DNA of 59,797 nt from an uncultured Bacteroidia bacterium (GTDB lineage Bacteria > Bacteroidota > Bacteroidia > Bacteroidales > UBA932). The notes beneath the pieces are model-generated. The model was not told the origin of the DNA and did no database searches. It was given only the letters and a program-made list of their open reading frames with translations. This document shows positions 1 to 59,797 of this stretch, piece after piece. The stretch covers positions 1 to 59,797 of the forward strand of contig CACZDC010000011.1 of the NCBI GenBank assembly GCA_902779785.1, given 5' to 3'. Positions within the stretch are counted from its first letter, which is position 1; each line of letters opens with the position of its first letter. The translations under genes and the position numbers were made by a program.

Positions 1-81
1 TATCCCGGACGCATCTTCACCTGCATCGACGAGCACTGCACTGAGATTTCGGCCGCGATGTACGGAAACATCACGGTATGA
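1..81 (+). CDS. 3' end of an unidentified protein (partial)
   Basis: Frame 1 is open from the window edge to the TGA at 79-81 and gives a 26-residue C-terminus containing RIFTCIDEHC and ending in GNITV. The stop overlaps the ATG of nth as ATGA, the translational-coupling arrangement used throughout this genome, so this is probably a real gene co-transcribed with nth. I do not recognise the family from so short a tail. Confidence 0.55.
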   Translation, partial: YPGRIFTCIDEHCTEISAAMYGNITV

Positions 82-719
82 CACGCAAAGAACGTTTCAA
101 CAGTATTGTGGGCTGGTTTTCCGAAAACCGGCCTGTCGCCGAATCCGAACTGCATTTCGCAGACTCTTTCCAGCTGCTCGTTGCAGTGATCCTGTCCGCA
201 CAGTGCACCGACAGACGCGTCAATATGGTCACTCCGCCGCTTTTCGAACGCTACCCCACTCCGGAAGCCCTCGCCGCGGCCACTTTCGACGAGCTGTACC
301 CCTTCGTGAAAAGCATTTCCTATCCGAACGCAAAGACCAGGCATCTGATTGATATGGCCGGGAAACTGCTCTCCGAATTCGGGGGCGAGGTCCCGTCAGA
401 CATAGACGCCCTTATGACGCTCCCGGGAGTAGGACGCAAAACCGCCAACGTGATAGCGTCCATCGTCTATGACAAGCCGGTCATCGCCGTGGACACTCAC
501 GTCTTCAGGGTGGCTCACCGGCTCGGACTTTCCGACGGCAAGACCCCGCGCGCGGTAGAGCTTGACCTGGAGAGGCATATCCCCGCCGAAAAACGTCCCG
601 TAGCCCACCACTGGCTGATTCTCCACGGCCGCTACACCTGCACCGCACGTGCCCCGAAGTGCAGCGAATGCCCCCTCTCGCAGTGGTGCAGGGAGTATCC
701 TGTCATTGGGAATCATTGA
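78..719 (+). CDS. nth: Endonuclease III (DNA glycosylase/AP lyase)
   Basis: Base-excision-repair enzyme that removes oxidised pyrimidines and cleaves the abasic site. The 213 residues match the family length. The helix-hairpin-helix reads LPGVGRKTANVI and contains the catalytic lysine; the catalytic aspartate follows in AVDTHVFR. A C-terminal 4Fe-4S motif is complete: C188, C195, C198, C204 (spacing 6-2-5). The start overlaps the previous stop (ATGA). The 3' end overlaps convergent radC by 7 bp, so two DNA-maintenance genes meet tail to tail with no room for a terminator. Family assignment is secure. Confidence 0.96.
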   Translation: MTRKERFNSIVGWFSENRPVAESELHFADSFQLLVAVILSAQCTDRRVNMVTPPLFERYPTPEALAAATFDELYPFVKSISYPNAKTRHLIDMAGKLLSEFGGEVPSDIDALMTLPGVGRKTANVIASIVYDKPVIAVDTHVFRVAHRLGLSDGKTPRAVELDLERHIPAEKRPVAHHWLILHGRYTCTARAPKCSECPLSQWCREYPVIGNH

Positions 720-1399
720 ACGAACTCCCTGTCTTCAGAGAAAGAGTAGAACGAATTCAGGCCCAGGATAACGTGGTCCAGAAGCGGAATGTCCAAAGGC
801 TTCAGGGCATTTTTAACGCGCTTTGTCTCCCTGATGTCGGCTTCGCTGGGCGCAGGAGAGCCCCCGGGATGATTATGAACCATAATGACGGCCGCGGCCT
901 GTTTCTCGATGACTTTCCGCATCAGTCCCCTGGTGTCCGTAACCGTCTGAGCCTCACTTCCGCTGGTCAGGCGTTCCATCCCTATGAAACGGGCGGAACG
1001 GTTGAGCATTATTATCCATAACTCCTCGTGGTCAAGGCTTTTCATCTGCGGCAGCATCAGCCTTGCGACGGATTCCGGGCTGGTCAGCGGGCGGTCGTCG
1101 GCCACCGCCGCCTCCTCGAAGCAGCGGCGCCCCAGTTCCATAGCCGCCATTATGGACATAACCCGGACACTTCCTATCCCCTTCTTTGCGGAGAGTTCGT
1201 CCATCGGCATCGAAGACAGCCTTGTCAGCCGCCCGCCTGCCGCGACGAGCAGTTCCTGGGCAAGGTCTACGGCATTTTTTCCTCCTACGCCGCTGCCGAT
1301 CAGCACGGCAAGCAGTTCCGCATTGCTGAGAGACTTCACTCCCCTGAGGAGCATCTTTTCGCGCGGTCTCTCGTCCGCGCACATTTCCTTCAACTTCAT
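713..1399 (-). CDS. radC: RadC family JAB/MPN-domain protein
   Basis: RadC-like protein of 228 residues. The N-terminal helical part carries a helix-hairpin-helix-like stretch (SAKKGIGSVRVMSIMAA). The C-terminal JAB1/MPN+ domain has the metal site HNHPGGSPAPSEADI. Historically annotated as a DNA repair protein; its biochemical role is unresolved. I chose the ATG at 1399 (MKLKEMCADERPREKML) over an upstream in-frame start at 1447, because the extra 16 residues would overlap the pycB terminator and a -7-like box, and family members start at this point. Confidence 0.93.
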   Translation of the reverse strand: MKLKEMCADERPREKMLLRGVKSLSNAELLAVLIGSGVGGKNAVDLAQELLVAAGGRLTRLSSMPMDELSAKKGIGSVRVMSIMAAMELGRRCFEEAAVADDRPLTSPESVARLMLPQMKSLDHEELWIIMLNRSARFIGMERLTSGSEAQTVTDTRGLMRKVIEKQAAAVIMVHNHPGGSPAPSEADIRETKRVKNALKPLDIPLLDHVILGLNSFYSFSEDREFVQ

Positions 1400-1415
1400 A
1401 GAGCTTTTTTTGCGG

Positions 1416-1423
1416 CAAATATA
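1416..1423 (-). promoter_or_regulatory. Probable -7 box for radC
   Basis: On the minus strand the sequence reads TATATTTG, an exact match to the Bacteroidetes -7 consensus TAnnTTTG, 16 nt upstream of the radC ATG. No clear TTG lies at the -33 position, so confidence is moderate. Confidence 0.5.
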
Positions 1424-1433
1424 TGGCGGGGAA

Positions 1434-1471
1434 AGAAAAAACAGCACCCGTTGTTGATAACTTGTGCTGTT
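1434..1471 (-). terminator. Intrinsic terminator after pycB
   Basis: Read on the minus strand, AACAGCAC pairs with GTGCTGTT across a 16-nt loop and is followed by TTTTCTTTCC. It sits between the pycB stop (1518) and the radC start (1399), so it would end pycB transcription. Confidence 0.7.
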
Positions 1472-1517
1472 TCACTATGCAAATAAATGTTTCAGGGGGT
1501 ATCCCGCGGGCTGTAGC

Positions 1518-3302
1518 CTAAAGTATGAGTGCTATGATCTCCCCCTTGGCGACCGATTCTCCCTGCCTGCCGCAGACCGCAACATAGCGTCCGCCGGCGG
1601 CCGGACGGATTTCCTCGAGGCCATACCAAGCCTGGACATAGCCAATGACCTCGGAAGCCTTGACCTCGGTCCCGACCGTCGGAGCGGCCCCCTTGTCGTC
1701 CACGTCCAGCTGCCACAGAAGCTGTCCCTTCACCGGAGCCTGCACCGGAATCGCCCCCGGATATTTCTGAAGAAGGGCGTCGATATCTATTTTGGGCATT
1801 TCCACTACCGGGCGCTCCACTATTATCGGGGCTCCCGCCTTTGCCTTCATCTGCTCCAGCTCGGCGTTGAAACGCTCCTTTGCCAGCCCGCTCCTGTAAT
1901 CGCGGTACTGACGCTCGTGCATCGCCAGCTCGAAGAGTTCCTCCTCGTCCTCGCCATAGTCCCATCCTTCCTCGTCCATCATAGCGCGGAATTTCGGAAG
2001 TTCGTCGGGATAATTGTCCTGAGGGTTGCAGTCGGTGAACTCCAGGCCCTTTTCCTTTGCGAGTCCGACTATCTCTGGTGCGAGAGGACCGGGAAGCCGG
2101 CCCATATGGCCGAGAATCATTCCCCAGGTATCCTTGTCTATAGTTGTCCAGCGGGGCTTGTCGCTCAGCATATTGAAAAGATTCATCAGGGCAGTATTCT
2201 TGACATACTGGCTGAATGGCGTCACAAGCGGAGGATAGCCCAGGCGCGGCCAGACGTATTCGACCTCCCCGAAGAGCTTGACCATCAGGGTGTCCAGCGA
2301 TATTTCGGGACGCCCGTGGGCGTGCTGGGCGGCATTGATGGCCCCCTGGAAGCCTTTCAGGTCAGCCATCATCGACCCCATCATCCCTCCGGGAAGGCCG
2401 CAGCCGACCAGAAGGGAGGTCATCTTCGAGTTGGAAGGATTGATCCAATAGCCGAGGAAATCGTCGATGAACTTCTGAGTCAGCCTCCTCACCTCCATAT
2501 AAGCGTCCACATCTATGTCCTTCACGAGGAAGCCGTCGGCGCGGAGCATCTCCCTGACGGTAATGACGTCCGGATGGACCTTGCCCCAGGAAAGGGGCTC
2601 CACGGCGACGTCCAGGTAGTCCGCGCCGGCACGGGCGACCTCCAGCATCGAGGCCGGAGAGAAGCCGGGGCCGCTGTGTCCGTGGTACTGTACAAGGATA
2701 TGGGGATATTTTTTCTTGATGTCCGAGACCAGCTCGCCGAGAAAACTCGGCCTGCCGATTCCGGCCATATCCTTGAGGCAGATCTCATCCGTGCCGTACT
2801 CCACGAGTTTGTCCACGACTCCCATATAGTAGTCAACGGTATGGACAGGAGAATAGGTGATGGACAGGGCGGCCTGCGAGATCATCCCGGCCTTTTTCGC
2901 ACCCTCGACCGAGGCTTTCAGGTTGCGGTGGTCGTTGAGGCCGCAGAATGAGCGGGCGATGTCCGTTCCCTGGGCCTTCTTGACTCGGAACATAAGCTCC
3001 CTCACATCCAGGGGTACAGGGTTCATTCTCAGGGCGTTAAGTCCTCTTTCCAGCATATGTGTCTGAATGCCCGCCTTGCGGAGGGGGGCGGTCCAGGCGC
3101 GCACCGCCTTGTTAGGATTTTCGCCGAAAAGCAGATTGACCTGTTCGAAGGCGCCGCCGTTGGTTTCCACGCGGTCGAAGCAGCCCATATCTATGATGGC
3201 AGGGGCGACTTCGACAAGCTGGTCCACCCTCGGAACATATTTCCCGGAACTCTGCCACATATCCCTGTACACCAGGGAAAACTTGATTTCACGTTTATTC
3301 AT
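1518..3302 (-). CDS. Pyruvate carboxylase subunit B / oxaloacetate decarboxylase alpha-like, biotin lysine missing
   Basis: The 594-residue protein starts with the carboxyltransferase TIM barrel (KFSLVYRDMWQSSGKYVPRV near the N-terminus; later KDMAGIGRP and VQYHGHSGPG), followed by the conserved carboxylase domain (YVWPRLGYPPLVTPFSQYVKN) and a C-terminal lipoyl/biotinyl-like fold. Bacteroides homologues carry an AMKT biotinylation motif in the last domain. Here the aligned residues are AWYG (W559, Y560), so there is no lysine to accept biotin. The barrel looks intact, and carboxyl transfer could use a separate biotin carrier. The ATG at 3302 is preferred to an upstream GTG at 3323. It is divergent from upp and ends at its own terminator. 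Confidence 0.85.
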   Translation of the reverse strand: MNKREIKFSLVYRDMWQSSGKYVPRVDQLVEVAPAIIDMGCFDRVETNGGAFEQVNLLFGENPNKAVRAWTAPLRKAGIQTHMLERGLNALRMNPVPLDVRELMFRVKKAQGTDIARSFCGLNDHRNLKASVEGAKKAGMISQAALSITYSPVHTVDYYMGVVDKLVEYGTDEICLKDMAGIGRPSFLGELVSDIKKKYPHILVQYHGHSGPGFSPASMLEVARAGADYLDVAVEPLSWGKVHPDVITVREMLRADGFLVKDIDVDAYMEVRRLTQKFIDDFLGYWINPSNSKMTSLLVGCGLPGGMMGSMMADLKGFQGAINAAQHAHGRPEISLDTLMVKLFGEVEYVWPRLGYPPLVTPFSQYVKNTALMNLFNMLSDKPRWTTIDKDTWGMILGHMGRLPGPLAPEIVGLAKEKGLEFTDCNPQDNYPDELPKFRAMMDEEGWDYGEDEEELFELAMHERQYRDYRSGLAKERFNAELEQMKAKAGAPIIVERPVVEMPKIDIDALLQKYPGAIPVQAPVKGQLLWQLDVDDKGAAPTVGTEVKASEVIGYVQAWYGLEEIRPAAGGRYVAVCGRQGESVAKGEIIALIL

Positions 3303-3359
3303 AGCCTTGCTTAATGCTTCCACAAAATTAGTCTTTTTCCTTCATTTTGCCAAGTCTGC

Positions 3360-3388
3360 TTGTTTTTCGCGAAAAAAGCTTAACTTTG
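3360..3388 (+). promoter_or_regulatory. Bacteroidetes-type promoter of upp
   Basis: TTG at 3360-3362, an 18-nt gap, then TAACTTTG at 3381-3388 matches the TTG / TAnnTTTG promoter. It lies in the divergent gap between pycB and upp and predicts a leader of under 20 nt. Confidence 0.65.
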
Positions 3389-3411
3389 TGATACAGCAAA
3401 AGTGATTCAGG

Positions 3412-4065
3412 ATGAAAGTTATCAATCTTGGCGAAAGCCCGTCAGTGCTGAACACCTATCTCGCAGAACTCCGGGACAGGAAAGTTCAAAAAGACAGTAT
3501 GCGTTTCCGGCGTAACCTGGAAAGGGTCGGAGAGTTTTTCGGAATAGAAATATCCCGGACCCTGGACTATTCCGTGAAAGAAGTGACCACGCCGCTGGGG
3601 ATAGCGAAGGTATCTACCTTCGACACTCCCCTGGTGCTCGCGACCATACTTCGCGCCGGGCTTCCCCTCCAGCAAGGCCTGCTGAACGTATTCGACAAGG
3701 CGGAAACGGCCTTCCTCGCCACCTACCGGAAATACGGTAAGGGCGACTGGCACGAACTGCGCGTGGAATACTGCACCGCTCCTTCCCTTGAGGGGAAAAC
3801 CCTTATCCTCTCGGACTCGATGCTCGCTACCGGCGCCTCAATGGAAATAACGCTGCAGAAACTGACCGAGGACTGCGGCACTCCTGCGCACACTCATCTC
3901 GTATGTCCTGTCGCCAGCCGCTATGCCGTGGATTATCTCGCCAGCCGCTATGCCGATGAACTCACGCTCTGGGTGGCGGCCATAGACGAAGAACTGACTT
4001 CCCGCAGTTATATCATTCCGGGGCTCGGGGATGCCGGAGACCTGGCTTTTGGCGGGAAGATGTAA
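3412..4065 (+). CDS. upp: Uracil phosphoribosyltransferase
   Basis: Converts uracil and PRPP to UMP in the pyrimidine salvage pathway; cytosolic. The 217-residue protein carries the PRPP-binding loop LSDSMLATGASM in its C-terminal half and the uracil-binding C-terminal signature YIIPGLGDAGDLAFGGKM, both diagnostic of Upp. The ATG at 3412 is about two dozen nt after a good -7 box. The last codons host the promoter of the next gene. Monocistronic by appearance. Confidence 0.95.
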   Translation: MKVINLGESPSVLNTYLAELRDRKVQKDSMRFRRNLERVGEFFGIEISRTLDYSVKEVTTPLGIAKVSTFDTPLVLATILRAGLPLQQGLLNVFDKAETAFLATYRKYGKGDWHELRVEYCTAPSLEGKTLILSDSMLATGASMEITLQKLTEDCGTPAHTHLVCPVASRYAVDYLASRYADELTLWVAAIDEELTSRSYIIPGLGDAGDLAFGGKM

Positions 4066-4079
4066 TTTTGCTATCTTTG
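4049..4079 (+). promoter_or_regulatory. Promoter of the lipoprotein-SPOR-rpoN-miaB operon
   Basis: TTG at 4049-4051, a 20-nt gap, then TATCTTTG at 4072-4079 matches the Bacteroidetes promoter. It overlaps the 3' end of upp. Only five bases separate the -7 box from the ATG at 4085, so a leaderless or nearly leaderless mRNA is predicted. Confidence 0.65.
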
Positions 4080-4084
4080 TGGGA

Positions 4085-4555
4085 ATGAGTATGAAAAGAA
4101 TTGTCAAAGTCCTTGTCCTTGCCGCCCTGGCGCTGAGCCTGAGCGCCTGTGGCATTTCAAAGTTAAAGGACCTCAGCGTTTCCTCGCTCGGAGTGAAATA
4201 CATCACCCCGACCTCGAACCGTTCCCTGAAGGGGGTGCTGCTGCTCGGCCTTGACAATCCTTCCATCGACTTTACCGTGAAGGACGTCGAAGGAGTGATT
4301 AAATACTACGACAGGGACATAGTGAATTTCACCGCCGGGGAATTGCCGGTCCAGGGGAAAAGCGAGCAGGTCTATGAACTCCCCTGCACCGCCACCCTCT
4401 GCGACAAGGTGTCGTTTCTCGACCTGCTCGTGATCGCATCCAAGAAATCCCTCGAGGGGATGAGCGCGGACGTAAAGCTGAATGCTTCGCTGAAAAACGG
4501 GATGCACCTGCCCCTGTCGTTCAAAGAAATAGATCTGGAACAGTTTACACAATAG
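4085..4555 (+). CDS. Predicted lipoprotein with LEA2-like region
   Basis: The 156-residue protein starts with a lipoprotein signal (MKRIVKVLVLAALALSLSAC, lipobox LSAC). The mature part is a beta-rich domain (GVKYITPTSNRSLKG, LDNPSIDFTVKDVEG, GELPVQGKSEQ) that resembles LEA-type-2 / water-stress folds, though I cannot assign it firmly. Start at 4085 (MSMKR) or 4091 (MKR); both preserve the signal peptide. It is followed at 4 bp by a SPOR protein and then rpoN, suggesting an envelope role. Function unknown. Confidence 0.75.
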   Translation: MSMKRIVKVLVLAALALSLSACGISKLKDLSVSSLGVKYITPTSNRSLKGVLLLGLDNPSIDFTVKDVEGVIKYYDRDIVNFTAGELPVQGKSEQVYELPCTATLCDKVSFLDLLVIASKKSLEGMSADVKLNASLKNGMHLPLSFKEIDLEQFTQ

Positions 4556-4559
4556 AGAT

Positions 4560-5024
4560 ATGAAGCGTTTTCTCACAGCGATTTTGCTTTCCCTTGCGTT
4601 TTCGGCCGCAGCCGCCGCCCAGGAAGCGGACAGCCTTAAACTGTCCGCGGTGGACTCCCTGCTGGTCGGGAAAGACATACTCAACATCATCGGTCCGGGA
4701 ATCAGCATAAGCCAGAGCCCCTCCGTCCGCACAGCCTTGAAATCCTATGTTTCCGGCAACGCACTGAAATCGATCAGCGGCTACCGCATCAGGGTATTCT
4801 TCGACAACTCGCAGAATGCCAGGACTAAATCAGAAAGCATAGAGCGCTATATTTCAAATACTTACGGAGGGATCCGAGTCTACAGGACCTACGATTCCCC
4901 GAACTACAAGGTATGCGTCGGAGATTTCAGGACCAAGGACGAAGCCCTCGGACTGTACAACTCCTTGAAAGCGACCTACCCTGCAGCCCTTATCATTAAG
5001 GAAAGCATCAACTATCCGAGATAG
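4560..5024 (+). CDS. Secreted SPOR-domain protein
   Basis: The 154-residue protein has a cleavable signal peptide (MKRFLTAILLSLAFSAAAAA, then QEAD). The C-terminal half matches the SPOR peptidoglycan-binding fold (SGYRIRVFFDNSQNARTK, later YKVCVGDFRTKDEAL and AALIIKESINYP). SPOR domains bind denuded glycan strands at division sites. The gene sits 4 bp after the lipoprotein and 2 bp before rpoN, in one operon. Confidence 0.85.
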   Translation: MKRFLTAILLSLAFSAAAAAQEADSLKLSAVDSLLVGKDILNIIGPGISISQSPSVRTALKSYVSGNALKSISGYRIRVFFDNSQNARTKSESIERYISNTYGGIRVYRTYDSPNYKVCVGDFRTKDEALGLYNSLKATYPAALIIKESINYPR

Positions 5025-5026
5025 AA

Positions 5027-6478
5027 ATGGCGAACATCAGACAAGGACTGGAGCAGAAGATGCAGCAGAAGCTTTCCCCGCTGCAGATTCAGACCATAAA
5101 GCTCATAGAAATGCCCGTACAGGCCCTTGAGCAGCACGTGCGTGAGGTTCTTAACGACAATCCGGTACTTGACGACTCCACCGGCGGCGGGAGCGAGGAG
5201 CAGAGGGACGTATCCATCTCCGAAGTCGAAGAAAGGGAACAGAGCGGAGGTTCGCTCGAGGAGAACTATGGTCCTCAGGACGACGACATCCCTTCCTATA
5301 ATTTATATGTAAACAACTGGGGCAAGGACGAACGCCCCGAATACAACACCTTCTCCGTCAAGCAGAGTTTCACCCAGAGCCTCATCGAACAGCTCGGCTA
5401 CCGCAACCTTACCGAGAAGGAAAGGACCATAGGGACTTTCATCATAGGCTCCCTGGACGACGATGGCTATCTCCGCAGGGATGTCGAGTCGCTTGTGGAC
5501 GACATCGCTTTCCGCGCCGGGCTGGAGACCTCTGCCGAGGAGGTGGAAAAGATGCTCCGTATAATTCAGGAATTCGAACCCTCAGGAGTCGGCGCGAGAG
5601 ATCTCAGGGAATGCCTCCTGATCCAGCTGGAAGACAAGAAACAGACTCCCCCTGTACAAAACGCCATACGCGTACTGAAGAACCAGTTCGACGCCTTCAA
5701 GAACCGGCATTTCCAGAAGATAATGGCACGGGAACATCTCAGCGAAGACGAGATGAAAAGTGTAATGGAGGAAATCAAGAAACTGAATCCCTCTCCTGGC
5801 GGACAGATTGACGACAGCTATGTGGAAATCACCCAGCAGGTCGTCCCGGACTTCCGGCTGGACTACGAGAACGGAGAGCTGATCCTCTCAATGCCCCGTT
5901 TCAGCATTCCGGAACTGAGAGTAAACCGGAAGTATGCAGAAATACTGGAGACCGGGAAATACACCCAGGACCGCAGCCAGAAAGAAGCCGCCGTCTTCGT
6001 CAAGCAGAAACTGGACTCAGCCAAATGGTTCGTAGAGGCCCTTCGCCAGAGGCAGAATACGCTGGAAAGCACGATGAAGGCAATTCTGGAATACCAGAGA
6101 GAATACTTCATAGACGGCGACGAGACCTCGCTCAAGCCTATGGTACTGAAGGACATAGCGGAGCGTACCGGCTTTGACATCTCTACCATTTCGCGCGTAG
6201 TCAACAGCAAATGGATAGAGACCCATTTCGGGATTTTCCCCTTGAAATATTTCTTCTCCGAAGGCCTTGAAAACAACGAGGGCGAGGAGGTATCGACACG
6301 CGAAATCAAGAAGGCCCTCTGCGACGCGGTCGAAGCCGAGGACAAGCACAATCCTCTGACTGACGACGAACTCGTGGATGTGCTTTCAGCAAAGGGTTAC
6401 AAGGTTGCAAGGCGCACCATAGCCAAGTACCGTACCTTGATGGACATCCCGAAGGCCCGCCTGCGCAGAGAATTATGA
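5027..6478 (+). CDS. rpoN: RNA polymerase sigma-54 factor
   Basis: Alternative sigma factor that requires AAA+ enhancer-binding proteins. The 483 residues cover region I (MANIRQGLEQKMQQKLSPLQ, glutamine-rich, ending EMPVQALEQHV), an acidic region II, the core-binding region, the -12-recognising HTH (ISTISRVVNSKW), and a near-C-terminal RpoN box ARRTIAKYR at 461-469 that reads the -24 element (canonical ARRTVAKYR). It overlaps miaB by ATGA. No sigma-54 activator is encoded in this window. Confidence 0.96.
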   Translation: MANIRQGLEQKMQQKLSPLQIQTIKLIEMPVQALEQHVREVLNDNPVLDDSTGGGSEEQRDVSISEVEEREQSGGSLEENYGPQDDDIPSYNLYVNNWGKDERPEYNTFSVKQSFTQSLIEQLGYRNLTEKERTIGTFIIGSLDDDGYLRRDVESLVDDIAFRAGLETSAEEVEKMLRIIQEFEPSGVGARDLRECLLIQLEDKKQTPPVQNAIRVLKNQFDAFKNRHFQKIMAREHLSEDEMKSVMEEIKKLNPSPGGQIDDSYVEITQQVVPDFRLDYENGELILSMPRFSIPELRVNRKYAEILETGKYTQDRSQKEAAVFVKQKLDSAKWFVEALRQRQNTLESTMKAILEYQREYFIDGDETSLKPMVLKDIAERTGFDISTISRVVNSKWIETHFGIFPLKYFFSEGLENNEGEEVSTREIKKALCDAVEAEDKHNPLTDDELVDVLSAKGYKVARRTIAKYRTLMDIPKARLRREL

Positions 6479-7791
6479 AAAAAGCCTATATCGAGACATA
6501 TGGCTGTCAGATGAACGTCAATGACAGCGAAGTTATTTTTTCCATACTGAAAGAAGCCGGCTATTCAAGGACCGAGGAGATTTCCGAGGCCGATCTTATA
6601 ATGGCCAACACCTGCTCCGTCAGGGACAATGCCGAGCAGCGCATCTGGGGCCGTATCGAGGCTTTCAACCAGGCCAGAAAAGGGCGCAGAGGAGTTCTGG
6701 TCGGTATCGCCGGCTGTATGGCCGAGAGGCTGAAAGACAAGCTTCTGGAGACTGGGAAGGTGGATCTGGTAGTCGGTCCCGATGCCTACAGGAGCCTCCC
6801 GCGCCTGCTGGAAGCAGTCAGTCCGGACTCCCCGCAGATAGACGTCCTCCTCTCACGTGATGAGACTTACTCGGACATAAAGCCGCTCCGGACAGACCGC
6901 AACGGAGTTTCGGCCTTTATTTCCATAATGAGAGGCTGCAACAATGTCTGCTCCTACTGTGTGGTCCCATATACCCGCGGAGCCGAACGCTCCCGCGAGC
7001 CGGGAAGCATAGTCCGCGAGGCCTGCGACGTGTTCTCCAGGGGCTACCGCGAGGTCACTCTCCTTGGCCAGAACGTGGACTCATACCTCTGGAAGAATGA
7101 AAGGGAGACTGTAAATTTCGCAGAACTCCTTCGCCGGGTAGCCTCGGTCAGCCCCCTTCTGAGAGTGCGTTTCGCCACCTCCCATCCCAAGGACATTTCC
7201 GACGAGGTCATCGAGACAATGGCCGCCCACGAGAATATCTGCAAACACATCCATCTTCCTGTCCAGTCCGGAAGCACGCGTATGCTGGAAAAGATGCGGC
7301 GGCGCTACAGCCGGGAATGGTATCTGGAGAGGATTTCCAAGATCCGCAGCCTTATCCCGGACTGCGGCATCACCACTGACGTGATTGCCGGTTTCTGCTC
7401 TGAAACGGAGCAGGATCATCTTGATACTCTGTCGCTTATGGAGGAAGTCGGCTTCGACTGGGCCTTTATGTTCGCCTACTCCGAGCGTCCGGGGACCCTT
7501 GCCGCGAAGCAGTATCCCGACGACGTCCCTCCCGAAGTCAAGAACCGTCGGCTCAACGAAATCATCGCCCTGCAGGGGAGAAAGTCCCTCGAGCGATATC
7601 GCTCCTGGGTCGGGAAGCGCGTGAGAGTCCTTGTCGAAGGGCCGTCCAAGAGGAACCCCGACGAACTCTGCGGACGCGCCTCAAACAATATGATGTGCGT
7701 CTTCCCCTCCGCCGGCCAGAAGCCCGGGGACTATGTCGAGCTCATCGTAAACGACTGCACCTCAGCGACTTTGATTTGTTCTGCCGTATGA
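6475..7791 (+). CDS. miaB: tRNA-2-methylthio-N6-dimethylallyladenosine synthase
   Basis: Radical-SAM methylthiotransferase that converts i6A37 to ms2i6A37 in tRNAs. The 438 residues contain the N-terminal auxiliary cluster ligands C11 (YGCQMN), C47 and C81, the radical-SAM CxxxCxxC (C155, C159, C162 in GCNNVCSYCVVPYTRG), and a C-terminal TRAM domain. The gene is translationally coupled to rpoN through a 4-bp overlap and ends the operon. Confidence 0.96.
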   Translation: MKKAYIETYGCQMNVNDSEVIFSILKEAGYSRTEEISEADLIMANTCSVRDNAEQRIWGRIEAFNQARKGRRGVLVGIAGCMAERLKDKLLETGKVDLVVGPDAYRSLPRLLEAVSPDSPQIDVLLSRDETYSDIKPLRTDRNGVSAFISIMRGCNNVCSYCVVPYTRGAERSREPGSIVREACDVFSRGYREVTLLGQNVDSYLWKNERETVNFAELLRRVASVSPLLRVRFATSHPKDISDEVIETMAAHENICKHIHLPVQSGSTRMLEKMRRRYSREWYLERISKIRSLIPDCGITTDVIAGFCSETEQDHLDTLSLMEEVGFDWAFMFAYSERPGTLAAKQYPDDVPPEVKNRRLNEIIALQGRKSLERYRSWVGKRVRVLVEGPSKRNPDELCGRASNNMMCVFPSAGQKPGDYVELIVNDCTSATLICSAV

Positions 7792-7848
7792 ATAAGATTA
7801 ACATACATTTTTTCGACAGACTATACTAATAATCAACCACATAAGAAA

Positions 7849-9327
7849 ATGAGCAAATACATTCTAGCACTGGATCAGGGGACGAGTTCTTCAAGGGCCA
7901 TCGTCTTCGACCACGACGGAACGATCTGTTCCACCGCCCAGATGGAATTCACCCAGTACTTTCCGAAACCCGGCTGGGTGGAGCACAACCCGAAGGAAAT
8001 ATGGTCCTCCGAAGCGGCGGTGATCGCAGAAGCCATCACCCGCCTCGGCATCAACGGACTGGACATCGCCGGAATCGGCATCACCAACCAGAGAGAGACC
8101 ACCATAGTCTGGGACGCGGAAACCGGTGAACCTGTCTATAACGCAATCGTCTGGCAGGACAGACGCACCTCGGAGTACTGTGACAGCCTCAAGGCCCGCG
8201 GACTGGTGGAGCGGATCCGCGAAAAGACCGGCCTTATCATCGACGCATACTTCTCCGGAACCAAGATCCGCTGGATACTTGAAAATGTGCCCGGAGCGAG
8301 GGAAAAAGCCGAGCAGGGCAAGCTCCGTTTCGGGACGGTCGACAGCTGGCTTGTATGGCAGCTGACTCGCGGCGAAGTACACGTGACGGACGTCACAAAC
8401 GCCTCACGCACAATGCTTTTCAACATCAATACCCTGGAATGGGATAAAGATATGCTCCTGCTTCTGGACATCCCCGAATCGATGCTCCCGAAGGTCTGCT
8501 CTTCCTCCGAGATCTATGGTCATACCAAGACCACGATCTTCGCCCACGAAGTGCCCATAGCCGGCATCGCAGGAGACCAGCAGGCCGCCCTCTTCGGCCA
8601 GATGTGCACCGAGCCAGGAGCCGTGAAGAATACCTATGGCACCGGCTGCTTCCTCTTGATGAACACCGGCGAAAAACCCATACTTTCGAAGAACAATCTG
8701 CTCACGACGATTGCCTGGAAGATCGGGAATACTGTCAACTACGCCCTCGAGGGCTCGATTTTCGTCGGCGGCAGCGTGGTCCAATGGCTCCGCGACGGAC
8801 TCGGGATCATCCGCTCGTCCTCCGAGGTCGAAGCCCTTGCCGCGAGTGTTCCGGACAACGGCGGCGTCTATTTCGTCCCGGCCCTCACCGGGATGGGCGC
8901 ACCCTATTGGGACCAGTATGCTCACGGGACCATCTGCGGACTGACCCGCGGCTCTACGGCCGCCCATATTGCCAGGGCAGCCCTCGAAGGAATCGCCTTC
9001 CAGACGATGGACATTGTCGATGCTATGGCCAAGGACGCCGGAATGCGTCTGGCGGAGCTCAAGGTCGACGGCGGAGCTTCCCGCAACAATCTGATGATGC
9101 AGTTCCAGGCCGACATACTCGGCACTTCGGTCATCCGTCCCCAGGTCACTGAGACAACGGCTATGGGCGCGGCCTATCTCGCCGGCCTCGCGGTCGGCTT
9201 CTGGGGATCGCTCGACGAGATCAAGCAGCAGTGGAAAGCCGAAAGGACCTTCATTCCTTCACTCGGCGACACTTCCGCACTCAAAGCCGGCTGGGCCGAC
9301 GCCATCAACAGAACTATTAACAAATGA
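7849..9327 (+). CDS. glpK: Glycerol kinase
   Basis: Phosphorylates glycerol with ATP to sn-glycerol 3-phosphate. The 492-residue FGGY-family protein has the phosphate loop [16 protein letters not shown], the FGGY signature region ([13 protein letters not shown]), and the C-terminal [20 protein letters not shown]. The glycerol facilitator glpF follows 31 bp downstream, so uptake and trapping are co-encoded. No glpD or regulator is nearby. Confidence 0.96.
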
Positions 9328-9358
9328 TTTGTTGCAGGGTAACAATAAAAATTAATCT

Positions 9359-10096
9359 ATGGTACAGTATCTTTTTGAATTTATCGGCACGCTGGTGCTG
9401 GTGCTGCTGGGAGACGGAGTCTGCGCCGCCTGCAGCCTGAACAAATGCAAATCCAAAGGCGCCGGATGGGTGGTCATCACCCTTGGCTGGGGCTTCGCCG
9501 TGATGACCGGCGTACTGATCGCAGGTCCCGTTTCCGGAGCCCATCTCAATCCCGCCGTCACCCTCGGACTCGCCATCTTCGGCTCATTCCCCTGGGCGGA
9601 CGTATTCGGATATATCGTGGCCCAGATGCTCGGTGGTTTCATTGGCGCCGTCCTCGTATATGTCTTCTACAAAGACCATTACAAAGCTACCGCCGATGAG
9701 CCCGACACTATGCTGGGCACCTTCTGCACCGGCCCTGCGATCCGCAGCTCCTGGCGCAATTTTCTCTCGGAAGTCATTGCCACCTGCCTTCTGGTCTTCG
9801 TTATCATAGCCCTGGGCACCAAAGGCAACGCCTTCAGCGTGGCCGGTGTCGCAGCCGGAACGGGAGCCCTAGGATCCTTCCCCGTCACCTGCGTGATTAT
9901 GTCCATAGGTATGTCCCTCGGCGCGACCACAGGTTACGCCCTCAATCCTGCGCGTGACCTGAGCCCGCGCTGCGCCCACGCCATCCTTCCCATCGAAGGA
10001 AAACGCGACAGCGACTGGGGCTACAGCTGGGTGCCGGTAGCCGGGCCTATGGTCGGAGCGGCGATTGCAGCCGGACTCGGACTGCTGGTGTTTTAG
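9359..10096 (+). CDS. glpF: Glycerol uptake facilitator (aquaglyceroporin)
   Basis: Inner-membrane channel of the MIP family, 245 residues, with six membrane segments and two half-helices carrying the NPA signatures AHLNPAVTLGLA and ALNPARDLSPR. The aspartate after the second NPAR is typical of glycerol-conducting members. It follows glpK directly and ends convergent with a minus-strand lipoprotein gene, with 7 bp between them and no visible terminator. Confidence 0.94.
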   Translation: MVQYLFEFIGTLVLVLLGDGVCAACSLNKCKSKGAGWVVITLGWGFAVMTGVLIAGPVSGAHLNPAVTLGLAIFGSFPWADVFGYIVAQMLGGFIGAVLVYVFYKDHYKATADEPDTMLGTFCTGPAIRSSWRNFLSEVIATCLLVFVIIALGTKGNAFSVAGVAAGTGALGSFPVTCVIMSIGMSLGATTGYALNPARDLSPRCAHAILPIEGKRDSDWGYSWVPVAGPMVGAAIAAGLGLLVF

Positions 10097-10103
10097 AAAT
10101 CAT

Positions 10104-10751
10104 TTACAGCAAACGGCGGAATGCTGCTTCAGATTCCCCGCCGTCAAGTACAAGGCAGGCCTCATCGACTGCCTTGTTATTTTTTGTCACCGACATCATA
10201 AGATAGCCCTTGCAGGAATCCCAGTCGGCGGCATTCCCCTTTTCATAAGTGAAATTTAGCACGCCGTCGGAGGAAAAAGTGCAGGCGTAACCCTCTTTTT
10301 CCGTCCGTTTTCCGTTCAAACTGACATCCCAGTCATAATGGCTGGCATTTTTTGAACTGCCTCGGACAACACTCATCTTATAACTGGTCGGATATATGAC
10401 TCCGAGGATCGGATATTCGCCGCTGCGCTCCATCTCCCAGCTATTCTCGCCGGTTCTGGTGATTTTCAATCCATTGAAAACGCTGCCCTCACGGGTCAGA
10501 GTCCACACAGCGCCTTCATCAGTCAGCTTTTTCCCGCCCGTATTGAAAGACAGGGCATCGGCGCCGCGCTCGCTGATGAACAGAGCACTCTCCAACTGCT
10601 GGAGATTGTCCACCACGACATCGTTGACGATTCCGATCATATACATACGGCCGGTCTCGCTGGTCGAACGTCCGCTGCCGGAGAAAGCGTCATAATTCTT
10701 GCTGCAGGAGGCGGCAAGCAGAATTGCCATAAGTATTACAGTCTTTTTCAT
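10104..10751 (-). CDS. Lipoprotein of unknown function
   Basis: The 215-residue protein begins with a lipoprotein signal (MKKTVILMAILLAASC, lipobox AASC). The mature region has no motif I recognise; it is rich in beta-type segments (SVVRGSSKNASHYDWDVSLN, GVLNFTYEKGN). It lies 5 bp after the outer-membrane-protein gene on the same strand, so the two are probably co-transcribed and act at the cell surface. Typical of lineage-specific Bacteroidales lipoproteins. Confidence 0.7.
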   Translation of the reverse strand: MKKTVILMAILLAASCSKNYDAFSGSGRSTSETGRMYMIGIVNDVVVDNLQQLESALFISERGADALSFNTGGKKLTDEGAVWTLTREGSVFNGLKITRTGENSWEMERSGEYPILGVIYPTSYKMSVVRGSSKNASHYDWDVSLNGKRTEKEGYACTFSSDGVLNFTYEKGNAADWDSCKGYLMMSVTKNNKAVDEACLVLDGGESEAAFRRLL

Positions 10752-10756
10752 AGCGC

Positions 10757-11347
10757 TTAAAATCTAAAGCCACAACCTAGACGAATTCCCATAACTTCAC
10801 TTCCCAGAGGAATTTCCGAAGTGAAATAGACCCTCTGTCCGCCAAGCTGGATTCCTATCGGTACGATTTCATAGGCGAAAGCGACCGGTGATCCATTGAC
10901 TTTGGAGAGGGCGAACTTGACTCCGGCGGCAGTTTTTCCGTACAGTTTGACAAACCTGGTGGTCAGGAAGAAAAACTTCGCCTCCGGCAATATGCCGGCA
11001 GTCCAAAGATTGTTGATCTCGTCCGGCAGGGAGTGATACATAGAACGACCGTTGATTTGCGGATAATAGCTTTGGAATTCCACCTCACTTATGTCCACCT
11101 GCACGCCCACTTTCAGCCATTTGAAAAGAGTGTAGGTATAGTCGACTCCGAAATTGACTCCGCCTCCGACATAGGTCTGGGCTTCATACATTGTGTAGAG
11201 TTCTGGCGCGCTGTAGGTATAATGGCTTTGATTTTCAGCCACTTCCGTCGCCGGTCCGCCGAGGAAGACGCTGAACTCGTGACGCCCCTGCGCCCTGGCG
11301 GAAAGCGCTATGAGGGGCAGCAGGACAAGCAACAGTATTCTTTTCAT
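10757..11347 (-). CDS. Small outer-membrane beta-barrel-like protein
   Basis: The 196-residue protein has a signal peptide (MKRILLLVLLPLIALSARAQ) followed by alternating aromatic/polar strands (HEFSVFLGGPATE, FGVDYTYTLFKWLKVGVQVD, MGIRLGCGFRF) and a terminal phenylalanine. These traits fit the small outer-membrane barrels (OmpA/OmpW-sized) common in Bacteroidetes. Two in-frame ATGs (11353 and 11347) are possible; I use the second. First gene of a two-gene operon whose promoter abuts the 51-bp repeat block. Specific role unknown. Confidence 0.7.
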   Translation of the reverse strand: MKRILLLVLLPLIALSARAQGRHEFSVFLGGPATEVAENQSHYTYSAPELYTMYEAQTYVGGGVNFGVDYTYTLFKWLKVGVQVDISEVEFQSYYPQINGRSMYHSLPDEINNLWTAGILPEAKFFFLTTRFVKLYGKTAAGVKFALSKVNGSPVAFAYEIVPIGIQLGGQRVYFTSEIPLGSEVMGIRLGCGFRF

Positions 11348-11382
11348 ATCCATAAAATAAAAGGCCGTTTAGTGACCCACGG

Positions 11383-11390
11383 CAAATATA
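11383..11390 (-). promoter_or_regulatory. Probable -7 box for the 11347-10104 gene pair
   Basis: The minus strand reads TATATTTG here, matching TAnnTTTG, 35 nt before the ATG. No TTG occurs at the ideal -33 position. The 51-bp hairpin array starts about 30 bp further upstream. Confidence 0.5.
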
Positions 11391-11419
11391 GTGTTTTTTT
11401 CGATGTATTCACCCGTTCC

Positions 11420-11624
11420 CTTGCCCGTGGACGTGTTTTTTGTGTGCGCGGGCACGTTTCCGAGCGTTTCCCTGCCCTGAACGGAGTTTTGCGGGTGCGC
11501 GGGCAGGGTTTTGACCGTTTTCCTGCCCGTAGACGTGTTTTTCGCCGGCGCGGGCAGGTTTTCGCCGCCATTCCTGCCCGTAACCGTATTTTTCGTCGGC
11601 GCGGGCAGGAATACGCACCGGCGG
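11420..11624. repeat. Four-unit 51-bp hairpin minisatellite
   Basis: Imperfect tandem units start at about 11420, 11471, 11522 and 11573, a regular 51-bp period. The clearest units begin CCTGCCCG and contain CGGGCAGG 29-37 bases later, giving an 8-bp stem, so each unit can fold into a hairpin followed by a spacer of about 14 bp. Because 51 is divisible by 3, the array is open in more than one frame and yields 17-residue repeats, but these are arginine/proline-rich and look non-coding. The array lies directly upstream of the promoter for the 11347 gene. Confidence 0.85.
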
Positions 11625-11696
11625 CGGGCGGCTGTTATGCCCGCCGCCTGAGGGGCCTACCGCGAGCTCGCCTCAAGGGCTCGCGTCCAGCCCCTC
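11620..11696. other. Two adjacent strong hairpins, intergenic
   Basis: First hairpin: GGCGGCGGGC (11620-11629) pairs perfectly with GCCCGCCGCC (11639-11648) over a 9-nt loop. Second: an outer stem GAGGGGC (11650-11656) with GCCCCTC (11690-11696), enclosing an inner stem CGCGAGC (11661-11667) with GCTCGCG (11679-11685). No T-run follows, so neither looks like a simple terminator. Could be part of a non-coding RNA or a DNA hairpin relic. Confidence 0.55.
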
Positions 11697-11766
11697 TGCT
11701 TGCCGACGGAACCATCTTTCCCCACCACCAAACACACTTCTTTGCCGCGTATTGACAATTGGAACG

Positions 11767-11876
11767 CACCCAGCACGCGATTTGACGTCAACGCGGACGA
11801 GGGAAAGGCCGTTCTGCCACAAATACGTGCCACGTCGACAGCTGGAGCTCACCCAGCACGCGATTTGACGTCAACG
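11767..11876. repeat. Pair of 27-bp direct repeats, 83 bp apart
   Basis: An identical 27-bp segment occupies 11767-11793 and 11850-11876. It starts CACCCAGCACGCG and contains the perfect palindrome TTGACGTCAA (11782-11791 and 11865-11874). Nothing coding surrounds it. Could be a paired protein-binding site or the trace of a local duplication. Confidence 0.7.
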
Positions 11877-12041
11877 TGGTTGGAGGAAGGCTGTGGAGAA
11901 GCAACTGAAGAACACACATTCGGGCCAGAAGGCCACGGCCCTGCTCGTCACGAGGCAACGGCCGCCGCGAGGAGGGCCATTGCACAGAGCCCACCACAGC
12001 GGCGCGCCGTAGCCGCCGACCATGACAGCCGGTCGGCGGCG

Positions 12042-12154
12042 GTGCCGGGAAACAGCCATTTGGCGGCACAGAGAGCACCAAAACGGCAGTCCGTGCCGGG
12101 AAACAGCCATTTGGCGGCACGGAGGACGCCCAAACGGCAGTCCGTACCGGGAAG
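12042..12154. repeat. 51-bp hairpin minisatellite, second family
   Basis: GTGCCGGGAAACAGCC followed by ATTTGGCGGCAC occurs at 12042 and 12093, and a truncated third copy (GTACCGGGAAGG) starts at 12144; the spacing is 51 bp each time. Each full unit is bounded by GTGCCG and CGGCAC, an inverted repeat that closes a hairpin. A divergent pair of the same unit recurs at 47496-47573. Confidence 0.8.
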
Positions 12155-12172
12155 GAGAGACAGTGAATTAGC

Positions 12173-12278
12173 GTGAAATATAAAGTACTGTGATTCAGTA
12201 ACTTGCACGGAATCGTGTATGTAAGTTTACATATACGATTTTACATAAAGCACTGTTGCACAACTACTTACATTTCAC
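12173..12278. repeat. 106-bp nested palindromic element, copy A
   Basis: Outer ends are GTGAAAT and ATTTCAC. The central inverted repeat is AATCGTGTATGTA (12211) against TACATATACGATT, with one mismatch. Length is exactly 106 bp, as in copies at 29941, 31091 and 52627. This is the most diverged copy. It lies in the gene-free stretch upstream of mraZ. Confidence 0.85.
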
Positions 12279-12746
12279 AGCGTCAAACGGGTGTAGGGAT
12301 GGTGGAGCCGAGGGCTCCTGGGCGAAGCCGACCATTTTCCGGTCGGCAAGGCCAGCGGCCCGAAGGCGCGACAGCAAACAGGTGCGCGGCAGGATGGGCG
12401 AGCCGGCGCGAAGACGGATGGCACTGGGACTTCGGACGGCATGGCCACCCTCGGCCGCGTTAGAGGGAGGGGCCCACAAGCAAAGCGCAGTGGGAGGGAT
12501 AGCCCCGAAGGGGCGTACCGGGCCGAAGTCCCTGTGCCGCAGGCGAAGCGCTGGCGACGTCAAACAGCCGCAGGCGAAGAGCTGGCGCCGACAAACAAGC
12601 GAAGGCTTAGCGCTGGCGCCAACAACAGGCTCGGAGTGAATGGGAGAGCCGAGGGAAAACAGGAGCGAGAAATGACCGCTCAGAGGCGCCAGAAAGGGGG
12701 CAAAAAAAATAATTAGAAAAAAGTGGAAAAATTTGGAAGAAAATGG
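12279..12746. other. Gene-free G+C-rich stretch upstream of mraZ
   Basis: No convincing coding sequence. The open frames here are shadows with arginine/alanine-rich, low-complexity translations. Visible content: a remnant of the repeat shared with truB and the 54.3-kb spacer (12443-12495), a small hairpin GCCCCGAAGGGGC (about 12502-12514), and several imperfect copies of GCGAAGCGCTGGCG-like words (12540-12625). The final 80 bases become A-rich and contain the mraZ promoter. The whole gap from 11348 to 12816 holds repeats but no recognised gene. Confidence 0.6.
12443..12495. repeat. Truncated copy of the truB/exuT-spacer repeat (apparent empty site)
   Basis: GGCCACCCTCGGCCGCG, then AGAGGGAGGGGCCCAC and GTGGGAGGG match the repeat at 54303-54398 (reverse complement). 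The 34-bp palindrome and one copy of the flanking 8-bp direct repeat are absent: CCACCCTC occurs once here and twice at 54.3 kb. The locus therefore has the structure expected of an uninterrupted version. Confidence 0.7.
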
Positions 12747-12776
12747 TTGGAAATGGGAAAAGTTTTCGTACCTTTG
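12747..12776 (+). promoter_or_regulatory. dcw operon promoter (upstream of mraZ)
   Basis: TTG at 12747-12749, a 19-nt gap, then TACCTTTG at 12769-12776 matches the Bacteroidetes vegetative promoter closely. The ATG of mraZ lies 40 nt downstream, and no comparable promoter is seen inside the tightly packed operon that follows. Confidence 0.75.
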
Positions 12777-12816
12777 CATCCAAGCGTGAAAGTTGAAATT
12801 TAAACCGATTAAAACA

Positions 12817-13278
12817 ATGGTCAGATTCTTCGGAAAAGCCACGGGCAAAGTTGATGACAAGGGGCGCATCGTGCTCCCTGCCATCTACCGCGACATAATG
12901 GCCCGCGAAGGAGAGTCCGACCTCACACTGGTCATAAAGAAAAGTGTCCAGGGCAACTGCCTGAACCTCTTCACCGTCGAAGAATGGTCGAAGCGGACGG
13001 ACAAAGTCCTGGAAGGAATCGATCCTGAACTCAACCCCGAACACGCTGAGTTCTGGAGCAAGTTCAATGACGGAGTCTACTACGTCGTCCCCGACGGAAA
13101 ACTCGCCCGCCTGAACATACCTTCAGAGCTTCTTGAACAGACAGGTATCACCAAGGATGTCGTGTTTGCAGGTGTAGGTTACAAGATCGAAATCTGGGCA
13201 AAGGAGGCACGCGAAGCGCTCCTGATGCCGGATGACCGTTTCAAGAGCACCGCAATAAGACTTTCCGAAAAGAAATAG
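12817..13278 (+). CDS. mraZ: Division/cell wall cluster regulator MraZ
   Basis: DNA-binding AbrB/SpoVT-like protein; E. coli MraZ represses its own dcw operon. The 153 residues contain two tandem domains, the first with GKVDDKGRIVLPAIYR and the second with DGKLARLNIPSELLEQTGI. I start at the ATG 12817 (MVRFFGKATGKVDDKG) rather than the in-frame TTG at 12793, which adds eight unlikely residues. First gene of the operon, directly after a strong promoter, which fits autoregulation, although I see no clear direct repeats typical of an MraZ operator. Confidence 0.93.
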   Translation: MVRFFGKATGKVDDKGRIVLPAIYRDIMAREGESDLTLVIKKSVQGNCLNLFTVEEWSKRTDKVLEGIDPELNPEHAEFWSKFNDGVYYVVPDGKLARLNIPSELLEQTGITKDVVFAGVGYKIEIWAKEAREALLMPDDRFKSTAIRLSEKK

Positions 13279-13291
13279 GAGGGTCGGTGCA

Positions 13292-14212
13292 ATGTCTGAA
13301 TATCACATCCCTGTAATGCTTGACGAGAGCGTTTCGGCTCTCATCACGAATCCGGACGGAACATATGCCGATGCCACTTTCGGAGGCGGTGGACACACCG
13401 CTGAAATACTTTCACGCTTACATATTGGCGGGAAACTCATCGCCTTCGATCGTGACGTCGACGCTCTTGAAAACGCCCCTCAGGACTCGCGTTTTACTCT
13501 GATCCACAACAATTTCCGTTTCATAGAGAACTACGCCGCCATCTATGCGAAGGACGGCTTCGACGGAATCCTTGCAGACCTCGGAGTATCCTCCCATCAG
13601 TTCGACACGGCCGGGCGCGGCTTCTCTTTCCGCTTTGAGGACTCCCCTCTGGATATGAGGATGAACACTCAGGGCGAAATGACGGCCGCAGACCTTCTCA
13701 ACGGAAGCGATGAGCAGGCCCTCTGCCGCATCCTGCGACTCTACGGAGAAGTGGACAATGCCCCCAGGGCCGCCCGCCTCATTGTCAAAGCCAGGGAGAA
13801 GAAGGCTTTCGAGACCTGCGGGGACCTGGACCGCGCACTGGCTGAAATCCTGCCCCGCGGAGCTGAACACAAAGTACTCGCCAAGGTCTATCAGGCCCTC
13901 CGCATCGAAGTGAACCAGGAGATGCGGGCCCTGGAAAAGTTCCTGGACGGAGCGGCACGCTCACTCAAGGAAGGAGGCAGGCTGGTGATAATAAGCTATC
14001 ACTCGCTGGAAGACCGTATGGTCAAGAACTTCATCCGCAGCGGCAATGTGGACGGAGTCCAGGAAAAAGATTTCTATGGACAGGTAAAGGCTCCGCTCAA
14101 GAGCCTCGGAAGCAAACCAATACTCCCCAGGGAGGAGGAAATCGCAGGAAATACCCGCGCCAGGAGCGCTAAGCTCCGCATCGCCGTAAAAACGAGGAGG
14201 GAATCAATATGA
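13292..14212 (+). CDS. rsmH: 16S rRNA m4C1402 methyltransferase
   Basis: SAM-dependent N4-methyltransferase acting on C1402 of 16S rRNA (MraW). The 306 residues include HIPVMLDESVSAL, the SAM-binding DATFGGGGHTAEIL, and GILADLGVSSHQFD. The ATG at 13292 is preceded by AGGAGG (13277-13282), a clear Shine-Dalgarno sequence that overlaps the mraZ stop. Ends with an ATGA overlap into ftsL. Confidence 0.96.
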   Translation: MSEYHIPVMLDESVSALITNPDGTYADATFGGGGHTAEILSRLHIGGKLIAFDRDVDALENAPQDSRFTLIHNNFRFIENYAAIYAKDGFDGILADLGVSSHQFDTAGRGFSFRFEDSPLDMRMNTQGEMTAADLLNGSDEQALCRILRLYGEVDNAPRAARLIVKAREKKAFETCGDLDRALAEILPRGAEHKVLAKVYQALRIEVNQEMRALEKFLDGAARSLKEGGRLVIISYHSLEDRMVKNFIRSGNVDGVQEKDFYGQVKAPLKSLGSKPILPREEEIAGNTRARSAKLRIAVKTRRESI

Positions 14213-14550
14213 ATGCAGGAGACATCACCACAGCCATAAAGAATTCCATCAGGGCGATAAGCAAGGGCGAATTCCTGCTGCGTCTGAGGGCGGACAAACT
14301 GTATCTGCACATCCTCTATCTCTTCGTACTCGCCTGGCTGAGCATAATGCTGAGCCTGAAGGTGGACAAGAAACTGACGAAAGAAGGAGAGAACAAAGCC
14401 ACCATAGAAGAGCTGAAAATCCACTATGCTGAGACAGAGGCGGAACTGATAAGGGTCCAGAGCGCGTCTTCGACCCAGACTCGCCTCAGCCAGATGGGCA
14501 GCAAACTCTGCCCGCCAAGTAAACCTGCGACAAAAATCGGAAAGAAATGA
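14209..14550 (+). CDS. ftsL: FtsL-like division protein
   Basis: Small bitopic protein of 113 residues: a cytoplasmic N-terminus, one membrane segment (LYLHILYLFVLAWLSIMLSL), then a periplasmic helix with coiled-coil character (KATIEELKIHYAETEAELIRV). FtsL proteins are poorly conserved; the call rests on topology and on position between rsmH and ftsI, the standard Bacteroidetes order. Overlaps both neighbours by 4 bp. Confidence 0.8.
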   Translation: MNAGDITTAIKNSIRAISKGEFLLRLRADKLYLHILYLFVLAWLSIMLSLKVDKKLTKEGENKATIEELKIHYAETEAELIRVQSASSTQTRLSQMGSKLCPPSKPATKIGKK

Positions 14551-16658
14551 GCAGCACAGCCAAAAATAACAACAAAAACGGCAGCCGAGACAGGGTCCAT
14601 ATGGTTATGACCTTCCTGTCTATGGCTTTCCTTGTGCTGTCCATAGCCATAATCATCCAGCTGATCCGCATCCAGAGCGGCTTCAGGGTAAAAGAGCAGT
14701 ATCTCGACCTCTTCACCCCGAGGACATCCCTGCACAAAGAAATACCGGAGCGCGGCAGGATCCTCGCCACTGACGGCCGCCCGCTGGCCATCTCCGCTCC
14801 TCTCTACGACATCTTTATGGACTGCACCGTCCGCAAGCAGGAATTCCGCCGCAAAAAAGACGATGAGGCAGAACAGAACTGGCAGAAAAAAGTCGATTCA
14901 CTCTCCTGGGTGCTTGCAGCCCTCTTCCCCGAAAAGAGCGCGAAACAGTATAAAGACGAGATAATTCAGGGACGTTTCCGCAAGAACAAGGACGGCAAGG
15001 AGGTCGGCAACGGCCACCTACTGATCCAGAAGAACGTCAACCTCAACACTCTGCGGAAGCTGCAGAGCGCTCCCCTTTTCAGGGAGGGGAAGTATCGCGG
15101 CGGACTCATCTATGAAGATCACGATGAGCGCATCTATCCCTATGACACCCTCGCCAGACGCGTCATCGGATATATAAAGGACGACTACCGCATAGGTCTG
15201 GAAGCCAGTTTCGACTATGAACTTCACGGCACTCCCGGAATGGAATGGAGGAGGATTACCGACGACAGCCAGTACATCCGTGAGTTGGATTCGACTGTTG
15301 TCAAGGTCAAGGACGGAAACGACATCCGTACCACCCTCAACATTGATTTCCAGGACATTGCGGACAAGGCCCTGCGCCGTCAGATTGCCGACGACCCTCA
15401 GATATGGGCAGGGATAGCCATCATAATGGAGGCAGAAACCGGGGCCATCCGCGCGATGGTCAACCTCTCCCGGGGCAAGACTCCCCAGACCAAGCTTTGG
15501 GAAAGGGAGAACCTGGTGCTTCACCAGGTCGGAGAACAAGGCTCGGTGATGAAGACCGTGACCCTCCTCTCGCTAGTGGAGGACGGCTATGTCAGCTCTC
15601 TCGAGCAGACAATCCCGACCAACAATGGCGTGGTGAAAGACTATAGGCAGGATGTCCATATACTTGATTACCAGAGGGAAACCGGCCGTCGCGACATCAG
15701 CGTCAAGCACGGATTCGAGATTTCCTCCAACTATGTCTTCACCTACCTCGCGGAGCACTACTACGGAGCGAACCCCCAGGCTATGTTCGACCATATCTAC
15801 GCCTACCGTCTCGGGGAAGCCTTCGACTTCGATATCGAAGGGCTGGGCACACCGGTGGTGAACCGTCCCGGGACTAAGGGATGGAGCAAGACCACCCTCG
15901 GGACGACGGCCTACGGCTACGGAATGTCGGTCAGCCCGCTGCACGTGGTCACCTTCTACAACGGCATAGCCAACAAGGGCAAGATGATGAAACCCTATCT
16001 TGTGGAAAGCGTGGAGAAGGACGGGAACGTGCTGAAACGATACAAGCCGGCCGTACTGAACAATATCTGCTCGCGAGCCTCAGCGGACACAGTCACAAGG
16101 GCGCTTGCGGCGGTGGTAAACGACGGTACAGCCACGAGGCTCAAAGGAGCCAAGCTCTCCGTCGCAGGCAAGACCGGCACCGCACAGGTAGTGCTTACCC
16201 CCGAGGAAAGAGGCGGAAGCCGTGATCCTTATCACGACCTTTCGGGCCGCAAGAAGAACCAGGGAACCTTCGTCGGCTTCTTCCCCGTGGAGAATCCGAA
16301 GTATACCATTATGGTTACTGTCTATTCCTATCTTTCGAGCCAGAGCTTCTACGGCGGCACCAGGCCCGCAATGGCCGTCAGGGAGATCGTGGACAAGATC
16401 TACGCCATCGACGGAAGCTGGGACGAGAGCTATTCCACTGCAGGAAGCATCCCTTCTATGAACAGGGCCGATTCGCTCGTCCTGAAAAAGGGAGTGGTCC
16501 CGGACCTTCGCGGACTTGGGCTCAAGGACGCAATGTATATTATTGAATCCAACGGTATGCAATGCCTTTATTCCGGCTCCGGCCATGTCGTGAGCCAGGC
16601 GCCAGAGGCGGGAAGCGTACTCAAGGATGGAGCGACAATGACACTTTTGCTTAAATGA
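14547..16658 (+). CDS. ftsI: Penicillin-binding protein, septal transpeptidase
   Basis: Class B PBP of 703 residues that cross-links septal peptidoglycan. An N-terminal membrane anchor (FLSMAFLVLSIAIIIQLI) precedes the dimerisation domain (IPERGRILATDGRPLA) and the transpeptidase domain with S333 in SVMK, an SSN motif (EISSNYVFTY) and K542 in AGKTGTAQ. A C-terminal PASTA domain is present (VVPDLRGLGLKDAMYIIESN), as usual in Bacteroidetes FtsI but absent from E. coli. Translationally coupled to ftsL and murE. Confidence 0.94.
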   Translation: MSSTAKNNNKNGSRDRVHMVMTFLSMAFLVLSIAIIIQLIRIQSGFRVKEQYLDLFTPRTSLHKEIPERGRILATDGRPLAISAPLYDIFMDCTVRKQEFRRKKDDEAEQNWQKKVDSLSWVLAALFPEKSAKQYKDEIIQGRFRKNKDGKEVGNGHLLIQKNVNLNTLRKLQSAPLFREGKYRGGLIYEDHDERIYPYDTLARRVIGYIKDDYRIGLEASFDYELHGTPGMEWRRITDDSQYIRELDSTVVKVKDGNDIRTTLNIDFQDIADKALRRQIADDPQIWAGIAIIMEAETGAIRAMVNLSRGKTPQTKLWERENLVLHQVGEQGSVMKTVTLLSLVEDGYVSSLEQTIPTNNGVVKDYRQDVHILDYQRETGRRDISVKHGFEISSNYVFTYLAEHYYGANPQAMFDHIYAYRLGEAFDFDIEGLGTPVVNRPGTKGWSKTTLGTTAYGYGMSVSPLHVVTFYNGIANKGKMMKPYLVESVEKDGNVLKRYKPAVLNNICSRASADTVTRALAAVVNDGTATRLKGAKLSVAGKTGTAQVVLTPEERGGSRDPYHDLSGRKKNQGTFVGFFPVENPKYTIMVTVYSYLSSQSFYGGTRPAMAVREIVDKIYAIDGSWDESYSTAGSIPSMNRADSLVLKKGVVPDLRGLGLKDAMYIIESNGMQCLYSGSGHVVSQAPEAGSVLKDGATMTLLLK

Positions 16659-18106
16659 AACTGAGAGAAATCATAGAGGGACTTGAGGTCTGCGGAAGCC
16701 GGGGAGATATCAATGTCGATATCACCGACATCTGCTGCGATTCCAGGAAAGTAACTCCCGGAGCCCTTTTCATCGCTGTCCGGGGATTCGAGAGCGACGG
16801 TCACGACTATATCGGGGCGGCGATTGAAAAAGGGGCCGCGGCAATAATCTGCGAGACTCCGTCCGAGAGGCCCGGGATTACGGAAATCAGGGTGAAAAAC
16901 AGCCGCCTGGCAGCCGCACTGGCCGCGGATGCTTTCTTCGGCCATCCTTCGCGCGAACTCTGCCTCGTGGGCATAACCGGGACCAACGGAAAGACCACGA
17001 CGGTAACGCTCCTGTACAATATGTTCACTGCCCTGGGCTATCACTGCGGCCTGCTTTCGACCATAGCGAACTATGTCGGAAGAGAGCGGCTGGAGACCAG
17101 CAACACCACCGCCGATCCCATAACGATCAACCGCCTCCTTGCCAGGATGGTCTCCGAAGGCTGCACTTACTGCTTTATGGAGGTATCCTCGATCGGCGTC
17201 GAGCAGGACCGCGTGAGCGGACTTCATTTCGCGGCCGGTATATTCTCAAACCTCACCCACGACCATCTGGACTATCACAAGACCTTCGCGGAATACCTCC
17301 GCTGCAAGAAACTCTTCTTCGACAATCTGCCCAAGGAGGCCTTTGCAATCATCAACACGGATGACAAGAACGGGCCGGTAATGGTCCAGAACAGCAAGGC
17401 AAAGCTTGTCACCTACGCACTCAAGACAATGGCCGACCACCGTGCACGCATTCTCGAACAGAGTTTCGAAGGGATGCTGCTCAATATCGACGGCCACGAG
17501 ACCTGGATCCGCCTGAGCGGGGTCCATAACGCATACAATGCCCTCGCAATCTATACAACGGCCGTCTGCCTGGGAGTAGAGAGCACGGAAGCCCTTGTGG
17601 CCCTGTCAAAACTCCAGGCCGCCCCGGGCCGTCTCGAGACCATTTCCGCACCCCGCGGAATCAATATCGTCATCGACTATGCCCATACCCCAGACGCGCT
17701 GGAGAATGTACTGAAAACCCTGCGCGAAGTCGCGCCGGAAGCCCAGCTAATCTGCCTCTTCGGCTGCGGCGGCGACCGTGACAAGACCAAGAGGCCGGAA
17801 ATGGCACAGGTCGCGGAAAAGCTCGCGGACAGGCTGGTGATCACATCCGACAACCCCCGCACGGAAAAGCCTGAGGACATTATCTCGGACATCCGCTCCG
17901 GACTCAGCCTGAACGGTCTCGCAAAGAGCATTTTCATCACGGACCGCCGTGAAGCCATCCGGACGGCAATACTCACCGCTCCGGACCGGGCGACCATCCT
18001 GCTGGCCGGGAAGGGGCACGAGACCTACCAGATAATCGGAAAGGAAAAACACCACTTCGACGAAAAAGAAATAGTATTTGAAAGCTGCAAACTGATGACA
18101 CTATGA
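16655..18106 (+). CDS. murE: UDP-MurNAc-tripeptide synthetase, meso-DAP type
   Basis: Cytosolic ligase adding the third amino acid to UDP-MurNAc-L-Ala-D-Glu. The 483 residues have the ATP loop GITGTNGKTTT (GTNGKT at 109-114) and the substrate motif DNPR (in TSDNPRTEKP), the signature for meso-diaminopimelate rather than lysine. Overlaps ftsI and mraY by 4 bp each. murF, which normally acts next, is not in the cluster, as in other Bacteroidetes. Confidence 0.96.
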   Translation: MKLREIIEGLEVCGSRGDINVDITDICCDSRKVTPGALFIAVRGFESDGHDYIGAAIEKGAAAIICETPSERPGITEIRVKNSRLAAALAADAFFGHPSRELCLVGITGTNGKTTTVTLLYNMFTALGYHCGLLSTIANYVGRERLETSNTTADPITINRLLARMVSEGCTYCFMEVSSIGVEQDRVSGLHFAAGIFSNLTHDHLDYHKTFAEYLRCKKLFFDNLPKEAFAIINTDDKNGPVMVQNSKAKLVTYALKTMADHRARILEQSFEGMLLNIDGHETWIRLSGVHNAYNALAIYTTAVCLGVESTEALVALSKLQAAPGRLETISAPRGINIVIDYAHTPDALENVLKTLREVAPEAQLICLFGCGGDRDKTKRPEMAQVAEKLADRLVITSDNPRTEKPEDIISDIRSGLSLNGLAKSIFITDRREAIRTAILTAPDRATILLAGKGHETYQIIGKEKHHFDEKEIVFESCKLMTL

Positions 18107-19389
18107 TTTACCATCTCTTCCAATATCTCGAAAAATCCGGAGTAGACTTCCCCGGAATAGGACTGATGCACTACCTGTCGGTGAGAGCGATGCTTGCCAG
18201 CATCGTTGCGGTAGTCTTTGCCCTCATCTTCGGAAAATGGTTCATTAACAAGCTCAGCGGCAAGAAATACATTCAGGAAGGGGAACGGATCTACGACACC
18301 CAGACTGCCGGCCAGGAAAAGAAGAACAAGACCCCTGGCTTCGGCGGAGTAATATTCATTCTTGGCATCCTTTGCGGAACCCTGCTTTTCGCAGACTTGA
18401 CCAATATCTATATCATACTCCTGGTTTTCAGCATGTTATGGTGCGGAGCCCTGGGCTTTGCAGACGACTACATCAAGTCCGTCAAAAAGAACAAGGACGG
18501 TCTTCCGGGGAAAGCCAAACTCCTTGGACAGGTGATACTCGGCTTCGTGGTCGGACTCACAGTATGGATGAGCCCCGATATCGTGGTCCGCGAAAAAGTC
18601 GAAGGCCCCCGGCAGCAGGAAGAGGTCGTCACCTCCGGCAAATATGCCCACGAGGATGTGGTGAAATCCACAAAGACAACCCTCCCCTTCATCAAGAACC
18701 ACGAATTCAATTACAAATGGCTCACTCCCTTCAAGGGCAGATGGGGATGGTACACCAAATGGGCCATCTACGTATTTGTGATCATCTTCATCATCACGGC
18801 CTGCTCCAACGGCGTCAATCTCACTGACGGCATCGACGGACTCGCGGGAGGCACCAGCGCCATCGTCGGGGTCGTGCTGGGCATCCTAGCCTGGCTGAGC
18901 GGCAACCTGATCAATTCCAACTACCTTAATATAATGTACCTTCCGGGCAGCGGTGAGATTTCGGTCTTTATGGCCGCAATGGTCGGAGCGCTGATAGGTT
19001 TCCTATGGTACAACTGCTTCCCCGCGGACATCTTTATGGGCGATACCGGCTCTCTTTCCCTCGGCGGAATCATCGGTGTGAGCGCAGTCCTTCTGAGAAA
19101 GGAACTGCTGCTGCCGGTACTCTGCGGAATCTTCTTTATGGAAAGCCTTTCGGTAATACTCCAGACCGGCTACTGCAAGCTTTACAAGCGCCGTCACAAC
19201 GGAGAGCCGGGAAGGATATGGAGCCGCGCACCGCTTCACCATCATTACCAGAAAAATTCCATTCCTGAGGGATACATCAAATACCCCAAGCCGAATCCAC
19301 CCCATCACGAAGCCAGGATCACGGTCCGCTTCTGGATAGTCGGCATTCTTCTCGCAGTTTCAACATTGGCATTGTTAAAGATCAGATAA
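18103..19389 (+). CDS. mraY: Phospho-MurNAc-pentapeptide transferase
   Basis: Integral membrane enzyme that makes lipid I from UDP-MurNAc-pentapeptide and undecaprenyl phosphate. The 428 residues have the catalytic aspartate motifs GFADDYIKSV, NGVNLTDGIDGLAGG and FMGDTGSLSLGG, and the histidine-rich APLHHHYQ loop. It is longer than the E. coli protein because of a soluble insertion around VREKVEGPRQQEEVVTSGKY, a feature typical of Bacteroidetes MraY. The stop shares its last base with the murD start (TAATG). Confidence 0.95.
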   Translation: MIYHLFQYLEKSGVDFPGIGLMHYLSVRAMLASIVAVVFALIFGKWFINKLSGKKYIQEGERIYDTQTAGQEKKNKTPGFGGVIFILGILCGTLLFADLTNIYIILLVFSMLWCGALGFADDYIKSVKKNKDGLPGKAKLLGQVILGFVVGLTVWMSPDIVVREKVEGPRQQEEVVTSGKYAHEDVVKSTKTTLPFIKNHEFNYKWLTPFKGRWGWYTKWAIYVFVIIFIITACSNGVNLTDGIDGLAGGTSAIVGVVLGILAWLSGNLINSNYLNIMYLPGSGEISVFMAAMVGALIGFLWYNCFPADIFMGDTGSLSLGGIIGVSAVLLRKELLLPVLCGIFFMESLSVILQTGYCKLYKRRHNGEPGRIWSRAPLHHHYQKNSIPEGYIKYPKPNPPHHEARITVRFWIVGILLAVSTLALLKIR

Positions 19390-20729
19390 TGAGCAGAGTA
19401 GTTATTCTTGGAGGCGCAGAAAGCGGAGTAGGCGCCGCCGTTCTCGCAAAAAGCAAAGGTTTCGACGTTTTCCTATCTGACAAGGGGAAGATCGATTCCA
19501 AATATGTAGAAACCCTCGTAAGATGGAACATTCCCTACGAGGAAGGTCAGCATACCGAATCGCTGATCCTGAATGCTGACGAGGTAGTCAAGTCGCCCGG
19601 AATCCCCGGGACAGTCCCTATCGTGGAAAAGCTCCGCGGACAGGGAACGCACATTGTGTCCGAAATAGAATTCGCTTCGCGATATGACTCCGCGAAGAAA
19701 ATCTGCATCACCGGTTCCAACGGCAAGACGACCACGACCTCTCTGATCTATCACCTGATGCAGAGCGCCGGGCTGAACGTCGGCCTCGGCGGAAATATCG
19801 GCAAGAGCTACGCCTACCAGGTCGCCACGGAGCATTTCGACTACTATGTGCTCGAGATTTCCAGCTTCCAGCTCGATGACATCTACGATTTCAAACCGGA
19901 CATCGCAATCATCACCAATATCACTCCGGACCATCTGGACCGCTACGACCACAAGCTTGAAAACTATGTCGCGGCCAAGTTCAACATCACCAGGAACCTG
20001 ACCAAGGATGACTGCTTTATCTTCGACTCCGACGATGCAATCACCATCGGACACCTCTCGAACATAGTCCTGCGCTGCAAGATGCTGCCCTTCTCCCAGA
20101 AACACGAAGTGGAGCAGGGTGCCTTCCTCAAGGAAGACAAGATCGTGCTGCGCTACGACAAGGAGGAAACCAATGTCTACCTGAAAGAACTCGCCCTCGG
20201 CGGGAAACACAATATCTACAACTCTATGGCTGCGGCGCTCGCGGCGAAGGCCAGCGGCATCGACAACGAAGTGATTCGCAGCGCCCTCTCCACTTTCAAG
20301 AGCATAGAGCACCGACTGGAGAACGTGCTGTCCATCAAGGACGTTCTCTACATCAATGACTCCAAGGCTACGAACGTGGATTCCGCCTGGTACGCCCTGG
20401 AATGCCAGAAACGGCCTGTCGTATGGATTGTGGGCGGAACCGACAAGGGCAATGACTACTCAGTGCTGGAAGAGCTGGTGAGGGAGAAGGTAAAGTATAT
20501 CGTCTGCCTCGGCGTGGACAACAAGAAGATCCACGAAGCCTTTGAGGGCATCGTAGGAAGCGAAAACATCTGCGATGCGCTCAGCGCCAAGGAAGCTGTC
20601 AGCAAAGCCGCCAAGGCCGCAACTGCGGGCGACGTCGTGCTGCTCTCGCCCTGCTGCGCGAGTTTCGACCTGTTCAAGAACTATGAAGACCGCGGAGAGC
20701 AGTTCAAGGCCGCGGTAAGGAGCCTCTGA
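19389..20729 (+). CDS. murD: UDP-MurNAc-L-alanine--D-glutamate ligase
   Basis: Adds D-glutamate in peptidoglycan precursor synthesis. The 446 residues start with a UDP-binding Rossmann-like domain (VVILGGAESGVGAAVLAKSK), then the ATP loop ITGSNGKTTTTSL and the Mur-ligase middle domain (NITPDHLDRYD), and the C-terminal domain with NDSKATNVDS and SPCCASFD. Starts one base into the mraY stop; ftsW follows after 1 bp. Confidence 0.95.
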   Translation: MSRVVILGGAESGVGAAVLAKSKGFDVFLSDKGKIDSKYVETLVRWNIPYEEGQHTESLILNADEVVKSPGIPGTVPIVEKLRGQGTHIVSEIEFASRYDSAKKICITGSNGKTTTTSLIYHLMQSAGLNVGLGGNIGKSYAYQVATEHFDYYVLEISSFQLDDIYDFKPDIAIITNITPDHLDRYDHKLENYVAAKFNITRNLTKDDCFIFDSDDAITIGHLSNIVLRCKMLPFSQKHEVEQGAFLKEDKIVLRYDKEETNVYLKELALGGKHNIYNSMAAALAAKASGIDNEVIRSALSTFKSIEHRLENVLSIKDVLYINDSKATNVDSAWYALECQKRPVVWIVGGTDKGNDYSVLEELVREKVKYIVCLGVDNKKIHEAFEGIVGSENICDALSAKEAVSKAAKAATAGDVVLLSPCCASFDLFKNYEDRGEQFKAAVRSL

Positions 20730-20730
20730 T

Positions 20731-22116
20731 ATGGAAAAAGCCAAGGAAAACTCCAAAGGAGACATTTGGAACCTGATTGAACGCTTCAGCGGAGACAAGG
20801 TGATCTTGATGATCGCTCTCTTCCTGATGTTGATTTCGGTCATCTCCGTGTTCTCGTCCACTCCGATGCTCGCCCTGGAAACCGGGACGGACAGGATAAG
20901 CATTATGACGACGCAGCTCAAGGTGGTTGTCGGCGGAGTTATCCTTATGGCGCTTCTGTATTTCTTCGGGAAGAGCGGCCTGTACCAGAAAGCATCCAGA
21001 TTCGGTTTCATTGCCTGCTTCCTGATATTGTTCATACTGGTCTGCAACTTGAATCTCGGCATAGTCAAGGCCGGAGAGATAAACGGTGCAAGGCGTATCC
21101 TCAAGGTTTTCGGGAAACAAGTCCACGTCTATGAGTTCGTCAAGGTGATGATAATAATGTACCTTGCCTGGGCGCTGGATGCATATAAGAACAATAAGCT
21201 GAAACTGACCGGCAGGATAGCGACGGCTTTCCCGAAACTCGCCTTCTTGGACACCCCGCTCGGACGCAAATGCTTCTATTTCTACCTTCCGATGCTCATA
21301 ACCACCGGAATGGTTATGATGGGCTCGAACTCATCGGCCATCTTCATCTTCTTAATAATGGTCCTGATGCTCGTTGTCGGAGGAATTGAGATGAAGGAAG
21401 TGATCGGAATCGGAGCGATAGCCCTGATCTGCCTCGGGCTGGTTCTGGGCCTTCACAAAGCCGGGCTGATGAAAGGATCCAGGGTCGGCACAATGATCAG
21501 CCGTGTCGCGGACGACAAAATATCCAAAATCGACTCCCTGGACTGCTACCACCGAGGATCGAATGATTTCAACCGAATAAAGGATGAACTTAAGCAGCCC
21601 GTCGGAGCGATGCTCGCGATCCAGGAGGGAGGATTCATCGGAAAAGGCATAGGACGCAGCACCCAGAAATACGCCGTCCCCGTCATTTTCGGAGACTATA
21701 TATTCAGTTTTATAGTAGAGGAAACCGGGATTCTCGGTGCGTTCATAATCCTGATACTGTTTTTCAGCCTCCTTGCAAGAGGCGCGCTGGTGGCGAAGGA
21801 ATGTGACAAATACTATGACAAGGTACTGGTCTCCGGACTGGTCATACTCATTGTGGGACAGGCGTTTATGCATATGGCCGTGAATGTCCACCTGCCGCTG
21901 GTCCCGCAGACGGGACAGACTCTGCCCCTGGTCAGCCACGGAACCAATTCCTTCCTGGTGTTCTCCGTGGTATTCGGCATCCTGCTGTCCATATCCAAGG
22001 ACGCCCGGGAGAATATGGCAAGAAGGGAAGCCCAGGCGGAGCCCATCATAGAACACAGTGACGACGAAGTGAAAGATACCCTGGACGATCTCGAAACATT
22101 TGAAACGGAGGAATAA
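20731..22116 (+). CDS. ftsW: Septal peptidoglycan glycosyltransferase
   Basis: SEDS-family polymerase working with FtsI at the septum. The 461 residues form multiple membrane helices with family motifs near the C-terminus (LVPQTGQTLPLVSHGTNSFL). The N-terminal helix region reads VISVFSSTPMLALETG. A charged cytoplasmic tail (HSDDEVKDTLDDLETFETEE) is lineage-specific. Placement between murD and murG supports FtsW rather than RodA. Stop and murG start overlap (TAATG). Confidence 0.93.
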   Translation: MEKAKENSKGDIWNLIERFSGDKVILMIALFLMLISVISVFSSTPMLALETGTDRISIMTTQLKVVVGGVILMALLYFFGKSGLYQKASRFGFIACFLILFILVCNLNLGIVKAGEINGARRILKVFGKQVHVYEFVKVMIIMYLAWALDAYKNNKLKLTGRIATAFPKLAFLDTPLGRKCFYFYLPMLITTGMVMMGSNSSAIFIFLIMVLMLVVGGIEMKEVIGIGAIALICLGLVLGLHKAGLMKGSRVGTMISRVADDKISKIDSLDCYHRGSNDFNRIKDELKQPVGAMLAIQEGGFIGKGIGRSTQKYAVPVIFGDYIFSFIVEETGILGAFIILILFFSLLARGALVAKECDKYYDKVLVSGLVILIVGQAFMHMAVNVHLPLVPQTGQTLPLVSHGTNSFLVFSVVFGILLSISKDARENMARREAQAEPIIEHSDDEVKDTLDDLETFETEE

Positions 22117-23243
22117 TGCAGTACAAACCCATCAGAGCGATAATAAGCGGCGGCGGCACGGGAGGTCACATCTTCCCGGCCATATCCATTGCAAACCAGC
22201 TCAAGGCACTCTGCCCGGAGAGCGAGATACTCTTCGTCGGTGCCGAAGGCAAGATGGAGATGGAAAAAGTCCCGCAGGCCGGTTACAGGATCATCGGACT
22301 TCCCATAGTGGGGATGCAGCGCCAGCTGACGCTCCGCAATATCATAAATGACGTCCAGATTCCGCTGAAGGTCCTCGCGAGCATTCGGGCCGCGAAGAAA
22401 ATCATACGCGAGTTCAAGCCCGATGTGACCATAGGTGTCGGCGGCTATGCCAGCGCTCCATTGCTATGGGCAGCGACCTCGATGAAGATTCCCGCCCTGA
22501 TCCAGGAGCAGAACGGCTTTGCCGGACTCACTAACAAACTGCTCGGGAAACGCGTACAACGCATCTGCGTCGCGTACGAAGGAATGGAAAGGTTCTTCCC
22601 CAAGGACAAGATCGTAATGAGCGGAAATCCCATCCGCAAAGAGGTTTCATTCCCTCCGACTCCCGAGATGAAGGCAGAGGCTATGGAATACTACGGCTTC
22701 GACCCCGCCAGAAAGCACATTTTCATAGTGGGCGGAAGCCTCGGCAGCGGGACGCTCAACAGGGCGATGAAAAAATGGATTTCAGACGGATGCCCCGGAG
22801 CGGAAGGCGTGGAGGTGATATGGCAGTGCGGTAAATACTATAAGAAAGACATAGACAGTTTTCTTGAGGAAAAGGATGTCCCGTTCATCAGGCACTACGA
22901 TTTCATTTCGCGTATGGACCTCGCCTATGCAGCGGCGGACATCGTGATCTCCCGCAGCGGAGCAAGTACGGTCTCGGAACTCTGCGCAATGGGGAAGGCA
23001 AGCATTTTCGTTCCCTCTCCCAATGTCGCCGAAGACCATCAGACCCATAACGCAATGGCTCTCGTCAGGAAGGACGCCGCCCTGCTGGTGAAGGATTCGG
23101 AGGCGGTGGAAAAACTGCTTCCCGTGGCCCTGGAGCTGCTTGGGGACGAAGAAAAGATAGCCCTGCTCGAGAAGAATGCGCTTGGAATGGCCCTTCGCGA
23201 AGCCGGACAGATTATTGCTGACGAAGTTTACTCTCTTTTATGA
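22116..23243 (+). CDS. murG: Lipid II synthase (MurG GlcNAc transferase)
   Basis: Peripheral membrane glycosyltransferase (GT28) that adds GlcNAc to lipid I. The 375 residues include the N-terminal glycine-rich loop ISGGGTGGHIFPA, the linker FAGLTNKLLGKRVQRICVAY, and the nucleotide-sugar site DIVISRSGASTVSELCAMGK with VAEDHQTHNA. A Shine-Dalgarno-like GGAGGA precedes the start. Overlaps murC by 4 bp. Confidence 0.95.
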   Translation: MQYKPIRAIISGGGTGGHIFPAISIANQLKALCPESEILFVGAEGKMEMEKVPQAGYRIIGLPIVGMQRQLTLRNIINDVQIPLKVLASIRAAKKIIREFKPDVTIGVGGYASAPLLWAATSMKIPALIQEQNGFAGLTNKLLGKRVQRICVAYEGMERFFPKDKIVMSGNPIRKEVSFPPTPEMKAEAMEYYGFDPARKHIFIVGGSLGSGTLNRAMKKWISDGCPGAEGVEVIWQCGKYYKKDIDSFLEEKDVPFIRHYDFISRMDLAYAAADIVISRSGASTVSELCAMGKASIFVPSPNVAEDHQTHNAMALVRKDAALLVKDSEAVEKLLPVALELLGDEEKIALLEKNALGMALREAGQIIADEVYSLL

Positions 23244-24586
23244 AGAAGATATATTTCATAGGAATCGGAGGCATCGGAATGAGTGCCCTCGCCCGCTGGT
23301 TCAAGTTCAAGGGCTGCGAAGTGTCCGGCTATGACCGTACCCCCTCTCCCCTTACGGAAGCTCTTGTCTCAGAAGGGATTGCCGTCCATTATGAAGACAG
23401 GCCCGAACTGATTCCGTCGGAAAAGGAAGACACACTTGTCATCTACACTCCGGCTATTCCTCAGGATCTCGGGGAGCTGCGCAAAGCCTTCGACGAGGGA
23501 TACAAGGTCGTGAAACGCTCCCGCGCACTCGGAGAAGTGACACGCGGAAAAAGATGCTTCGCAGTTGCAGGCACCCACGGCAAAACTACGACTTCCACCC
23601 TGACGGCGCATATCTTCTCCAGTAGCGGAGAGGGTTGTTCGGCCTTCCTCGGCGGCATCTCACGCAACTTCGGGAGCAATCTTGTGATGTGCGACAATGA
23701 CAACGTGGTCGTGGAGGCGGACGAATTCGACCGCTCTTTCCTGGCGCTCTACCCCGAAACGGCCGTAATCACGGCAATGGACGCTGACCATCTGGACATC
23801 TATGGGGACAAGGCCCACGTCGTAGAAGCCTTCCGTGCCTTCGCCTCGCAGGTCAGCGGCACCCTGATCAAGAAAATAGGTCTGGACATCACCCCGGAGC
23901 ATACTTCCGCCAGAATCCTGAACTATTCCTACGATGACTGCAAGGCCGATTTCTATGGAACTGGCGCCCGGCCGGATGAACTTGGCCGTTTCATCTTCGA
24001 CCTCCACTACCCGGGTGGAGTAATCCGCGATGTCAAAGTCGGCACGCCCGGATGGATCAACGCGGAGAATGCGATTGCCGCCTCGGCGATCGCCCTTACA
24101 TACGGCATCTCTCCCGAGGCCGTGAAGGAAGCCGTCGGCAGTTTCGAAGGAGTGAAACGCCGTCTGGAACTTCACTACCATACTCCTTCCCTTTCATACA
24201 TTGACGACTACGCCCACCATCCCGCGGAACTTGCGAGCGCGATCTCGTCGATGAGGGACATTTTCCCTTCGAGAAAGATCACGGCCATTTTCCAGCCGCA
24301 CCTCTACACTCGCACCAGGGACTTCGCCGAGGACTTCGCCAAGTCCCTCAGTATGGTCGACAAACTCATACTGCTGCCGATCTATCCCGCAAGGGAAGAA
24401 CCGATACCGGGCGTAACTTCATCCATAATCCTGGACAAAGTCAGCTGCGAGAAGGTGCTGATAGAGAAGTCGCAGCTTCTGCAATACCTTGAGAAAGAGC
24501 CGCTTGACGTACTTGTCACCTTCGGGGCCGGGGACGTGGACCGCTTTGTGGAACCGATTACACAACTCATAAAGAAACGTGTATGA
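23240..24586 (+). CDS. murC: UDP-MurNAc--L-alanine ligase
   Basis: First amino-acid-adding enzyme of the peptidoglycan stem. The 448 residues have the Rossmann motif YFIGIGGIGMSALARW, ATP loop VAGTHGKTTTSTLTAH, metal/substrate region VVEADEFDRSF, and C-terminal DDYAHHPAELASAI. Overlaps murG and ftsQ by 4 bp. No ddl gene lies between murC and ftsQ, unlike proteobacterial clusters. Confidence 0.96.
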   Translation: MKKIYFIGIGGIGMSALARWFKFKGCEVSGYDRTPSPLTEALVSEGIAVHYEDRPELIPSEKEDTLVIYTPAIPQDLGELRKAFDEGYKVVKRSRALGEVTRGKRCFAVAGTHGKTTTSTLTAHIFSSSGEGCSAFLGGISRNFGSNLVMCDNDNVVVEADEFDRSFLALYPETAVITAMDADHLDIYGDKAHVVEAFRAFASQVSGTLIKKIGLDITPEHTSARILNYSYDDCKADFYGTGARPDELGRFIFDLHYPGGVIRDVKVGTPGWINAENAIAASAIALTYGISPEAVKEAVGSFEGVKRRLELHYHTPSLSYIDDYAHHPAELASAISSMRDIFPSRKITAIFQPHLYTRTRDFAEDFAKSLSMVDKLILLPIYPAREEPIPGVTSSIILDKVSCEKVLIEKSQLLQYLEKEPLDVLVTFGAGDVDRFVEPITQLIKKRV

Positions 24587-25347
24587 AACCCATCTGGAGA
24601 CATATTCTGGGAGCTCTGACCATAGCCTTGTTCCTGGCGGTCTGGATCATATCTTCGGGGATGGCGACATCCCGCCGGAGAGGAAGGACCTGCCAGGGAA
24701 TCAAGGTCGAAATCAGCGACTCCCTGGAGCGCCGCTTCGTGGCCAAGGAAGACGTCAGGGAGTGGATGCAGGACTATGGAGTCTATATGGGCCTTCCTCT
24801 GGACAGCGTGCGTCTGGACAGGATCGAGACGATAATGGACAACCGCAGCGCCGTACGCAAGAGCCAGGCCTGGCTCACGGAGGACGGCTACATCCACATA
24901 GCCCTTACCCAGCGCGAACCCGTAATACGCTTCCAGGACGGCAACAACGGCTTCTACGCCGACGCTTCGGGCTTTATCTTCCCGCTTCAGTCCCGCTTCT
25001 GCGTAAGGGTTCCCATAGTGGACGGCGAACTTCCGCTCAAGGTTGCCCGCGGCTTCAAGGGGGACCGTTCCGACGACAAGTGGCTGATGCAGATGCTCGG
25101 GATGGCCGCCTGGATGGAATCAAGCCCCTGGGACGGGATAATCAGCCAGATCAGCGTCAATGCCGACGGCGACATCGTCCTCATCCCGCGCGAAGGACGC
25201 GAGCGCTTCATCTTCGGCGCTCCGGACAGGATAGAGGACAAGCTCAGGCTGATCCGCCGCTATTATGAAGCGATAAAACCGAACACGGAGAAGGGTAAAT
25301 ATGCCTGGGTTGATGTCAGGCAGAAAGGACAAATCGTTTGCAGATAA
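24583..25347 (+). CDS. ftsQ: FtsQ-like cell division protein
   Basis: Bitopic protein of 254 residues: a short cytoplasmic tail, one membrane helix (ILGALTIALFLAVWIISSGM), and a periplasmic POTRA-like domain (IKVEISDSLERRFVAKEDVR) followed by the FtsQ-type beta domain (SQAWLTEDGYIHIALTQREP). Conservation with E. coli FtsQ is weak; gene order (murC-ftsQ-ftsA) and topology support the call. 12 bp separates it from ftsA. Confidence 0.88.
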   Translation: MKPIWRHILGALTIALFLAVWIISSGMATSRRRGRTCQGIKVEISDSLERRFVAKEDVREWMQDYGVYMGLPLDSVRLDRIETIMDNRSAVRKSQAWLTEDGYIHIALTQREPVIRFQDGNNGFYADASGFIFPLQSRFCVRVPIVDGELPLKVARGFKGDRSDDKWLMQMLGMAAWMESSPWDGIISQISVNADGDIVLIPREGRERFIFGAPDRIEDKLRLIRRYYEAIKPNTEKGKYAWVDVRQKGQIVCR

Positions 25348-25359
25348 ACAACTTACAAT

Positions 25360-26832
25360 ATGGAAGAAAGATATATTGCATCAATCGATCTGGGATCATC
25401 CAAATTCGGCCTCTGCGTCGCCAGGGTCTGCCAGGATGACGTACAAATCGTCTACTACAAGGAAACACCGTCCGATGGGATCAAGGCGAGCATAATCGCG
25501 AATCCGATGAAGGCGTCGATTCCGCTTCGCGCCGCGATCGAAGAAGCGGAGAAAGAACTGATGATCAAAATTCTGCAGGTGGTTGTCGGTATGCCCCGCA
25601 GCGAGGTCAGCCAGGTCACGGCAAGCGCCACCATCAAGCGAGGCCAGGCCGACGAGTACATCAGCGACGAAGAAGTTGCGTCCCTGAAGTCCATAGCGCT
25701 CGAGACCTATCCTCTCTCTAATCCCGAAAGCCAGATAATGTACGGCGCAGTGGCCCAGTCCTTCTCTACGGACAGCCAGATCTGCCTTACCGAGAGCGAT
25801 GTCGTCGGAACGCTTTCCGATACTCTGGAGGGTAATTTCAAGGTGTTCATCGGAAGCCGCCGCGCCACGACCGCCCTGGACAAGATTTTCAACAGCCTGC
25901 AGGTCGCGGTCGCGAAAAAGTATTTCCTGCCGGACGTCATCGCCAAGACCGTGCTTTCCGCCGACGAGATGCAAGGCGGTGTCGCACTCGTGGACATCGG
26001 TGCCGGAGTCACTTCCCTGGCCATATACCACGACAGCATAATGCGTTACTATGCGGCCATTCCTTTCGGCGGCCGGGCCGTGACGCAGGATATCCGCAAC
26101 GAATGTTCCATCTCCGAAGACCTCGCCGAGAAGATCAAGAAGCGTTTCGGCGCCTGCCTTCCCAACAAACTGGCCTCGCTCAGCGAAAAGGTCCTCCAGA
26201 TCCGCCTCACCGAGCCTTACAAGGAGGTCAGCGTGAAATATATCTCGGAAATCGTGGACTGCCGTATGAGGGAGATTTTCGACGCCGTCCTCTACCACAT
26301 CCAGGAAAGCGGACTGCAGAACGAAATCCGCAGCGGCATCGTCCTCACCGGCGGAGGCGCGTCACTTGCCAACGTAAACAACCTGATGAAAGATATGTCC
26401 GGCTATGAAGTCCGTACCGGCTGTCCTAAATACCAGTTCTCCGCCGTGGCCGGGAACGGGATTTACAACAATCCCGCCGCCGCTGCCGCCGTCGGAATGG
26501 TGCTCGCCGCCAAGGAAGACAAGATGCCGGACTGCGTGAGCATACCCGAGCCTGAGGTCAAGGAAAACGAGGAGACCGTCGAAGTGGAAATCCAAATCAC
26601 GGACAATAAAATAAGCGATGAAGAACTGAACAAAGGTGAGACCGGAGACCTCGGAATGGACTTCGAGAAGAAAGAGCCAGAAGCGAAGCCGAAGGAGACC
26701 ACCCGAAAGATCCGCATCAAACGCGAAAAAAGCGACAAGCAGCCCGGCAAACTGTCAATCTTTTGGAACACTCTGATGGACAAAGGAAAGGAAGTCGGAG
26801 AAAAAGTATATGATTTCATAAACGAAGAATAG
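25360..26832 (+). CDS. ftsA: Cell division protein FtsA
   Basis: Actin-like ATPase that tethers FtsZ to the membrane. The 490 residues show the phosphate-1 motif ASIDLGSSKFGLCVARV, phosphate-2 GGVALVDIGAGVTSLAIY and the adenosine motif GIVLTGGGASLANV. The protein is longer than the E. coli form because of an acidic then basic C-terminal extension (from about residue 385, ending in an amphipathic helix KGKEVGEKVYDFINEE likely to bind membrane). Upstream of ftsZ by 7 bp. Confidence 0.94.
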   Translation: MEERYIASIDLGSSKFGLCVARVCQDDVQIVYYKETPSDGIKASIIANPMKASIPLRAAIEEAEKELMIKILQVVVGMPRSEVSQVTASATIKRGQADEYISDEEVASLKSIALETYPLSNPESQIMYGAVAQSFSTDSQICLTESDVVGTLSDTLEGNFKVFIGSRRATTALDKIFNSLQVAVAKKYFLPDVIAKTVLSADEMQGGVALVDIGAGVTSLAIYHDSIMRYYAAIPFGGRAVTQDIRNECSISEDLAEKIKKRFGACLPNKLASLSEKVLQIRLTEPYKEVSVKYISEIVDCRMREIFDAVLYHIQESGLQNEIRSGIVLTGGGASLANVNNLMKDMSGYEVRTGCPKYQFSAVAGNGIYNNPAAAAAVGMVLAAKEDKMPDCVSIPEPEVKENEETVEVEIQITDNKISDEELNKGETGDLGMDFEKKEPEAKPKETTRKIRIKREKSDKQPGKLSIFWNTLMDKGKEVGEKVYDFINEE

Positions 26833-26839
26833 AAAGGCT

Positions 26840-28087
26840 ATGGAAGTAGATCTCGAAAAAAACCTTATGCCCAATGACTGGACACCGGAAAATGCTATAA
26901 TCAAGGTCATCGGTGTCGGAGGCGGCGGCTGCAATGCCGTCAATTATATGTACCGTCAGAACATAATGGGCTGCTGCTTCATAGTCTGCAACACGGACGC
27001 CCAGGCCCTCCTGACAAGTGAAGTCCCTCTGAAAATCCAGATGGGATCGAACGGACTCGGAGCCGGGACAGACCCTACTGCCGGACGGAACGCCGCGCTG
27101 GAATCGCAGGATGAAATCGCGGAGAAGGCCCTTGACAACGGGACCAAGATGCTCTTCATCACCGCCGGAATGGGCGGTGGAACCGGGACGGGCGCCGCTC
27201 CCGTCATTGCCAAGATGGCCAAGGACCGCGGAATACTTACCGTGGCCGTGGTCACAATTCCATTCAAGAACGAGGGCAACGAATCCCAGTCCAAGGCAGT
27301 GGACGGCATCCACGAACTGGAGAAAAGCGTGGACAGCCTGCTGATAATCAATAACGAAAAGCTCTATCAGTTCTTCGGGGACACCCTGATCCAGGAGGCC
27401 TTCCCTAAGGCCGACGAGGTCCTCGCCACCGCCGTCCGAGGCATAATCGAAGTCATCAAGAAGCCCGGCTACATCAATGTGGACTTCAACGATGTCTGCA
27501 AGATGATGCGCGACAGCGGAATGGCCCTAATGGGAAGCGGAGAAGGCTCCGGCGAAAACCGTCTGGAAGACGCCGTGAAAGGTGCCTTCGAGAGTCCGCT
27601 GCTAAACGATTTCGACCTCAAGACCGCCAAGAATGTCCTGGTGAACATCACCACGGGATTCAACGAAAAGGGCGCGAAAATGTCTGACCTTGAGAAGATT
27701 GACGATATGATTGCCGAATATACCGGCAATGCCAACCGCTTCAAGAAAGGTATCATCTGGGATGACGATCCTGAGTTCGGCGACAAAGTCCGCATTACGG
27801 CCATAGTGACCGGCTTCGAGATGGGAAAACTCGGAGACATAGGAATCAATGTCGAACTTGGCAATCTCGTCATCATAGACAACGACTATGTATGGGAACG
27901 TCCCGCGACAGGTGAAGAAATTCACCTTCAGGAAGTTCCGACCATCAAGGTGGGCTTCACCACCTCCGATACGGGCAGGCGCTTCCAATATGACGACAAG
28001 CCGGCTCTCTGCGTAGAGCCCGGAGTTTCACTGGCCAATCTCGAAAACATTCCCGCGATACGTCGCGCACATATGGAGAAAAAATAA
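26840..28087 (+). CDS. ftsZ: Cell division GTPase FtsZ
   Basis: Tubulin homologue forming the division ring. The 415 residues have IKVIGVGGGGCNAVNYM at the N-terminus, the tubulin signature GGGTGTG at 112-118, and the T7 loop NVDFNDVCKMM. A short linker ends in the conserved interaction peptide IPAIRRAHMEKK. Last gene of the dcw operon; gltX begins 1 bp later, so it is probably co-transcribed. Confidence 0.97.
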   Translation: MEVDLEKNLMPNDWTPENAIIKVIGVGGGGCNAVNYMYRQNIMGCCFIVCNTDAQALLTSEVPLKIQMGSNGLGAGTDPTAGRNAALESQDEIAEKALDNGTKMLFITAGMGGGTGTGAAPVIAKMAKDRGILTVAVVTIPFKNEGNESQSKAVDGIHELEKSVDSLLIINNEKLYQFFGDTLIQEAFPKADEVLATAVRGIIEVIKKPGYINVDFNDVCKMMRDSGMALMGSGEGSGENRLEDAVKGAFESPLLNDFDLKTAKNVLVNITTGFNEKGAKMSDLEKIDDMIAEYTGNANRFKKGIIWDDDPEFGDKVRITAIVTGFEMGKLGDIGINVELGNLVIIDNDYVWERPATGEEIHLQEVPTIKVGFTTSDTGRRFQYDDKPALCVEPGVSLANLENIPAIRRAHMEKK

Positions 28088-28088
28088 A

Positions 28089-29867
28089 ATGGAAAAGAGA
28101 ACTCGAGTAAGATTCGCTCCCTCCCCCACCGGACCGCTGCATATGGGCGGTGTCCGTACGGCACTTTACAATTATCTTTACGCCAAACAGAATGGGGGCG
28201 ACTTTATCCTCCGCATCGAGGACACTGATTCGCACCGTTTCGTCCCCGGAGCGGAGCAGTATATCATCGAAGCGCTGCGCTGGTGCGGCATAGTTCCGGA
28301 CGAGGGCGTTGACGAGGAGGGAAAGGTGGTGGAAGTCGCCAGCGAAAAGCATCCCCACGCACCTTACCGCCAGAGCCAGAGGCGTCCCATCTACAGGCAG
28401 TATGCCGAGCAGTTGGTCGCAGCAGGATGGGCCTATTACGCCTTTGACAGCGCCGAAGACCTTGCGGCCCGCCGTGAAGAGGCCGAGAAAAAGGGCGAGA
28501 CCTTCATATACAACGCCATCAGTCGTATGGAGCTTCGCAACTCCCTGACTCTTGGCGCCGAAGAGGTCGGGCGGCTTTTGGCTGAGACCACTGACTGGAC
28601 CATACGCTTCAAGATGCCCTCCGACAGAGTCGTCGAGATGGACGATCTTATCCGTGGTCATATAGAAGTCAACACCGACACCCTTGACGACAAGGTGCTG
28701 TGGAAAAGGGCTGACGAACTGCCGACCTATCACCTTGCAAACATCGTGGATGACCATCTGATGGAGATCACTGAGGTCATCCGCGGCGAAGAATGGCTGC
28801 CTTCCCTACCTCTGCATTATCTTCTGTATGAAGCATTTGGATGGAAGGAGACAATGCCTCGTTTCGCCCATCTGTCTCTGCTGCTGAAGCCCATCGGAAA
28901 CGGAAAACTTTCCAAGCGCGACGGCGACAAGCTGGGCTTCCCGGTATTTCCGCTCTCCTGGAAAAATCCCGAGACCGGCGAAGTGTCCCGCGGTTACCGC
29001 GAGGACGGCTACTTCCCCGAGGCCTTTGTCAACCTGCTGGCAATGCTCGGATGGAACCCGGGAGACGACAGGGAGATGTTCAGCCTCGAGGAGCTGGTGC
29101 AGGCCTTCTCGCTGGACAAGGTCCAGAAAGCCGGTGCGAAGTTTAATCCGGAAAAGGCAAAATGGTACAATAAGGAATATCTGCGGCTGAAGAGCGAGGC
29201 CGAGCTTACCGAGCTCTTCATCCCCGTCCTGGAAAAGCACGGGATGAAAGTCGTGGACTGCCCTTGCAACGCCTTGACAGCCGGAGCATCCTTCGAAGGG
29301 GCCGGAGCAGATTTCAAGAACCATATCTTCACGCGTGAATATGTGGAGGCCGTAGTGGCCCTGGTCAAGGAACGCGCCAGTTTCGTGGAGGATTTCTGGA
29401 CCATAGCCTCTTATCTTTTCATAGCTCCATCGGAGTTCGAAGCCTATGGAGTCAAGGCGGGAGCAGCCATCGCCGCCAAGCCCTCCGACAGGCCTGCAGA
29501 CCCTCGCGCGAAGGTTTATGATGATTCTCTGACGGCTCCCTTCCTTGCAAAGGACGTGGACAAGTTCTGGAAAGAGGACCATTACGAATACTGCTTCGAG
29601 GTCTGCCAGTACATCAGCGGAGCCAATTTCGGTTTTGACGACCTGGATTCCTGGCGCGGCTCGATGGAAGCGGGCGCACTGGAGACTGCACTTGAGGAAT
29701 ACATCAAGATGAGGGAATACCCTATGGGCAAGGTGATGAACGCTCTCCGGCTGGCACTCACCGGCGCCGCCTCCGGCCTCGGCATCGCCGCCATCCTCTC
29801 CTTCATCGGACGCCGCGAGTTCGCCCGTCGGATGAGCTTCGCCGCAGAGCGCCTCGGACGGATCTGA
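28089..29867 (+). CDS. gltX: Glutamyl-tRNA synthetase
   Basis: Class I aminoacyl-tRNA synthetase. The HIGH motif reads HMGG in RFAPSPTGPLHMGGVRTALY and KMSKS reads KLSKRDGDK. The 592 residues are longer than the roughly 500 usual for GltX; much of the excess lies in the C-terminal anticodon-binding half, around the stretch from FIAPSEFEAYGVKAG to LAKDVDKFWKED. Sits 1 bp after ftsZ, an unusual tight coupling of a tRNA synthetase to the division operon. Followed by a short spacer with a roughly 21-bp near-perfect tandem duplication (29883-29926) and then the 106-bp element. Confidence 0.95.
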   Translation: MEKRTRVRFAPSPTGPLHMGGVRTALYNYLYAKQNGGDFILRIEDTDSHRFVPGAEQYIIEALRWCGIVPDEGVDEEGKVVEVASEKHPHAPYRQSQRRPIYRQYAEQLVAAGWAYYAFDSAEDLAARREEAEKKGETFIYNAISRMELRNSLTLGAEEVGRLLAETTDWTIRFKMPSDRVVEMDDLIRGHIEVNTDTLDDKVLWKRADELPTYHLANIVDDHLMEITEVIRGEEWLPSLPLHYLLYEAFGWKETMPRFAHLSLLLKPIGNGKLSKRDGDKLGFPVFPLSWKNPETGEVSRGYREDGYFPEAFVNLLAMLGWNPGDDREMFSLEELVQAFSLDKVQKAGAKFNPEKAKWYNKEYLRLKSEAELTELFIPVLEKHGMKVVDCPCNALTAGASFEGAGADFKNHIFTREYVEAVVALVKERASFVEDFWTIASYLFIAPSEFEAYGVKAGAAIAAKPSDRPADPRAKVYDDSLTAPFLAKDVDKFWKEDHYEYCFEVCQYISGANFGFDDLDSWRGSMEAGALETALEEYIKMREYPMGKVMNALRLALTGAASGLGIAAILSFIGRREFARRMSFAAERLGRI

Positions 29868-29940
29868 GAGCTACCCTCCGCGACTCGAGCGCTGATTCCG
29901 GCAAGTCGAGCACTGATTCCGGCAACGGCTCACAGCCGCC

Positions 29941-30046
29941 GTAAAATGGAAATAACTAAACATCAGCCACTTACGCAAAATCGTCTATGTAAATTAACAT
30001 AGACGATTTTTAATAAACACCTGCTAATCAAGCAATTACATTTCAC
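29941..30046. repeat. 106-bp nested palindromic element, copy B
   Basis: Outer ends GTAAAATG and CATTTCAC. The central inverted repeat is perfect: AAAATCGTCTATGT (29977-29990), a 6-nt loop, ACATAGACGATTTT (29997-30010). Lies between convergent gltX and the RAYT gene, and the RAYT stop codon (30036-30038) falls inside its right end. A-run, stem and T-run make it a plausible bidirectional terminator. Confidence 0.9.
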
Positions 30047-30971
30047 GCCTTTTTATTGGCATATGCAGAAAACGGAAAATATCTGCTGACAGGGCGTTGC
30101 TGTGTTTTCTTATCAGCTGGAAAAGCTCATATTTTTTGTCCATATCATATGTCAGGATTTCGTGAATGTCATCGAGTTTCAATTCACGCATTACGATAGC
30201 CGCCATCTTAGCGAAATGTTCGTCAGTTTTTCCAATGAACACCTCGTTCAAGTCGTGCTCGCTGCCAGTGGTTGAATGCATTGCCGCGAGCATATTTTCA
30301 TAGCTTCCGAAAAAACTAATGGCTGCTTCATAATCAATGACATTGTAAGTAGATATAATGAAATCCGTAAGTTGCTGGCATTCTTCATACGACAGCGGTT
30401 TGAACAGCCTCTTGAGCTGACAATGCTTAAGTGGCTTTGATGCCTTAAACTGAGTTTCAACAAACTTGACGGCTCTTTTGAGCGGCCAAGATGACTGCCT
30501 GATTATAAGAGGTTTGGAAAAAGGATTTCCGGACGCATAATACGCAAGGAATGTCCAGCGGTAATCTTCAGCCCTTTCCGCCAGTCTTCTTTCTACAGGA
30601 TTGTTCCCGACATAGACAATATTGCTCCTCGCCTTTTTGTCACCAATCTTTACAGCGCTTCCGAAAGGACTTGAAAAGACGCTACCCCTGGCGTTGCAGA
30701 AGGTATTATTCTCCCTGGCATAATCCCCTGTCCATCTTTGTTCAAATTCCGAAAGGCTTTTGGCGGAAGCCGCCCTTACAGAAAGGTGTACGTGGTCCGG
30801 CATTGGACAGGCTGCAAGTATTGTTACATTATAGCGCTTGGCAGCGAGACAAACGTGTGTGAACCACACGAGATAATCACTGTAGGTATAGAACAACAAG
30901 CCTCCGTCTGCCGTCCTTTGATAGCAGTGAATAACAATGTCTCTTTGAAATGCCCTTTTCCGACTCTTCAT
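30036..30971 (-). CDS. REP-associated tyrosine transposase (RAYT, Y1/HUH family)
   Basis: The 311-residue protein has an IS200-like Y1 transposase domain: HCYQRTADGGLLF near the N-terminus, the HUH metal motif in MPDHVHLSV (H60, H62), and NIVYVGNNPVERRLAERAEDY, where Y120 is the probable catalytic tyrosine. A C-terminal helix-turn-helix-like segment (RKHSNALSADIFRFLHMPIK) may read the DNA target. HUH transposases nick single-stranded hairpins. The gene is flanked by 106-bp palindromes at 29941 and 31091, the layout of RAYT/REP systems. Visibly more A+T-rich than its neighbours, suggesting transfer. Confidence 0.9.
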   Translation of the reverse strand: MKSRKRAFQRDIVIHCYQRTADGGLLFYTYSDYLVWFTHVCLAAKRYNVTILAACPMPDHVHLSVRAASAKSLSEFEQRWTGDYARENNTFCNARGSVFSSPFGSAVKIGDKKARSNIVYVGNNPVERRLAERAEDYRWTFLAYYASGNPFSKPLIIRQSSWPLKRAVKFVETQFKASKPLKHCQLKRLFKPLSYEECQQLTDFIISTYNVIDYEAAISFFGSYENMLAAMHSTTGSEHDLNEVFIGKTDEHFAKMAAIVMRELKLDDIHEILTYDMDKKYELFQLIRKHSNALSADIFRFLHMPIKRREM

Positions 30972-31090
30972 AGTCTATTCTCTTTAAAGGCCCATACGGA
31001 ATAATTCCGATATCGCTTGCTAATGTAAGAATCAAAATCCATTCTTCCAAATTTCGTTCTGACCCTCCTCAATAGAACGACATAAGCATC

Positions 31091-31196
31091 GTAAAATGTA
31101 AGTAGCTTAGTGATAGTAATTTACGCGAAATCGTCTATGTTCATTTACATAGACGATTTCCTATAAACAACTGCAAATCAAGTACTTGCATTTTAC
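31091..31196. repeat. 106-bp nested palindromic element, copy C
   Basis: Outer ends GTAAAATGTAAGTA and TACTTGCATTTTAC are near-perfect inverted repeats. The centre is GAAATCGTCTATGT (31127-31140), a 6-nt loop, ACATAGACGATTTC (31147-31160), a perfect 14-bp stem. It begins 120 bp upstream of the RAYT ATG and ends 3 bp from the truB stop, so it could terminate truB transcription. Confidence 0.9.
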
Positions 31197-31199
31197 GGA

Positions 31200-32360
31200 T
31201 TAAAAAGAAAAAAGTGACAGGGCATCCTCGACAGAAAGGGCATCGGAGAGGCTGAAATCGCCGCTGCGGCTGCGCTCCAGGGCGGCGAGGTGGGCGCCAC
31301 TGCCGAGGGCTTCGCCAAGGTCGCGGGCGAAGGCGCGGATGTAGGTGCCTTTGGAGCATACGATGCGGACCCTTGCCTCCGGCAGGCCGAGGCCCGAAGT
31401 GTCGGCATAGTGGATTCTGGCCGATGCCGTCCCTGCCGTTCCCGCCCCGGCATCTCCTTCCCCTCTGCGGACTAAAACTTTTTCTCCCAACTTATCGAAA
31501 AAGTTTTGTCCGACGCCGGGGGAAAAGCCTGTCGCAGATGCCGGGGCGGCCGGGTATGAGCTCGCAGGACCTGTGGCCACCCCCTGGGGTACCCCAAAAA
31601 AACATGTTTTTTCGGGGGCCCCACCTCCCGGCCTCATAAGGGGGAGGGGCCCATCGCCTGCGATGGGAGGGGTCGGCGAAGCCGACGGTCTCAAGAGCCC
31701 ATACCCGGCCGCCGGGACAGGAGGCTCGCAGGAAGGCAATGTTGCCGGCGCAGAAGACTCGCAGGGGGCCGAAGCCGACGGTCTCAAGGGCTCATACCCG
31801 GCCGCCGGGCGGAAGTCCAGGAGCTCCAAATCACTGATAACGATACGACTGCGGTGAAGCGTCTCGAGGGCAGCCGCGTCAATCTCTGAAAAACGCCCGC
31901 TGCGATAGAGCCGCCGGGCCATTTCGTAGGCGCGGACGCCATCGACGGACTTGGCGCTGAAAAGCGGCGCGACCTGCTCCTGCTCCCCGACAAAGCCCTT
32001 CAGGGCCTCACGGACAGTTTCTTCGCTAATATGCTCGTAAGGATAGCGACGGTCCACTTCCTTTTCCAGATCATAGGAAGGAGTGGAGGCCCCGAAACGG
32101 ATGGTTGCAACGTACTCCTTGTCGTGGTCCTGAAGTTCCTGGGCACGCTTGCAGGCCGGACCTATGCAGACAAGAAGCACCCCGGTGGCAAGAGGATCCA
32201 GGGTGCCGGCGTGGCCGACCTTGAGATTTTTTTTGCGGAAGTGCTTGATGGCCGCATACTTGAGCTTGCGGATTACATCGGCGGAAGTCCACCTCCAGGG
32301 CTTGTCCACGGCAAGGACAATCCCATCGGGATAATCGGCTATATCGTGGCTGAAAGCCAT
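31200..32360 (-). CDS. truB: tRNA pseudouridine-55 synthase with a ~140-residue insertion
   Basis: Makes pseudouridine-55 in the T-loop of tRNAs. Catalytic D55 lies in HAGTLDPLATG; other family blocks are VDKPWRWTSADVIRKLK and VCSKGTYIRAFARDLGEALG. The protein has 386 residues, against roughly 240 in relatives. The excess, about residues 184-322 (31395-31812), sits between RIVISDLELLDFRP and LPEARVRIVCSKGTYIR, is Ala/Pro/Gly-rich, and is built from dispersed palindromic repeats and a 36-bp direct repeat, all in frame. Conserved blocks flank it intact, so the gene may still function. Start at 32360 (MAFSHDIADY) overlaps the rpiB stop as ATGA. Confidence 0.9.
   Translation of the reverse strand: MAFSHDIADYPDGIVLAVDKPWRWTSADVIRKLKYAAIKHFRKKNLKVGHAGTLDPLATGVLLVCIGPACKRAQELQDHDKEYVATIRFGASTPSYDLEKEVDRRYPYEHISEETVREALKGFVGEQEQVAPLFSAKSVDGVRAYEMARRLYRSGRFSEIDAAALETLHRSRIVISDLELLDFRPAAGYEPLRPSASAPCESSAPATLPSCEPPVPAAGYGLLRPSASPTPPIAGDGPLPLMRPGGGAPEKTCFFGVPQGVATGPASSYPAAPASATGFSPGVGQNFFDKLGEKVLVRRGEGDAGAGTAGTASARIHYADTSGLGLPEARVRIVCSKGTYIRAFARDLGEALGSGAHLAALERSRSGDFSLSDALSVEDALSLFSF
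31469..31511. repeat. In-frame palindrome shared with uxaA (truB copy)
   Basis: On the coding (minus) strand GGACAAAACTTTTTCGAT, an 8-nt variable spacer, then AGAAAAAGTTTTAGTCCGC. The arms are inverted repeats differing by one bulged T. The same two blocks occur at 57090-57134 inside uxaA in the opposite orientation relative to the gene. Codes for residues about 284-298 of TruB with no stop. Confidence 0.85.
31571..31675. repeat. Larger palindrome-bearing repeat inside truB
   Basis: Plus strand: GTGGCCACCCCC, GGGGTACCCC, AAAAACATGTTTTTT, GGGGCCCCACC, then AGGGGGAGGGGCCCATCG and CGATGGGAGGGG. The same blocks, in the same order, occur on the reverse complement of 54303-54398. The distal stem is CCCATCG/CGATGGG here and CCCAC/GTGGG in the other copies, i.e. 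stem pairing is kept while sequence differs. Entirely within the truB coding region and open in the truB frame. Confidence 0.85.
31681..31809. repeat. 36-bp direct repeat pair within the truB insertion
   Basis: A 36-bp segment starting GCCGACGGTCTCAAG and ending ACCCGGCCGCCGGG occupies 31681-31716 and 31774-31809, with two differences. The spacing of 93 bp is a multiple of 3, so it appears as repeated AAGY.LLRPSAS-like residues. An inverted, slightly changed copy of its end (CGGCCGGGTATGAG) lies at 31547-31560, on the other side of the palindrome-bearing repeat. Confidence 0.75.
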
Positions 32361-32788
32361 CAAAGCGGAATCTTCTCTATCCTGCGCTCGTGACGTCCGC
32401 CTTCGAAAGGCGTGTCCAGCCAAGTGCGGACAATAGCGGAGGCCATCCTGTAGGAAATGAAGCGGGCCGGAAGGACAAGTACGTTGGCGTTGTTATGGGC
32501 CTTGACAAGACGGCCTATCTCGCAGGACCAGGCCAGACCGGCGCGGATAGCTTTATGATGGTTCAAAGTTATGGCCATACCGTTGCCGGTGCCGCAGAGG
32601 GCTATGCCGAGGTCCACTTCACCGCTTTCTACGGCCGAAGCAAGCCTGTGGGCATAATCAGGATAATCTACCGAGGCTTCCGTGTCCGTACCATAGTTCA
32701 CAACCTCGATACCGCGCGACGAAAGCATTTTCGCGAGCTTGGACTTATATTCCACGCCCGCGTGATCATTGCAGATGCCGATTTTCAT
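32360..32788 (-). CDS. rpiB: Ribose-5-phosphate isomerase B / sugar-phosphate isomerase
   Basis: LacAB/RpiB-family isomerase of 142 residues interconverting ribose 5-phosphate and ribulose 5-phosphate. MKIGICNDHAGVEYKSKL matches the family N-terminus; DYPDYAHRLASAV and the anion-hole loop ALCGTGNGMAITLN are diagnostic. I start at 32788, where ATG overlaps the upstream lipoprotein stop by one base; an upstream in-frame extension lacks family similarity. Couples to truB by ATGA. Confidence 0.93.
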   Translation of the reverse strand: MKIGICNDHAGVEYKSKLAKMLSSRGIEVVNYGTDTEASVDYPDYAHRLASAVESGEVDLGIALCGTGNGMAITLNHHKAIRAGLAWSCEIGRLVKAHNNANVLVLPARFISYRMASAIVRTWLDTPFEGGRHERRIEKIPL

Positions 32789-33612
32789 TATTCTATTCCG
32801 GCTTCGAAGGTTGTCAGGACTAGTCCGGGCATAAGAGCCAGTTTGCGGCGCGTGATTTCCAGGGAACCGGTCTTGGTGTAGGAAGTCCCCTTGATCGGAG
32901 CATCGTTGACGTCGCAATAAGTGATATTCATCTTGGTCAACTCTCCGGTGGGCAGAGGGAGATAGAAGTGACGCGTGTTCGTGGCCTGGGTCGACGGCGT
33001 GAAACGGATACGGACCGAGCTGGAACCGCCTCCGAAGCTCGCGACAGGCTCGGCGGCGGAAAGATCCACATCGAAATCGCCGGTCACCTTTTCGTTGTCG
33101 AAGGTCAGCAGGATGCTGTGGGCAGTGGGGGGAACATTCTTGTAACGGATTCTCAACATACCGCCGACGTGCTTGAATGAAAGACCGCTGCCGGGATTGT
33201 ACTTGGCTATCATCAGAGGATAGGAGTCAGTCGTATCGGCAGGATAGACATATTCTTCAGGGTAATTGACGGTGAGGATATTACCGTTGAGCTTGTGCGC
33301 ACCGGAAGGATAGACGGCGACCGTAGAAGCTTCCACGCCCTCCGGAATGGAGGTTGAGAAGTTCACGGTATTGCTGCCGCCACCGGAGATGACGCTCATC
33401 TGCGAGAAGGAGCCTGCAGTGGTCCAGATATCGGCTTTGTCCCAGTCGTGCCAGATGAACTTGCCCGCGTCGGAGACGTTTGACTTGAGCATATCTTCGG
33501 CCAGAGCCTCACGCGTGGCTCCGATAACGAAGGGACCGTCGGTCTTGGTTTCGCTTTTTGCGCACGCGGCAAGGAGTCCGGCGCTGAAAACAAAGAAAAG
33601 GATTCGTTTCAT
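32788..33612 (-). CDS. Fimbrillin-like lipoprotein
   Basis: The 274-residue protein has a lipoprotein signal (MKRILFFVFSAGLLAACAKS, lipobox LAAC). The mature region resembles the fimbrillin/Mfa-like families of Bacteroidales: AVYPSGAHKLNGNILTVNYP, then LSFKHVGGMLRIRYKN, a hallmark 'F-H-..-L' strand, and HFYLPLPTGELTKMNITYCD. Such proteins are surface anchors or pilins. Lies 4 bp after the HPr-kinase-like gene and overlaps rpiB by one base, an odd operon of surface and core-metabolism genes. Confidence 0.75.
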   Translation of the reverse strand: MKRILFFVFSAGLLAACAKSETKTDGPFVIGATREALAEDMLKSNVSDAGKFIWHDWDKADIWTTAGSFSQMSVISGGGSNTVNFSTSIPEGVEASTVAVYPSGAHKLNGNILTVNYPEEYVYPADTTDSYPLMIAKYNPGSGLSFKHVGGMLRIRYKNVPPTAHSILLTFDNEKVTGDFDVDLSAAEPVASFGGGSSSVRIRFTPSTQATNTRHFYLPLPTGELTKMNITYCDVNDAPIKGTSYTKTGSLEITRRKLALMPGLVLTTFEAGIE

Positions 33613-33616
33613 ATCA

Positions 33617-34705
33617 TTAGGATTTTTGTTCAACTGACATTACAGCCTCGCGGCACACCCGTACGGCCTCCTCGTCGGGACGGCAGGAGAGCTGGAAACA
33701 GGGGACGCTCATTGCAGCACGCTCCACGGTAGGGATGATCTTGTCCATTACGGAATGGTCCCAGCGGATTGTAGAGACCGCGGCGATTACGCTCGCATAG
33801 GCGGAAAGGGTTTCCAGGCGGACTATCTTGTTCTCCGGGGCCTGCTCCAGACGGACAAGGGCCCGGACAGGAGCGCTGACATTGCGATAGCAAAGTGTCT
33901 TTCCGCTCCAGGGAGAGCCGAAGACAATGGCCTTGCCGTCTATGAAACGGATGACAGGATTGTCGTCGTTCATAAGGTCGGATTCAGGGACGAATTCGTG
34001 CCAGAGGCGGCTGTGCGTGCTTTTCCCCGTGCCGCTGACTCCGAAAAACAGCTGGGCCTTGCCTTCGAGACGGGTAACGCTGGCGTGAAGAAGGATAGTA
34101 TCCAAGGCTGCCGTGGCAAAGGTGAACTGGATCATCAGGGACGTATTGATCTGCATCAGCGTCGTCCTGGCCCCTATACGCTCACAGGGATAATAATCCC
34201 CCTTGGAGTAATCCGCGCTCATCACGAAATAACCGGCCCTCAGACCTTTGGCAGGGAAAAATTCATAGATTGTATTGCCATTGTGGCGGTATCCATAATA
34301 GAAAGGAAGTATCTCATCCACGGCCGTGACCATCTTCCACTCTCCTCTCGAGGCCTCCAACTCTTCCGGGACGCCGGAATGGACCCTCAGGCTGAAAAGA
34401 GTCTCGCCGCCTTCGACTTCGAACGGGGCATACTGCTCGAAATCAAGCGAATGCCTGAAGGCATCCTTCTCGGATTCGGAAAAAGTATTCCATATTTCCT
34501 TTGTCATCTGCTCCTTGCCCATCAACTCTTCATTGACGGCAAGGCCCTCCGTCCGGTCCGCCGGAACAGGGATAATGCCTATATCCTCTCCCCTCCGAAG
34601 CTTCTCCACCAAATCTTCCTGGGCCGGAGTAAGAGCCTTGAAAGTCCACGGAGAGTCGAGACTTACACGGATACTATGGCCGGCTATGCGATAAATCTTT
34701 TCCAT
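33617..34705 (-). CDS. HPr kinase/PEPCK-like P-loop protein
   Basis: The 362-residue protein has an uncharacterised N-terminal half and a C-terminal domain with a Walker A loop FFGVSGTGKSTHSRLW, followed by NDDNPVIRFIDGKAIVFGSPWSGKT, the arrangement of HprK-type serine kinases and PEP carboxykinase-like folds. No PTS HPr gene is nearby. Relatives often sit in peptide-modification or surface-protein loci; here the next gene is a lipoprotein. Start chosen at 34705 (MEKIYRIAGHSIRV) because a -7 box ends six bases upstream. Substrate unknown. Confidence 0.75.
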   Translation of the reverse strand: MEKIYRIAGHSIRVSLDSPWTFKALTPAQEDLVEKLRRGEDIGIIPVPADRTEGLAVNEELMGKEQMTKEIWNTFSESEKDAFRHSLDFEQYAPFEVEGGETLFSLRVHSGVPEELEASRGEWKMVTAVDEILPFYYGYRHNGNTIYEFFPAKGLRAGYFVMSADYSKGDYYPCERIGARTTLMQINTSLMIQFTFATAALDTILLHASVTRLEGKAQLFFGVSGTGKSTHSRLWHEFVPESDLMNDDNPVIRFIDGKAIVFGSPWSGKTLCYRNVSAPVRALVRLEQAPENKIVRLETLSAYASVIAAVSTIRWDHSVMDKIIPTVERAAMSVPCFQLSCRPDEEAVRVCREAVMSVEQKS

Positions 34706-34711
34706 ATTCCG

Positions 34712-34742
34712 CAAATATATAATATTCCGCCGAAATATACAA
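34712..34742 (-). promoter_or_regulatory. Promoter of the minus-strand operon, near-leaderless
   Basis: Minus strand: TTG at 34742-34740, a 20-nt gap, TATATTTG at 34719-34712. The ATG at 34705 follows after six bases, close to the expected transcription start. Confidence 0.65.
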
Positions 34743-34834
34743 GAATGCTGATAGATATCAATGATTCTAAGCAAAGAAGAGATATTAAGAATTTTTAACA
34801 AGTACGACGAACCTTAATATATTATTATTTTGTT

Positions 34835-34864
34835 TTGCAACTTGATGTAAAAACATTAACTTTG
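34835..34864 (+). promoter_or_regulatory. Promoter of the phosphoesterase/sus locus, leaderless
   Basis: TTTTG ending at 34837, a 19-nt gap, then TAACTTTG at 34857-34864. The ATG at 34869 starts four bases later, so transcription and translation are expected to begin at about the same base. Divergent from the promoter at 34712-34742. Confidence 0.7.
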
Positions 34865-34868
34865 AACT

Positions 34869-36830
34869 ATGAAATTTAGAAAACTGATAAGCGCTTTTCT
34901 CGCCGTTATCACAGTTTTGGCGGGATATTCTTGCAAGAAGGAAACCCAGGAGGATGGTCCTGTCGATGTACAGTTCCAAGTACCGGAAAAACTTGAAATA
35001 GAGAATGATGCAGCGACTGTAAAGTTCCGCATCCAGTTCGCCAAAGCCCCTGTCAAGGATGACAAAATCATATTCGAAGACCAGGATGCAGCAAGCTATA
35101 CCTGCCCTGTTGTCAGCGTCGGCAGCCAGTTTTTCGAAGTATCCGCAGCCGAACTCTGGCTGAAAGGGGCTTCCGACGGAATCCATCAGGTCTATTTCCA
35201 GAGAGGAAGTTCTCCCAAAAAATTGATGGGCGAGACAAAACTGGTCATCATCTATCCGTCCGAAGGAGTCGAAGTCAAGCCGGCCGCGGGCAGCACGGTC
35301 TACGGACGCGTCAGCTGTGAAGGGAACGGGGTCGAGGGCGTCGCGGTCTCGGACGGCGTGGAAGTGGTCAAGACCGACAAGGACGGAATCTACCAGATGG
35401 CCTCGGGCAAGTACCATAAATACGTGTTCATAAGCATTCCGTCGGGCTACGAGGTTTCCCGCGAAGGGATACTTCCGACTTTCCACAAACAGCTCACCAA
35501 GGCCGCAAATGTTGCGGAAAGGGTGGATTTCACTCTCAAGAATGTCGGTTCTCAGGATGAGCATACAATGCTGATGTTCGGCGACATACACCTCGCTCGA
35601 CGCACCAACGACCGGAATCAGTTCAGCAGCTTCGTAAAAGACGTCAACACCTTCCTCGGCGACAACTCCGGCAAGAAGATCTATGCAATGACTCTCGGCG
35701 ACATGACATGGGACCGGTACTGGATTACCAACAACTACAGTTACAGCGACTACCTCAAAGACGCGAACCAGATAAAAGGTCTCAGCGTGTTCCACACTAT
35801 CGGGAACCACGACCACAGCATGTACTACATGGGCGATTACGACACGGTCAAAGAGTACAAGGAACTCATCGCCCCTACCTATTATTCATTCAATATAGGG
35901 AAGGTCCATTATGTAGTCATGGACGACGTAGAGTGCACCAACGCTACTGCCTCCACGGACGACAAAGGCAACGCCTGCTACGTCCGGGACTATAACGCCA
36001 AGATCGTCAATGACCAGATCTCCTGGCTGCAGAAAGACCTGGCGACCGTCCCGGCGACGACCCCGATAGTGCTGACCATGCACATCCAGCTTCAGAGCGC
36101 CACCGGGGCTACGGCTCTGAAGAATCTCTCAACCCTTAAGCCCCTCCTCAAGCCTTTTAACCAGGTCCATGTCTTCACTGCCCATACCCACACGATTTTT
36201 AACCACGACAACCTTTCCACGGACCACTATTACGAGCATAACGCCGGTGCGATTTGCGGCACCTGGTGGTGGACAGGACAGGAAACTCCCGGAATCCATA
36301 TCGGACAGGACGGTTCCCCGGGCGGATACACAGTGATGACTGTTTCCGGCACCGAACTCAAATGGCAGTTCAAGGGAACCGGCAAGGACATAAAGCATCA
36401 GTTCCGCTCCTACGACCGCAACAATATCCATCTTTCGAACGAAAAATGGATTCCAAGCGCCGATGCCTCCCATGCCAGCCTTTTCAATCCCGGCATCTGG
36501 GGGACAAAATCCTCCGACAATGAGGTCTATGTCAATGTATGGAACTACGACCCCTCATGGACGGTAAGCATCACGGAAGGCGGCAAGGCACTGAGAGTCA
36601 CCAAAGTAAGCGGCATCAAAGACCCCTTGCACCTTATCTCATATACAGCCCACCGGCTGAACAAGAATACATCCATCGGTTTCGAGACCAACACAAATTA
36701 CCATACTTTCAAGGCTACCGCGACCTCTCCCAACTCCACCCTCGAGATCAAGGTCACTGACCGCTTCGGCAATGTCTATACCGAAAGTATGTCCCGTCCG
36801 AAAGCTTTTTCAATCGACAGCTACAAATAA
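34869..36830 (+). CDS. Secreted calcineurin-like metallophosphoesterase lipoprotein
   Basis: The 653-residue protein has a signal ending in GYSC, an N-terminal beta domain (residues ~25-130), a carboxypeptidase-regulatory-like module (YGRVSCEGNGVEGVAVSDG), then the metallophosphoesterase core with all five metal motifs: GDIHLARR, LGDMTWDR, GNHDHS, LTMHIQ and TAHTHT. A C-terminal domain (ATSPNSTLEIKVTDRFGN) completes the MetallophosN/C architecture. Exported and probably surface- or periplasm-facing. It is the first gene of the susCD-type locus, so the substrate may be a phosphorylated glycan or nucleotide; that part is inference. Confidence 0.9.
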   Translation: MKFRKLISAFLAVITVLAGYSCKKETQEDGPVDVQFQVPEKLEIENDAATVKFRIQFAKAPVKDDKIIFEDQDAASYTCPVVSVGSQFFEVSAAELWLKGASDGIHQVYFQRGSSPKKLMGETKLVIIYPSEGVEVKPAAGSTVYGRVSCEGNGVEGVAVSDGVEVVKTDKDGIYQMASGKYHKYVFISIPSGYEVSREGILPTFHKQLTKAANVAERVDFTLKNVGSQDEHTMLMFGDIHLARRTNDRNQFSSFVKDVNTFLGDNSGKKIYAMTLGDMTWDRYWITNNYSYSDYLKDANQIKGLSVFHTIGNHDHSMYYMGDYDTVKEYKELIAPTYYSFNIGKVHYVVMDDVECTNATASTDDKGNACYVRDYNAKIVNDQISWLQKDLATVPATTPIVLTMHIQLQSATGATALKNLSTLKPLLKPFNQVHVFTAHTHTIFNHDNLSTDHYYEHNAGAICGTWWWTGQETPGIHIGQDGSPGGYTVMTVSGTELKWQFKGTGKDIKHQFRSYDRNNIHLSNEKWIPSADASHASLFNPGIWGTKSSDNEVYVNVWNYDPSWTVSITEGGKALRVTKVSGIKDPLHLISYTAHRLNKNTSIGFETNTNYHTFKATATSPNSTLEIKVTDRFGNVYTESMSRPKAFSIDSYK

Positions 36831-36847
36831 TTAATAACCTATTATCT

Positions 36848-39800
36848 ATGAGACGGATTCTAGTCCTTGCTGTGACTGCGCTCCTGGCCCTCTCGCTCTC
36901 TGTGGGCGCCTCGGCACAGACGCGCACAGTGTCGGGCACAGTGCTTGACTCACAGCAACAGCCGCTCGTCGGCGCGGCCGTCCTTGTTTCCGGAACCACA
37001 AACGGAGACGTGACGGGGCTCGACGGAGCGTTCACGCTTCACGTCCCTTCGGGAGACGTGACGCTGGAAGTCTCCTGCCTCGGCTACAGCACTAAAACCA
37101 TAGCAGTGCCGGCCACGCAGGCAAAAATCAGCGTCATCCTCGAAGAGGACAACATGATGCTGGAAGAAACCGTAGTCGTCGGCTACGGCGTCCAGAAAAA
37201 AGTCAACCTTACCGGTGCCGTCACGGCAGTGGACGCCAAGGAGCTTGCGGACCGTACCTCCCACAACCTTACCAATATGCTGCAGGGTTCGGTCCCCGGC
37301 CTGAACATCACCACTTCGGCGGGTAACCCCGGCAGCGCCGGCAGCCTCAACATCCGTGGTGTCACCTCCATCAACGAGGCTGATCCTCTGGTGCTCATCG
37401 ACGGAGTCGAAGGAGACCTTTCAAGGGTCAATCCAGACGACGTGGCGAACATCTCCGTAATCAAGGACGCTTCGGCCGCGGCCATCTACGGCGCACGAGC
37501 GGCCTACGGTGTCATCCTAGTCACGACCAAATCCGGCTCCGACAAGGGCGGGAAGGCCACGGTACGCTACAGCGGCCGTTTCGGCTGGGAAGAGCCGACA
37601 GTGTCGACGGACTTTGAAACCAGAGGCTACTGGTCAGTCTATACCGTGGACAAGTTCTGGGCGACGGATGCCGGAAAGCATTACACTGGCTATACTGAAC
37701 ACGATATGGCCGAACTTCTCGCCCGAGTAAACGACGTGACGGAAAATCCCGCACGCCCCTGGGTAGTGGAAGAGGTCAGGAACGGACGCAAGCAGTGGAT
37801 TTACTATTGCAACACCGACTGGTACCACGAACTCTACAACGACCAGCACCCGGAGCTTACGACCGCCAGACCGGTGTCATCAAACTTCACCCTGACATCT
37901 ACCAGAAATATAATCTGCGCGCCAAGGTCGATGCCCGGCTGAACAAGTTTATGAGATTCTCCAACAACAGCTCTTTCTTCAGCTCATCCTACAATTATCC
38001 CGGAGGAAGCAGCATCCAGGATTCCTTTGCGTATTCTTCTCGTCACGCCCTGGCCTCCTTCCCCCTGAAGAATCCCGACGGAAGCTGGCTCTATGCGACC
38101 CCGCTGATTACCGGCGGAAACTACAATGTTGCAAACGGCCGTCATCTGGTCTTCGGGCAGTACAAGCACCGCAACCAGCAGCTGAGGACTGATTTTATGA
38201 ATACGAGCGAACTGAAGATCACTCCTTTCAAACAGCTCACCCTCACCGCCAACTATACCTACCGGATCTACCAGAACCGCAATCAGTATCGTAGCGCGAA
38301 CTTCGAGTATCGCAGCTATCCTGAAGCGGATTATGAGTACTACACCACAGATGCCGGCCTGGACGAGCTTACGGAAGCCATCACGACCTCACAACGTCAC
38401 GCAATCAACACCTACGCGACTTACGAGGACAGTTTCGCCGACGCCCATCATCTGACGGTCACCGCCGGTATGAATATGGAAAGCTGGGCTTCCAAGGCGG
38501 TCGGAGCGAAAGGCCAAAACCTGAGTTCCGAAACCCTCAACGACCTTGATCTTGTAGTTCCGGATGCAACAGGCAATGTGATTACCGAAGTTTCCGGCGG
38601 ACAGAACGAGTACGCCATAATGGGTTTCTTCGGCCGCATCAACTATGACTACAAGGAGCGCTACCTGCTGGAGATTTCCGGCCGATATGACGGCACCTCA
38701 CGCTTTATGCCCGGACACCGCTGGGGCTTCTTCCCCTCGGGTTCTCTGGGCTGGAGAATCTCAGAAGAGCCCTTCTTCTCCCCCGCCAGGAAATATGTCG
38801 ACAACCTGAAGCTCAGAGTCAGCTACGGCCGACTCGGCAACCAGGTCGTACGCACCTCCTCGGGAGCCCAGAACTACTATGCCTACCTGAGGAAGATTTC
38901 CATCAATGACTTCGAAGGTTACACTTTCGGCGAGGGCACCACGATGTCGAAGTATTCCACGCTCAGCGCCCCGGTGGACGCAGAACTCACCTGGGAGACA
39001 GCCGAACAGATCAATGCCGGCATTGACATCGCGGCCCTCCGTAGCCGGCTTACTTTTACCGGTGAAATCTACCAGAGAAACACCTTGAATATGCTGACCG
39101 CCGGCCCGGACCTTCCTGCAGTTTTCGGCGCATCCGCACCTCAGACCAATGCCGCCGACCTCAAGACCTACGGCTACGAACTGTCCCTCGGATGGAGAGA
39201 CCAGTTCAAACTCTTCGGACTGCCTTTCGGCTATTCTGTCCGCGGGACCCTGAGTGACTACCGTTCTTATATCACTCGCTTCAACAACCCCACCAAGTCC
39301 CTGACCATGGCCTATTACGAGGGCATGCGCATAGGCGACATCTGGGGCTTCGAGGTTGACGGCCTTTTCGAATCCGACGAGCAGGCCCAAAAGTACACTT
39401 CCGAAGTTCTTGACTGCAGCTATATAAACGGCCGTATGACAGGAGGCTTCCTCGCCGGAGACCTTCGCTTCGTGGACCAGGACAATGACGGCCACTACAA
39501 ACTGGATGACAAGAACCAGTATGTGCTGGATGAAAACGGGAACCGTATCCTTCTCCCCGAGAGCGAATGGCGAGTCAACACCTTGGGCCTCGGGGCCAAT
39601 ACCGTCGACAATCCCGGCGACCGCAAGATTCTGGGCAACAGCCTTCCGAGCCTCCAGTACGGATTCACTCTCGCTTTCGATTATTTCGGTTTTGACGTAT
39701 CCGCTTTCTTCCAGGGCACCGGCAACCACTACTGGTACCCGGCCGGAATGAACTATATGTTCTGGGGACCGTACAGCTACTCCTATCTGAGCTTCCTGCA

Positions 39801-40179
39801 AAGGGACTTTATCGAAAGAGTATGGACCGAAGAGAATCCCAACACCTACTTCCCTCGCCCGAGGGCTTATTCCGCAACAGGCGGCGAACTTTCCAAGGTC
39901 AACAGCCGCTATCTGCAGAACGTCCGCTACCTGCGTTTCAAGAACCTGACCGTCGGTTACACCGTACCTCAGAAACTCACCCGCAAGATCGGGCTGGAGA
40001 AAGCCAGGATATACTTCTCCGGAGAGAACCTCGCATACTGGTCTCCTCTGAAGAAATACACCAAGTATCTGGATCCTGAATCGGCCTTCACCCGCAACGG
40101 CTCAAAAGATGTCGCCCAGGATCACGTAAGCTATCCCTGGCAGAAGACCCTGATGTTCGGCATTGACATTACATTCTAA
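36848..40179 (+). pseudogene. susC: SusC-like TonB-dependent receptor, frameshifted with internal deletion
   Basis: Outer-membrane glycan importer. The first frame (36848 to about 37852) encodes the signal peptide, carboxypeptidase-like domain (SGTVLDSQQQPLVGAAVLVS), TonB box (EETVVVGYG) and plug (NIRGVTSINEADPLVLIDG), up to WYHELYNDQHP. The barrel continues in another frame from GAYDRQTGVIKLHPDIYQKY (37852) to the C-terminus at 40179. The junction near 37846-37855 lacks the 20 or so residues (the HN-S-SGG-type first strands) that SusC proteins carry there. This is therefore a small deletion that also shifts the frame, not just one missing base. Remaining sequence looks intact, so the break is recent, phase-variable or an assembly error. 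Confidence 0.85.
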
Positions 40180-40196
40180 TGAAGGAGGACAAGAAA

Positions 40197-42020
40197 ATGA
40201 AAAAGTTAATCATACCCGCACTTGCTGTTATTCTGGGTCTTACCTCCTGCGACTGGCTGGAGCGCACTCCTAAATCCACGCTCGCACCGGAAAACTACTT
40301 CCGTGACGAGACCGACCTGATGCTGTTCTCCAACACTTTCTATAACAACAACATAAACAAGGAGCCCTACGACGAGCAGAGCGACCATTATGTCTATCTG
40401 AACCTTTCCACCGTCCTTCGCGGCGGCACGGCCCGTACCGTTCCCAACAGCGGAGGCGGATGGGGTAGCGGCGCAGGAGCCTGGGGCGATCTCCGCAAGA
40501 TGAACACTCTGCTGGAGAACATAAACAAATGTGAAGACAAGGCTGCCGTATCCAAGTATTCCGGCGTAACCCGCTTTTTCCGCGCCTGGTGGTATTTCAA
40601 TATGGTAAAACGTTTCGGCGATGTGCCTTGGATCGACAAACAGCTCGAGACCAACTCCCCTGAACTGACCAAGGCGCGCGACAGCCGGGAAATCGTGATG
40701 CGCCATATGATTGAAGACATCGACTATGCCATCGCCAATCTTCCCGCCTCGGTTTCCACCTATCGCGTGAACAAATGGGCCGCGCTTGCGTTCAAATCGA
40801 GATTCTGCCTCTACGAAGGTACCTTCCGCAAGTATCACGACCCGGCTAAGCACCCTGAAATGTATGTCGAGCCTCTTCCCGCCGACGCCCACGATGCCGC
40901 ATATTATCTGGATCTCGCGGCAAATGCAGCCCTCGAACTTATGGAGCAGGGCCCGTACAAACTTTCACAGCTCGATGACTACAGAAAGCTTTTTGCCAAT
41001 GTGGACGCCGACAAGGATGAATTCATCCTCGCGATAAAGAACGACCAGAGTCTTCAGGTAGTCAACAACTCCACTGCCTTTACTCTGATGTCCACCCAAG
41101 GCGCGCCGGGACTTACACGCAAATTCGTCGCGTCCTTCCTTATGGCCGACGGAAGCCGTTTCACCGACAAGGCTGATTGGGAGACGATGGGATTCAAGGA
41201 AGAGATGGCCGACCGCGACCCTCGCCTTGCAGCCATCACCGTCACTCCCGGCTATGTCCGTCTCGGAGCCACGGAGGTTTCCGCTCCTGACTTCGGCTCA
41301 AGCGTCACCGGCTATCAGCTCGTGAAGTTCGTAATGGACGCGACTCTTCCGGAAGTGGACCGCGTGGACAAGTCATACAACGATATGCCGGTTATACGCC
41401 TGGCGGAGGTTTACCTCAACTACGCCGAAGCCAAGGCAGAACTCGGCACCCTTACCCAGGAAGATCTCGACAAGAGCGTCAATCTTCTTCGCAAGCGCGC
41501 CTGGAAGAGCGACTCCGCCCCTGTCATTTCTCTTGAGGATGCCAATGCCCATCCCGACCCCTACCTTCTCTCTGCTGATTTCGGCTACAGGAACGTCAGC
41601 GGGACTAACCAGGGCGTAATCCTTGAGATCCGCCGTGAGAGGGCTATAGAACTAGCCGACGAAGGTTTCCGCCTGAGCGACCTCGTGCGCTGGAGAGAGG
41701 GCAAATGTCTTGAACAGCCCATCTACGGAATGTATTTCAATGGCACAGGCGAATATGACCTTACCGGAGACGGGAAGGCCGACATCTGTATCTGGAAGGA
41801 TGACAATCCCAAGCACAAGGATATGGTCGACCTGGAACTCGGCAAGGAAACCGGCATCATCCTCACAGGGGAAGACAAGGGTTATGTCTATCACCACAAA
41901 GGCATTGAACGCAATTTCAACGAAAACCGGGACTACTACTATCCTATTCCCACCAAGGAACGCCAGAACAACCCGAATCTTAAACAGAATCCAGGGTGGA
42001 ACGACGGTCTCGACTTTTAA
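40197..42020 (+). CDS. susD: SusD-like glycan-binding lipoprotein
   Basis: Lid of the SusCD outer-membrane importer. The 607-residue protein has a lipoprotein signal (MKKLIIPALAVILGLTSC), then DWLERTPKSTLAPENYF, the TPR-like SusD core (RFFRAWWYFNMVKRFGDVPW) and the C-terminal RagB/SusD block (VIRLAEVYLNYAEAKAELG, EIRRERAIELADEGFRLSDL). An earlier ATG at 40179 overlaps the susC stop, but AAGGAGGA at 40182-40189 sits 7 nt before the ATG at 40197, which also begins the signal peptide, so I use 40197. Confidence 0.94.
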   Translation: MKKLIIPALAVILGLTSCDWLERTPKSTLAPENYFRDETDLMLFSNTFYNNNINKEPYDEQSDHYVYLNLSTVLRGGTARTVPNSGGGWGSGAGAWGDLRKMNTLLENINKCEDKAAVSKYSGVTRFFRAWWYFNMVKRFGDVPWIDKQLETNSPELTKARDSREIVMRHMIEDIDYAIANLPASVSTYRVNKWAALAFKSRFCLYEGTFRKYHDPAKHPEMYVEPLPADAHDAAYYLDLAANAALELMEQGPYKLSQLDDYRKLFANVDADKDEFILAIKNDQSLQVVNNSTAFTLMSTQGAPGLTRKFVASFLMADGSRFTDKADWETMGFKEEMADRDPRLAAITVTPGYVRLGATEVSAPDFGSSVTGYQLVKFVMDATLPEVDRVDKSYNDMPVIRLAEVYLNYAEAKAELGTLTQEDLDKSVNLLRKRAWKSDSAPVISLEDANAHPDPYLLSADFGYRNVSGTNQGVILEIRRERAIELADEGFRLSDLVRWREGKCLEQPIYGMYFNGTGEYDLTGDGKADICIWKDDNPKHKDMVDLELGKETGIILTGEDKGYVYHHKGIERNFNENRDYYYPIPTKERQNNPNLKQNPGWNDGLDF

Positions 42021-42035
42021 TTATTCGCTTCGATT

Positions 42036-44768
42036 ATGAAAACACATCGCATCATATCACTTGCAACAGTGCTTCTTACGGGCTTTGCCCTCCTGGGATG
42101 CCAGGCGGAAAAGCCCATCGGGGAAGCAAGGGCCGTAGCCGCCGGTGAGGAAGTCCTTAGCTTCGAGGCGGTCAAGGCCGAGGCCCAGACTCTGCCCATC
42201 TATGCCGACGGCGACTGGGCAGTGGACGTGGACAGTGACTGGATCAGCGTCGAGCCGATGAGAGGCCGTGGAATGGGATCTGTCACAGTCAGTGTTTCCG
42301 ACAACCTCAAAGGCGGAGTCCAGAATGTTCCCCGCCAGGGCAAGATCATCATCCAGGGCGGCAACACTGAAAGGCGCGGCTCTGTCATTGTCAAACAAAA
42401 GGGAGACACTTATTATGGAGTTGCCACTAAGACACTCGCCGAAATCCGCGAGCTCGACGACGAGGCTGTCGCAAAAATCGCATCAGCAAAGGTCGCCGCA
42501 CTCACTACCGAGGGCTTCCTCCTCAGCGATGACAGCGGTTTCCTTTATGTACTCGGCAAGAAAGACGTCAAGATTGGCGACAACGTCAGCCTGAACGGTA
42601 AGAAAGTCACTTTCCATTCAAATCCCGCTTTTGAATCCGACGGACTGAGCGTCGCAGGGAGCGGCGAGTATAGCTATCCCGCTGCAGCCGACCTTACCGC
42701 CGCCATCTCTTCTTATGACGGCAAGAGCATAGTCTACGGCAAACTCTCCGGTTCCATTATCAACGGCAATATGAAACTCGGAGGAGCTACTATCATTATC
42801 CTCAATCCCGTTGCCGCCCTCGAAATCGAAAAATTCGACTTACACAAAGTTGAACTCAGCGGTTTCGTGATCGGTGCTGAAAAGACCACGGGCTATTTCA
42901 TCGCGACAGCCGTCGAAGACAAGGGTGCTGACGAAAGTTTGGTCCCCTATCCCCTGAAATGGGCCATAGGTAAAGACGGCATCAATTATTCCTCGTCAAC
43001 TTTCACCAAAGACTCTCCACGCATCGATCCCATTCAGGGCGTCGGATACATTGAGTATGTCCCCTTTGATCTGGAGCACACGAACAGCGGCGGTAATTAC
43101 AATCTTGATGTCAACGCCAATAATCCGCGCGTTACCGGACCTTGGGTCAACGACTACTGGCTCTTCTACGGCAACGGCGAGATCAAAGCTGGCACGGAGG
43201 TAAAGATTGCTTTCGAAATGCGTTCTTCTAAGTGGGGGATGAAATACTGGCTGCTGGAATATCTTGACGGAGAAGAGTGGCTGGTCGCAGGAGAGCCGAG
43301 TACCGACAATGCTCCCGGCTATGATGTCCTGTACACCGTTGCGACGGACGAAAACAACACCAATCAGCCGGTGGACCAGATTATCAAGTTCCGCAAGAAC
43401 AACGATCACCTGCAGATAAGGCTCCGCTGCTCCGCCCTCTGGAGAGGTGGCGGCGGCACGACCGAGTCACGCTCCACAGCTTCGTCAAGGCTTACCATCA
43501 CCAACCCCGATGACCCGACCTACCAGCCGTCCATCATCATACTCAAGGAAGGCAACGGTATCGAAAAGGATCCCACCTTTGCCGACATCCAGCTCTCGAC
43601 TGACCTTCTGACCTTCAACGGCACTCCGGACGCTCCCAAGGAACTCGTGATCACGTCCGACTACGACTTTTCACTCTCCTCCGACACCGACTGGCTCAGC
43701 TTCGACAAGACCGAAGGCCTTGCCGGTGAAGAGACCACGATTGCCGTGACTTGTGCCCCGAGTGAGCTCAGCGAACTTCGTCAGGGACTTATAAAGATTG
43801 TCTCCGAGGATAGCGAAAAGTTTGTCAATGTGGTCCAGAGTGCCGCCGGCCAGCAACTGGATCCGTTCATCAGCCTATCCAGCGGCAACAAGATTGGCGT
43901 CGGATACAAAGAGGGCACTTTCACAGTGCGCGTCCAGACCAACACCGACGTTCAGGTTGAGCCCACCGTCCCCTGGCTGAGCGCAGAAGCCGCCCCCGGG
44001 ACCAAGGGAATGGTCGAATGGAAGGAATACACAGTCAGCTATGAAGCTAATCCCAGCGAGGATACCGGGCGTGACGGAGGAATACGCTTCTACAATTCCG
44101 AGTACAATCTTGAAGCGTTCCTGAGCGTCAGTCAGGGATTCTACATCCCCTCCGGCAAAGTCTGGTTCAATGACGACTTCGAGTGGCTTGCTCCATACAT
44201 TGCCGCCTACAAACTGGCCAAGCCTTCTGATGCTGAGAAACTGGACCCCGTGGGAAGCAATCTTGCATCTCACGCCCAGCCGAACCTCTGGAATGACCAG
44301 ACCAACTTCAAGCCCGTCACCGACGATCTCTATGCAAGGGGTTATGAGGATTTGAACAAGAGCGCCAAAACCCTCTATATGCAGGAGAATTACTTCAAGA
44401 TGGGAGCGACCAACAAGCACACCGGGCTGAGACTGCCCGGGAACAATTACGGCGGAGATTTCTCCTCCGACATCATCCTTACATTCGACTGGTGTGCCCA
44501 TATGACAGGAGCGGGAGCCATTGATAATGTGACTATTTCCGTCATCGTTGAAGGTGCCGGTTTCTGCGCCGACAGCGGAAAGGCGGAAAGCAATCCCATT
44601 TCAACCACCCAGGAAACAGGCAAACTGGCCTGGCAGCACGCATCTGTCAACATCAAGGGTGTGACAAAGGCGACACGCATCGTAATCAGGCCGACGAAAA
44701 TGTTTGCCGAAGGTGCTCCTTCCCAGCAGAGATGGCATCTTGACAATATCAAGATTGTAGCCGAATAA
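42036..44768 (+). CDS. BACON/DUF5689-domain surface lipoprotein
   Basis: The 910-residue lipoprotein (lipobox LLGC) follows susD, the usual place for a surface glycan-binding protein. Residues ~35-120 and ~510-600 resemble BACON domains (WAVDVDSDWISVEPMRGRG; FSLSSDTDWLSFDKTEG), and a third follows (VQVEPTVPWLSAEAAPGT). Between the first two lies a DUF5689/OB-like region (KTLAEIRELDDEAVAKIASA, then LLSDDSGFLYVLG). The C-terminal ~250 residues form a jelly-roll-like domain (GDFSSDIILTFDWCAHMTGA). BACON domains are thought to bind or space carbohydrate-active modules. No catalytic motif seen. Ends at a good terminator. Confidence 0.82.
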   Translation: MKTHRIISLATVLLTGFALLGCQAEKPIGEARAVAAGEEVLSFEAVKAEAQTLPIYADGDWAVDVDSDWISVEPMRGRGMGSVTVSVSDNLKGGVQNVPRQGKIIIQGGNTERRGSVIVKQKGDTYYGVATKTLAEIRELDDEAVAKIASAKVAALTTEGFLLSDDSGFLYVLGKKDVKIGDNVSLNGKKVTFHSNPAFESDGLSVAGSGEYSYPAAADLTAAISSYDGKSIVYGKLSGSIINGNMKLGGATIIILNPVAALEIEKFDLHKVELSGFVIGAEKTTGYFIATAVEDKGADESLVPYPLKWAIGKDGINYSSSTFTKDSPRIDPIQGVGYIEYVPFDLEHTNSGGNYNLDVNANNPRVTGPWVNDYWLFYGNGEIKAGTEVKIAFEMRSSKWGMKYWLLEYLDGEEWLVAGEPSTDNAPGYDVLYTVATDENNTNQPVDQIIKFRKNNDHLQIRLRCSALWRGGGGTTESRSTASSRLTITNPDDPTYQPSIIILKEGNGIEKDPTFADIQLSTDLLTFNGTPDAPKELVITSDYDFSLSSDTDWLSFDKTEGLAGEETTIAVTCAPSELSELRQGLIKIVSEDSEKFVNVVQSAAGQQLDPFISLSSGNKIGVGYKEGTFTVRVQTNTDVQVEPTVPWLSAEAAPGTKGMVEWKEYTVSYEANPSEDTGRDGGIRFYNSEYNLEAFLSVSQGFYIPSGKVWFNDDFEWLAPYIAAYKLAKPSDAEKLDPVGSNLASHAQPNLWNDQTNFKPVTDDLYARGYEDLNKSAKTLYMQENYFKMGATNKHTGLRLPGNNYGGDFSSDIILTFDWCAHMTGAGAIDNVTISVIVEGAGFCADSGKAESNPISTTQETGKLAWQHASVNIKGVTKATRIVIRPTKMFAEGAPSQQRWHLDNIKIVAE

Positions 44769-44790
44769 AGCTGCGCCAACTATTTCATTC

Positions 44791-44826
44791 AAGCGGGTGG
44801 CCGGTCCGACCATCCGCTTTTTCTTT
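44791..44826 (+). terminator. Intrinsic terminator after the susCD-type operon
   Basis: AAGCGGGTGG (44791-44800) pairs with CCATCCGCTT (44810-44819), one G-U pair, followed by a T-rich run to 44826. Confidence 0.8.
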
Positions 44827-44838
44827 TGAAAATCTGAG

Positions 44839-44865
44839 TTGTTTAATGAAAAAATGTTAACTTTG
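44839..44865 (+). promoter_or_regulatory. Promoter upstream of the 42-residue protein
   Basis: TAACTTTG at 44858-44865 matches the -7 consensus. TTG at 44839-44841 is only 16 nt upstream, so the -33 match is weaker. It follows the terminator directly and starts a new transcription unit. Confidence 0.5.
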
Positions 44866-44896
44866 TAAGTTGACGAAAAAACACAAAACTTATTAT

Positions 44897-45025
44897 ATGG
44901 ACAAAAAACTTTATCTGATTCCTGCGCTACGCTTCATCGCGTACAACTTCGACGAGAATTTCCTCGCCTCAACAAACGTTGGCTCCACAATCGAGGACGC
45001 CACAGAGGAAGAATGGACCCTTTAA
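44897..45025 (+). CDS. 42-residue small protein upstream of fimbrillin-like gene
   Basis: ATG at 44897 to TAA at 45025. The sequence begins MDKKLYLIPALRFIAYN and ends EDATEEEWTL. It has no signal peptide. Bacteroidales genomes often carry such 40-60-residue proteins (M-K-K-x-Y-x-x-P-x-L/V start, acidic tail) just before fimbrillin or lipoprotein genes; their function is unknown. The gene lies downstream of a promoter-like sequence and 12 bp before the next gene, which supports its being real. It is the type of gene that automated callers miss. Confidence 0.6.
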   Translation: MDKKLYLIPALRFIAYNFDENFLASTNVGSTIEDATEEEWTL

Positions 45026-45037
45026 ATCTCTTAAGCC

Positions 45038-47167
45038 ATGAGAAAATCCATCCTCTTCCTTGCCGCATTTGCGGCCATCGCTCTTGTTTCCTGTGTTAAA
45101 GAGACCGAGTACTCCTCTCCCGAAAGCAAAAAAGTTACGGTCAATTTCCAGACTGTGGAGACCAAGACTGCTTTCGGAACACCTAACGGCGATTCATATC
45201 CTACCCTGTGGACCAAGAACGACACCCATGTCGGTGTTTCCCTGAATCTTGGCGATCAGATTTCCGCAGCGGTCACTCCTTCGGACGATTATACATCCGC
45301 CACCTTCAAGGCCATCTACGAAGATACGCCCAGTGGGAACAGCTTTACTTTCGTGGTCTTCAACCCGAATTCTGCGGTCCGTTCCATCAACGCAACGAAC
45401 AAGACACTGAATATTGATTTCCCCTCCGGTCAGACATCAACGACGACATCCCCTGATGAGAGCGCACAGATCATCTATGCTGTCTCGGAGACTTTTGACA
45501 GTTTCCCTGTGAATGTCGATCTGGTCTTCAAGCATATCACGGCTTATCTGCACCTAAACTTCACAAATGTGGCCTTGGGCGATGCTAAAGTCAACGCAGT
45601 CAACATAACCAGTTCCAAGAAGATTTGCGGACGCTGGTTCTTCAAACTCACCGACCAAACTTTCGAGGAAAACGGTAACGCCGGCGGTTATTCAATCGGT
45701 ATTGCCACGGAAAGCCTTGAAAGCATCTGGTGTGGCCTGCTTCCTGTCGACCTTTCGGCCTCAACGCTTAAGTTTGTCATCGCTACCGACAAAGGCACAC
45801 TGACCAAGACCATCAGCATTCCTGAAAATAAAACTCTCACCTCAGGCAAGATTGCCAAACTTACCGTCGATATGGCTGGCGTCCCGCTCGTATCTCCAAA
45901 GGTATTCAAGAAGATCAGTTCTGCCAACGAGCTCAAAACTGGCGACCAGATCATCATTGTATCCGCTCCCGATGACCTGGAGAAGGCGCTGGGGACTACT
46001 CAGAATGGTAACAACCGCAGTGCAGCTGATATCAGCAAGACGGGCGACACGATTCTTGACCCTGCTGAAGCCGTGCAGGTTTTGACCCTTGAAGATGGCA
46101 CCGTAGCTGGCAGTTTTGCTTTCTATACCGGTAGTAAATACCTCTATGCTGCAGGTGGCGGTAACTATTTGCGAAGCCAAGATAGGGTGGATGCCGCAGC
46201 AAGCTGGATTGTTTCTATTGATGGTGATGGCAAGCAAATGGTCAAATCTCAGGCTGACGGAATTACCCAGAATGAACTCCGCTATAATAACAACACCAAC
46301 ACGGACGGAACAGTCAACAACCTATTCTCCGCTTATACAAGCACCTCATCTTGTAAGCTTGTGGACGTTTATCGCCTCGACGAAGAGACTCCTGTCATGT
46401 TCAACCTCAGAATGTTTGGCGAACCGGAAGTATCAGCAAAGACCTCCTCTTATGATTTCCGTCTAGTCAGCAATGTCAGTTGGACTGCCAGTGTAACGAA
46501 TGGTGCTACGCTGTCTGCCTCTTCCGGCGATGGCTGCGCCAACTTAAAAGTTAGTTTTTCGGCTAATACAGATACACAAAACACCAAGTCCTATACTGTC
46601 ACTATCTCCACAAGCACTCCCGGCGAATCAATCAATCCTTTAACCTTTACCATTGTTCAGGCCGCGGCGGATGCCAGTGCCGGAAACTATGAATGGGTGG
46701 AAATCACAGATGTTTCCGCTGTAGAAGAAGCTGATTATGTTATTGCATGGACAGTATCCGGTACTCCCGACACATATTATTATCTGCCGAATGACAAAAC
46801 CGCCGATAAGAATCCGAAATCAGCAACTGGCTTGACTGTTTCCAGTGGCAAGATCACAAATGACGAACTGGAAGACAATATGATTTGGAATTTCATAGGC
46901 GACAATAGCAATGGCTTCACTGTAACGAACGGAACGAATTACCTGTGTGCTACCAATACCGCCCAGGGCATCAAGATTGCCGCCTCCGATGCCGGAGGGA
47001 AGTGGAAAGTATCCAAAGACGACACCTATGGAATCGTAATGAACTGTGTCGGTGTCGGAACCCGTTGGCTGGCTTTGTACACCACCAACAAGGATTGGCG
47101 CTATTATACCGGAAGCAATTATACAGGAAACTTACATCTGTTCAAGAAAACTAAGGTATCCAATTAA
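45038..47167 (+). CDS. Fimbrillin-like/BACON surface lipoprotein
   Basis: The 709-residue lipoprotein (lipobox LVSC) begins with a fimbrillin-like domain (ETKTAFGTPNGDSYPTLWTKND, VDLVFKHITAYLHLNF), the KTAF...W..gD pattern common in Bacteroidales pilins. A middle repeat-like domain (GDQIIIVSAPDDLEKALG; GSKYLYAAGGGNYL) is echoed near the C-terminus (NGTNYLCATNTAQGIKIA), and a BACON-like domain sits between (YDFRLVSNVSWTASVTNGA). No catalytic residues recognised. Lower G+C and richer in Asn/Thr than the dcw genes. Ends at a strong terminator. Confidence 0.8.
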   Translation: MRKSILFLAAFAAIALVSCVKETEYSSPESKKVTVNFQTVETKTAFGTPNGDSYPTLWTKNDTHVGVSLNLGDQISAAVTPSDDYTSATFKAIYEDTPSGNSFTFVVFNPNSAVRSINATNKTLNIDFPSGQTSTTTSPDESAQIIYAVSETFDSFPVNVDLVFKHITAYLHLNFTNVALGDAKVNAVNITSSKKICGRWFFKLTDQTFEENGNAGGYSIGIATESLESIWCGLLPVDLSASTLKFVIATDKGTLTKTISIPENKTLTSGKIAKLTVDMAGVPLVSPKVFKKISSANELKTGDQIIIVSAPDDLEKALGTTQNGNNRSAADISKTGDTILDPAEAVQVLTLEDGTVAGSFAFYTGSKYLYAAGGGNYLRSQDRVDAAASWIVSIDGDGKQMVKSQADGITQNELRYNNNTNTDGTVNNLFSAYTSTSSCKLVDVYRLDEETPVMFNLRMFGEPEVSAKTSSYDFRLVSNVSWTASVTNGATLSASSGDGCANLKVSFSANTDTQNTKSYTVTISTSTPGESINPLTFTIVQAAADASAGNYEWVEITDVSAVEEADYVIAWTVSGTPDTYYYLPNDKTADKNPKSATGLTVSSGKITNDELEDNMIWNFIGDNSNGFTVTNGTNYLCATNTAQGIKIAASDAGGKWKVSKDDTYGIVMNCVGVGTRWLALYTTNKDWRYYTGSNYTGNLHLFKKTKVSN

Positions 47168-47186
47168 TTCAGAATTCTTCACAATT

Positions 47187-47217
47187 GAGGGCAACGCGAT
47201 GCGCTGCCCTCTTTTTT
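47187..47217 (+). terminator. Intrinsic terminator after the fimbrillin-like gene
   Basis: GAGGGCA (47187-47193) pairs with TGCCCTC (47205-47211), extended by CGC/GCG across one mismatch, followed by six T residues. Confidence 0.88.
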
Positions 47218-47440
47218 ATTCCCATCCCAGCACTTCAAGGACCTCTCCGTCGATCCGGAAGCGGAGGTCGCGGCCGTAGAAGGGAAAGCCGTATATGCGG
47301 CCGGGCTCGTCCTGATAGGCCGGACGGGGGTCCATGGACAGAATCTGGGAGAGAACAGCGCGGTGCTCCTTGGGAAACTCCTCGGGGAAAACGACCTTCA
47401 GCGAAGGCTCCGGGGCGCTTCCTTTTTTAACGAAAAATGC
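47216..47440 (-). pseudogene. Truncated trmO fragment (C-terminal third)
   Basis: The minus strand encodes LSMDPRPAYQDEPGRIYGFP and FYGRDLRFRIDGEVLEVLGW, matching the C-terminus of the intact TrmO at 49242-49901 at nearly every position, but with clear nucleotide divergence. The N-terminal methyltransferase core is absent; upstream the frame runs into 51-bp hairpin repeats. The reading frame of the remnant is still open. It is either an old duplication or the last piece of a displaced copy. Confidence 0.82.
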
Positions 47441-47495
47441 TGAAAGAAAACAACAAGCTACCCGGCGGATCTCTGAGAAGGGGCGAAGGTGGTCC

Positions 47496-47573
47496 GTGCC
47501 GGGAAACGGCCTTTTGCGGGCACCGATGGGCCAAAACGGTGGTCCGTGCCGGGAAAGCGGCATTTGGCGGCAC
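47496..47573. repeat. Hairpin minisatellite, two units
   Basis: GTGCCGGGAAACGGCC... at 47496 and GTGCCGGGAAAGCGGC... at 47546, spaced 50 bp, each closing with GGCAC. They are diverged members of the family at 12042-12154 and separate the trmO fragment from the repeat-protein gene. Confidence 0.75.
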
Positions 47574-47595
47574 GGAAGGGAAGGCAAGGGCGTTT

Positions 47596-48078
47596 TTACC
47601 AAACGTAATTGACGCAGTGGAAGACCGCCACGAACTGTTCGAGGGTAAGGAGTCCGTCGATGGAGAAGAGGATGTCGGAAGAATAGGACGAATTCCCTTT
47701 GTAGACCTTCCCGTCACGGATGGTGCAGATTACATCTGAACTATAGCTGGAATTGCCCTTGTAGACTTTCCCGTCCCGGATGGTCATAAGGACGTCGGAA
47801 GAATAACTGCTCGTTCCCCTGTAGACTTTGCCGTCCTTTACATTGTACAGGACATCGGAAGAATAGGAACTCGTCCCTTTATAGATACGGCTGTCGCGGA
47901 TGTTGCAGACTACGTCGCTGCTGTAGGAAGAAGTCTTTTTATATACTTTGGCTTCCCTGACGGTGCAGATGACATCGCTGCTGTAACGGCTGGAGCCCTT
48001 ATACACTTTCACGGCGGCGTTTGCGCTGCCTGAGAACAAGGCTGAGAACAACATAATGGAAAGGATGAAAGATTTCAT
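47596..48078 (-). CDS. Secreted protein of six 20-residue YKG-SSYSSD repeats
   Basis: The 160-residue protein has a signal peptide (MKSFILSIMLFSALFSGSANA) followed by six tandem 20-residue units with consensus VYKGxSSYSSDVxxxIRDGK, then a unique tail (LTLEQFVAVFHCVNYVW). The regular Tyr/Gly/Asp spacing suggests a small beta-propeller or beta-flower solenoid in which each unit gives a hairpin. I know of similar short repeat proteins in Bacteroidetes but no function. The 60-bp DNA units are well conserved, which favours recent amplification or recombination. Confidence 0.82.
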   Translation of the reverse strand: MKSFILSIMLFSALFSGSANAAVKVYKGSSRYSSDVICTVREAKVYKKTSSYSSDVVCNIRDSRIYKGTSSYSSDVLYNVKDGKVYRGTSSYSSDVLMTIRDGKVYKGNSSYSSDVICTIRDGKVYKGNSSYSSDILFSIDGLLTLEQFVAVFHCVNYVW

Positions 48079-48124
48079 TTAATGTTTCGTTTGTGGAAAA
48101 ACGCAGCAAAAAGGCTGCCAGAGA

Positions 48125-48154
48125 TTGCTATTTGCGCTAAAATGCTTATATTTG
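48125..48154 (+). promoter_or_regulatory. Promoter of the NahK-like kinase gene
   Basis: TTG at 48125-48127, a 19-nt gap, TATATTTG at 48147-48154. The ATG at 48173 lies 18 nt downstream. Confidence 0.7.
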
Positions 48155-48172
48155 GGAATAAATTACTCGCCA

Positions 48173-49258
48173 ATGAAAAACGCTGAACAACTGAAACAGA
48201 TTGCCCTTCACTTCGATATCCAAGGCAACATACTCTCGATCAAGCCGCTGGGAAACGGACTTATCAACGACACGCTTCTCGTCGAGACTGACGGAGAGGA
48301 CAACTATGTCTTGCAACGCATCAACAATGCGATTTTCAAGGACGTGGACCTGCTTCAGCACAATATCGACTGCGCGACCGCCCATATCCGCCGAAAACTT
48401 GCCGGTGACCCGGACATAAATCGGAAAGTACTCCGTTTCCTCCCCTGCAAGGAAAGCGGCAAAAGCTACTGGACGGACGGACAGGAGTACTGGAGAGTAT
48501 CGGTTTTCATAAAGAACGCCCATACCTACGACACGGTAAACCCTGAATATTCCTATTGCTGCGGCAAGACTTTCGGCCAGTTCGAAGCTATGCTCGCCGA
48601 CATTCCGGACACTCTCGGCGAAACCATCCCGGATTTCCACAATATGGAACTGCGTGCCCGACAGTTGAGAGAAGCCGTTGCCGCGGACAAAGCCGGCCGG
48701 ATGGCGGAACAAGAAGTACAGGACATCCTTTCCGACCTGCTTCCTTTCGAGGAGGAGATGTGCAAAGCGGAACGCCTGTACCGGGAAGGGGAACTTCCCA
48801 AACGCATCTGTCACTGTGACACCAAGGTAAACAATATGATGTTCGATGACGATGGAAATGTCCTCTGCGTCATCGACCTGGACACCCTGATGCCCTCTTT
48901 CGTCTTTTCGGATTTCGGGGATTTCCTAAGGACTGCGGCCAATACCGTCGCCGAAGATGACCCTGCAATCGACAAGGTGGATTTCAGGATGGACATTTTC
49001 GAAGCCTTCGCAAAGGGTTACGTCGAGTCAGCCAAGGTATTCCTGACCCCCATCGAGAAGGAGAACCTGCCTTTTGCCGCCTGTCTCTTCCCCTATATGC
49101 AGGCCGTCCGCTTCTTCGCCGACTACATCAACGGTGACACTTACTACAAGATCAAGTATCCGGAGCACAATCTCGTCCGCACACGCAACCAGCTCGCCCT
49201 CTTCCACGCCGCATATTCAAAGATGCCGGCGATGAAAGCCTTTATCGACAGCCTTTAA
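48173..49258 (+). CDS. Aminoglycoside-phosphotransferase-fold sugar kinase (NahK-like)
   Basis: The 361-residue APH-fold kinase has the nucleotide-binding N-lobe (LGNGLINDTLLVETDGEDNY), the catalytic loop RICHCDTKVNNMMFDDDG (aspartate of the HxD.K.NN motif) and the metal motif VIDLDTLMPSFVFSDFGD. This pattern (HxDTKxNN, IDLDT-MPG) resembles N-acetylhexosamine 1-kinase, so a sugar 1-kinase for scavenged hexosamine is likely; substrate is inferred. Start at 48173 because the promoter ends at 48154; an upstream in-frame TTG would lie inside the promoter. Its 3' end overlaps convergent trmO by 17 bp. Confidence 0.82.
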   Translation: MKNAEQLKQIALHFDIQGNILSIKPLGNGLINDTLLVETDGEDNYVLQRINNAIFKDVDLLQHNIDCATAHIRRKLAGDPDINRKVLRFLPCKESGKSYWTDGQEYWRVSVFIKNAHTYDTVNPEYSYCCGKTFGQFEAMLADIPDTLGETIPDFHNMELRARQLREAVAADKAGRMAEQEVQDILSDLLPFEEEMCKAERLYREGELPKRICHCDTKVNNMMFDDDGNVLCVIDLDTLMPSFVFSDFGDFLRTAANTVAEDDPAIDKVDFRMDIFEAFAKGYVESAKVFLTPIEKENLPFAACLFPYMQAVRFFADYINGDTYYKIKYPEHNLVRTRNQLALFHAAYSKMPAMKAFIDSL

Positions 49259-49901
49259 TATCCCACTGAAGCACCTCGAGGGTATCGCCGTCGACGCGGA
49301 AACGAAGGTCGCGGCCATAGAATGGGAAGCCATAGATACGTCCCGGCTCATCCTGATAGGCCGGACGCGGATCCATTGAGAGAACCTCCTCAAGGACAGC
49401 ACGATACTCCTCGGGGAAGCCCTCCGGGAAGATGACTTTCAGCGGATGCTCCGGAGCCCCCGTGACAAAGCCCCGGGCTGCATCAGGGAAACTGTCGGCA
49501 TAGACGACATAGGGTTTGATGTCATAGACGGGAGTCCCGTCCATAAGGTCGGCTCCCCTGACGAGGATGTCAAGACCGTCGAGACCGGCGAACTCCACAC
49601 AACTCAGGCCCAGCGGGTTGGGCCGGAAAGGCGAACGTGTCGCCCACACTCCCACGGACTGATTGCCGCCGAGCCTGGGCGGACGGACCGTGGGATGCCA
49701 CGACACCGCTTCTGGATTGGCCGAAAAGCCCCATATCAGCCATAGCCTGTCGAAGCCCTCGATACCCTTCAGCGCCTCGGCCGAACGGAATTCCTTTTCG
49801 AAAACGATACGCCCCTCGACCCCCGATAGACCGCTCTGCCTTGGGATGCCGAACTTGGAGCCGAAAGGCCCGTGATAATATGCTACCGCCTTCAGTTCCA
49901 G
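49242..49901 (-). CDS. trmO: tRNA N6-methyltransferase TrmO, apparent CTG start
   Basis: Methylates N6 of t6A37 in tRNA (TsaA/YaeB family). From 49901 the frame reads LELKAVAYYHGPFGSKFGIP, then RQSG, LWLIWGFS, VWATRSPFRPNPLGLSCVEF and the C-terminal PRPAYQDEPGRIYGFPFY. A GTG at 49706 is the first conventional start but would delete the conserved N-terminal third. No ATG, GTG or TTG exists between the in-frame stop and the conserved core. A CTG at 49901, placed where relatives have Met, is preceded by AGGGGAG. I therefore call 219 residues from 49901. Confidence 0.82.
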   Translation of the reverse strand: MELKAVAYYHGPFGSKFGIPRQSGLSGVEGRIVFEKEFRSAEALKGIEGFDRLWLIWGFSANPEAVSWHPTVRPPRLGGNQSVGVWATRSPFRPNPLGLSCVEFAGLDGLDILVRGADLMDGTPVYDIKPYVVYADSFPDAARGFVTGAPEHPLKVIFPEGFPEEYRAVLEEVLSMDPRPAYQDEPGRIYGFPFYGRDLRFRVDGDTLEVLQWDIKGCR

Positions 49902-50010
49902 AACTACTCCCCTTTTATGATAGACAAGTGATTACACATTTTTATTATGCAAAACAAAGATATACAATTATTTCTTCAAGACAGCAGAGGCGTGTGAAAA
50001 AATATTTGTG

Positions 50011-50020
50011 CAAACGTTTG
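50011..50020. promoter_or_regulatory. LacI-family-type operator CAAACGTTTG
   Basis: A perfect 10-bp palindrome with a central CpG, typical of LacI/GalR-family operators, overlaps the -33 TTTG of the kduD promoter. Repressor binding here would block transcription of the uronate genes until a ketouronate or similar inducer appears. No LacI-family gene lies in the window. Confidence 0.55.
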
Positions 50021-50048
50021 TATTTTTACGAAAAGCATTGTATATTTG
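50017..50048 (+). promoter_or_regulatory. Promoter of kduD-kduI-DUF4861
   Basis: TTTG at 50017-50020, a 20-nt gap, TATATTTG at 50041-50048; the ATG of kduD is at 50080. Confidence 0.72.
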
Positions 50049-50079
50049 CCGTCGGAATACAACTTAAATTCTATAAACT

Positions 50080-50883
50080 ATGGCAAATCCATTCTCCCTT
50101 GAAGGCAAGAATGCCTGGATCACAGGCGCTTCCTACGGCATCGGCTTCAACATCGCCAAGGCGTTCGTGGCGGCCGGAATCAAAAACATCATCTTCAACG
50201 ACATCAACGAGGCAGCCCTCGAGCGCGGACTCAACAACTACAAAGAGGCCGGAATCGAGAATGTCCACGGCTATGTCTGCGACGTCACTGACGAAGTGGC
50301 CGTAAAGGCTTTGGTGGAGAAAATCCACGCCGAGGTCGGCCAGATCGACATCCTGGTGAACAACGCCGGCATCATCAAGCGCATCCCTATGCACGAGATG
50401 GAGCGCAGGGAGTTCCAGCAGGTCATCGACGTGGACCTCGTCGCCCCGTTCATCGTTTCCAGCGCAGTCCTTCCCGAAATGATGGAGCGCCGCGAGGGCA
50501 AGATCATCAATATCTGCTCGATGATGTCGGAACTCGGCCGCGAGACCGTCAGCGCCTATGCGGCAGCCAAGGGCGGACTGAAGATGCTCACCCGCAACAT
50601 CTGCTCAGAATACGGCGAGTACAATATCCAGTGCAACGGCATAGGTCCCGGCTACATCGCAACGCCCCAGACCGCTCCTCTTCGCGAAAAGCAGCCCGAC
50701 GGCAGCCGCCATCCTTTCGACAGCTTCATCTGCGCCAAGACTCCGGCAGGCCGCTGGCTTGAGCCCGAAGAGCTGGGAGGCCCGGCAGTTTTCCTCGCCT
50801 CGCACGCCTCTGACGCCGTAAACGGCCATATCCTCTATGTTGACGGCGGTATCCTCGCCTATATCGGAAAACAACCTCAGTAA
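50080..50883 (+). CDS. kduD: 2-dehydro-3-deoxy-D-gluconate 5-dehydrogenase
   Basis: Short-chain dehydrogenase reducing 2,5-diketo-3-deoxygluconate to 2-keto-3-deoxygluconate in pectin/uronate catabolism. The 267 residues show the NAD loop ITGASYGIGFNIAKAF, NNAGIIKRIPMHEM and the catalytic YAAAKGG (Tyr-x-x-x-Lys), with substrate-region CNGIGPGYIATPQTAPLR. First gene of a three-gene operon; kduI follows 3 bp later. Confidence 0.93.
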   Translation: MANPFSLEGKNAWITGASYGIGFNIAKAFVAAGIKNIIFNDINEAALERGLNNYKEAGIENVHGYVCDVTDEVAVKALVEKIHAEVGQIDILVNNAGIIKRIPMHEMERREFQQVIDVDLVAPFIVSSAVLPEMMERREGKIINICSMMSELGRETVSAYAAAKGGLKMLTRNICSEYGEYNIQCNGIGPGYIATPQTAPLREKQPDGSRHPFDSFICAKTPAGRWLEPEELGGPAVFLASHASDAVNGHILYVDGGILAYIGKQPQ

Positions 50884-50886
50884 TAT

Positions 50887-51732
50887 ATGTCAAAAGTCAA
50901 TTGCACAGTGCGCCAGGCGTCAAGCAACGTCGACGCGAAACACTATGATACCGCTCGCCTCCGCAGCGAATATCTTGTAGAAAACGTAATGGTCCCCGAT
51001 GAGATCAATATGGTCTATTCGATGTTCGACCGCATTATCGCAGGCGGCGCAGTTCCGGTAAAGGAAGAACTCGTCCTCACTCCCCCGGAGATTCTCCGTG
51101 CCGAATATTTCACCCAGAGGCGCGAGATTGGCATCATCAATGTCGGCGGCACCGGCATCGTGAAAGTCGGCGACGAAGAATATACCATCCCTTTCAAGGA
51201 GGCCCTCTACATCGGCCGCGGCAACCGTCACGTCTCCTTCCGCAGCCTGGATCCGGAGAATCCCGCGAAGTTCTATTTCAATTCCGCCACCGCCCACCGC
51301 GAGACCGGAGTGAAGAAGGTCAGCAAGAAGGACGCCGTCGTGATGCATCTCGGCTCACTTGAAGAGAGCAACGAAAGGACCATCAACCGCCTGCTGGTCA
51401 AGGAAGTAGTCCCCTGCTGCCAGCTTCAGATGGGTATGACCGAACTTGCTCCCGGATCGACCTGGAACACTATGCCGGCCCATACCCACGACCGCCGTAT
51501 GGAGGTTTACTTCTACTTCGAAGTCCCGGATGACGCTGCCGTCTGCCACTTTATGGGAGAGCCTCAGGAAACCCGTCACATCTGGATGCACAACGAGCAG
51601 GCCGTGATCAGCCCGCAGTGGAGCATCCACGCCGCCAGCGCAACCCGCAACTATACCTTCATCTGGGGAATGTGCGGCGAGAACGACGACTACGGTGATA
51701 TGGATGTCTGCAAGACAAGCGAACTGAAGTAA
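50887..51732 (+). CDS. kduI: 5-keto-4-deoxyuronate isomerase
   Basis: Converts 4-deoxy-L-threo-5-hexosulose uronate to 2,5-diketo-3-deoxygluconate, directly upstream of KduD in the pathway. The 281-residue cupin carries the metal-binding cluster AHTHDRRMEVYFYFEVPDD (two histidines and a glutamate) and the third histidine in QWSIHAASATRNYTFIW. Length matches the family (about 278). Its stop shares a base with the next start. Confidence 0.95.
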   Translation: MSKVNCTVRQASSNVDAKHYDTARLRSEYLVENVMVPDEINMVYSMFDRIIAGGAVPVKEELVLTPPEILRAEYFTQRREIGIINVGGTGIVKVGDEEYTIPFKEALYIGRGNRHVSFRSLDPENPAKFYFNSATAHRETGVKKVSKKDAVVMHLGSLEESNERTINRLLVKEVVPCCQLQMGMTELAPGSTWNTMPAHTHDRRMEVYFYFEVPDDAAVCHFMGEPQETRHIWMHNEQAVISPQWSIHAASATRNYTFIWGMCGENDDYGDMDVCKTSELK

Positions 51733-52589
51733 TGAAAAAGATCATTCTTATTCTGACAGCCGCTGCACTGGCGGCTGTCAGCTGCAAAAGTCCGGAGCAG
51801 AAGGTGATGGCGCGTGCCGTCCCCGAACGGGCTGACGATTTTGTCTTCGAGAACAATCTGATTGCCGGCCGTTTCTATGGCCAGGCGCTTGAAGGTAACC
51901 CCACCTCCCCCGGCCTCGACATCTGGGTAAAGCTTCCCGGAAAACTGGTCGCCGACGAGTGGTACAAGGGAGCCCTCGAAGACCCCGGCTACTATCACCA
52001 CGACCACGGCGGCAAGGACTGCTACAAAGTGGCTGTATCCCTCGGCGGAGGCGCTTCCGTGCCGATTATCGGCGGTACATTGTGCTATCCTGCAACCAAT
52101 TACCGCAGCTATGAGATTCTGGAGCAGAGTCCGGACAAAGTTGTATTCGCCCTCCACTATCCCGAGTGGGAAGCCGCCGAAGGCGTTTTCGTGAGCCTGG
52201 ACAAAAAGGTCAGCGTCGTGGCCGACAGCTACTTCACTTCCGTAGAAGACAGCTACAGTTTTAGTGGCGCAGATTCCCTGACCATAGCCGCCGGCATCAA
52301 ACTCCACGGAGCACAGCAGACCCTGGTCGATTCCCTCGAAATTTCCGACCGTTACGCCATCTGGGAAAAAGCCTCCGACCAGAGCATCGAGCCCGAAGAC
52401 GGGATGCTCGGAGTCGCACTGGTCCTTCCGGGCGCCGACGGCCTCCTCGTCTCGCACGAACTTGACCACGCCCTCCTTCTCAAGACCATCACCTCCGGCG
52501 AAAGCGTCGCCTACAGCATCGGCTCCTGCTGGTCCAAAGGCGAGATCACAAGTTCCGCCGACTGGTTCAAACTTGTCGCCGGGCGCTGA
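51732..52589 (+). CDS. DUF4861-family lipoprotein of a pectin locus
   Basis: The 285-residue lipoprotein (lipobox AAVSC) matches the DUF4861 family, which recurs beside kduI/kduD in Bacteroidetes pectin loci. Landmarks: DDFVFENNLIAGRFYGQALE, LDIWVKLPGKLVADEWY, then HHDHGGKDCYKVAVSLGGG, a conserved His/Asp patch, and a C-terminal YSIGSCWSKGEITSSADWF. It may be a periplasmic accessory or lyase-like enzyme; function is not established. Last gene of the operon, 38 bp before the 106-bp element. Confidence 0.83.
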   Translation: MKKIILILTAAALAAVSCKSPEQKVMARAVPERADDFVFENNLIAGRFYGQALEGNPTSPGLDIWVKLPGKLVADEWYKGALEDPGYYHHDHGGKDCYKVAVSLGGGASVPIIGGTLCYPATNYRSYEILEQSPDKVVFALHYPEWEAAEGVFVSLDKKVSVVADSYFTSVEDSYSFSGADSLTIAAGIKLHGAQQTLVDSLEISDRYAIWEKASDQSIEPEDGMLGVALVLPGADGLLVSHELDHALLLKTITSGESVAYSIGSCWSKGEITSSADWFKLVAGR

Positions 52590-52626
52590 AGCGCTTCCTG
52601 ATCGAGCCTTGGGCTTGTTTCGGCCC

Positions 52627-52732
52627 GTGAAATGCAAGTATGTGACTTGCAAATACTTACAAAAAATCGTCTATGTGGTTTTACATAGACGATTTTGCAT
52701 AACTGGCTGGTGCTCAACAATTTGCATTTCAC
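52627..52732. repeat. 106-bp nested palindromic element, copy D
   Basis: Outer ends GTGAAATGCAAGTA and TTTGCATTTCAC. Centre: AAAATCGTCTATGT (52663-52676), a 6-nt loop, ACATAGACGATTTT (52683-52696), perfect 14 bp. Placed between convergent DUF4861 and exuT genes, where it could terminate both. Confidence 0.9.
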
Positions 52733-52749
52733 GGCAAAAATCAGCACCG

Positions 52750-52801
52750 CTAAAGCTCAGAACGAGTGACTACGCCTAAAGCTCAGAACGAGTGACTACG
52801 C
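52750..52801. repeat. Perfect 26-bp tandem duplication across the exuT stop
   Basis: A 26-bp unit beginning CTAAAGCTCAGAACGAG occurs twice in a row (52750-52775, 52776-52801). The second copy covers the exuT stop codon (52796-52798), so the duplication altered or extended the gene's 3' flank. Both copies are identical, so it looks recent. Confidence 0.85.
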
Positions 52802-54247
52802 CTCGATCGGCTTGTACTTCGGCACAAGGGCCTTCATAATGCTCCAGGCGATGAGGTAAGCGATACCGCAGAAGCAGAACATAATGAAGTAACCGGCAGG
52901 CTTGCCGCTGAAGCCGAGGAAGGTGAAAGCATCACCCATCTGCTCGGAATAGGTAAAGAGCTTACCTGCAATCTTTTGGATGAACATCGACCCCACACCG
53001 CCGGCCATTGCGCCGATACCGGTGACAGTGGCGATGGTGCTCTTCGGGAACATATCACCGATGGTTGAGAAGAGGTTAGCGCTCCAGGCCTGATGTCCTG
53101 CGGCGGCAAGGCCGATCAGGATTGCGGGCCACCAGGGCGAATTGAAATGGATGCCGAGGGGCTGGGCGAAAAGCGCCGCAATCGGGAAGAAGGCGAAGAT
53201 GAGCATAGCCAGCATACGGCCGGCATAGGGGTTCATTCCCTTCTTGTCCACGAAAATCTTCGGCAGGTAGCCTCCGCCTATGGACACGACCGTCACTATG
53301 GCATAAAGGGTGAAGATCAGGGCCTGGCCGAGACCGGAAGTCGCGGGGGCGTTGAACTGGTTCGAGAAATAGGACGGGGCCCAGAAGAGGAAGAACCACC
53401 ACACACCGTCGGTGAAGAACTTGCCGGTGATGAAGGCCCAGGTCTGCTTGTAACCGAAGCACTGGAGCATAGGGATGGACTTTTCTGCGGCGATGGCAGC
53501 CTTTTCGGCAGCCTCGGCGGCGTCGTCCTGATGGATATACTCAATCTCGGCGGCGTTCACCCTCTTGCTCTCCTCCGGCTTGTCATACATAAAGGCCCAG
53601 AAGAACATCCAGATGAAGCCCAGTCCGCCGATGATGATGAATGCCCATTCCCAGCCGAGAGCCTTGGCAAGCGGCGGGATGCAGAGCGGAGCGGCAAGGG
53701 CGCCGACCGACGCACCGGCGTTGAAGATGGAGGTCGCGAAGGCACGGTCCTTCTTCGGGAAGTACTCGGCGGTCACCTTGATGGCTGCCGGGAAGTTTCC
53801 GGCCTCACCGAGAGCGAGGATGCCACGGCAGAGCAGGAAGAGATAGACCGAGGTCGTGGATATGGCCAGGGCGGCGTTGGAGCCTATTTCGACGGCACGC
53901 ATAGCTGCGACGGATTCCATTCCGGTGAGGTGGGCGGTTGCCCAGCCGCAGGCGGCGTGGAGGCAGGCGCCGGCCGACCAGACGCCGATGGCGATCAGAT
54001 AACCTTTCTTCGTGCCCATCCAGTCCACGAATTTGCCGGCGAAGAGGCAGCAGATTGCGTAGAAGATGGAGAAGAAGGCCGTGATCGTGCCATAGTGGTC
54101 ATCCGTCCAGTGGAACTCGGGCTTGATGAATTCCTCGTAGGTCAGCGAGAGTACCTGGCGGTCCAGGTAGTTGACGGTAGTGGCCACGAAAAGCAGGCTG
54201 CAGAGCCACCAGCGCCAGTTTGTCATCAGTTTACTGTTTGTTGACAT
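52796..54247 (-). CDS. exuT: Hexuronate/MFS transporter (ExuT-like)
   Basis: Major-facilitator protein of 483 residues with about 12 membrane helices, typical of the anion:cation symporter group that imports galacturonate and glucuronate. Landmarks: VATTVNYLDRQVLSLTYEEF (the YxDR motif of the family), GKFVDWMGTKKGYLIAIGVW, LGEAGNFPAAIKVTAEYFPK. Placement after uxaC-uxaA-uxaB supports hexuronate as cargo. A 183-bp spacer with a palindrome-bearing repeat separates it from uxaB. Confidence 0.9.
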   Translation of the reverse strand: MSTNSKLMTNWRWWLCSLLFVATTVNYLDRQVLSLTYEEFIKPEFHWTDDHYGTITAFFSIFYAICCLFAGKFVDWMGTKKGYLIAIGVWSAGACLHAACGWATAHLTGMESVAAMRAVEIGSNAALAISTTSVYLFLLCRGILALGEAGNFPAAIKVTAEYFPKKDRAFATSIFNAGASVGALAAPLCIPPLAKALGWEWAFIIIGGLGFIWMFFWAFMYDKPEESKRVNAAEIEYIHQDDAAEAAEKAAIAAEKSIPMLQCFGYKQTWAFITGKFFTDGVWWFFLFWAPSYFSNQFNAPATSGLGQALIFTLYAIVTVVSIGGGYLPKIFVDKKGMNPYAGRMLAMLIFAFFPIAALFAQPLGIHFNSPWWPAILIGLAAAGHQAWSANLFSTIGDMFPKSTIATVTGIGAMAGGVGSMFIQKIAGKLFTYSEQMGDAFTFLGFSGKPAGYFIMFCFCGIAYLIAWSIMKALVPKYKPIEA

Positions 54248-54302
54248 TGTATTAGATTATTGATTCAGTATGTCTTTTTTCCAATACCGTCTCACTTCGT
54301 TC

Positions 54303-54398
54303 GACCCCTCCCACTTCGTGGGCCCCTCCCTCTTACGCGGCCGAGGGTGGGGACCCCTAAAAACATGTTTTTTGGGGTACCCCGGAGGGTGGCCACGG
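54303..54398. repeat. Palindrome-bearing repeat between uxaB and exuT
   Basis: A 34-bp palindromic core (54351-54384, centre AAAAACATGTTTTTT, arms ACCCC/GGGGT) is flanked by exact 8-bp direct repeats GAGGGTGG at 54343-54350 and 54385-54392. The surrounding block CCCTCCCACTTCGTGGG ... GCGGCCGAGGG matches the copies at 31571-31675 (inverted) and 12443-12495 (inverted, without the core). It lies on the 5' side of exuT, so it could affect operon read-through. Confidence 0.85.
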
Positions 54399-54430
54399 GT
54401 CTTGGAAATAAGACATACTTACAAATATAA

Positions 54431-55870
54431 CTAAATAATTGATTTCACAGCCTCCCTCATACCAGATTTTTGAATCAACGCCAGGTCGGCGGCAAGAAGA
54501 TCGGTAAGGCCGGGGATACGATTGAGGTCTTCGCCCCAGATGAACTCGTCGGCGAGAACGCCTTCAGCGACTTTACGGACGTCGCCCGTAGCCCATAGAT
54601 TCTTCAGCAGTTCCATAATCTTCGGGTCGTCGTTGGGGACGATTTCGTCCTCTCCCCTCTTGCCGCCCTTGTAGTAGGTGCAGATGCCGGCAAGGCCGAG
54701 CACCAGGCCCTTGGGCAGTTCGCCCTTGCGCTCGAGATAGGTCTTTAGGCCGGGCAGGTCGCGGGTCTTGAATTTCGGGAAACTATTCAGCATGATGGAC
54801 GTGACGAAATGCTTCACAAAGGGGTTGCGGAAGCGCTCCAGCACGTCGCCGGCGAACTTTTCAAGTTCTTCGACAGGAAGATTCAGCGTCGGCAGGAGTT
54901 CGTCGTACATAACCTTATGGACAAAGGCTCCGACCTCCGGATCCTCGCAGCACTCCTTGACGGTATTCAGGCCGCTGAGGTAGCCGACCGGGGAAAGGAC
55001 GGTATGGGGGCCGTTCAAAAGGGTGACTTTCCTCTCGTGGTACGGGGCCTCGGAAGGGACGAAGAGGACGTTCAGGCCGGCCTTGTCGGCAGGGAATTCG
55101 GCGGCGACTTCCTTCGGGGCCTCTATTACCCATAGGTGGAAGATTTCGGCCTTGTCGAGAAGGCGGTCTTCATAGCCTACTCTTTCACAGAGCTGGGCGG
55201 CGGTATCGCGGGGATAACCGGGGACGATACGGTCCACGAGGGTGGAGTATACACCGCAGGCCTCTTCGAACCAAACGGCGAAGTCCGGTCCAAGATTCCA
55301 CAGGTCGATGTACTGACGGATGCACTCTTTGAGATGCTTGCCGTTCTCGAAGATTAGTTCGCAAGGGAATATGATGAGTCCCTTGCTCTTGTCGCCCTTG
55401 AAGTGCTCGAAGCGGTGATACAAAAGTTGGGTGAGTTTGCCGGGATAGGACGATGCCGGGGCGTCGGAGAGTTTGCACGCCGGGTCGAAGGCAATGCCCG
55501 CCTCCGTGGTGTTGGAAATCACGAAACGGATGCTTTCCTGCTCCGCAAGTTTCAGATAAGCCTGGAAATCCGTGTAGGGATTCAGACCGCGGGACACTAC
55601 GTCGATGAGGTCCACGCTGTCGATGGCTTCGCCCTTCAGAAGTCCCTGAAGGTTAAGATGATAGAGGCCGTCCTGCTCATTGAGCCATTCGACCATGCCC
55701 TTTTCGATGGGCTGGACCACGACGACCGAGCCGTTGAAGTCCGTCTTCTGGTTAGTCTTCCAGATAATCCACTCGATAAAGGCGCGGAGGAAGTTACCCT
55801 CTCCGAACTGGATGACCTTCTCGGTGTACTTTTTCGCCTGCGGGGCGCTTTTACGGTTTAATCTTTCCAT
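54431..55870 (-). CDS. uxaB: Tagaturonate reductase (altronate oxidoreductase)
   Basis: NADH-dependent enzyme of the mannitol dehydrogenase family, interconverting D-tagaturonate and D-altronate. The 479 residues have the N-terminal cofactor region KVIQFGEGNFLRAFIEWII and the catalytic K-x5-N-x2-H arrangement in RKVTLLNGPHTVLSPVGYLS. It follows uxaA by 11 bp in the same transcript, between UxaC (isomerase) and UxaA (dehydratase) in pathway order. Confidence 0.93.
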   Translation of the reverse strand: MERLNRKSAPQAKKYTEKVIQFGEGNFLRAFIEWIIWKTNQKTDFNGSVVVVQPIEKGMVEWLNEQDGLYHLNLQGLLKGEAIDSVDLIDVVSRGLNPYTDFQAYLKLAEQESIRFVISNTTEAGIAFDPACKLSDAPASSYPGKLTQLLYHRFEHFKGDKSKGLIIFPCELIFENGKHLKECIRQYIDLWNLGPDFAVWFEEACGVYSTLVDRIVPGYPRDTAAQLCERVGYEDRLLDKAEIFHLWVIEAPKEVAAEFPADKAGLNVLFVPSEAPYHERKVTLLNGPHTVLSPVGYLSGLNTVKECCEDPEVGAFVHKVMYDELLPTLNLPVEELEKFAGDVLERFRNPFVKHFVTSIMLNSFPKFKTRDLPGLKTYLERKGELPKGLVLGLAGICTYYKGGKRGEDEIVPNDDPKIMELLKNLWATGDVRKVAEGVLADEFIWGEDLNRIPGLTDLLAADLALIQKSGMREAVKSII

Positions 55871-55881
55871 ATATCAGTGTT

Positions 55882-57444
55882 TTATAAAGTTACTCCCTGT
55901 TTGAAGATTGCAATCTCGCGGTAGTTGTGCTTTTCGTTGTTGACGGCTTCGCCGGAAGCGACGGCGAGGACATAGTCGGTGAAACGCTCTGCGACCGAGT
56001 CCATAGGTTCCCCCTGGGCGAGGACACCGGCGTTGAAGTCAATCCAATTCGGCTTGTTCTCGAAAAGCGGTGTATTGGTCGATATTTTCATTGTCGGGAC
56101 AAAGCTTCCGAAGGGGGTGCCGCGGCCTGTAGTGAAGAGGACTATCTGGCAGCCGGCGGAAGCGAGGGCCGTCGAAGCCACGAGGTCGTTGCCTGGGGCG
56201 CTGAGAAGGCTCAAACCCTTGACGCTCAAGCGTTCACCATAGCGAAGTACGCCTCTAACTATGGACTTGCCGCACTTCTGAGTGCAGCCGAGAGACTTCT
56301 CCTCAAGCGTAGAAATCCCGCCCGCCTTGTTGCCAGGGGAAGGGTTCTCATAGACCGGCATTCCCTGCTTCATAAAGTACTCCTTGAAATCGTTGATCAG
56401 CGAGACGGTCTTCTCGAAGGTCGCCTCATCCTGGCAGCGGTTCATAAGGATAGTCTCCGCGCCGAACATTTCCGGAACTTCCGTAAGCACGGTCGTTCCG
56501 CCCTGGGCCACGATCCAGTCTGAGAAAACACCCAGAAGAGGATTGGCCGTAATGCCGCTGAGACCATCCGAGCCGCCGCATTTGAGGCCGACGCGAAGCT
56601 CGCTCACCGGAACCGGCTCGCGTACATCCTTAGACGCGATGGCGAATATTTCCCGAAGCAGCCCAAGGCCATACTCCACTTCGTCCTTGACCTTCTGGGT
56701 CACGAACATCCTGACACGCTTCTCATCCACCGGCCCGACCAGCTCCCTGAATGCGTCCAGCTGGTTGTTCTCGCAGCCGAGGCTGACCACCAGCACGCCT
56801 CCGGCATTGGGGTGATGGACCATATCCGAAAGCACGGTGCGCGTATTCTCGTGGTCATTGCCGAGCTGCGAGCAGCCGTAGTTATGAGGAAACGCGACAA
56901 TCGCATCAATACTCCCCTCTTGACCGGCAATCTCAACCTTGAAACGCCTCACTATCTCTTCGCAGATCCCGTTGACACAGCCCACCGTCGGAATCACCCA
57001 GATCTGGTTCCTCACTCCCACCTGACCGTCTGCCCTCCGGAATCCAAGGAATGTACGCTCCGCTTTCCCATTGCTCCCATCGCCGGAGGGGACAAAACTT
57101 TTTCGATCCCTTGTGGTAGAAAAAGTTTTAGTCCGCGACGGCCCCACCGGAGCAATCTCACCGTCAGTAAACGACGGCTCATATTTATACTCAAGCAGTC
57201 CCTCAAGGTTAGTCTTGATGCAGCTGTGGTCAACGACCGTCCCGGCCTCCGCGTCCCTCGTCACGTGCCCTATCGGAAAACCATACTTGACAACGTCCTC
57301 CCCCGCCTTGAGCGGCCTGAGGACAATTTTGTGCCCGCGCGGAACATCCGTGAGCAGCTGCACGCCCTCGACGAGCTCGCCCTTTGCGAGATCCTCAAGC
57401 GCAACCGCTACATTGTCCGCCGGATTGATTTTGATGTATTTCAT
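55882..57444 (-). CDS. uxaA: Altronate dehydratase with in-frame palindromic insertion
   Basis: Dehydrates D-altronate to 2-keto-3-deoxygluconate. The 520 residues start with a SAF-like domain (GHKIVLRPLKAGEDVVKYGF) and continue with the catalytic domain (GVRNQIWVIPTVGCVNGICE, FPHNYGCSQLGNDHENT, CGGSDGLSGITANPLLG). Relatives are near 495 residues. The linker between the domains (about residues 99-128, IAPVGPSRTKTFSTTRDRKS and on) is extra, low in similarity, and is encoded by the palindrome at 57090-57134. The domains themselves look intact. Start at 57444, one base after the uxaC stop. Confidence 0.92.
   Translation of the reverse strand: MKYIKINPADNVAVALEDLAKGELVEGVQLLTDVPRGHKIVLRPLKAGEDVVKYGFPIGHVTRDAEAGTVVDHSCIKTNLEGLLEYKYEPSFTDGEIAPVGPSRTKTFSTTRDRKSFVPSGDGSNGKAERTFLGFRRADGQVGVRNQIWVIPTVGCVNGICEEIVRRFKVEIAGQEGSIDAIVAFPHNYGCSQLGNDHENTRTVLSDMVHHPNAGGVLVVSLGCENNQLDAFRELVGPVDEKRVRMFVTQKVKDEVEYGLGLLREIFAIASKDVREPVPVSELRVGLKCGGSDGLSGITANPLLGVFSDWIVAQGGTTVLTEVPEMFGAETILMNRCQDEATFEKTVSLINDFKEYFMKQGMPVYENPSPGNKAGGISTLEEKSLGCTQKCGKSIVRGVLRYGERLSVKGLSLLSAPGNDLVASTALASAGCQIVLFTTGRGTPFGSFVPTMKISTNTPLFENKPNWIDFNAGVLAQGEPMDSVAERFTDYVLAVASGEAVNNEKHNYREIAIFKQGVTL
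57090..57134. repeat. In-frame palindrome shared with truB (uxaA copy)
   Basis: Plus strand: GGACAAAACTTTTTCGAT, a 10-nt variable spacer, AGAAAAAGTTTTAGTCCGC. The two blocks are identical to those in truB (31469-31511), while the spacer differs. Arms of 15-16 bp pair with one bulged base. Relative to the coding strand it is inverted compared with truB, yet open in both genes. Confidence 0.85.
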
Positions 57445-57445
57445 A

Positions 57446-58861
57446 CTAGAAGCCGAAATAGTTCTTCGCGTTGTTGTAGCAGATATTCTCGACCATCTTG
57501 CCAATCCACTCGATTTCGGAAGCGGGCAGTTTGCCGTTTTCGACATCGGTACCAATCACGTCGCAGAGGATGCGGCGGAAGTACTCGTGGCGGGGATAGG
57601 AGATGAAACTGCGGGAGTCGGTGAGCATTCCGACGAAGCGGCTCAGCAGGCCGAGCGTCGAAAGGGCGTTCATCTGCTTGCGCATACCGTCCTCCTGATC
57701 CAGGAACCACCAGCCCGAGCCGAACTGCATCTTGCCCGGGAAAGACCCGTCGTTGAAGGTATAGGCCATAGTCATCATAACCTCGTTGTCCTTGGGATTG
57801 AGGCAGTAGAGGATGGTCTTCGCGAGGGCATCCTCGGCGGCCAGGCGGTCGAAGAATTTGTGCCCCGCAGCGGCCGTCGGAAGGTCGTGGATGGCATCGT
57901 AGCCGGTGTCCGGACCTATGAGATTGAACATCTTGCTGTTGTTGTTGCGGATAGCCCCGACGTGGAACTGCTGGGCCCATCCGGCGCGGGCGTCCATAAC
58001 GGCCATATCGTGCAGGAAGGCGCTGCGGAACTTACTGAGTTCCAGTTCTGAAACCTTGCGGCCGAGAAGGACCATCTTGAAGATGGCCTCGATCTCGATC
58101 TGGCGGTAGTCGGCGGCGTAGAAGGTCTCGAGTCCGTGGTCGGAGAGGCGGCAGCCCATCGCGGCGAAGAAATCGTGGCGCCTTTCGAGGGCCTCGATAA
58201 GGTCGGCATAGGAATCGATCTCCATTCCGGCTGCCTCGCCGAGCTTTTTCAGGTATTCCTTATAAGATTTCGGGTCCTCTATGGCCATTGCCTTGTCCGG
58301 ACGCCAGGCCGGGATGACCTTGGTGCCGAAAGGATTGGCGGCGATCATCTTGTGCCAGCGCAGATCGTCAGCCGGGTCGTCGGTGGTGCATACCACTTCG
58401 ACGTTGAAGCGGCGGATCAGGCTCTGGCCGCGGAACTCCTCCGTGCCGAGCTTTTCGTTGCAAGCGTCGAAAATCTCACGGGCCGTCGCAGGGCTCAGGA
58501 GTTTGTCAATGCCGAAAACGCGGCTGAGCTCGAGATGAGTCCAGTGATAGAGCGGGTTACGCATCGTATAAGGCACGGTCTCGGCCCATTTCTCGAAGGT
58601 CTCCCAGGAGGTCTTGGTCCCGCCGGTGAGGTACTCTTCGCTGACACCGTTCGCCCTCATAGCGCGCCATTTATAATGGTCTCCGTAGTGGCCGTCCACC
58701 AGCCAGAGCTGGGTGATGTCGCGGAAGCGGATGTTCTCTGCAATCTGCTGCGGGACAAGGTGGCAGTGATAGTCGATGATGGGCATCTTGGATGCGTGCT
58801 CGTGGTACAGCATACGCGCCGTATCGTTGGAGAGCATAAAGTTTTCGTTGATGAAGCTCAT
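57446..58861 (-). CDS. uxaC: Uronate isomerase
   Basis: Isomerises D-galacturonate to D-tagaturonate and D-glucuronate to D-fructuronate. The 471-residue amidohydrolase-fold enzyme has the metal motif IIDYHCHLVPQQIAENIRFR (H32, H34), the conserved TKTSWETFEKWAETVPYTM, and WWFLDQEDGMRKQMNALSTL with LTDSRSFISYPRHEYFRR. I start at 58861 (MSFINENFMLSND); longer in-frame starts enter the hairpin and the upstream gene's end. First of the uxaC-uxaA-uxaB-exuT genes. Confidence 0.95.
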   Translation of the reverse strand: MSFINENFMLSNDTARMLYHEHASKMPIIDYHCHLVPQQIAENIRFRDITQLWLVDGHYGDHYKWRAMRANGVSEEYLTGGTKTSWETFEKWAETVPYTMRNPLYHWTHLELSRVFGIDKLLSPATAREIFDACNEKLGTEEFRGQSLIRRFNVEVVCTTDDPADDLRWHKMIAANPFGTKVIPAWRPDKAMAIEDPKSYKEYLKKLGEAAGMEIDSYADLIEALERRHDFFAAMGCRLSDHGLETFYAADYRQIEIEAIFKMVLLGRKVSELELSKFRSAFLHDMAVMDARAGWAQQFHVGAIRNNNSKMFNLIGPDTGYDAIHDLPTAAAGHKFFDRLAAEDALAKTILYCLNPKDNEVMMTMAYTFNDGSFPGKMQFGSGWWFLDQEDGMRKQMNALSTLGLLSRFVGMLTDSRSFISYPRHEYFRRILCDVIGTDVENGKLPASEIEWIGKMVENICYNNAKNYFGF

Positions 58862-58890
58862 AGTGTTCTGTGTTTTAATATCTTGGAAGA

Positions 58891-58914
58891 GAGTCGGGGT
58901 ATCACCCCCGGCTC
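58891..58914 (-). other. Hairpin between the repeat protein and uxaC
   Basis: GAGTCGGGG (58891-58899) pairs with CCCCGGCTC (58906-58914), one G-U/T pair. Without a T-run on the minus strand it is not a clean terminator. It could stabilise the 3' end of the upstream message or reduce read-through into uxaC. Confidence 0.45.
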
Positions 58915-58929
58915 CCTTTGAATTAAGTC

Positions 58930-59797
58930 TTATTTTCCTTTGAAATGGAAACCGTAGAAGCACAGGCCGCTTCCGGTAGAGTAGATATACACTTTACCAG
59001 CCTCGGTAATGTCGAACTCGACAGCGACAGGACCGTTCTTCTTCGGGAAACCGCCCTTCTTCTGAACGGCAGCACCATCGCCGACAGCGACATTCACCAA
59101 ACGATCAGACTTGTCGTCATCGTTGGTGTTCGTCACATAAACCGTCAGGGTTCCCGCAGAAGGAGCATCGAACTGGAAGTTACGCTTGGTCTTGTCTCCG
59201 GCACCGCCGGTCTGGATGAAGTAATTGCCTTCGTAGACATTGTACTTGATACTACCACCGCCTGCCAGAACACGGAGACCGTCCAGATTGAAGTCCGGAG
59301 CAGTTTCGTTGTTGTTGATAGCAGTAAATGACGCGGCGAACTTGTCAGTCCATGCCTTGCTGTTGAAATCCCAGTCAAACTCAACTGCAGGAACGACATA
59401 CTTAAACTCAAAGCCGTAGAAGCACAAGCCGCTTCCGGTAGAGTAGATATACACTTTACCAGCCTCGGTAATGTCGAACTCGACAGCGACAGGACCGTTC
59501 TTCTTCGGGAAACCACCCTTCTTCTGAACGGCAGCGCCATCGCCGACAGCGACATTCACCAGACGGTCAGACTTGTCGTCATCGTTGGTGTTCGTCACAT
59601 AAACCTTCAAGGTTCCGGGAGCAGGTGCATCGAACTGGAAATTACGCTTGGTCTTGTCTCCGGCACCGCCGGTCTGGATGAAGTAATTGCCTTCGTAAAC
59701 ATTGTACTTGATACTACCACCGCCTGCCAGAACACGGAGACCGTCCAGATTGAAGTCCGGAGCAGTTTCGTTGTTGTTGATAGCAGTAAATGACGCG
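58930..59797 (-). CDS. C-terminal part of a protein with tandem 154-residue repeats (partial)
   Basis: Open from the window edge to TAA at 58930. Two nearly identical units are seen, the second complete: VEFDWDFNSKAWTDKFAASF, then NLDGLRVLAGGGSIKYNVYE, GNYFIQTGGAGDKTKRNFQF, TVYVTNTNDDDKSDRLVNVA and VYIYSTGSGLCFYGFEFKY. The period is 462 bp, about 154 residues. The beta-rich pattern resembles the jelly-roll modules at the C-terminal end of pectate lyases and other secreted Bacteroidales proteins; a catalytic part, if any, would lie outside the window. Being upstream of uxaC on the same strand fits a pectin role. Confidence 0.75.
   Translation of the reverse strand, partial: ASFTAINNNETAPDFNLDGLRVLAGGGSIKYNVYEGNYFIQTGGAGDKTKRNFQFDAPAPGTLKVYVTNTNDDDKSDRLVNVAVGDGAAVQKKGGFPKKNGPVAVEFDITEAGKVYIYSTGSGLCFYGFEFKYVVPAVEFDWDFNSKAWTDKFAASFTAINNNETAPDFNLDGLRVLAGGGSIKYNVYEGNYFIQTGGAGDKTKRNFQFDAPSAGTLTVYVTNTNDDDKSDRLVNVAVGDGAAVQKKGGFPKKNGPVAVEFDITEAGKVYIYSTGSGLCFYGFHFKGK

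Follow-up and report, generated by a model that had tools for sequence, protein, structure and literature searches.

Why should the same imperfect palindrome lie in frame inside two unrelated genes, truB and uxaA? The question arises from the window, that is, the whole stretch of 59,797 nucleotides analyzed here, in which a first-pass annotation had pointed out both occurrences. They are real. On the minus strand both copies read GGACAAAACTTTTTCGAT, a spacer, and AGAAAAAGTTTTAGTCCGC; the spacer is 8 bases in truB and 10 bases in uxaA, within the 8 to 10 variable bases described at first. This exact two-block pattern occurs at 2 places in the whole 2.78-Mb genome, and a reversed control pattern occurs at none. 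No third copy was detected in the 2.78-Mb genome by the exact pattern, by a looser palindrome pattern, or by a covariance model, and no Rfam family matched the window at its gathering score. The features concerned are as follows.

31200..32423, minus strand: truB reading frame, 407 aa as listed, the true start being probably internal to it; Pfam TruB; the element lies in a long variable loop
31460..31520, plus strand: palindromic element copy in truB; match to model R1, 56 bits; reversed relative to the gene
31442..31455, plus strand: left outer arm of the truB copy, CCGCCCCGGCATCT; 14-base perfect inverted match to 31536-31549
31536..31549, plus strand: right outer arm of the truB copy, AGATGCCGGGGCGG; pairs with 31442-31455
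31560..31810, no strand: other repeats and palindromic stretches of the TruB loop, seen by eye and unlike the element
55882..57444, minus strand: uxaA (altronate dehydratase; Pfam UxaA type), counted from the likely ATG
57081..57143, minus strand: palindromic element copy in uxaA; match to model R1, 67 bits; forward relative to the gene
57070..57077, no strand: short outer arm of the uxaA copy, ATTGCTCC; 8-base perfect inverted match to 57149-57156
57149..57156, no strand: opposite short outer arm of the uxaA copy, GGAGCAAT; pairs with 57070-57077

The Pfam matches agree with the original gene identities, and the frame stays open through the element in both genes, as had been reported. The opposite orientation to the gene claimed for both copies holds for truB but not for uxaA, so the two copies lack a common orientation. 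The uxaA copy translates as RTKTFSTTRDRKSFVPS and sits in the linker that joins the SAF domain to the second domain. In truB, query residues 184-349 occupy the place of residues 146-166 in the solved structure 1sgv. Segments resembling those at 31560..31810 were also seen by eye in relatives L176, L177, L182, L186, L188, and L189. The DNA fold z-score is -4.07 for the truB copy (versus 200 shuffles) and -4.00 for the uxaA copy; together with its outer arms, the truB element forms a 121-nt hairpin with a z-score of -6.49. The further claim that relatives have no sequence at either site had to be given up: UxaA rows without the insert have a linker of 16 to 18 residues, and the TruB loop is highly variable in length. 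The element is thus extra sequence inside a linker or loop and does not fill an empty position.

The two copies belong to a family. The covariance model, built from 21 related copies, was used to scan 300 genomes of the genus, a group of gut Bacteroidales, and 92 genomes from other genera of the same family; the element family was found in 29 of the former and 0 of the latter. With at most 17 candidates scored per genome, the copy counts per genome are lower bounds; on these counts, 15 of the 29 carriers hold a single place and 14 hold at least two. The inner arms by themselves also turn up in other phyla, including as shorter palindromes in Clostridia; model scores there reach 38.8 bits and overlap the weakest rows of the genus (34.8 to 38.3 bits), so that the restriction to the genus is valid only for the full element. 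This element is approximately 60 bp long. Its outer arm is followed by a single unpaired base and then by the inner arm (mostly AAAACTTTTTC); after a variable center of 12 to 18 bases in most rows come the complementary arms, giving an inner stem of 11 bp and an outer stem of 5 to 6 bp. Double changes occur at 10 of its 20 pairs (0/500 shuffles), and covariation is also seen at 5 of 25 pairs across seven homologous TruB copies (1/500 shuffles). The single-arm pattern TCCGCGGACTAAAA, with which a larger autonomous element was sought, exceeded its reversed control only in G208 (17 and 7 versus 3 and 6) and, by a small margin, in G245. In G208, two hits were further whole copies, additional to those listed by the genome search, and no lone unpaired arm occurred among the single-arm hits read (those of G208 in part).

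We read 83 distinct copies; 32 of them are in-frame insertions in recognized genes of ten families, a count that includes copies not all independent by descent and is biased toward survivors because genes broken by the element were left out of the search. The hosts are UxaA (12 genes), TruB (9), UDP-glucose dehydrogenase and a 4Fe-4S protein (2 each), and FolC, TilS, UvrA, MatE, a glycosyltransferase, and an M16 peptidase (1 each). Most of these copies lie in linkers or loops, where they often cap a longer hairpin, and would be translated as inserts of roughly 18 to 30 residues. In UDP-glucose dehydrogenase, residues 178-210 stand for 3 residues in the solved structure 3pid, and the linkers of relatives L367 and L368 are short; in UvrA, residues 461-499 compare with 5 residues in 7sh1. 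An encoded peptide selected for protein function, with the palindrome as its by-product, would fit the recurrence of the KTFS...EKVL reading in several genes. We nevertheless regard it as very improbable, since five of the six reading frames are used (17, 4, 1, 7, and 3 rows) and give unrelated peptides, such as SRTNFFSPEKRSKKSCPTP, LRGLKLFLPKKVEKVLSDSG, and GVGQNFFDKLGEKVLVRRG, and since the element is missing from close UxaA relatives. Both orientations of the element occur inside UxaA; together with the use of five frames, this indicates that the DNA is conserved, not the peptide. On frame usage we reject peptide function as the cause of conservation.

Copies outside recognized genes lie mostly just behind genes: 29 of 51 follow the stop codon of an open frame of at least 200 codons at a distance of up to 40 nt, where random placement in these loci would predict 1.74. 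This gene-end position is what ordinary terminators would show, and the similarity of the two window copies might then be that of terminators, or mere chance. We consider this next to negligible, because the pattern controls find 0 and 32 copies lie inside recognized genes, which also disposes of the terminator-only scenario named in the first-pass annotation.

We instead favor, at roughly four chances in five, a single dispersed family of short palindromes that would be translated where it lodges in linkers and is probably spread in trans by an HUH-type enzyme, with insertion at hairpin tips. The moving form would be a folded single strand, transposed by that enzyme, and existing hairpins, which presumably predate the copies, would be favored for insertion at their tips. 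Given such a preference, terminators and earlier palindromes would be preferred targets, and nested palindromes would build up. A copy that lands in a permissive linker, keeps the frame, and brings no stop would survive and be translated with no required peptide function.

Outer arms of at least 8 bp surround 31 of 82 copies (1.85 expected in a shuffle test), which are thus nested in a further inverted repeat. These arms vary from copy to copy and from place to place yet remain complementary, and the homologous TruB copies carry matched changes on both arms. Such features would also be expected if template switching at replication maintained and lengthened the palindromes by copying one flank in inverted form, so that no transposase was needed for their upkeep. 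In the UxaA of L033, L087, and L218, one of the arms shares bases with the conserved KYEP codons (by eye), so that the other looks like its inverted copy. Template switching gives no account, however, of how one core reached many loci, and the arms around several nongenic copies resemble terminators that would predate insertion (by eye); we would bet against it, although not heavily. A stricter form of the favored reading makes insertion specific to hairpin tips, whether of terminators or of palindromes already lodged in genes. The truB loop and the uxaA linker would then be stacked, translated nests of unrelated palindromes with arms that still covary, each insertion would lengthen the hairpin and make the site safer for the next, and truB would be a docking gene across phyla. 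We put this form forward tentatively, at clearly below even odds.

The linker is short in 18 of 40 UxaA proteins; 12 others contain the element, and 10 contain other inserts. At this site, close relatives carry a short linker or different repeat peptides. The versions lacking the element, anticipated in the first-pass annotation, therefore exist. On the UxaA tree the element label changes 9 times, at least 3 changes being forced by well-supported branches, and a single element group is allowed by 0% of 200 bootstrap trees. Close pairs differ over the whole linker, with sharp borders, and not by the element alone, which makes exchange of linker alleles possible. Old alleles with and without the element might accordingly have passed between species by short-tract recombination, the element being immobile now; in the pairs L148/L155 and L087/L155, the flanks are 75 to 93% identical and the linker is hardly alignable. 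We judge this unlikely: ten gene families, copies behind genes, and both orientations could not arise through exchange at one locus, and the window uxaA aligns with the short linker of G034 on both sides of the insert. Joint travel of the UxaA N-terminal domain with the insert was not supported by separate trees, each of which has close pairs made up of one protein with the insert and one with a short linker.

We infer that the element is mobile and that an enzyme mobilizes it. One candidate adjoins truB.

30036..30971, minus strand: IS200-like Y1 (HUH) transposase gene, flanked by its own, different palindromes; its link to the element is putative only

The element could be a REP-type sequence mobilized by this RAYT-like transposase or by a different Y1 enzyme from the same genus, in keeping with the established association of REPs with RAYTs (PMC3733652, PMC6006769). 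The RAYTs of Bacteroidetes REPtrons form subclass 2.6 (PMC6006769); we liken the present genus to such systems, with no assignment to that subclass, in that it has HUH Y1 genes and, close to them, unusual hairpins. Of 17 genomes examined, 14 contain Y1_Tnp matches, which exceed the family cutoff in 13. The Y1 gene beside truB is 0.5 kb away from the copy there, a Y1 gene lies 2 to 6 kb from a copy in G005, G061, and G240, and 5 of 50 Y1 loci hold a copy 0.5 to 5.6 kb from the gene. Unlike in REPtrons, however, the element flanks no Y1 gene at these 50 loci (42 of the 51 Y1 gene places); many of the genes are surrounded by other palindromes that differ from gene to gene (40/50 loci, by eye). 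Moreover, among five control genomes taken as element-free (absence is listed individually for G016, G097, and G068 but not for G120 and G076), Y1 matches are above the cutoff in G097, G120, and G068, only below it in G016, and lacking in G076. We therefore find this mobilization doubtful, and a RAYT as the direct mobilizer is unsupported.

Translated palindromes have been known mainly from Rickettsia, apart from scattered cases of intragenic REPs. The family in this Bacteroidales genus is separate from these; with dozens of related genomes to compare, and with linkers repeatedly hit by unrelated repeats, it makes the gain, loss, and tolerance of inserts measurable. Annotators should expect inserts of roughly 18 to 30 residues in proteins from these genomes. 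Covarying arms within reading frames and the position at hairpin tips provide a testable lead on how palindromes choose targets, a matter left open in PMC3733652 for elements without a dedicated transposase.

Like Rickettsia palindromic elements (RPEs), the present element is a dispersed palindrome found in frame in unrelated, apparently functional genes (Ogata 2000 and 2002, as cited in PMC10969869 and PMC3733652), among them truB, which RPE-1 has hit in Rickettsia conorii (PMC3733652). The parallel drawn in the first-pass annotation was borne out for the mode of occurrence, including both orientations, the position mostly between domains, and relatives that lack the element at the same site; by this analogy, a Rickettsia-like mode is supported. 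The likeness drawn here is one of mode, and there are differences: the element belongs to a different phylum, is about 60 bp rather than about 150 bp long (PMC10969869), has covarying outer arms, and sits at the tips of longer hairpins. GTAG- and CGTC-tagged REPs are likewise short palindromes mostly behind genes, some intragenic and some families lying within larger palindromes; their intragenic targets in several species include uvrA and truB. Palindromes are recorded in truB of Rickettsia and of several Proteobacteria (PMC3733652). MITEs such as ERIC are also small, nonautonomous, dispersed elements able to fuse in frame (PMC10969869, PMC2229807); the element has arms, but neither an autonomous partner nor a target-site duplication was found for it.

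The statement that no such element had been described for Bacteroidales stands in part. CGTC-tagged palindromes are listed for five phyla, Bacteroidetes included, and are defined by a terminal CGTC (or TGTC/CCTC), an 8- to 9-bp stem, a 4- to 5-bp loop, and an unpaired tail fitting CCA (PMC3733652). Compared by eye with that definition, the element differs in tag, stem (11 bp plus 5 to 6 bp), and loop (mostly 12 to 18 bases), and no description of it was found in the literature searched. It acts like RPEs and intragenic REPs and fits no REP definition tested. A conserved terminal GTAG is absent at both ends in the 84 rows (by eye). Many rows of the TACCC type have GTAG within the loop, not at the end.

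The first-pass annotation had reported paired palindromic blocks inside truB and uxaA; both were found at the positions that it named, and both frames are retained through the element copies. The orientation opposite to the gene that it described held for truB (oriented element reversed) but not for uxaA (forward). A search for the exact double-block pattern gave two matches in the 2.78-Mb genome (reversed control, 0), and a looser palindrome pattern returned the identical two places. The window features considered here are as follows.

31460-31520: element copy (~60-bp imperfect palindrome) in truB
57081-57143: element copy in uxaA
30036-30971, - strand: IS200-like Y1 (HUH) transposase gene, beside truB
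about 29935-30036 and about 31090-31200: Y1-flanking palindromes AAATCGTCTATG...CATAGACGATTT

In an alignment of 21 copies, the element consists, in order, of an outer arm, a single unpaired base present on the left alone, an inner arm of 11 bases (mostly AAAACTTTTTC), a centre that varies, and the complementary inner and outer arms. The sequences were chosen by their inner arms, and the outer arms played no part in the choice. Of the 20 pairs, 10 changed on both sides, the covariation score was 0.173 (mean of shuffles, 0.060; as high in 0 of 500), and the number of further pair types was matched by 12 of 500 shuffles; row orientation was set by the better outer match, which biases these values slightly toward pairing.

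When 61 genomes were first searched by pattern, two relatives (G005 and G019) proved to carry the element, which is also present on several Bacteroidales contigs, some labelled rumen or reticulum. With a covariance model, 29 of the 300 genus genomes sampled were found to carry the family (E up to 0.001), and the sole match in a 99-genome sample of the taxonomic family (92 from other genera) was the window's own genome. With each place counted once, 26 of the 29 carriers have 1 to 3 places, and genomes G005, G245, and G208 have 8, at least 13, and at least 17, respectively, the high counts being lower bounds because at most 17 candidates were scored per genome; G208 holds two additional copies beyond its 17 places. 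The bare inner-arm palindrome is more widespread than the full element (at least 116 stretches, many phyla). Across all 116 such loci, the model gave up to 38.8 bits outside Bacteroidales (e.g., JAFYOX and JAFQFS, contigs from Clostridia), a range that overlaps the three lowest-scoring genus rows (34.8 to 38.3 bits). These outside palindromes could be either relatives or convergent, and the genus restriction is claimed for the full element only. Contigs of some Clostridia genomes carry, at several places, shorter palindromes that share the AAACTTTTTC/GAAAAAGTTT arms and score up to 38.8 bits; palindromes of this kind lie at loci L037, L044, L060, L112, and L140 (JAFQFS), L030, L094, and L123 (JAISER), and L056 (JAFYOX).

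In total, 84 rows were read and sorted into coding and other; L219 and L033 are one place, which gives 83 distinct copies, 32 of them inside recognised genes. Assignment used Pfam scans of spanning open frames and similarity to the window's TruB and to UxaA. The count covers only open frames spanning the element, so that genes broken by it would escape, and excludes copies close to where other genes presumably begin (L017, L032, L209, L214, L225, L245, and L246).

UxaA: 13 rows in 12 genes
TruB: 9 rows
UDP-glucose dehydrogenase: 2 rows
4Fe-4S protein: 2 rows
FolC, TilS, UvrA, MatE, glycosyltransferase, M16 peptidase: 1 row each

Pfam sets the element between domains in the genes of 27 of the 32 rows (UxaA, TruB, UDP-glucose dehydrogenase, FolC, TilS, and glycosyltransferase), with coordinates seen for part of these rows and the remainder placed by homology; the M16 peptidase copy lies within a domain. 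Five of the six frames are used (17, 4, 1, 7, and 3 rows) and the peptides are unrelated, so the DNA, not the peptide, is conserved. Stops close every frame in six rows (CTAG-type centres), none of which falls in a recognised gene; the centre of the UvrA copy is related to this type but open in the frame used. One uxaA gene (L025, 990-1125) contains two tandem copies in frame, with differing outer arms.

We have high confidence that the element family and its in-frame copies are real. The element works similarly to intragenic REPs and, as the first-pass annotation had proposed, to Rickettsia palindromic elements (RPEs), which it resembles in mode of occurrence (in-frame copies in unrelated genes). 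It falls outside the definitions of the GTAG and CGTC REPs.

Judged by protein alignment, the element is extra sequence in its host proteins. TruB has 166 residues opposite 21 in the compared structure, UvrA residues 461-499 lie opposite five, and UDP-glucose dehydrogenase residues 178-210 compare with three in the solved enzyme 3pid; the relatives L367 and L368 of the last have a short linker. To either side of its insert, the window's uxaA aligned with the short linker of genome G034. Contrary to what had been supposed, relatives are not wholly devoid of sequence at the UxaA site: linkers labelled short still have 16-18 residues, against about 33-57 in carriers.

A UxaA protein tree with the linker removed comprised 40 rows, namely, 30 loci returned of 47 matching genomes and 10 further carriers, whose addition over-represents carriers. 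Labels were short in 18 rows (20 residues or fewer as measured from the script's anchors, including L161 and L170, which hold a repeat-like peptide), element in 12, and other insert in 10. The element label needed 9 changes, at least 3 of them forced by well-supported branches, and the carriers came together as a single group in none (0%) of 200 bootstrap trees; with the labels shuffled, the number of changes was as low in 86 of 500 cases, and the label therefore hardly follows the tree. Separate trees forced 2 changes for the N-terminal domain and 3 for the C-terminal part. Two loop types in opposite orientations occupy the linker. Closely related pairs differ along the full length of the linker, with abrupt borders, which counts against simple insertion and suggests from these alignments that exchange of linker alleles may contribute. 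This replacement of the whole linker is seen in the pairs L148/L155, L087/L155, L147/L157, and L145/L156, with flanks 75-93% identical.

The same sites hold other repeats. Relatives' TruB loops contain, by eye, other nested palindromes with long arms. Several palindromes were seen at window positions 31560-31810 and in L176, L177, L182, L186, L188, and L189 (the longest arms about 28 bp, by eye); their arms vary among species and remain complementary. Other repeat-like peptides (e.g., CHPERSEGS and CHSERSEES) occur in some relatives' UxaA, UDP-glucose dehydrogenase, and TilS linkers, which seem to accept repeats from several unrelated families. Linker peptides of the CHPERSE, CHSERSEES, PSVPELVEG, and MPDQVG types were recorded in L145, L148, L151, and L161 (UxaA), L356-L360 (UDP-glucose dehydrogenase), and L386 and L395 (TilS). 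PMC3733652 describes REPs lying within truB and uvrA in other bacteria, and RPE-1 in Rickettsia conorii truB; by comparison with that paper, truB appears to be a repeated target in different phyla, hit by the element, intragenic REPs, and RPE-1.

Inverted arms that match perfectly over 8 bp or more, no further than 24 bases outside the element, accompany 31 of 82 copies (1.85 expected from dinucleotide shuffles), homologous copies in one gene being counted separately and thus not independent events. They flank 29 of 50 copies without the TACCC loop (1.33 expected) and 2 of 32 with it (0.52 expected), and vary from gene to gene. In the window, they measure 14 bp (truB) and 8 bp (uxaA); folding is far stronger than in shuffles for the 121-nt hairpin at truB (z of -6.49) and less markedly so for the extended hairpin at uxaA (-3.21). 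A comparison of seven homologous copies in TruB showed double-sided changes at 5 of 25 pairs, as in 1 of 500 shuffles; one of the 5 belongs to the outermost arm, and further pair types were not unusual (77 of 500). Of the copies outside recognised genes, 29 of 51 follow an open frame of at least 200 codons, no more than 40 nt past its stop (1.74 expected for random positions in the same loci). The arms of some non-genic copies (L250:2291, L254, L257, L260, L261, and L262, all in G208) resemble intrinsic terminators by eye. Together, outside arms, gene-end positions, and terminator-like arms suggest, with much lower confidence than attaches to the family and its in-frame copies, that the element inserts at hairpin tips; no empty site, which would prove this, was found. 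In UxaA, one outside arm overlaps the KYEP codons, which are conserved; this fits an origin of the arms by copying a flank in inverted form rather than insertion at a hairpin tip.

IS200-type Y1 genes are present in the genus; the one in the window adjoins truB and bears on each side a palindrome unlike the element. In a survey of 50 Y1 loci (42 of the 51 places listed), the element flanked the gene in 0 of 50; a copy was present in 5, of which 4 were fetched since a copy nearby was already known. Many of the 40 loci with printed flanks have other palindromes by eye. In four genomes (G005:C18, G061:C1, G240:C17, and G000:C11), a copy lies within a few kilobases of a Y1 gene without flanking it. 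In genome G203 (L353), the sequence behind a Y1 gene resembles the truB 3' end by eye.
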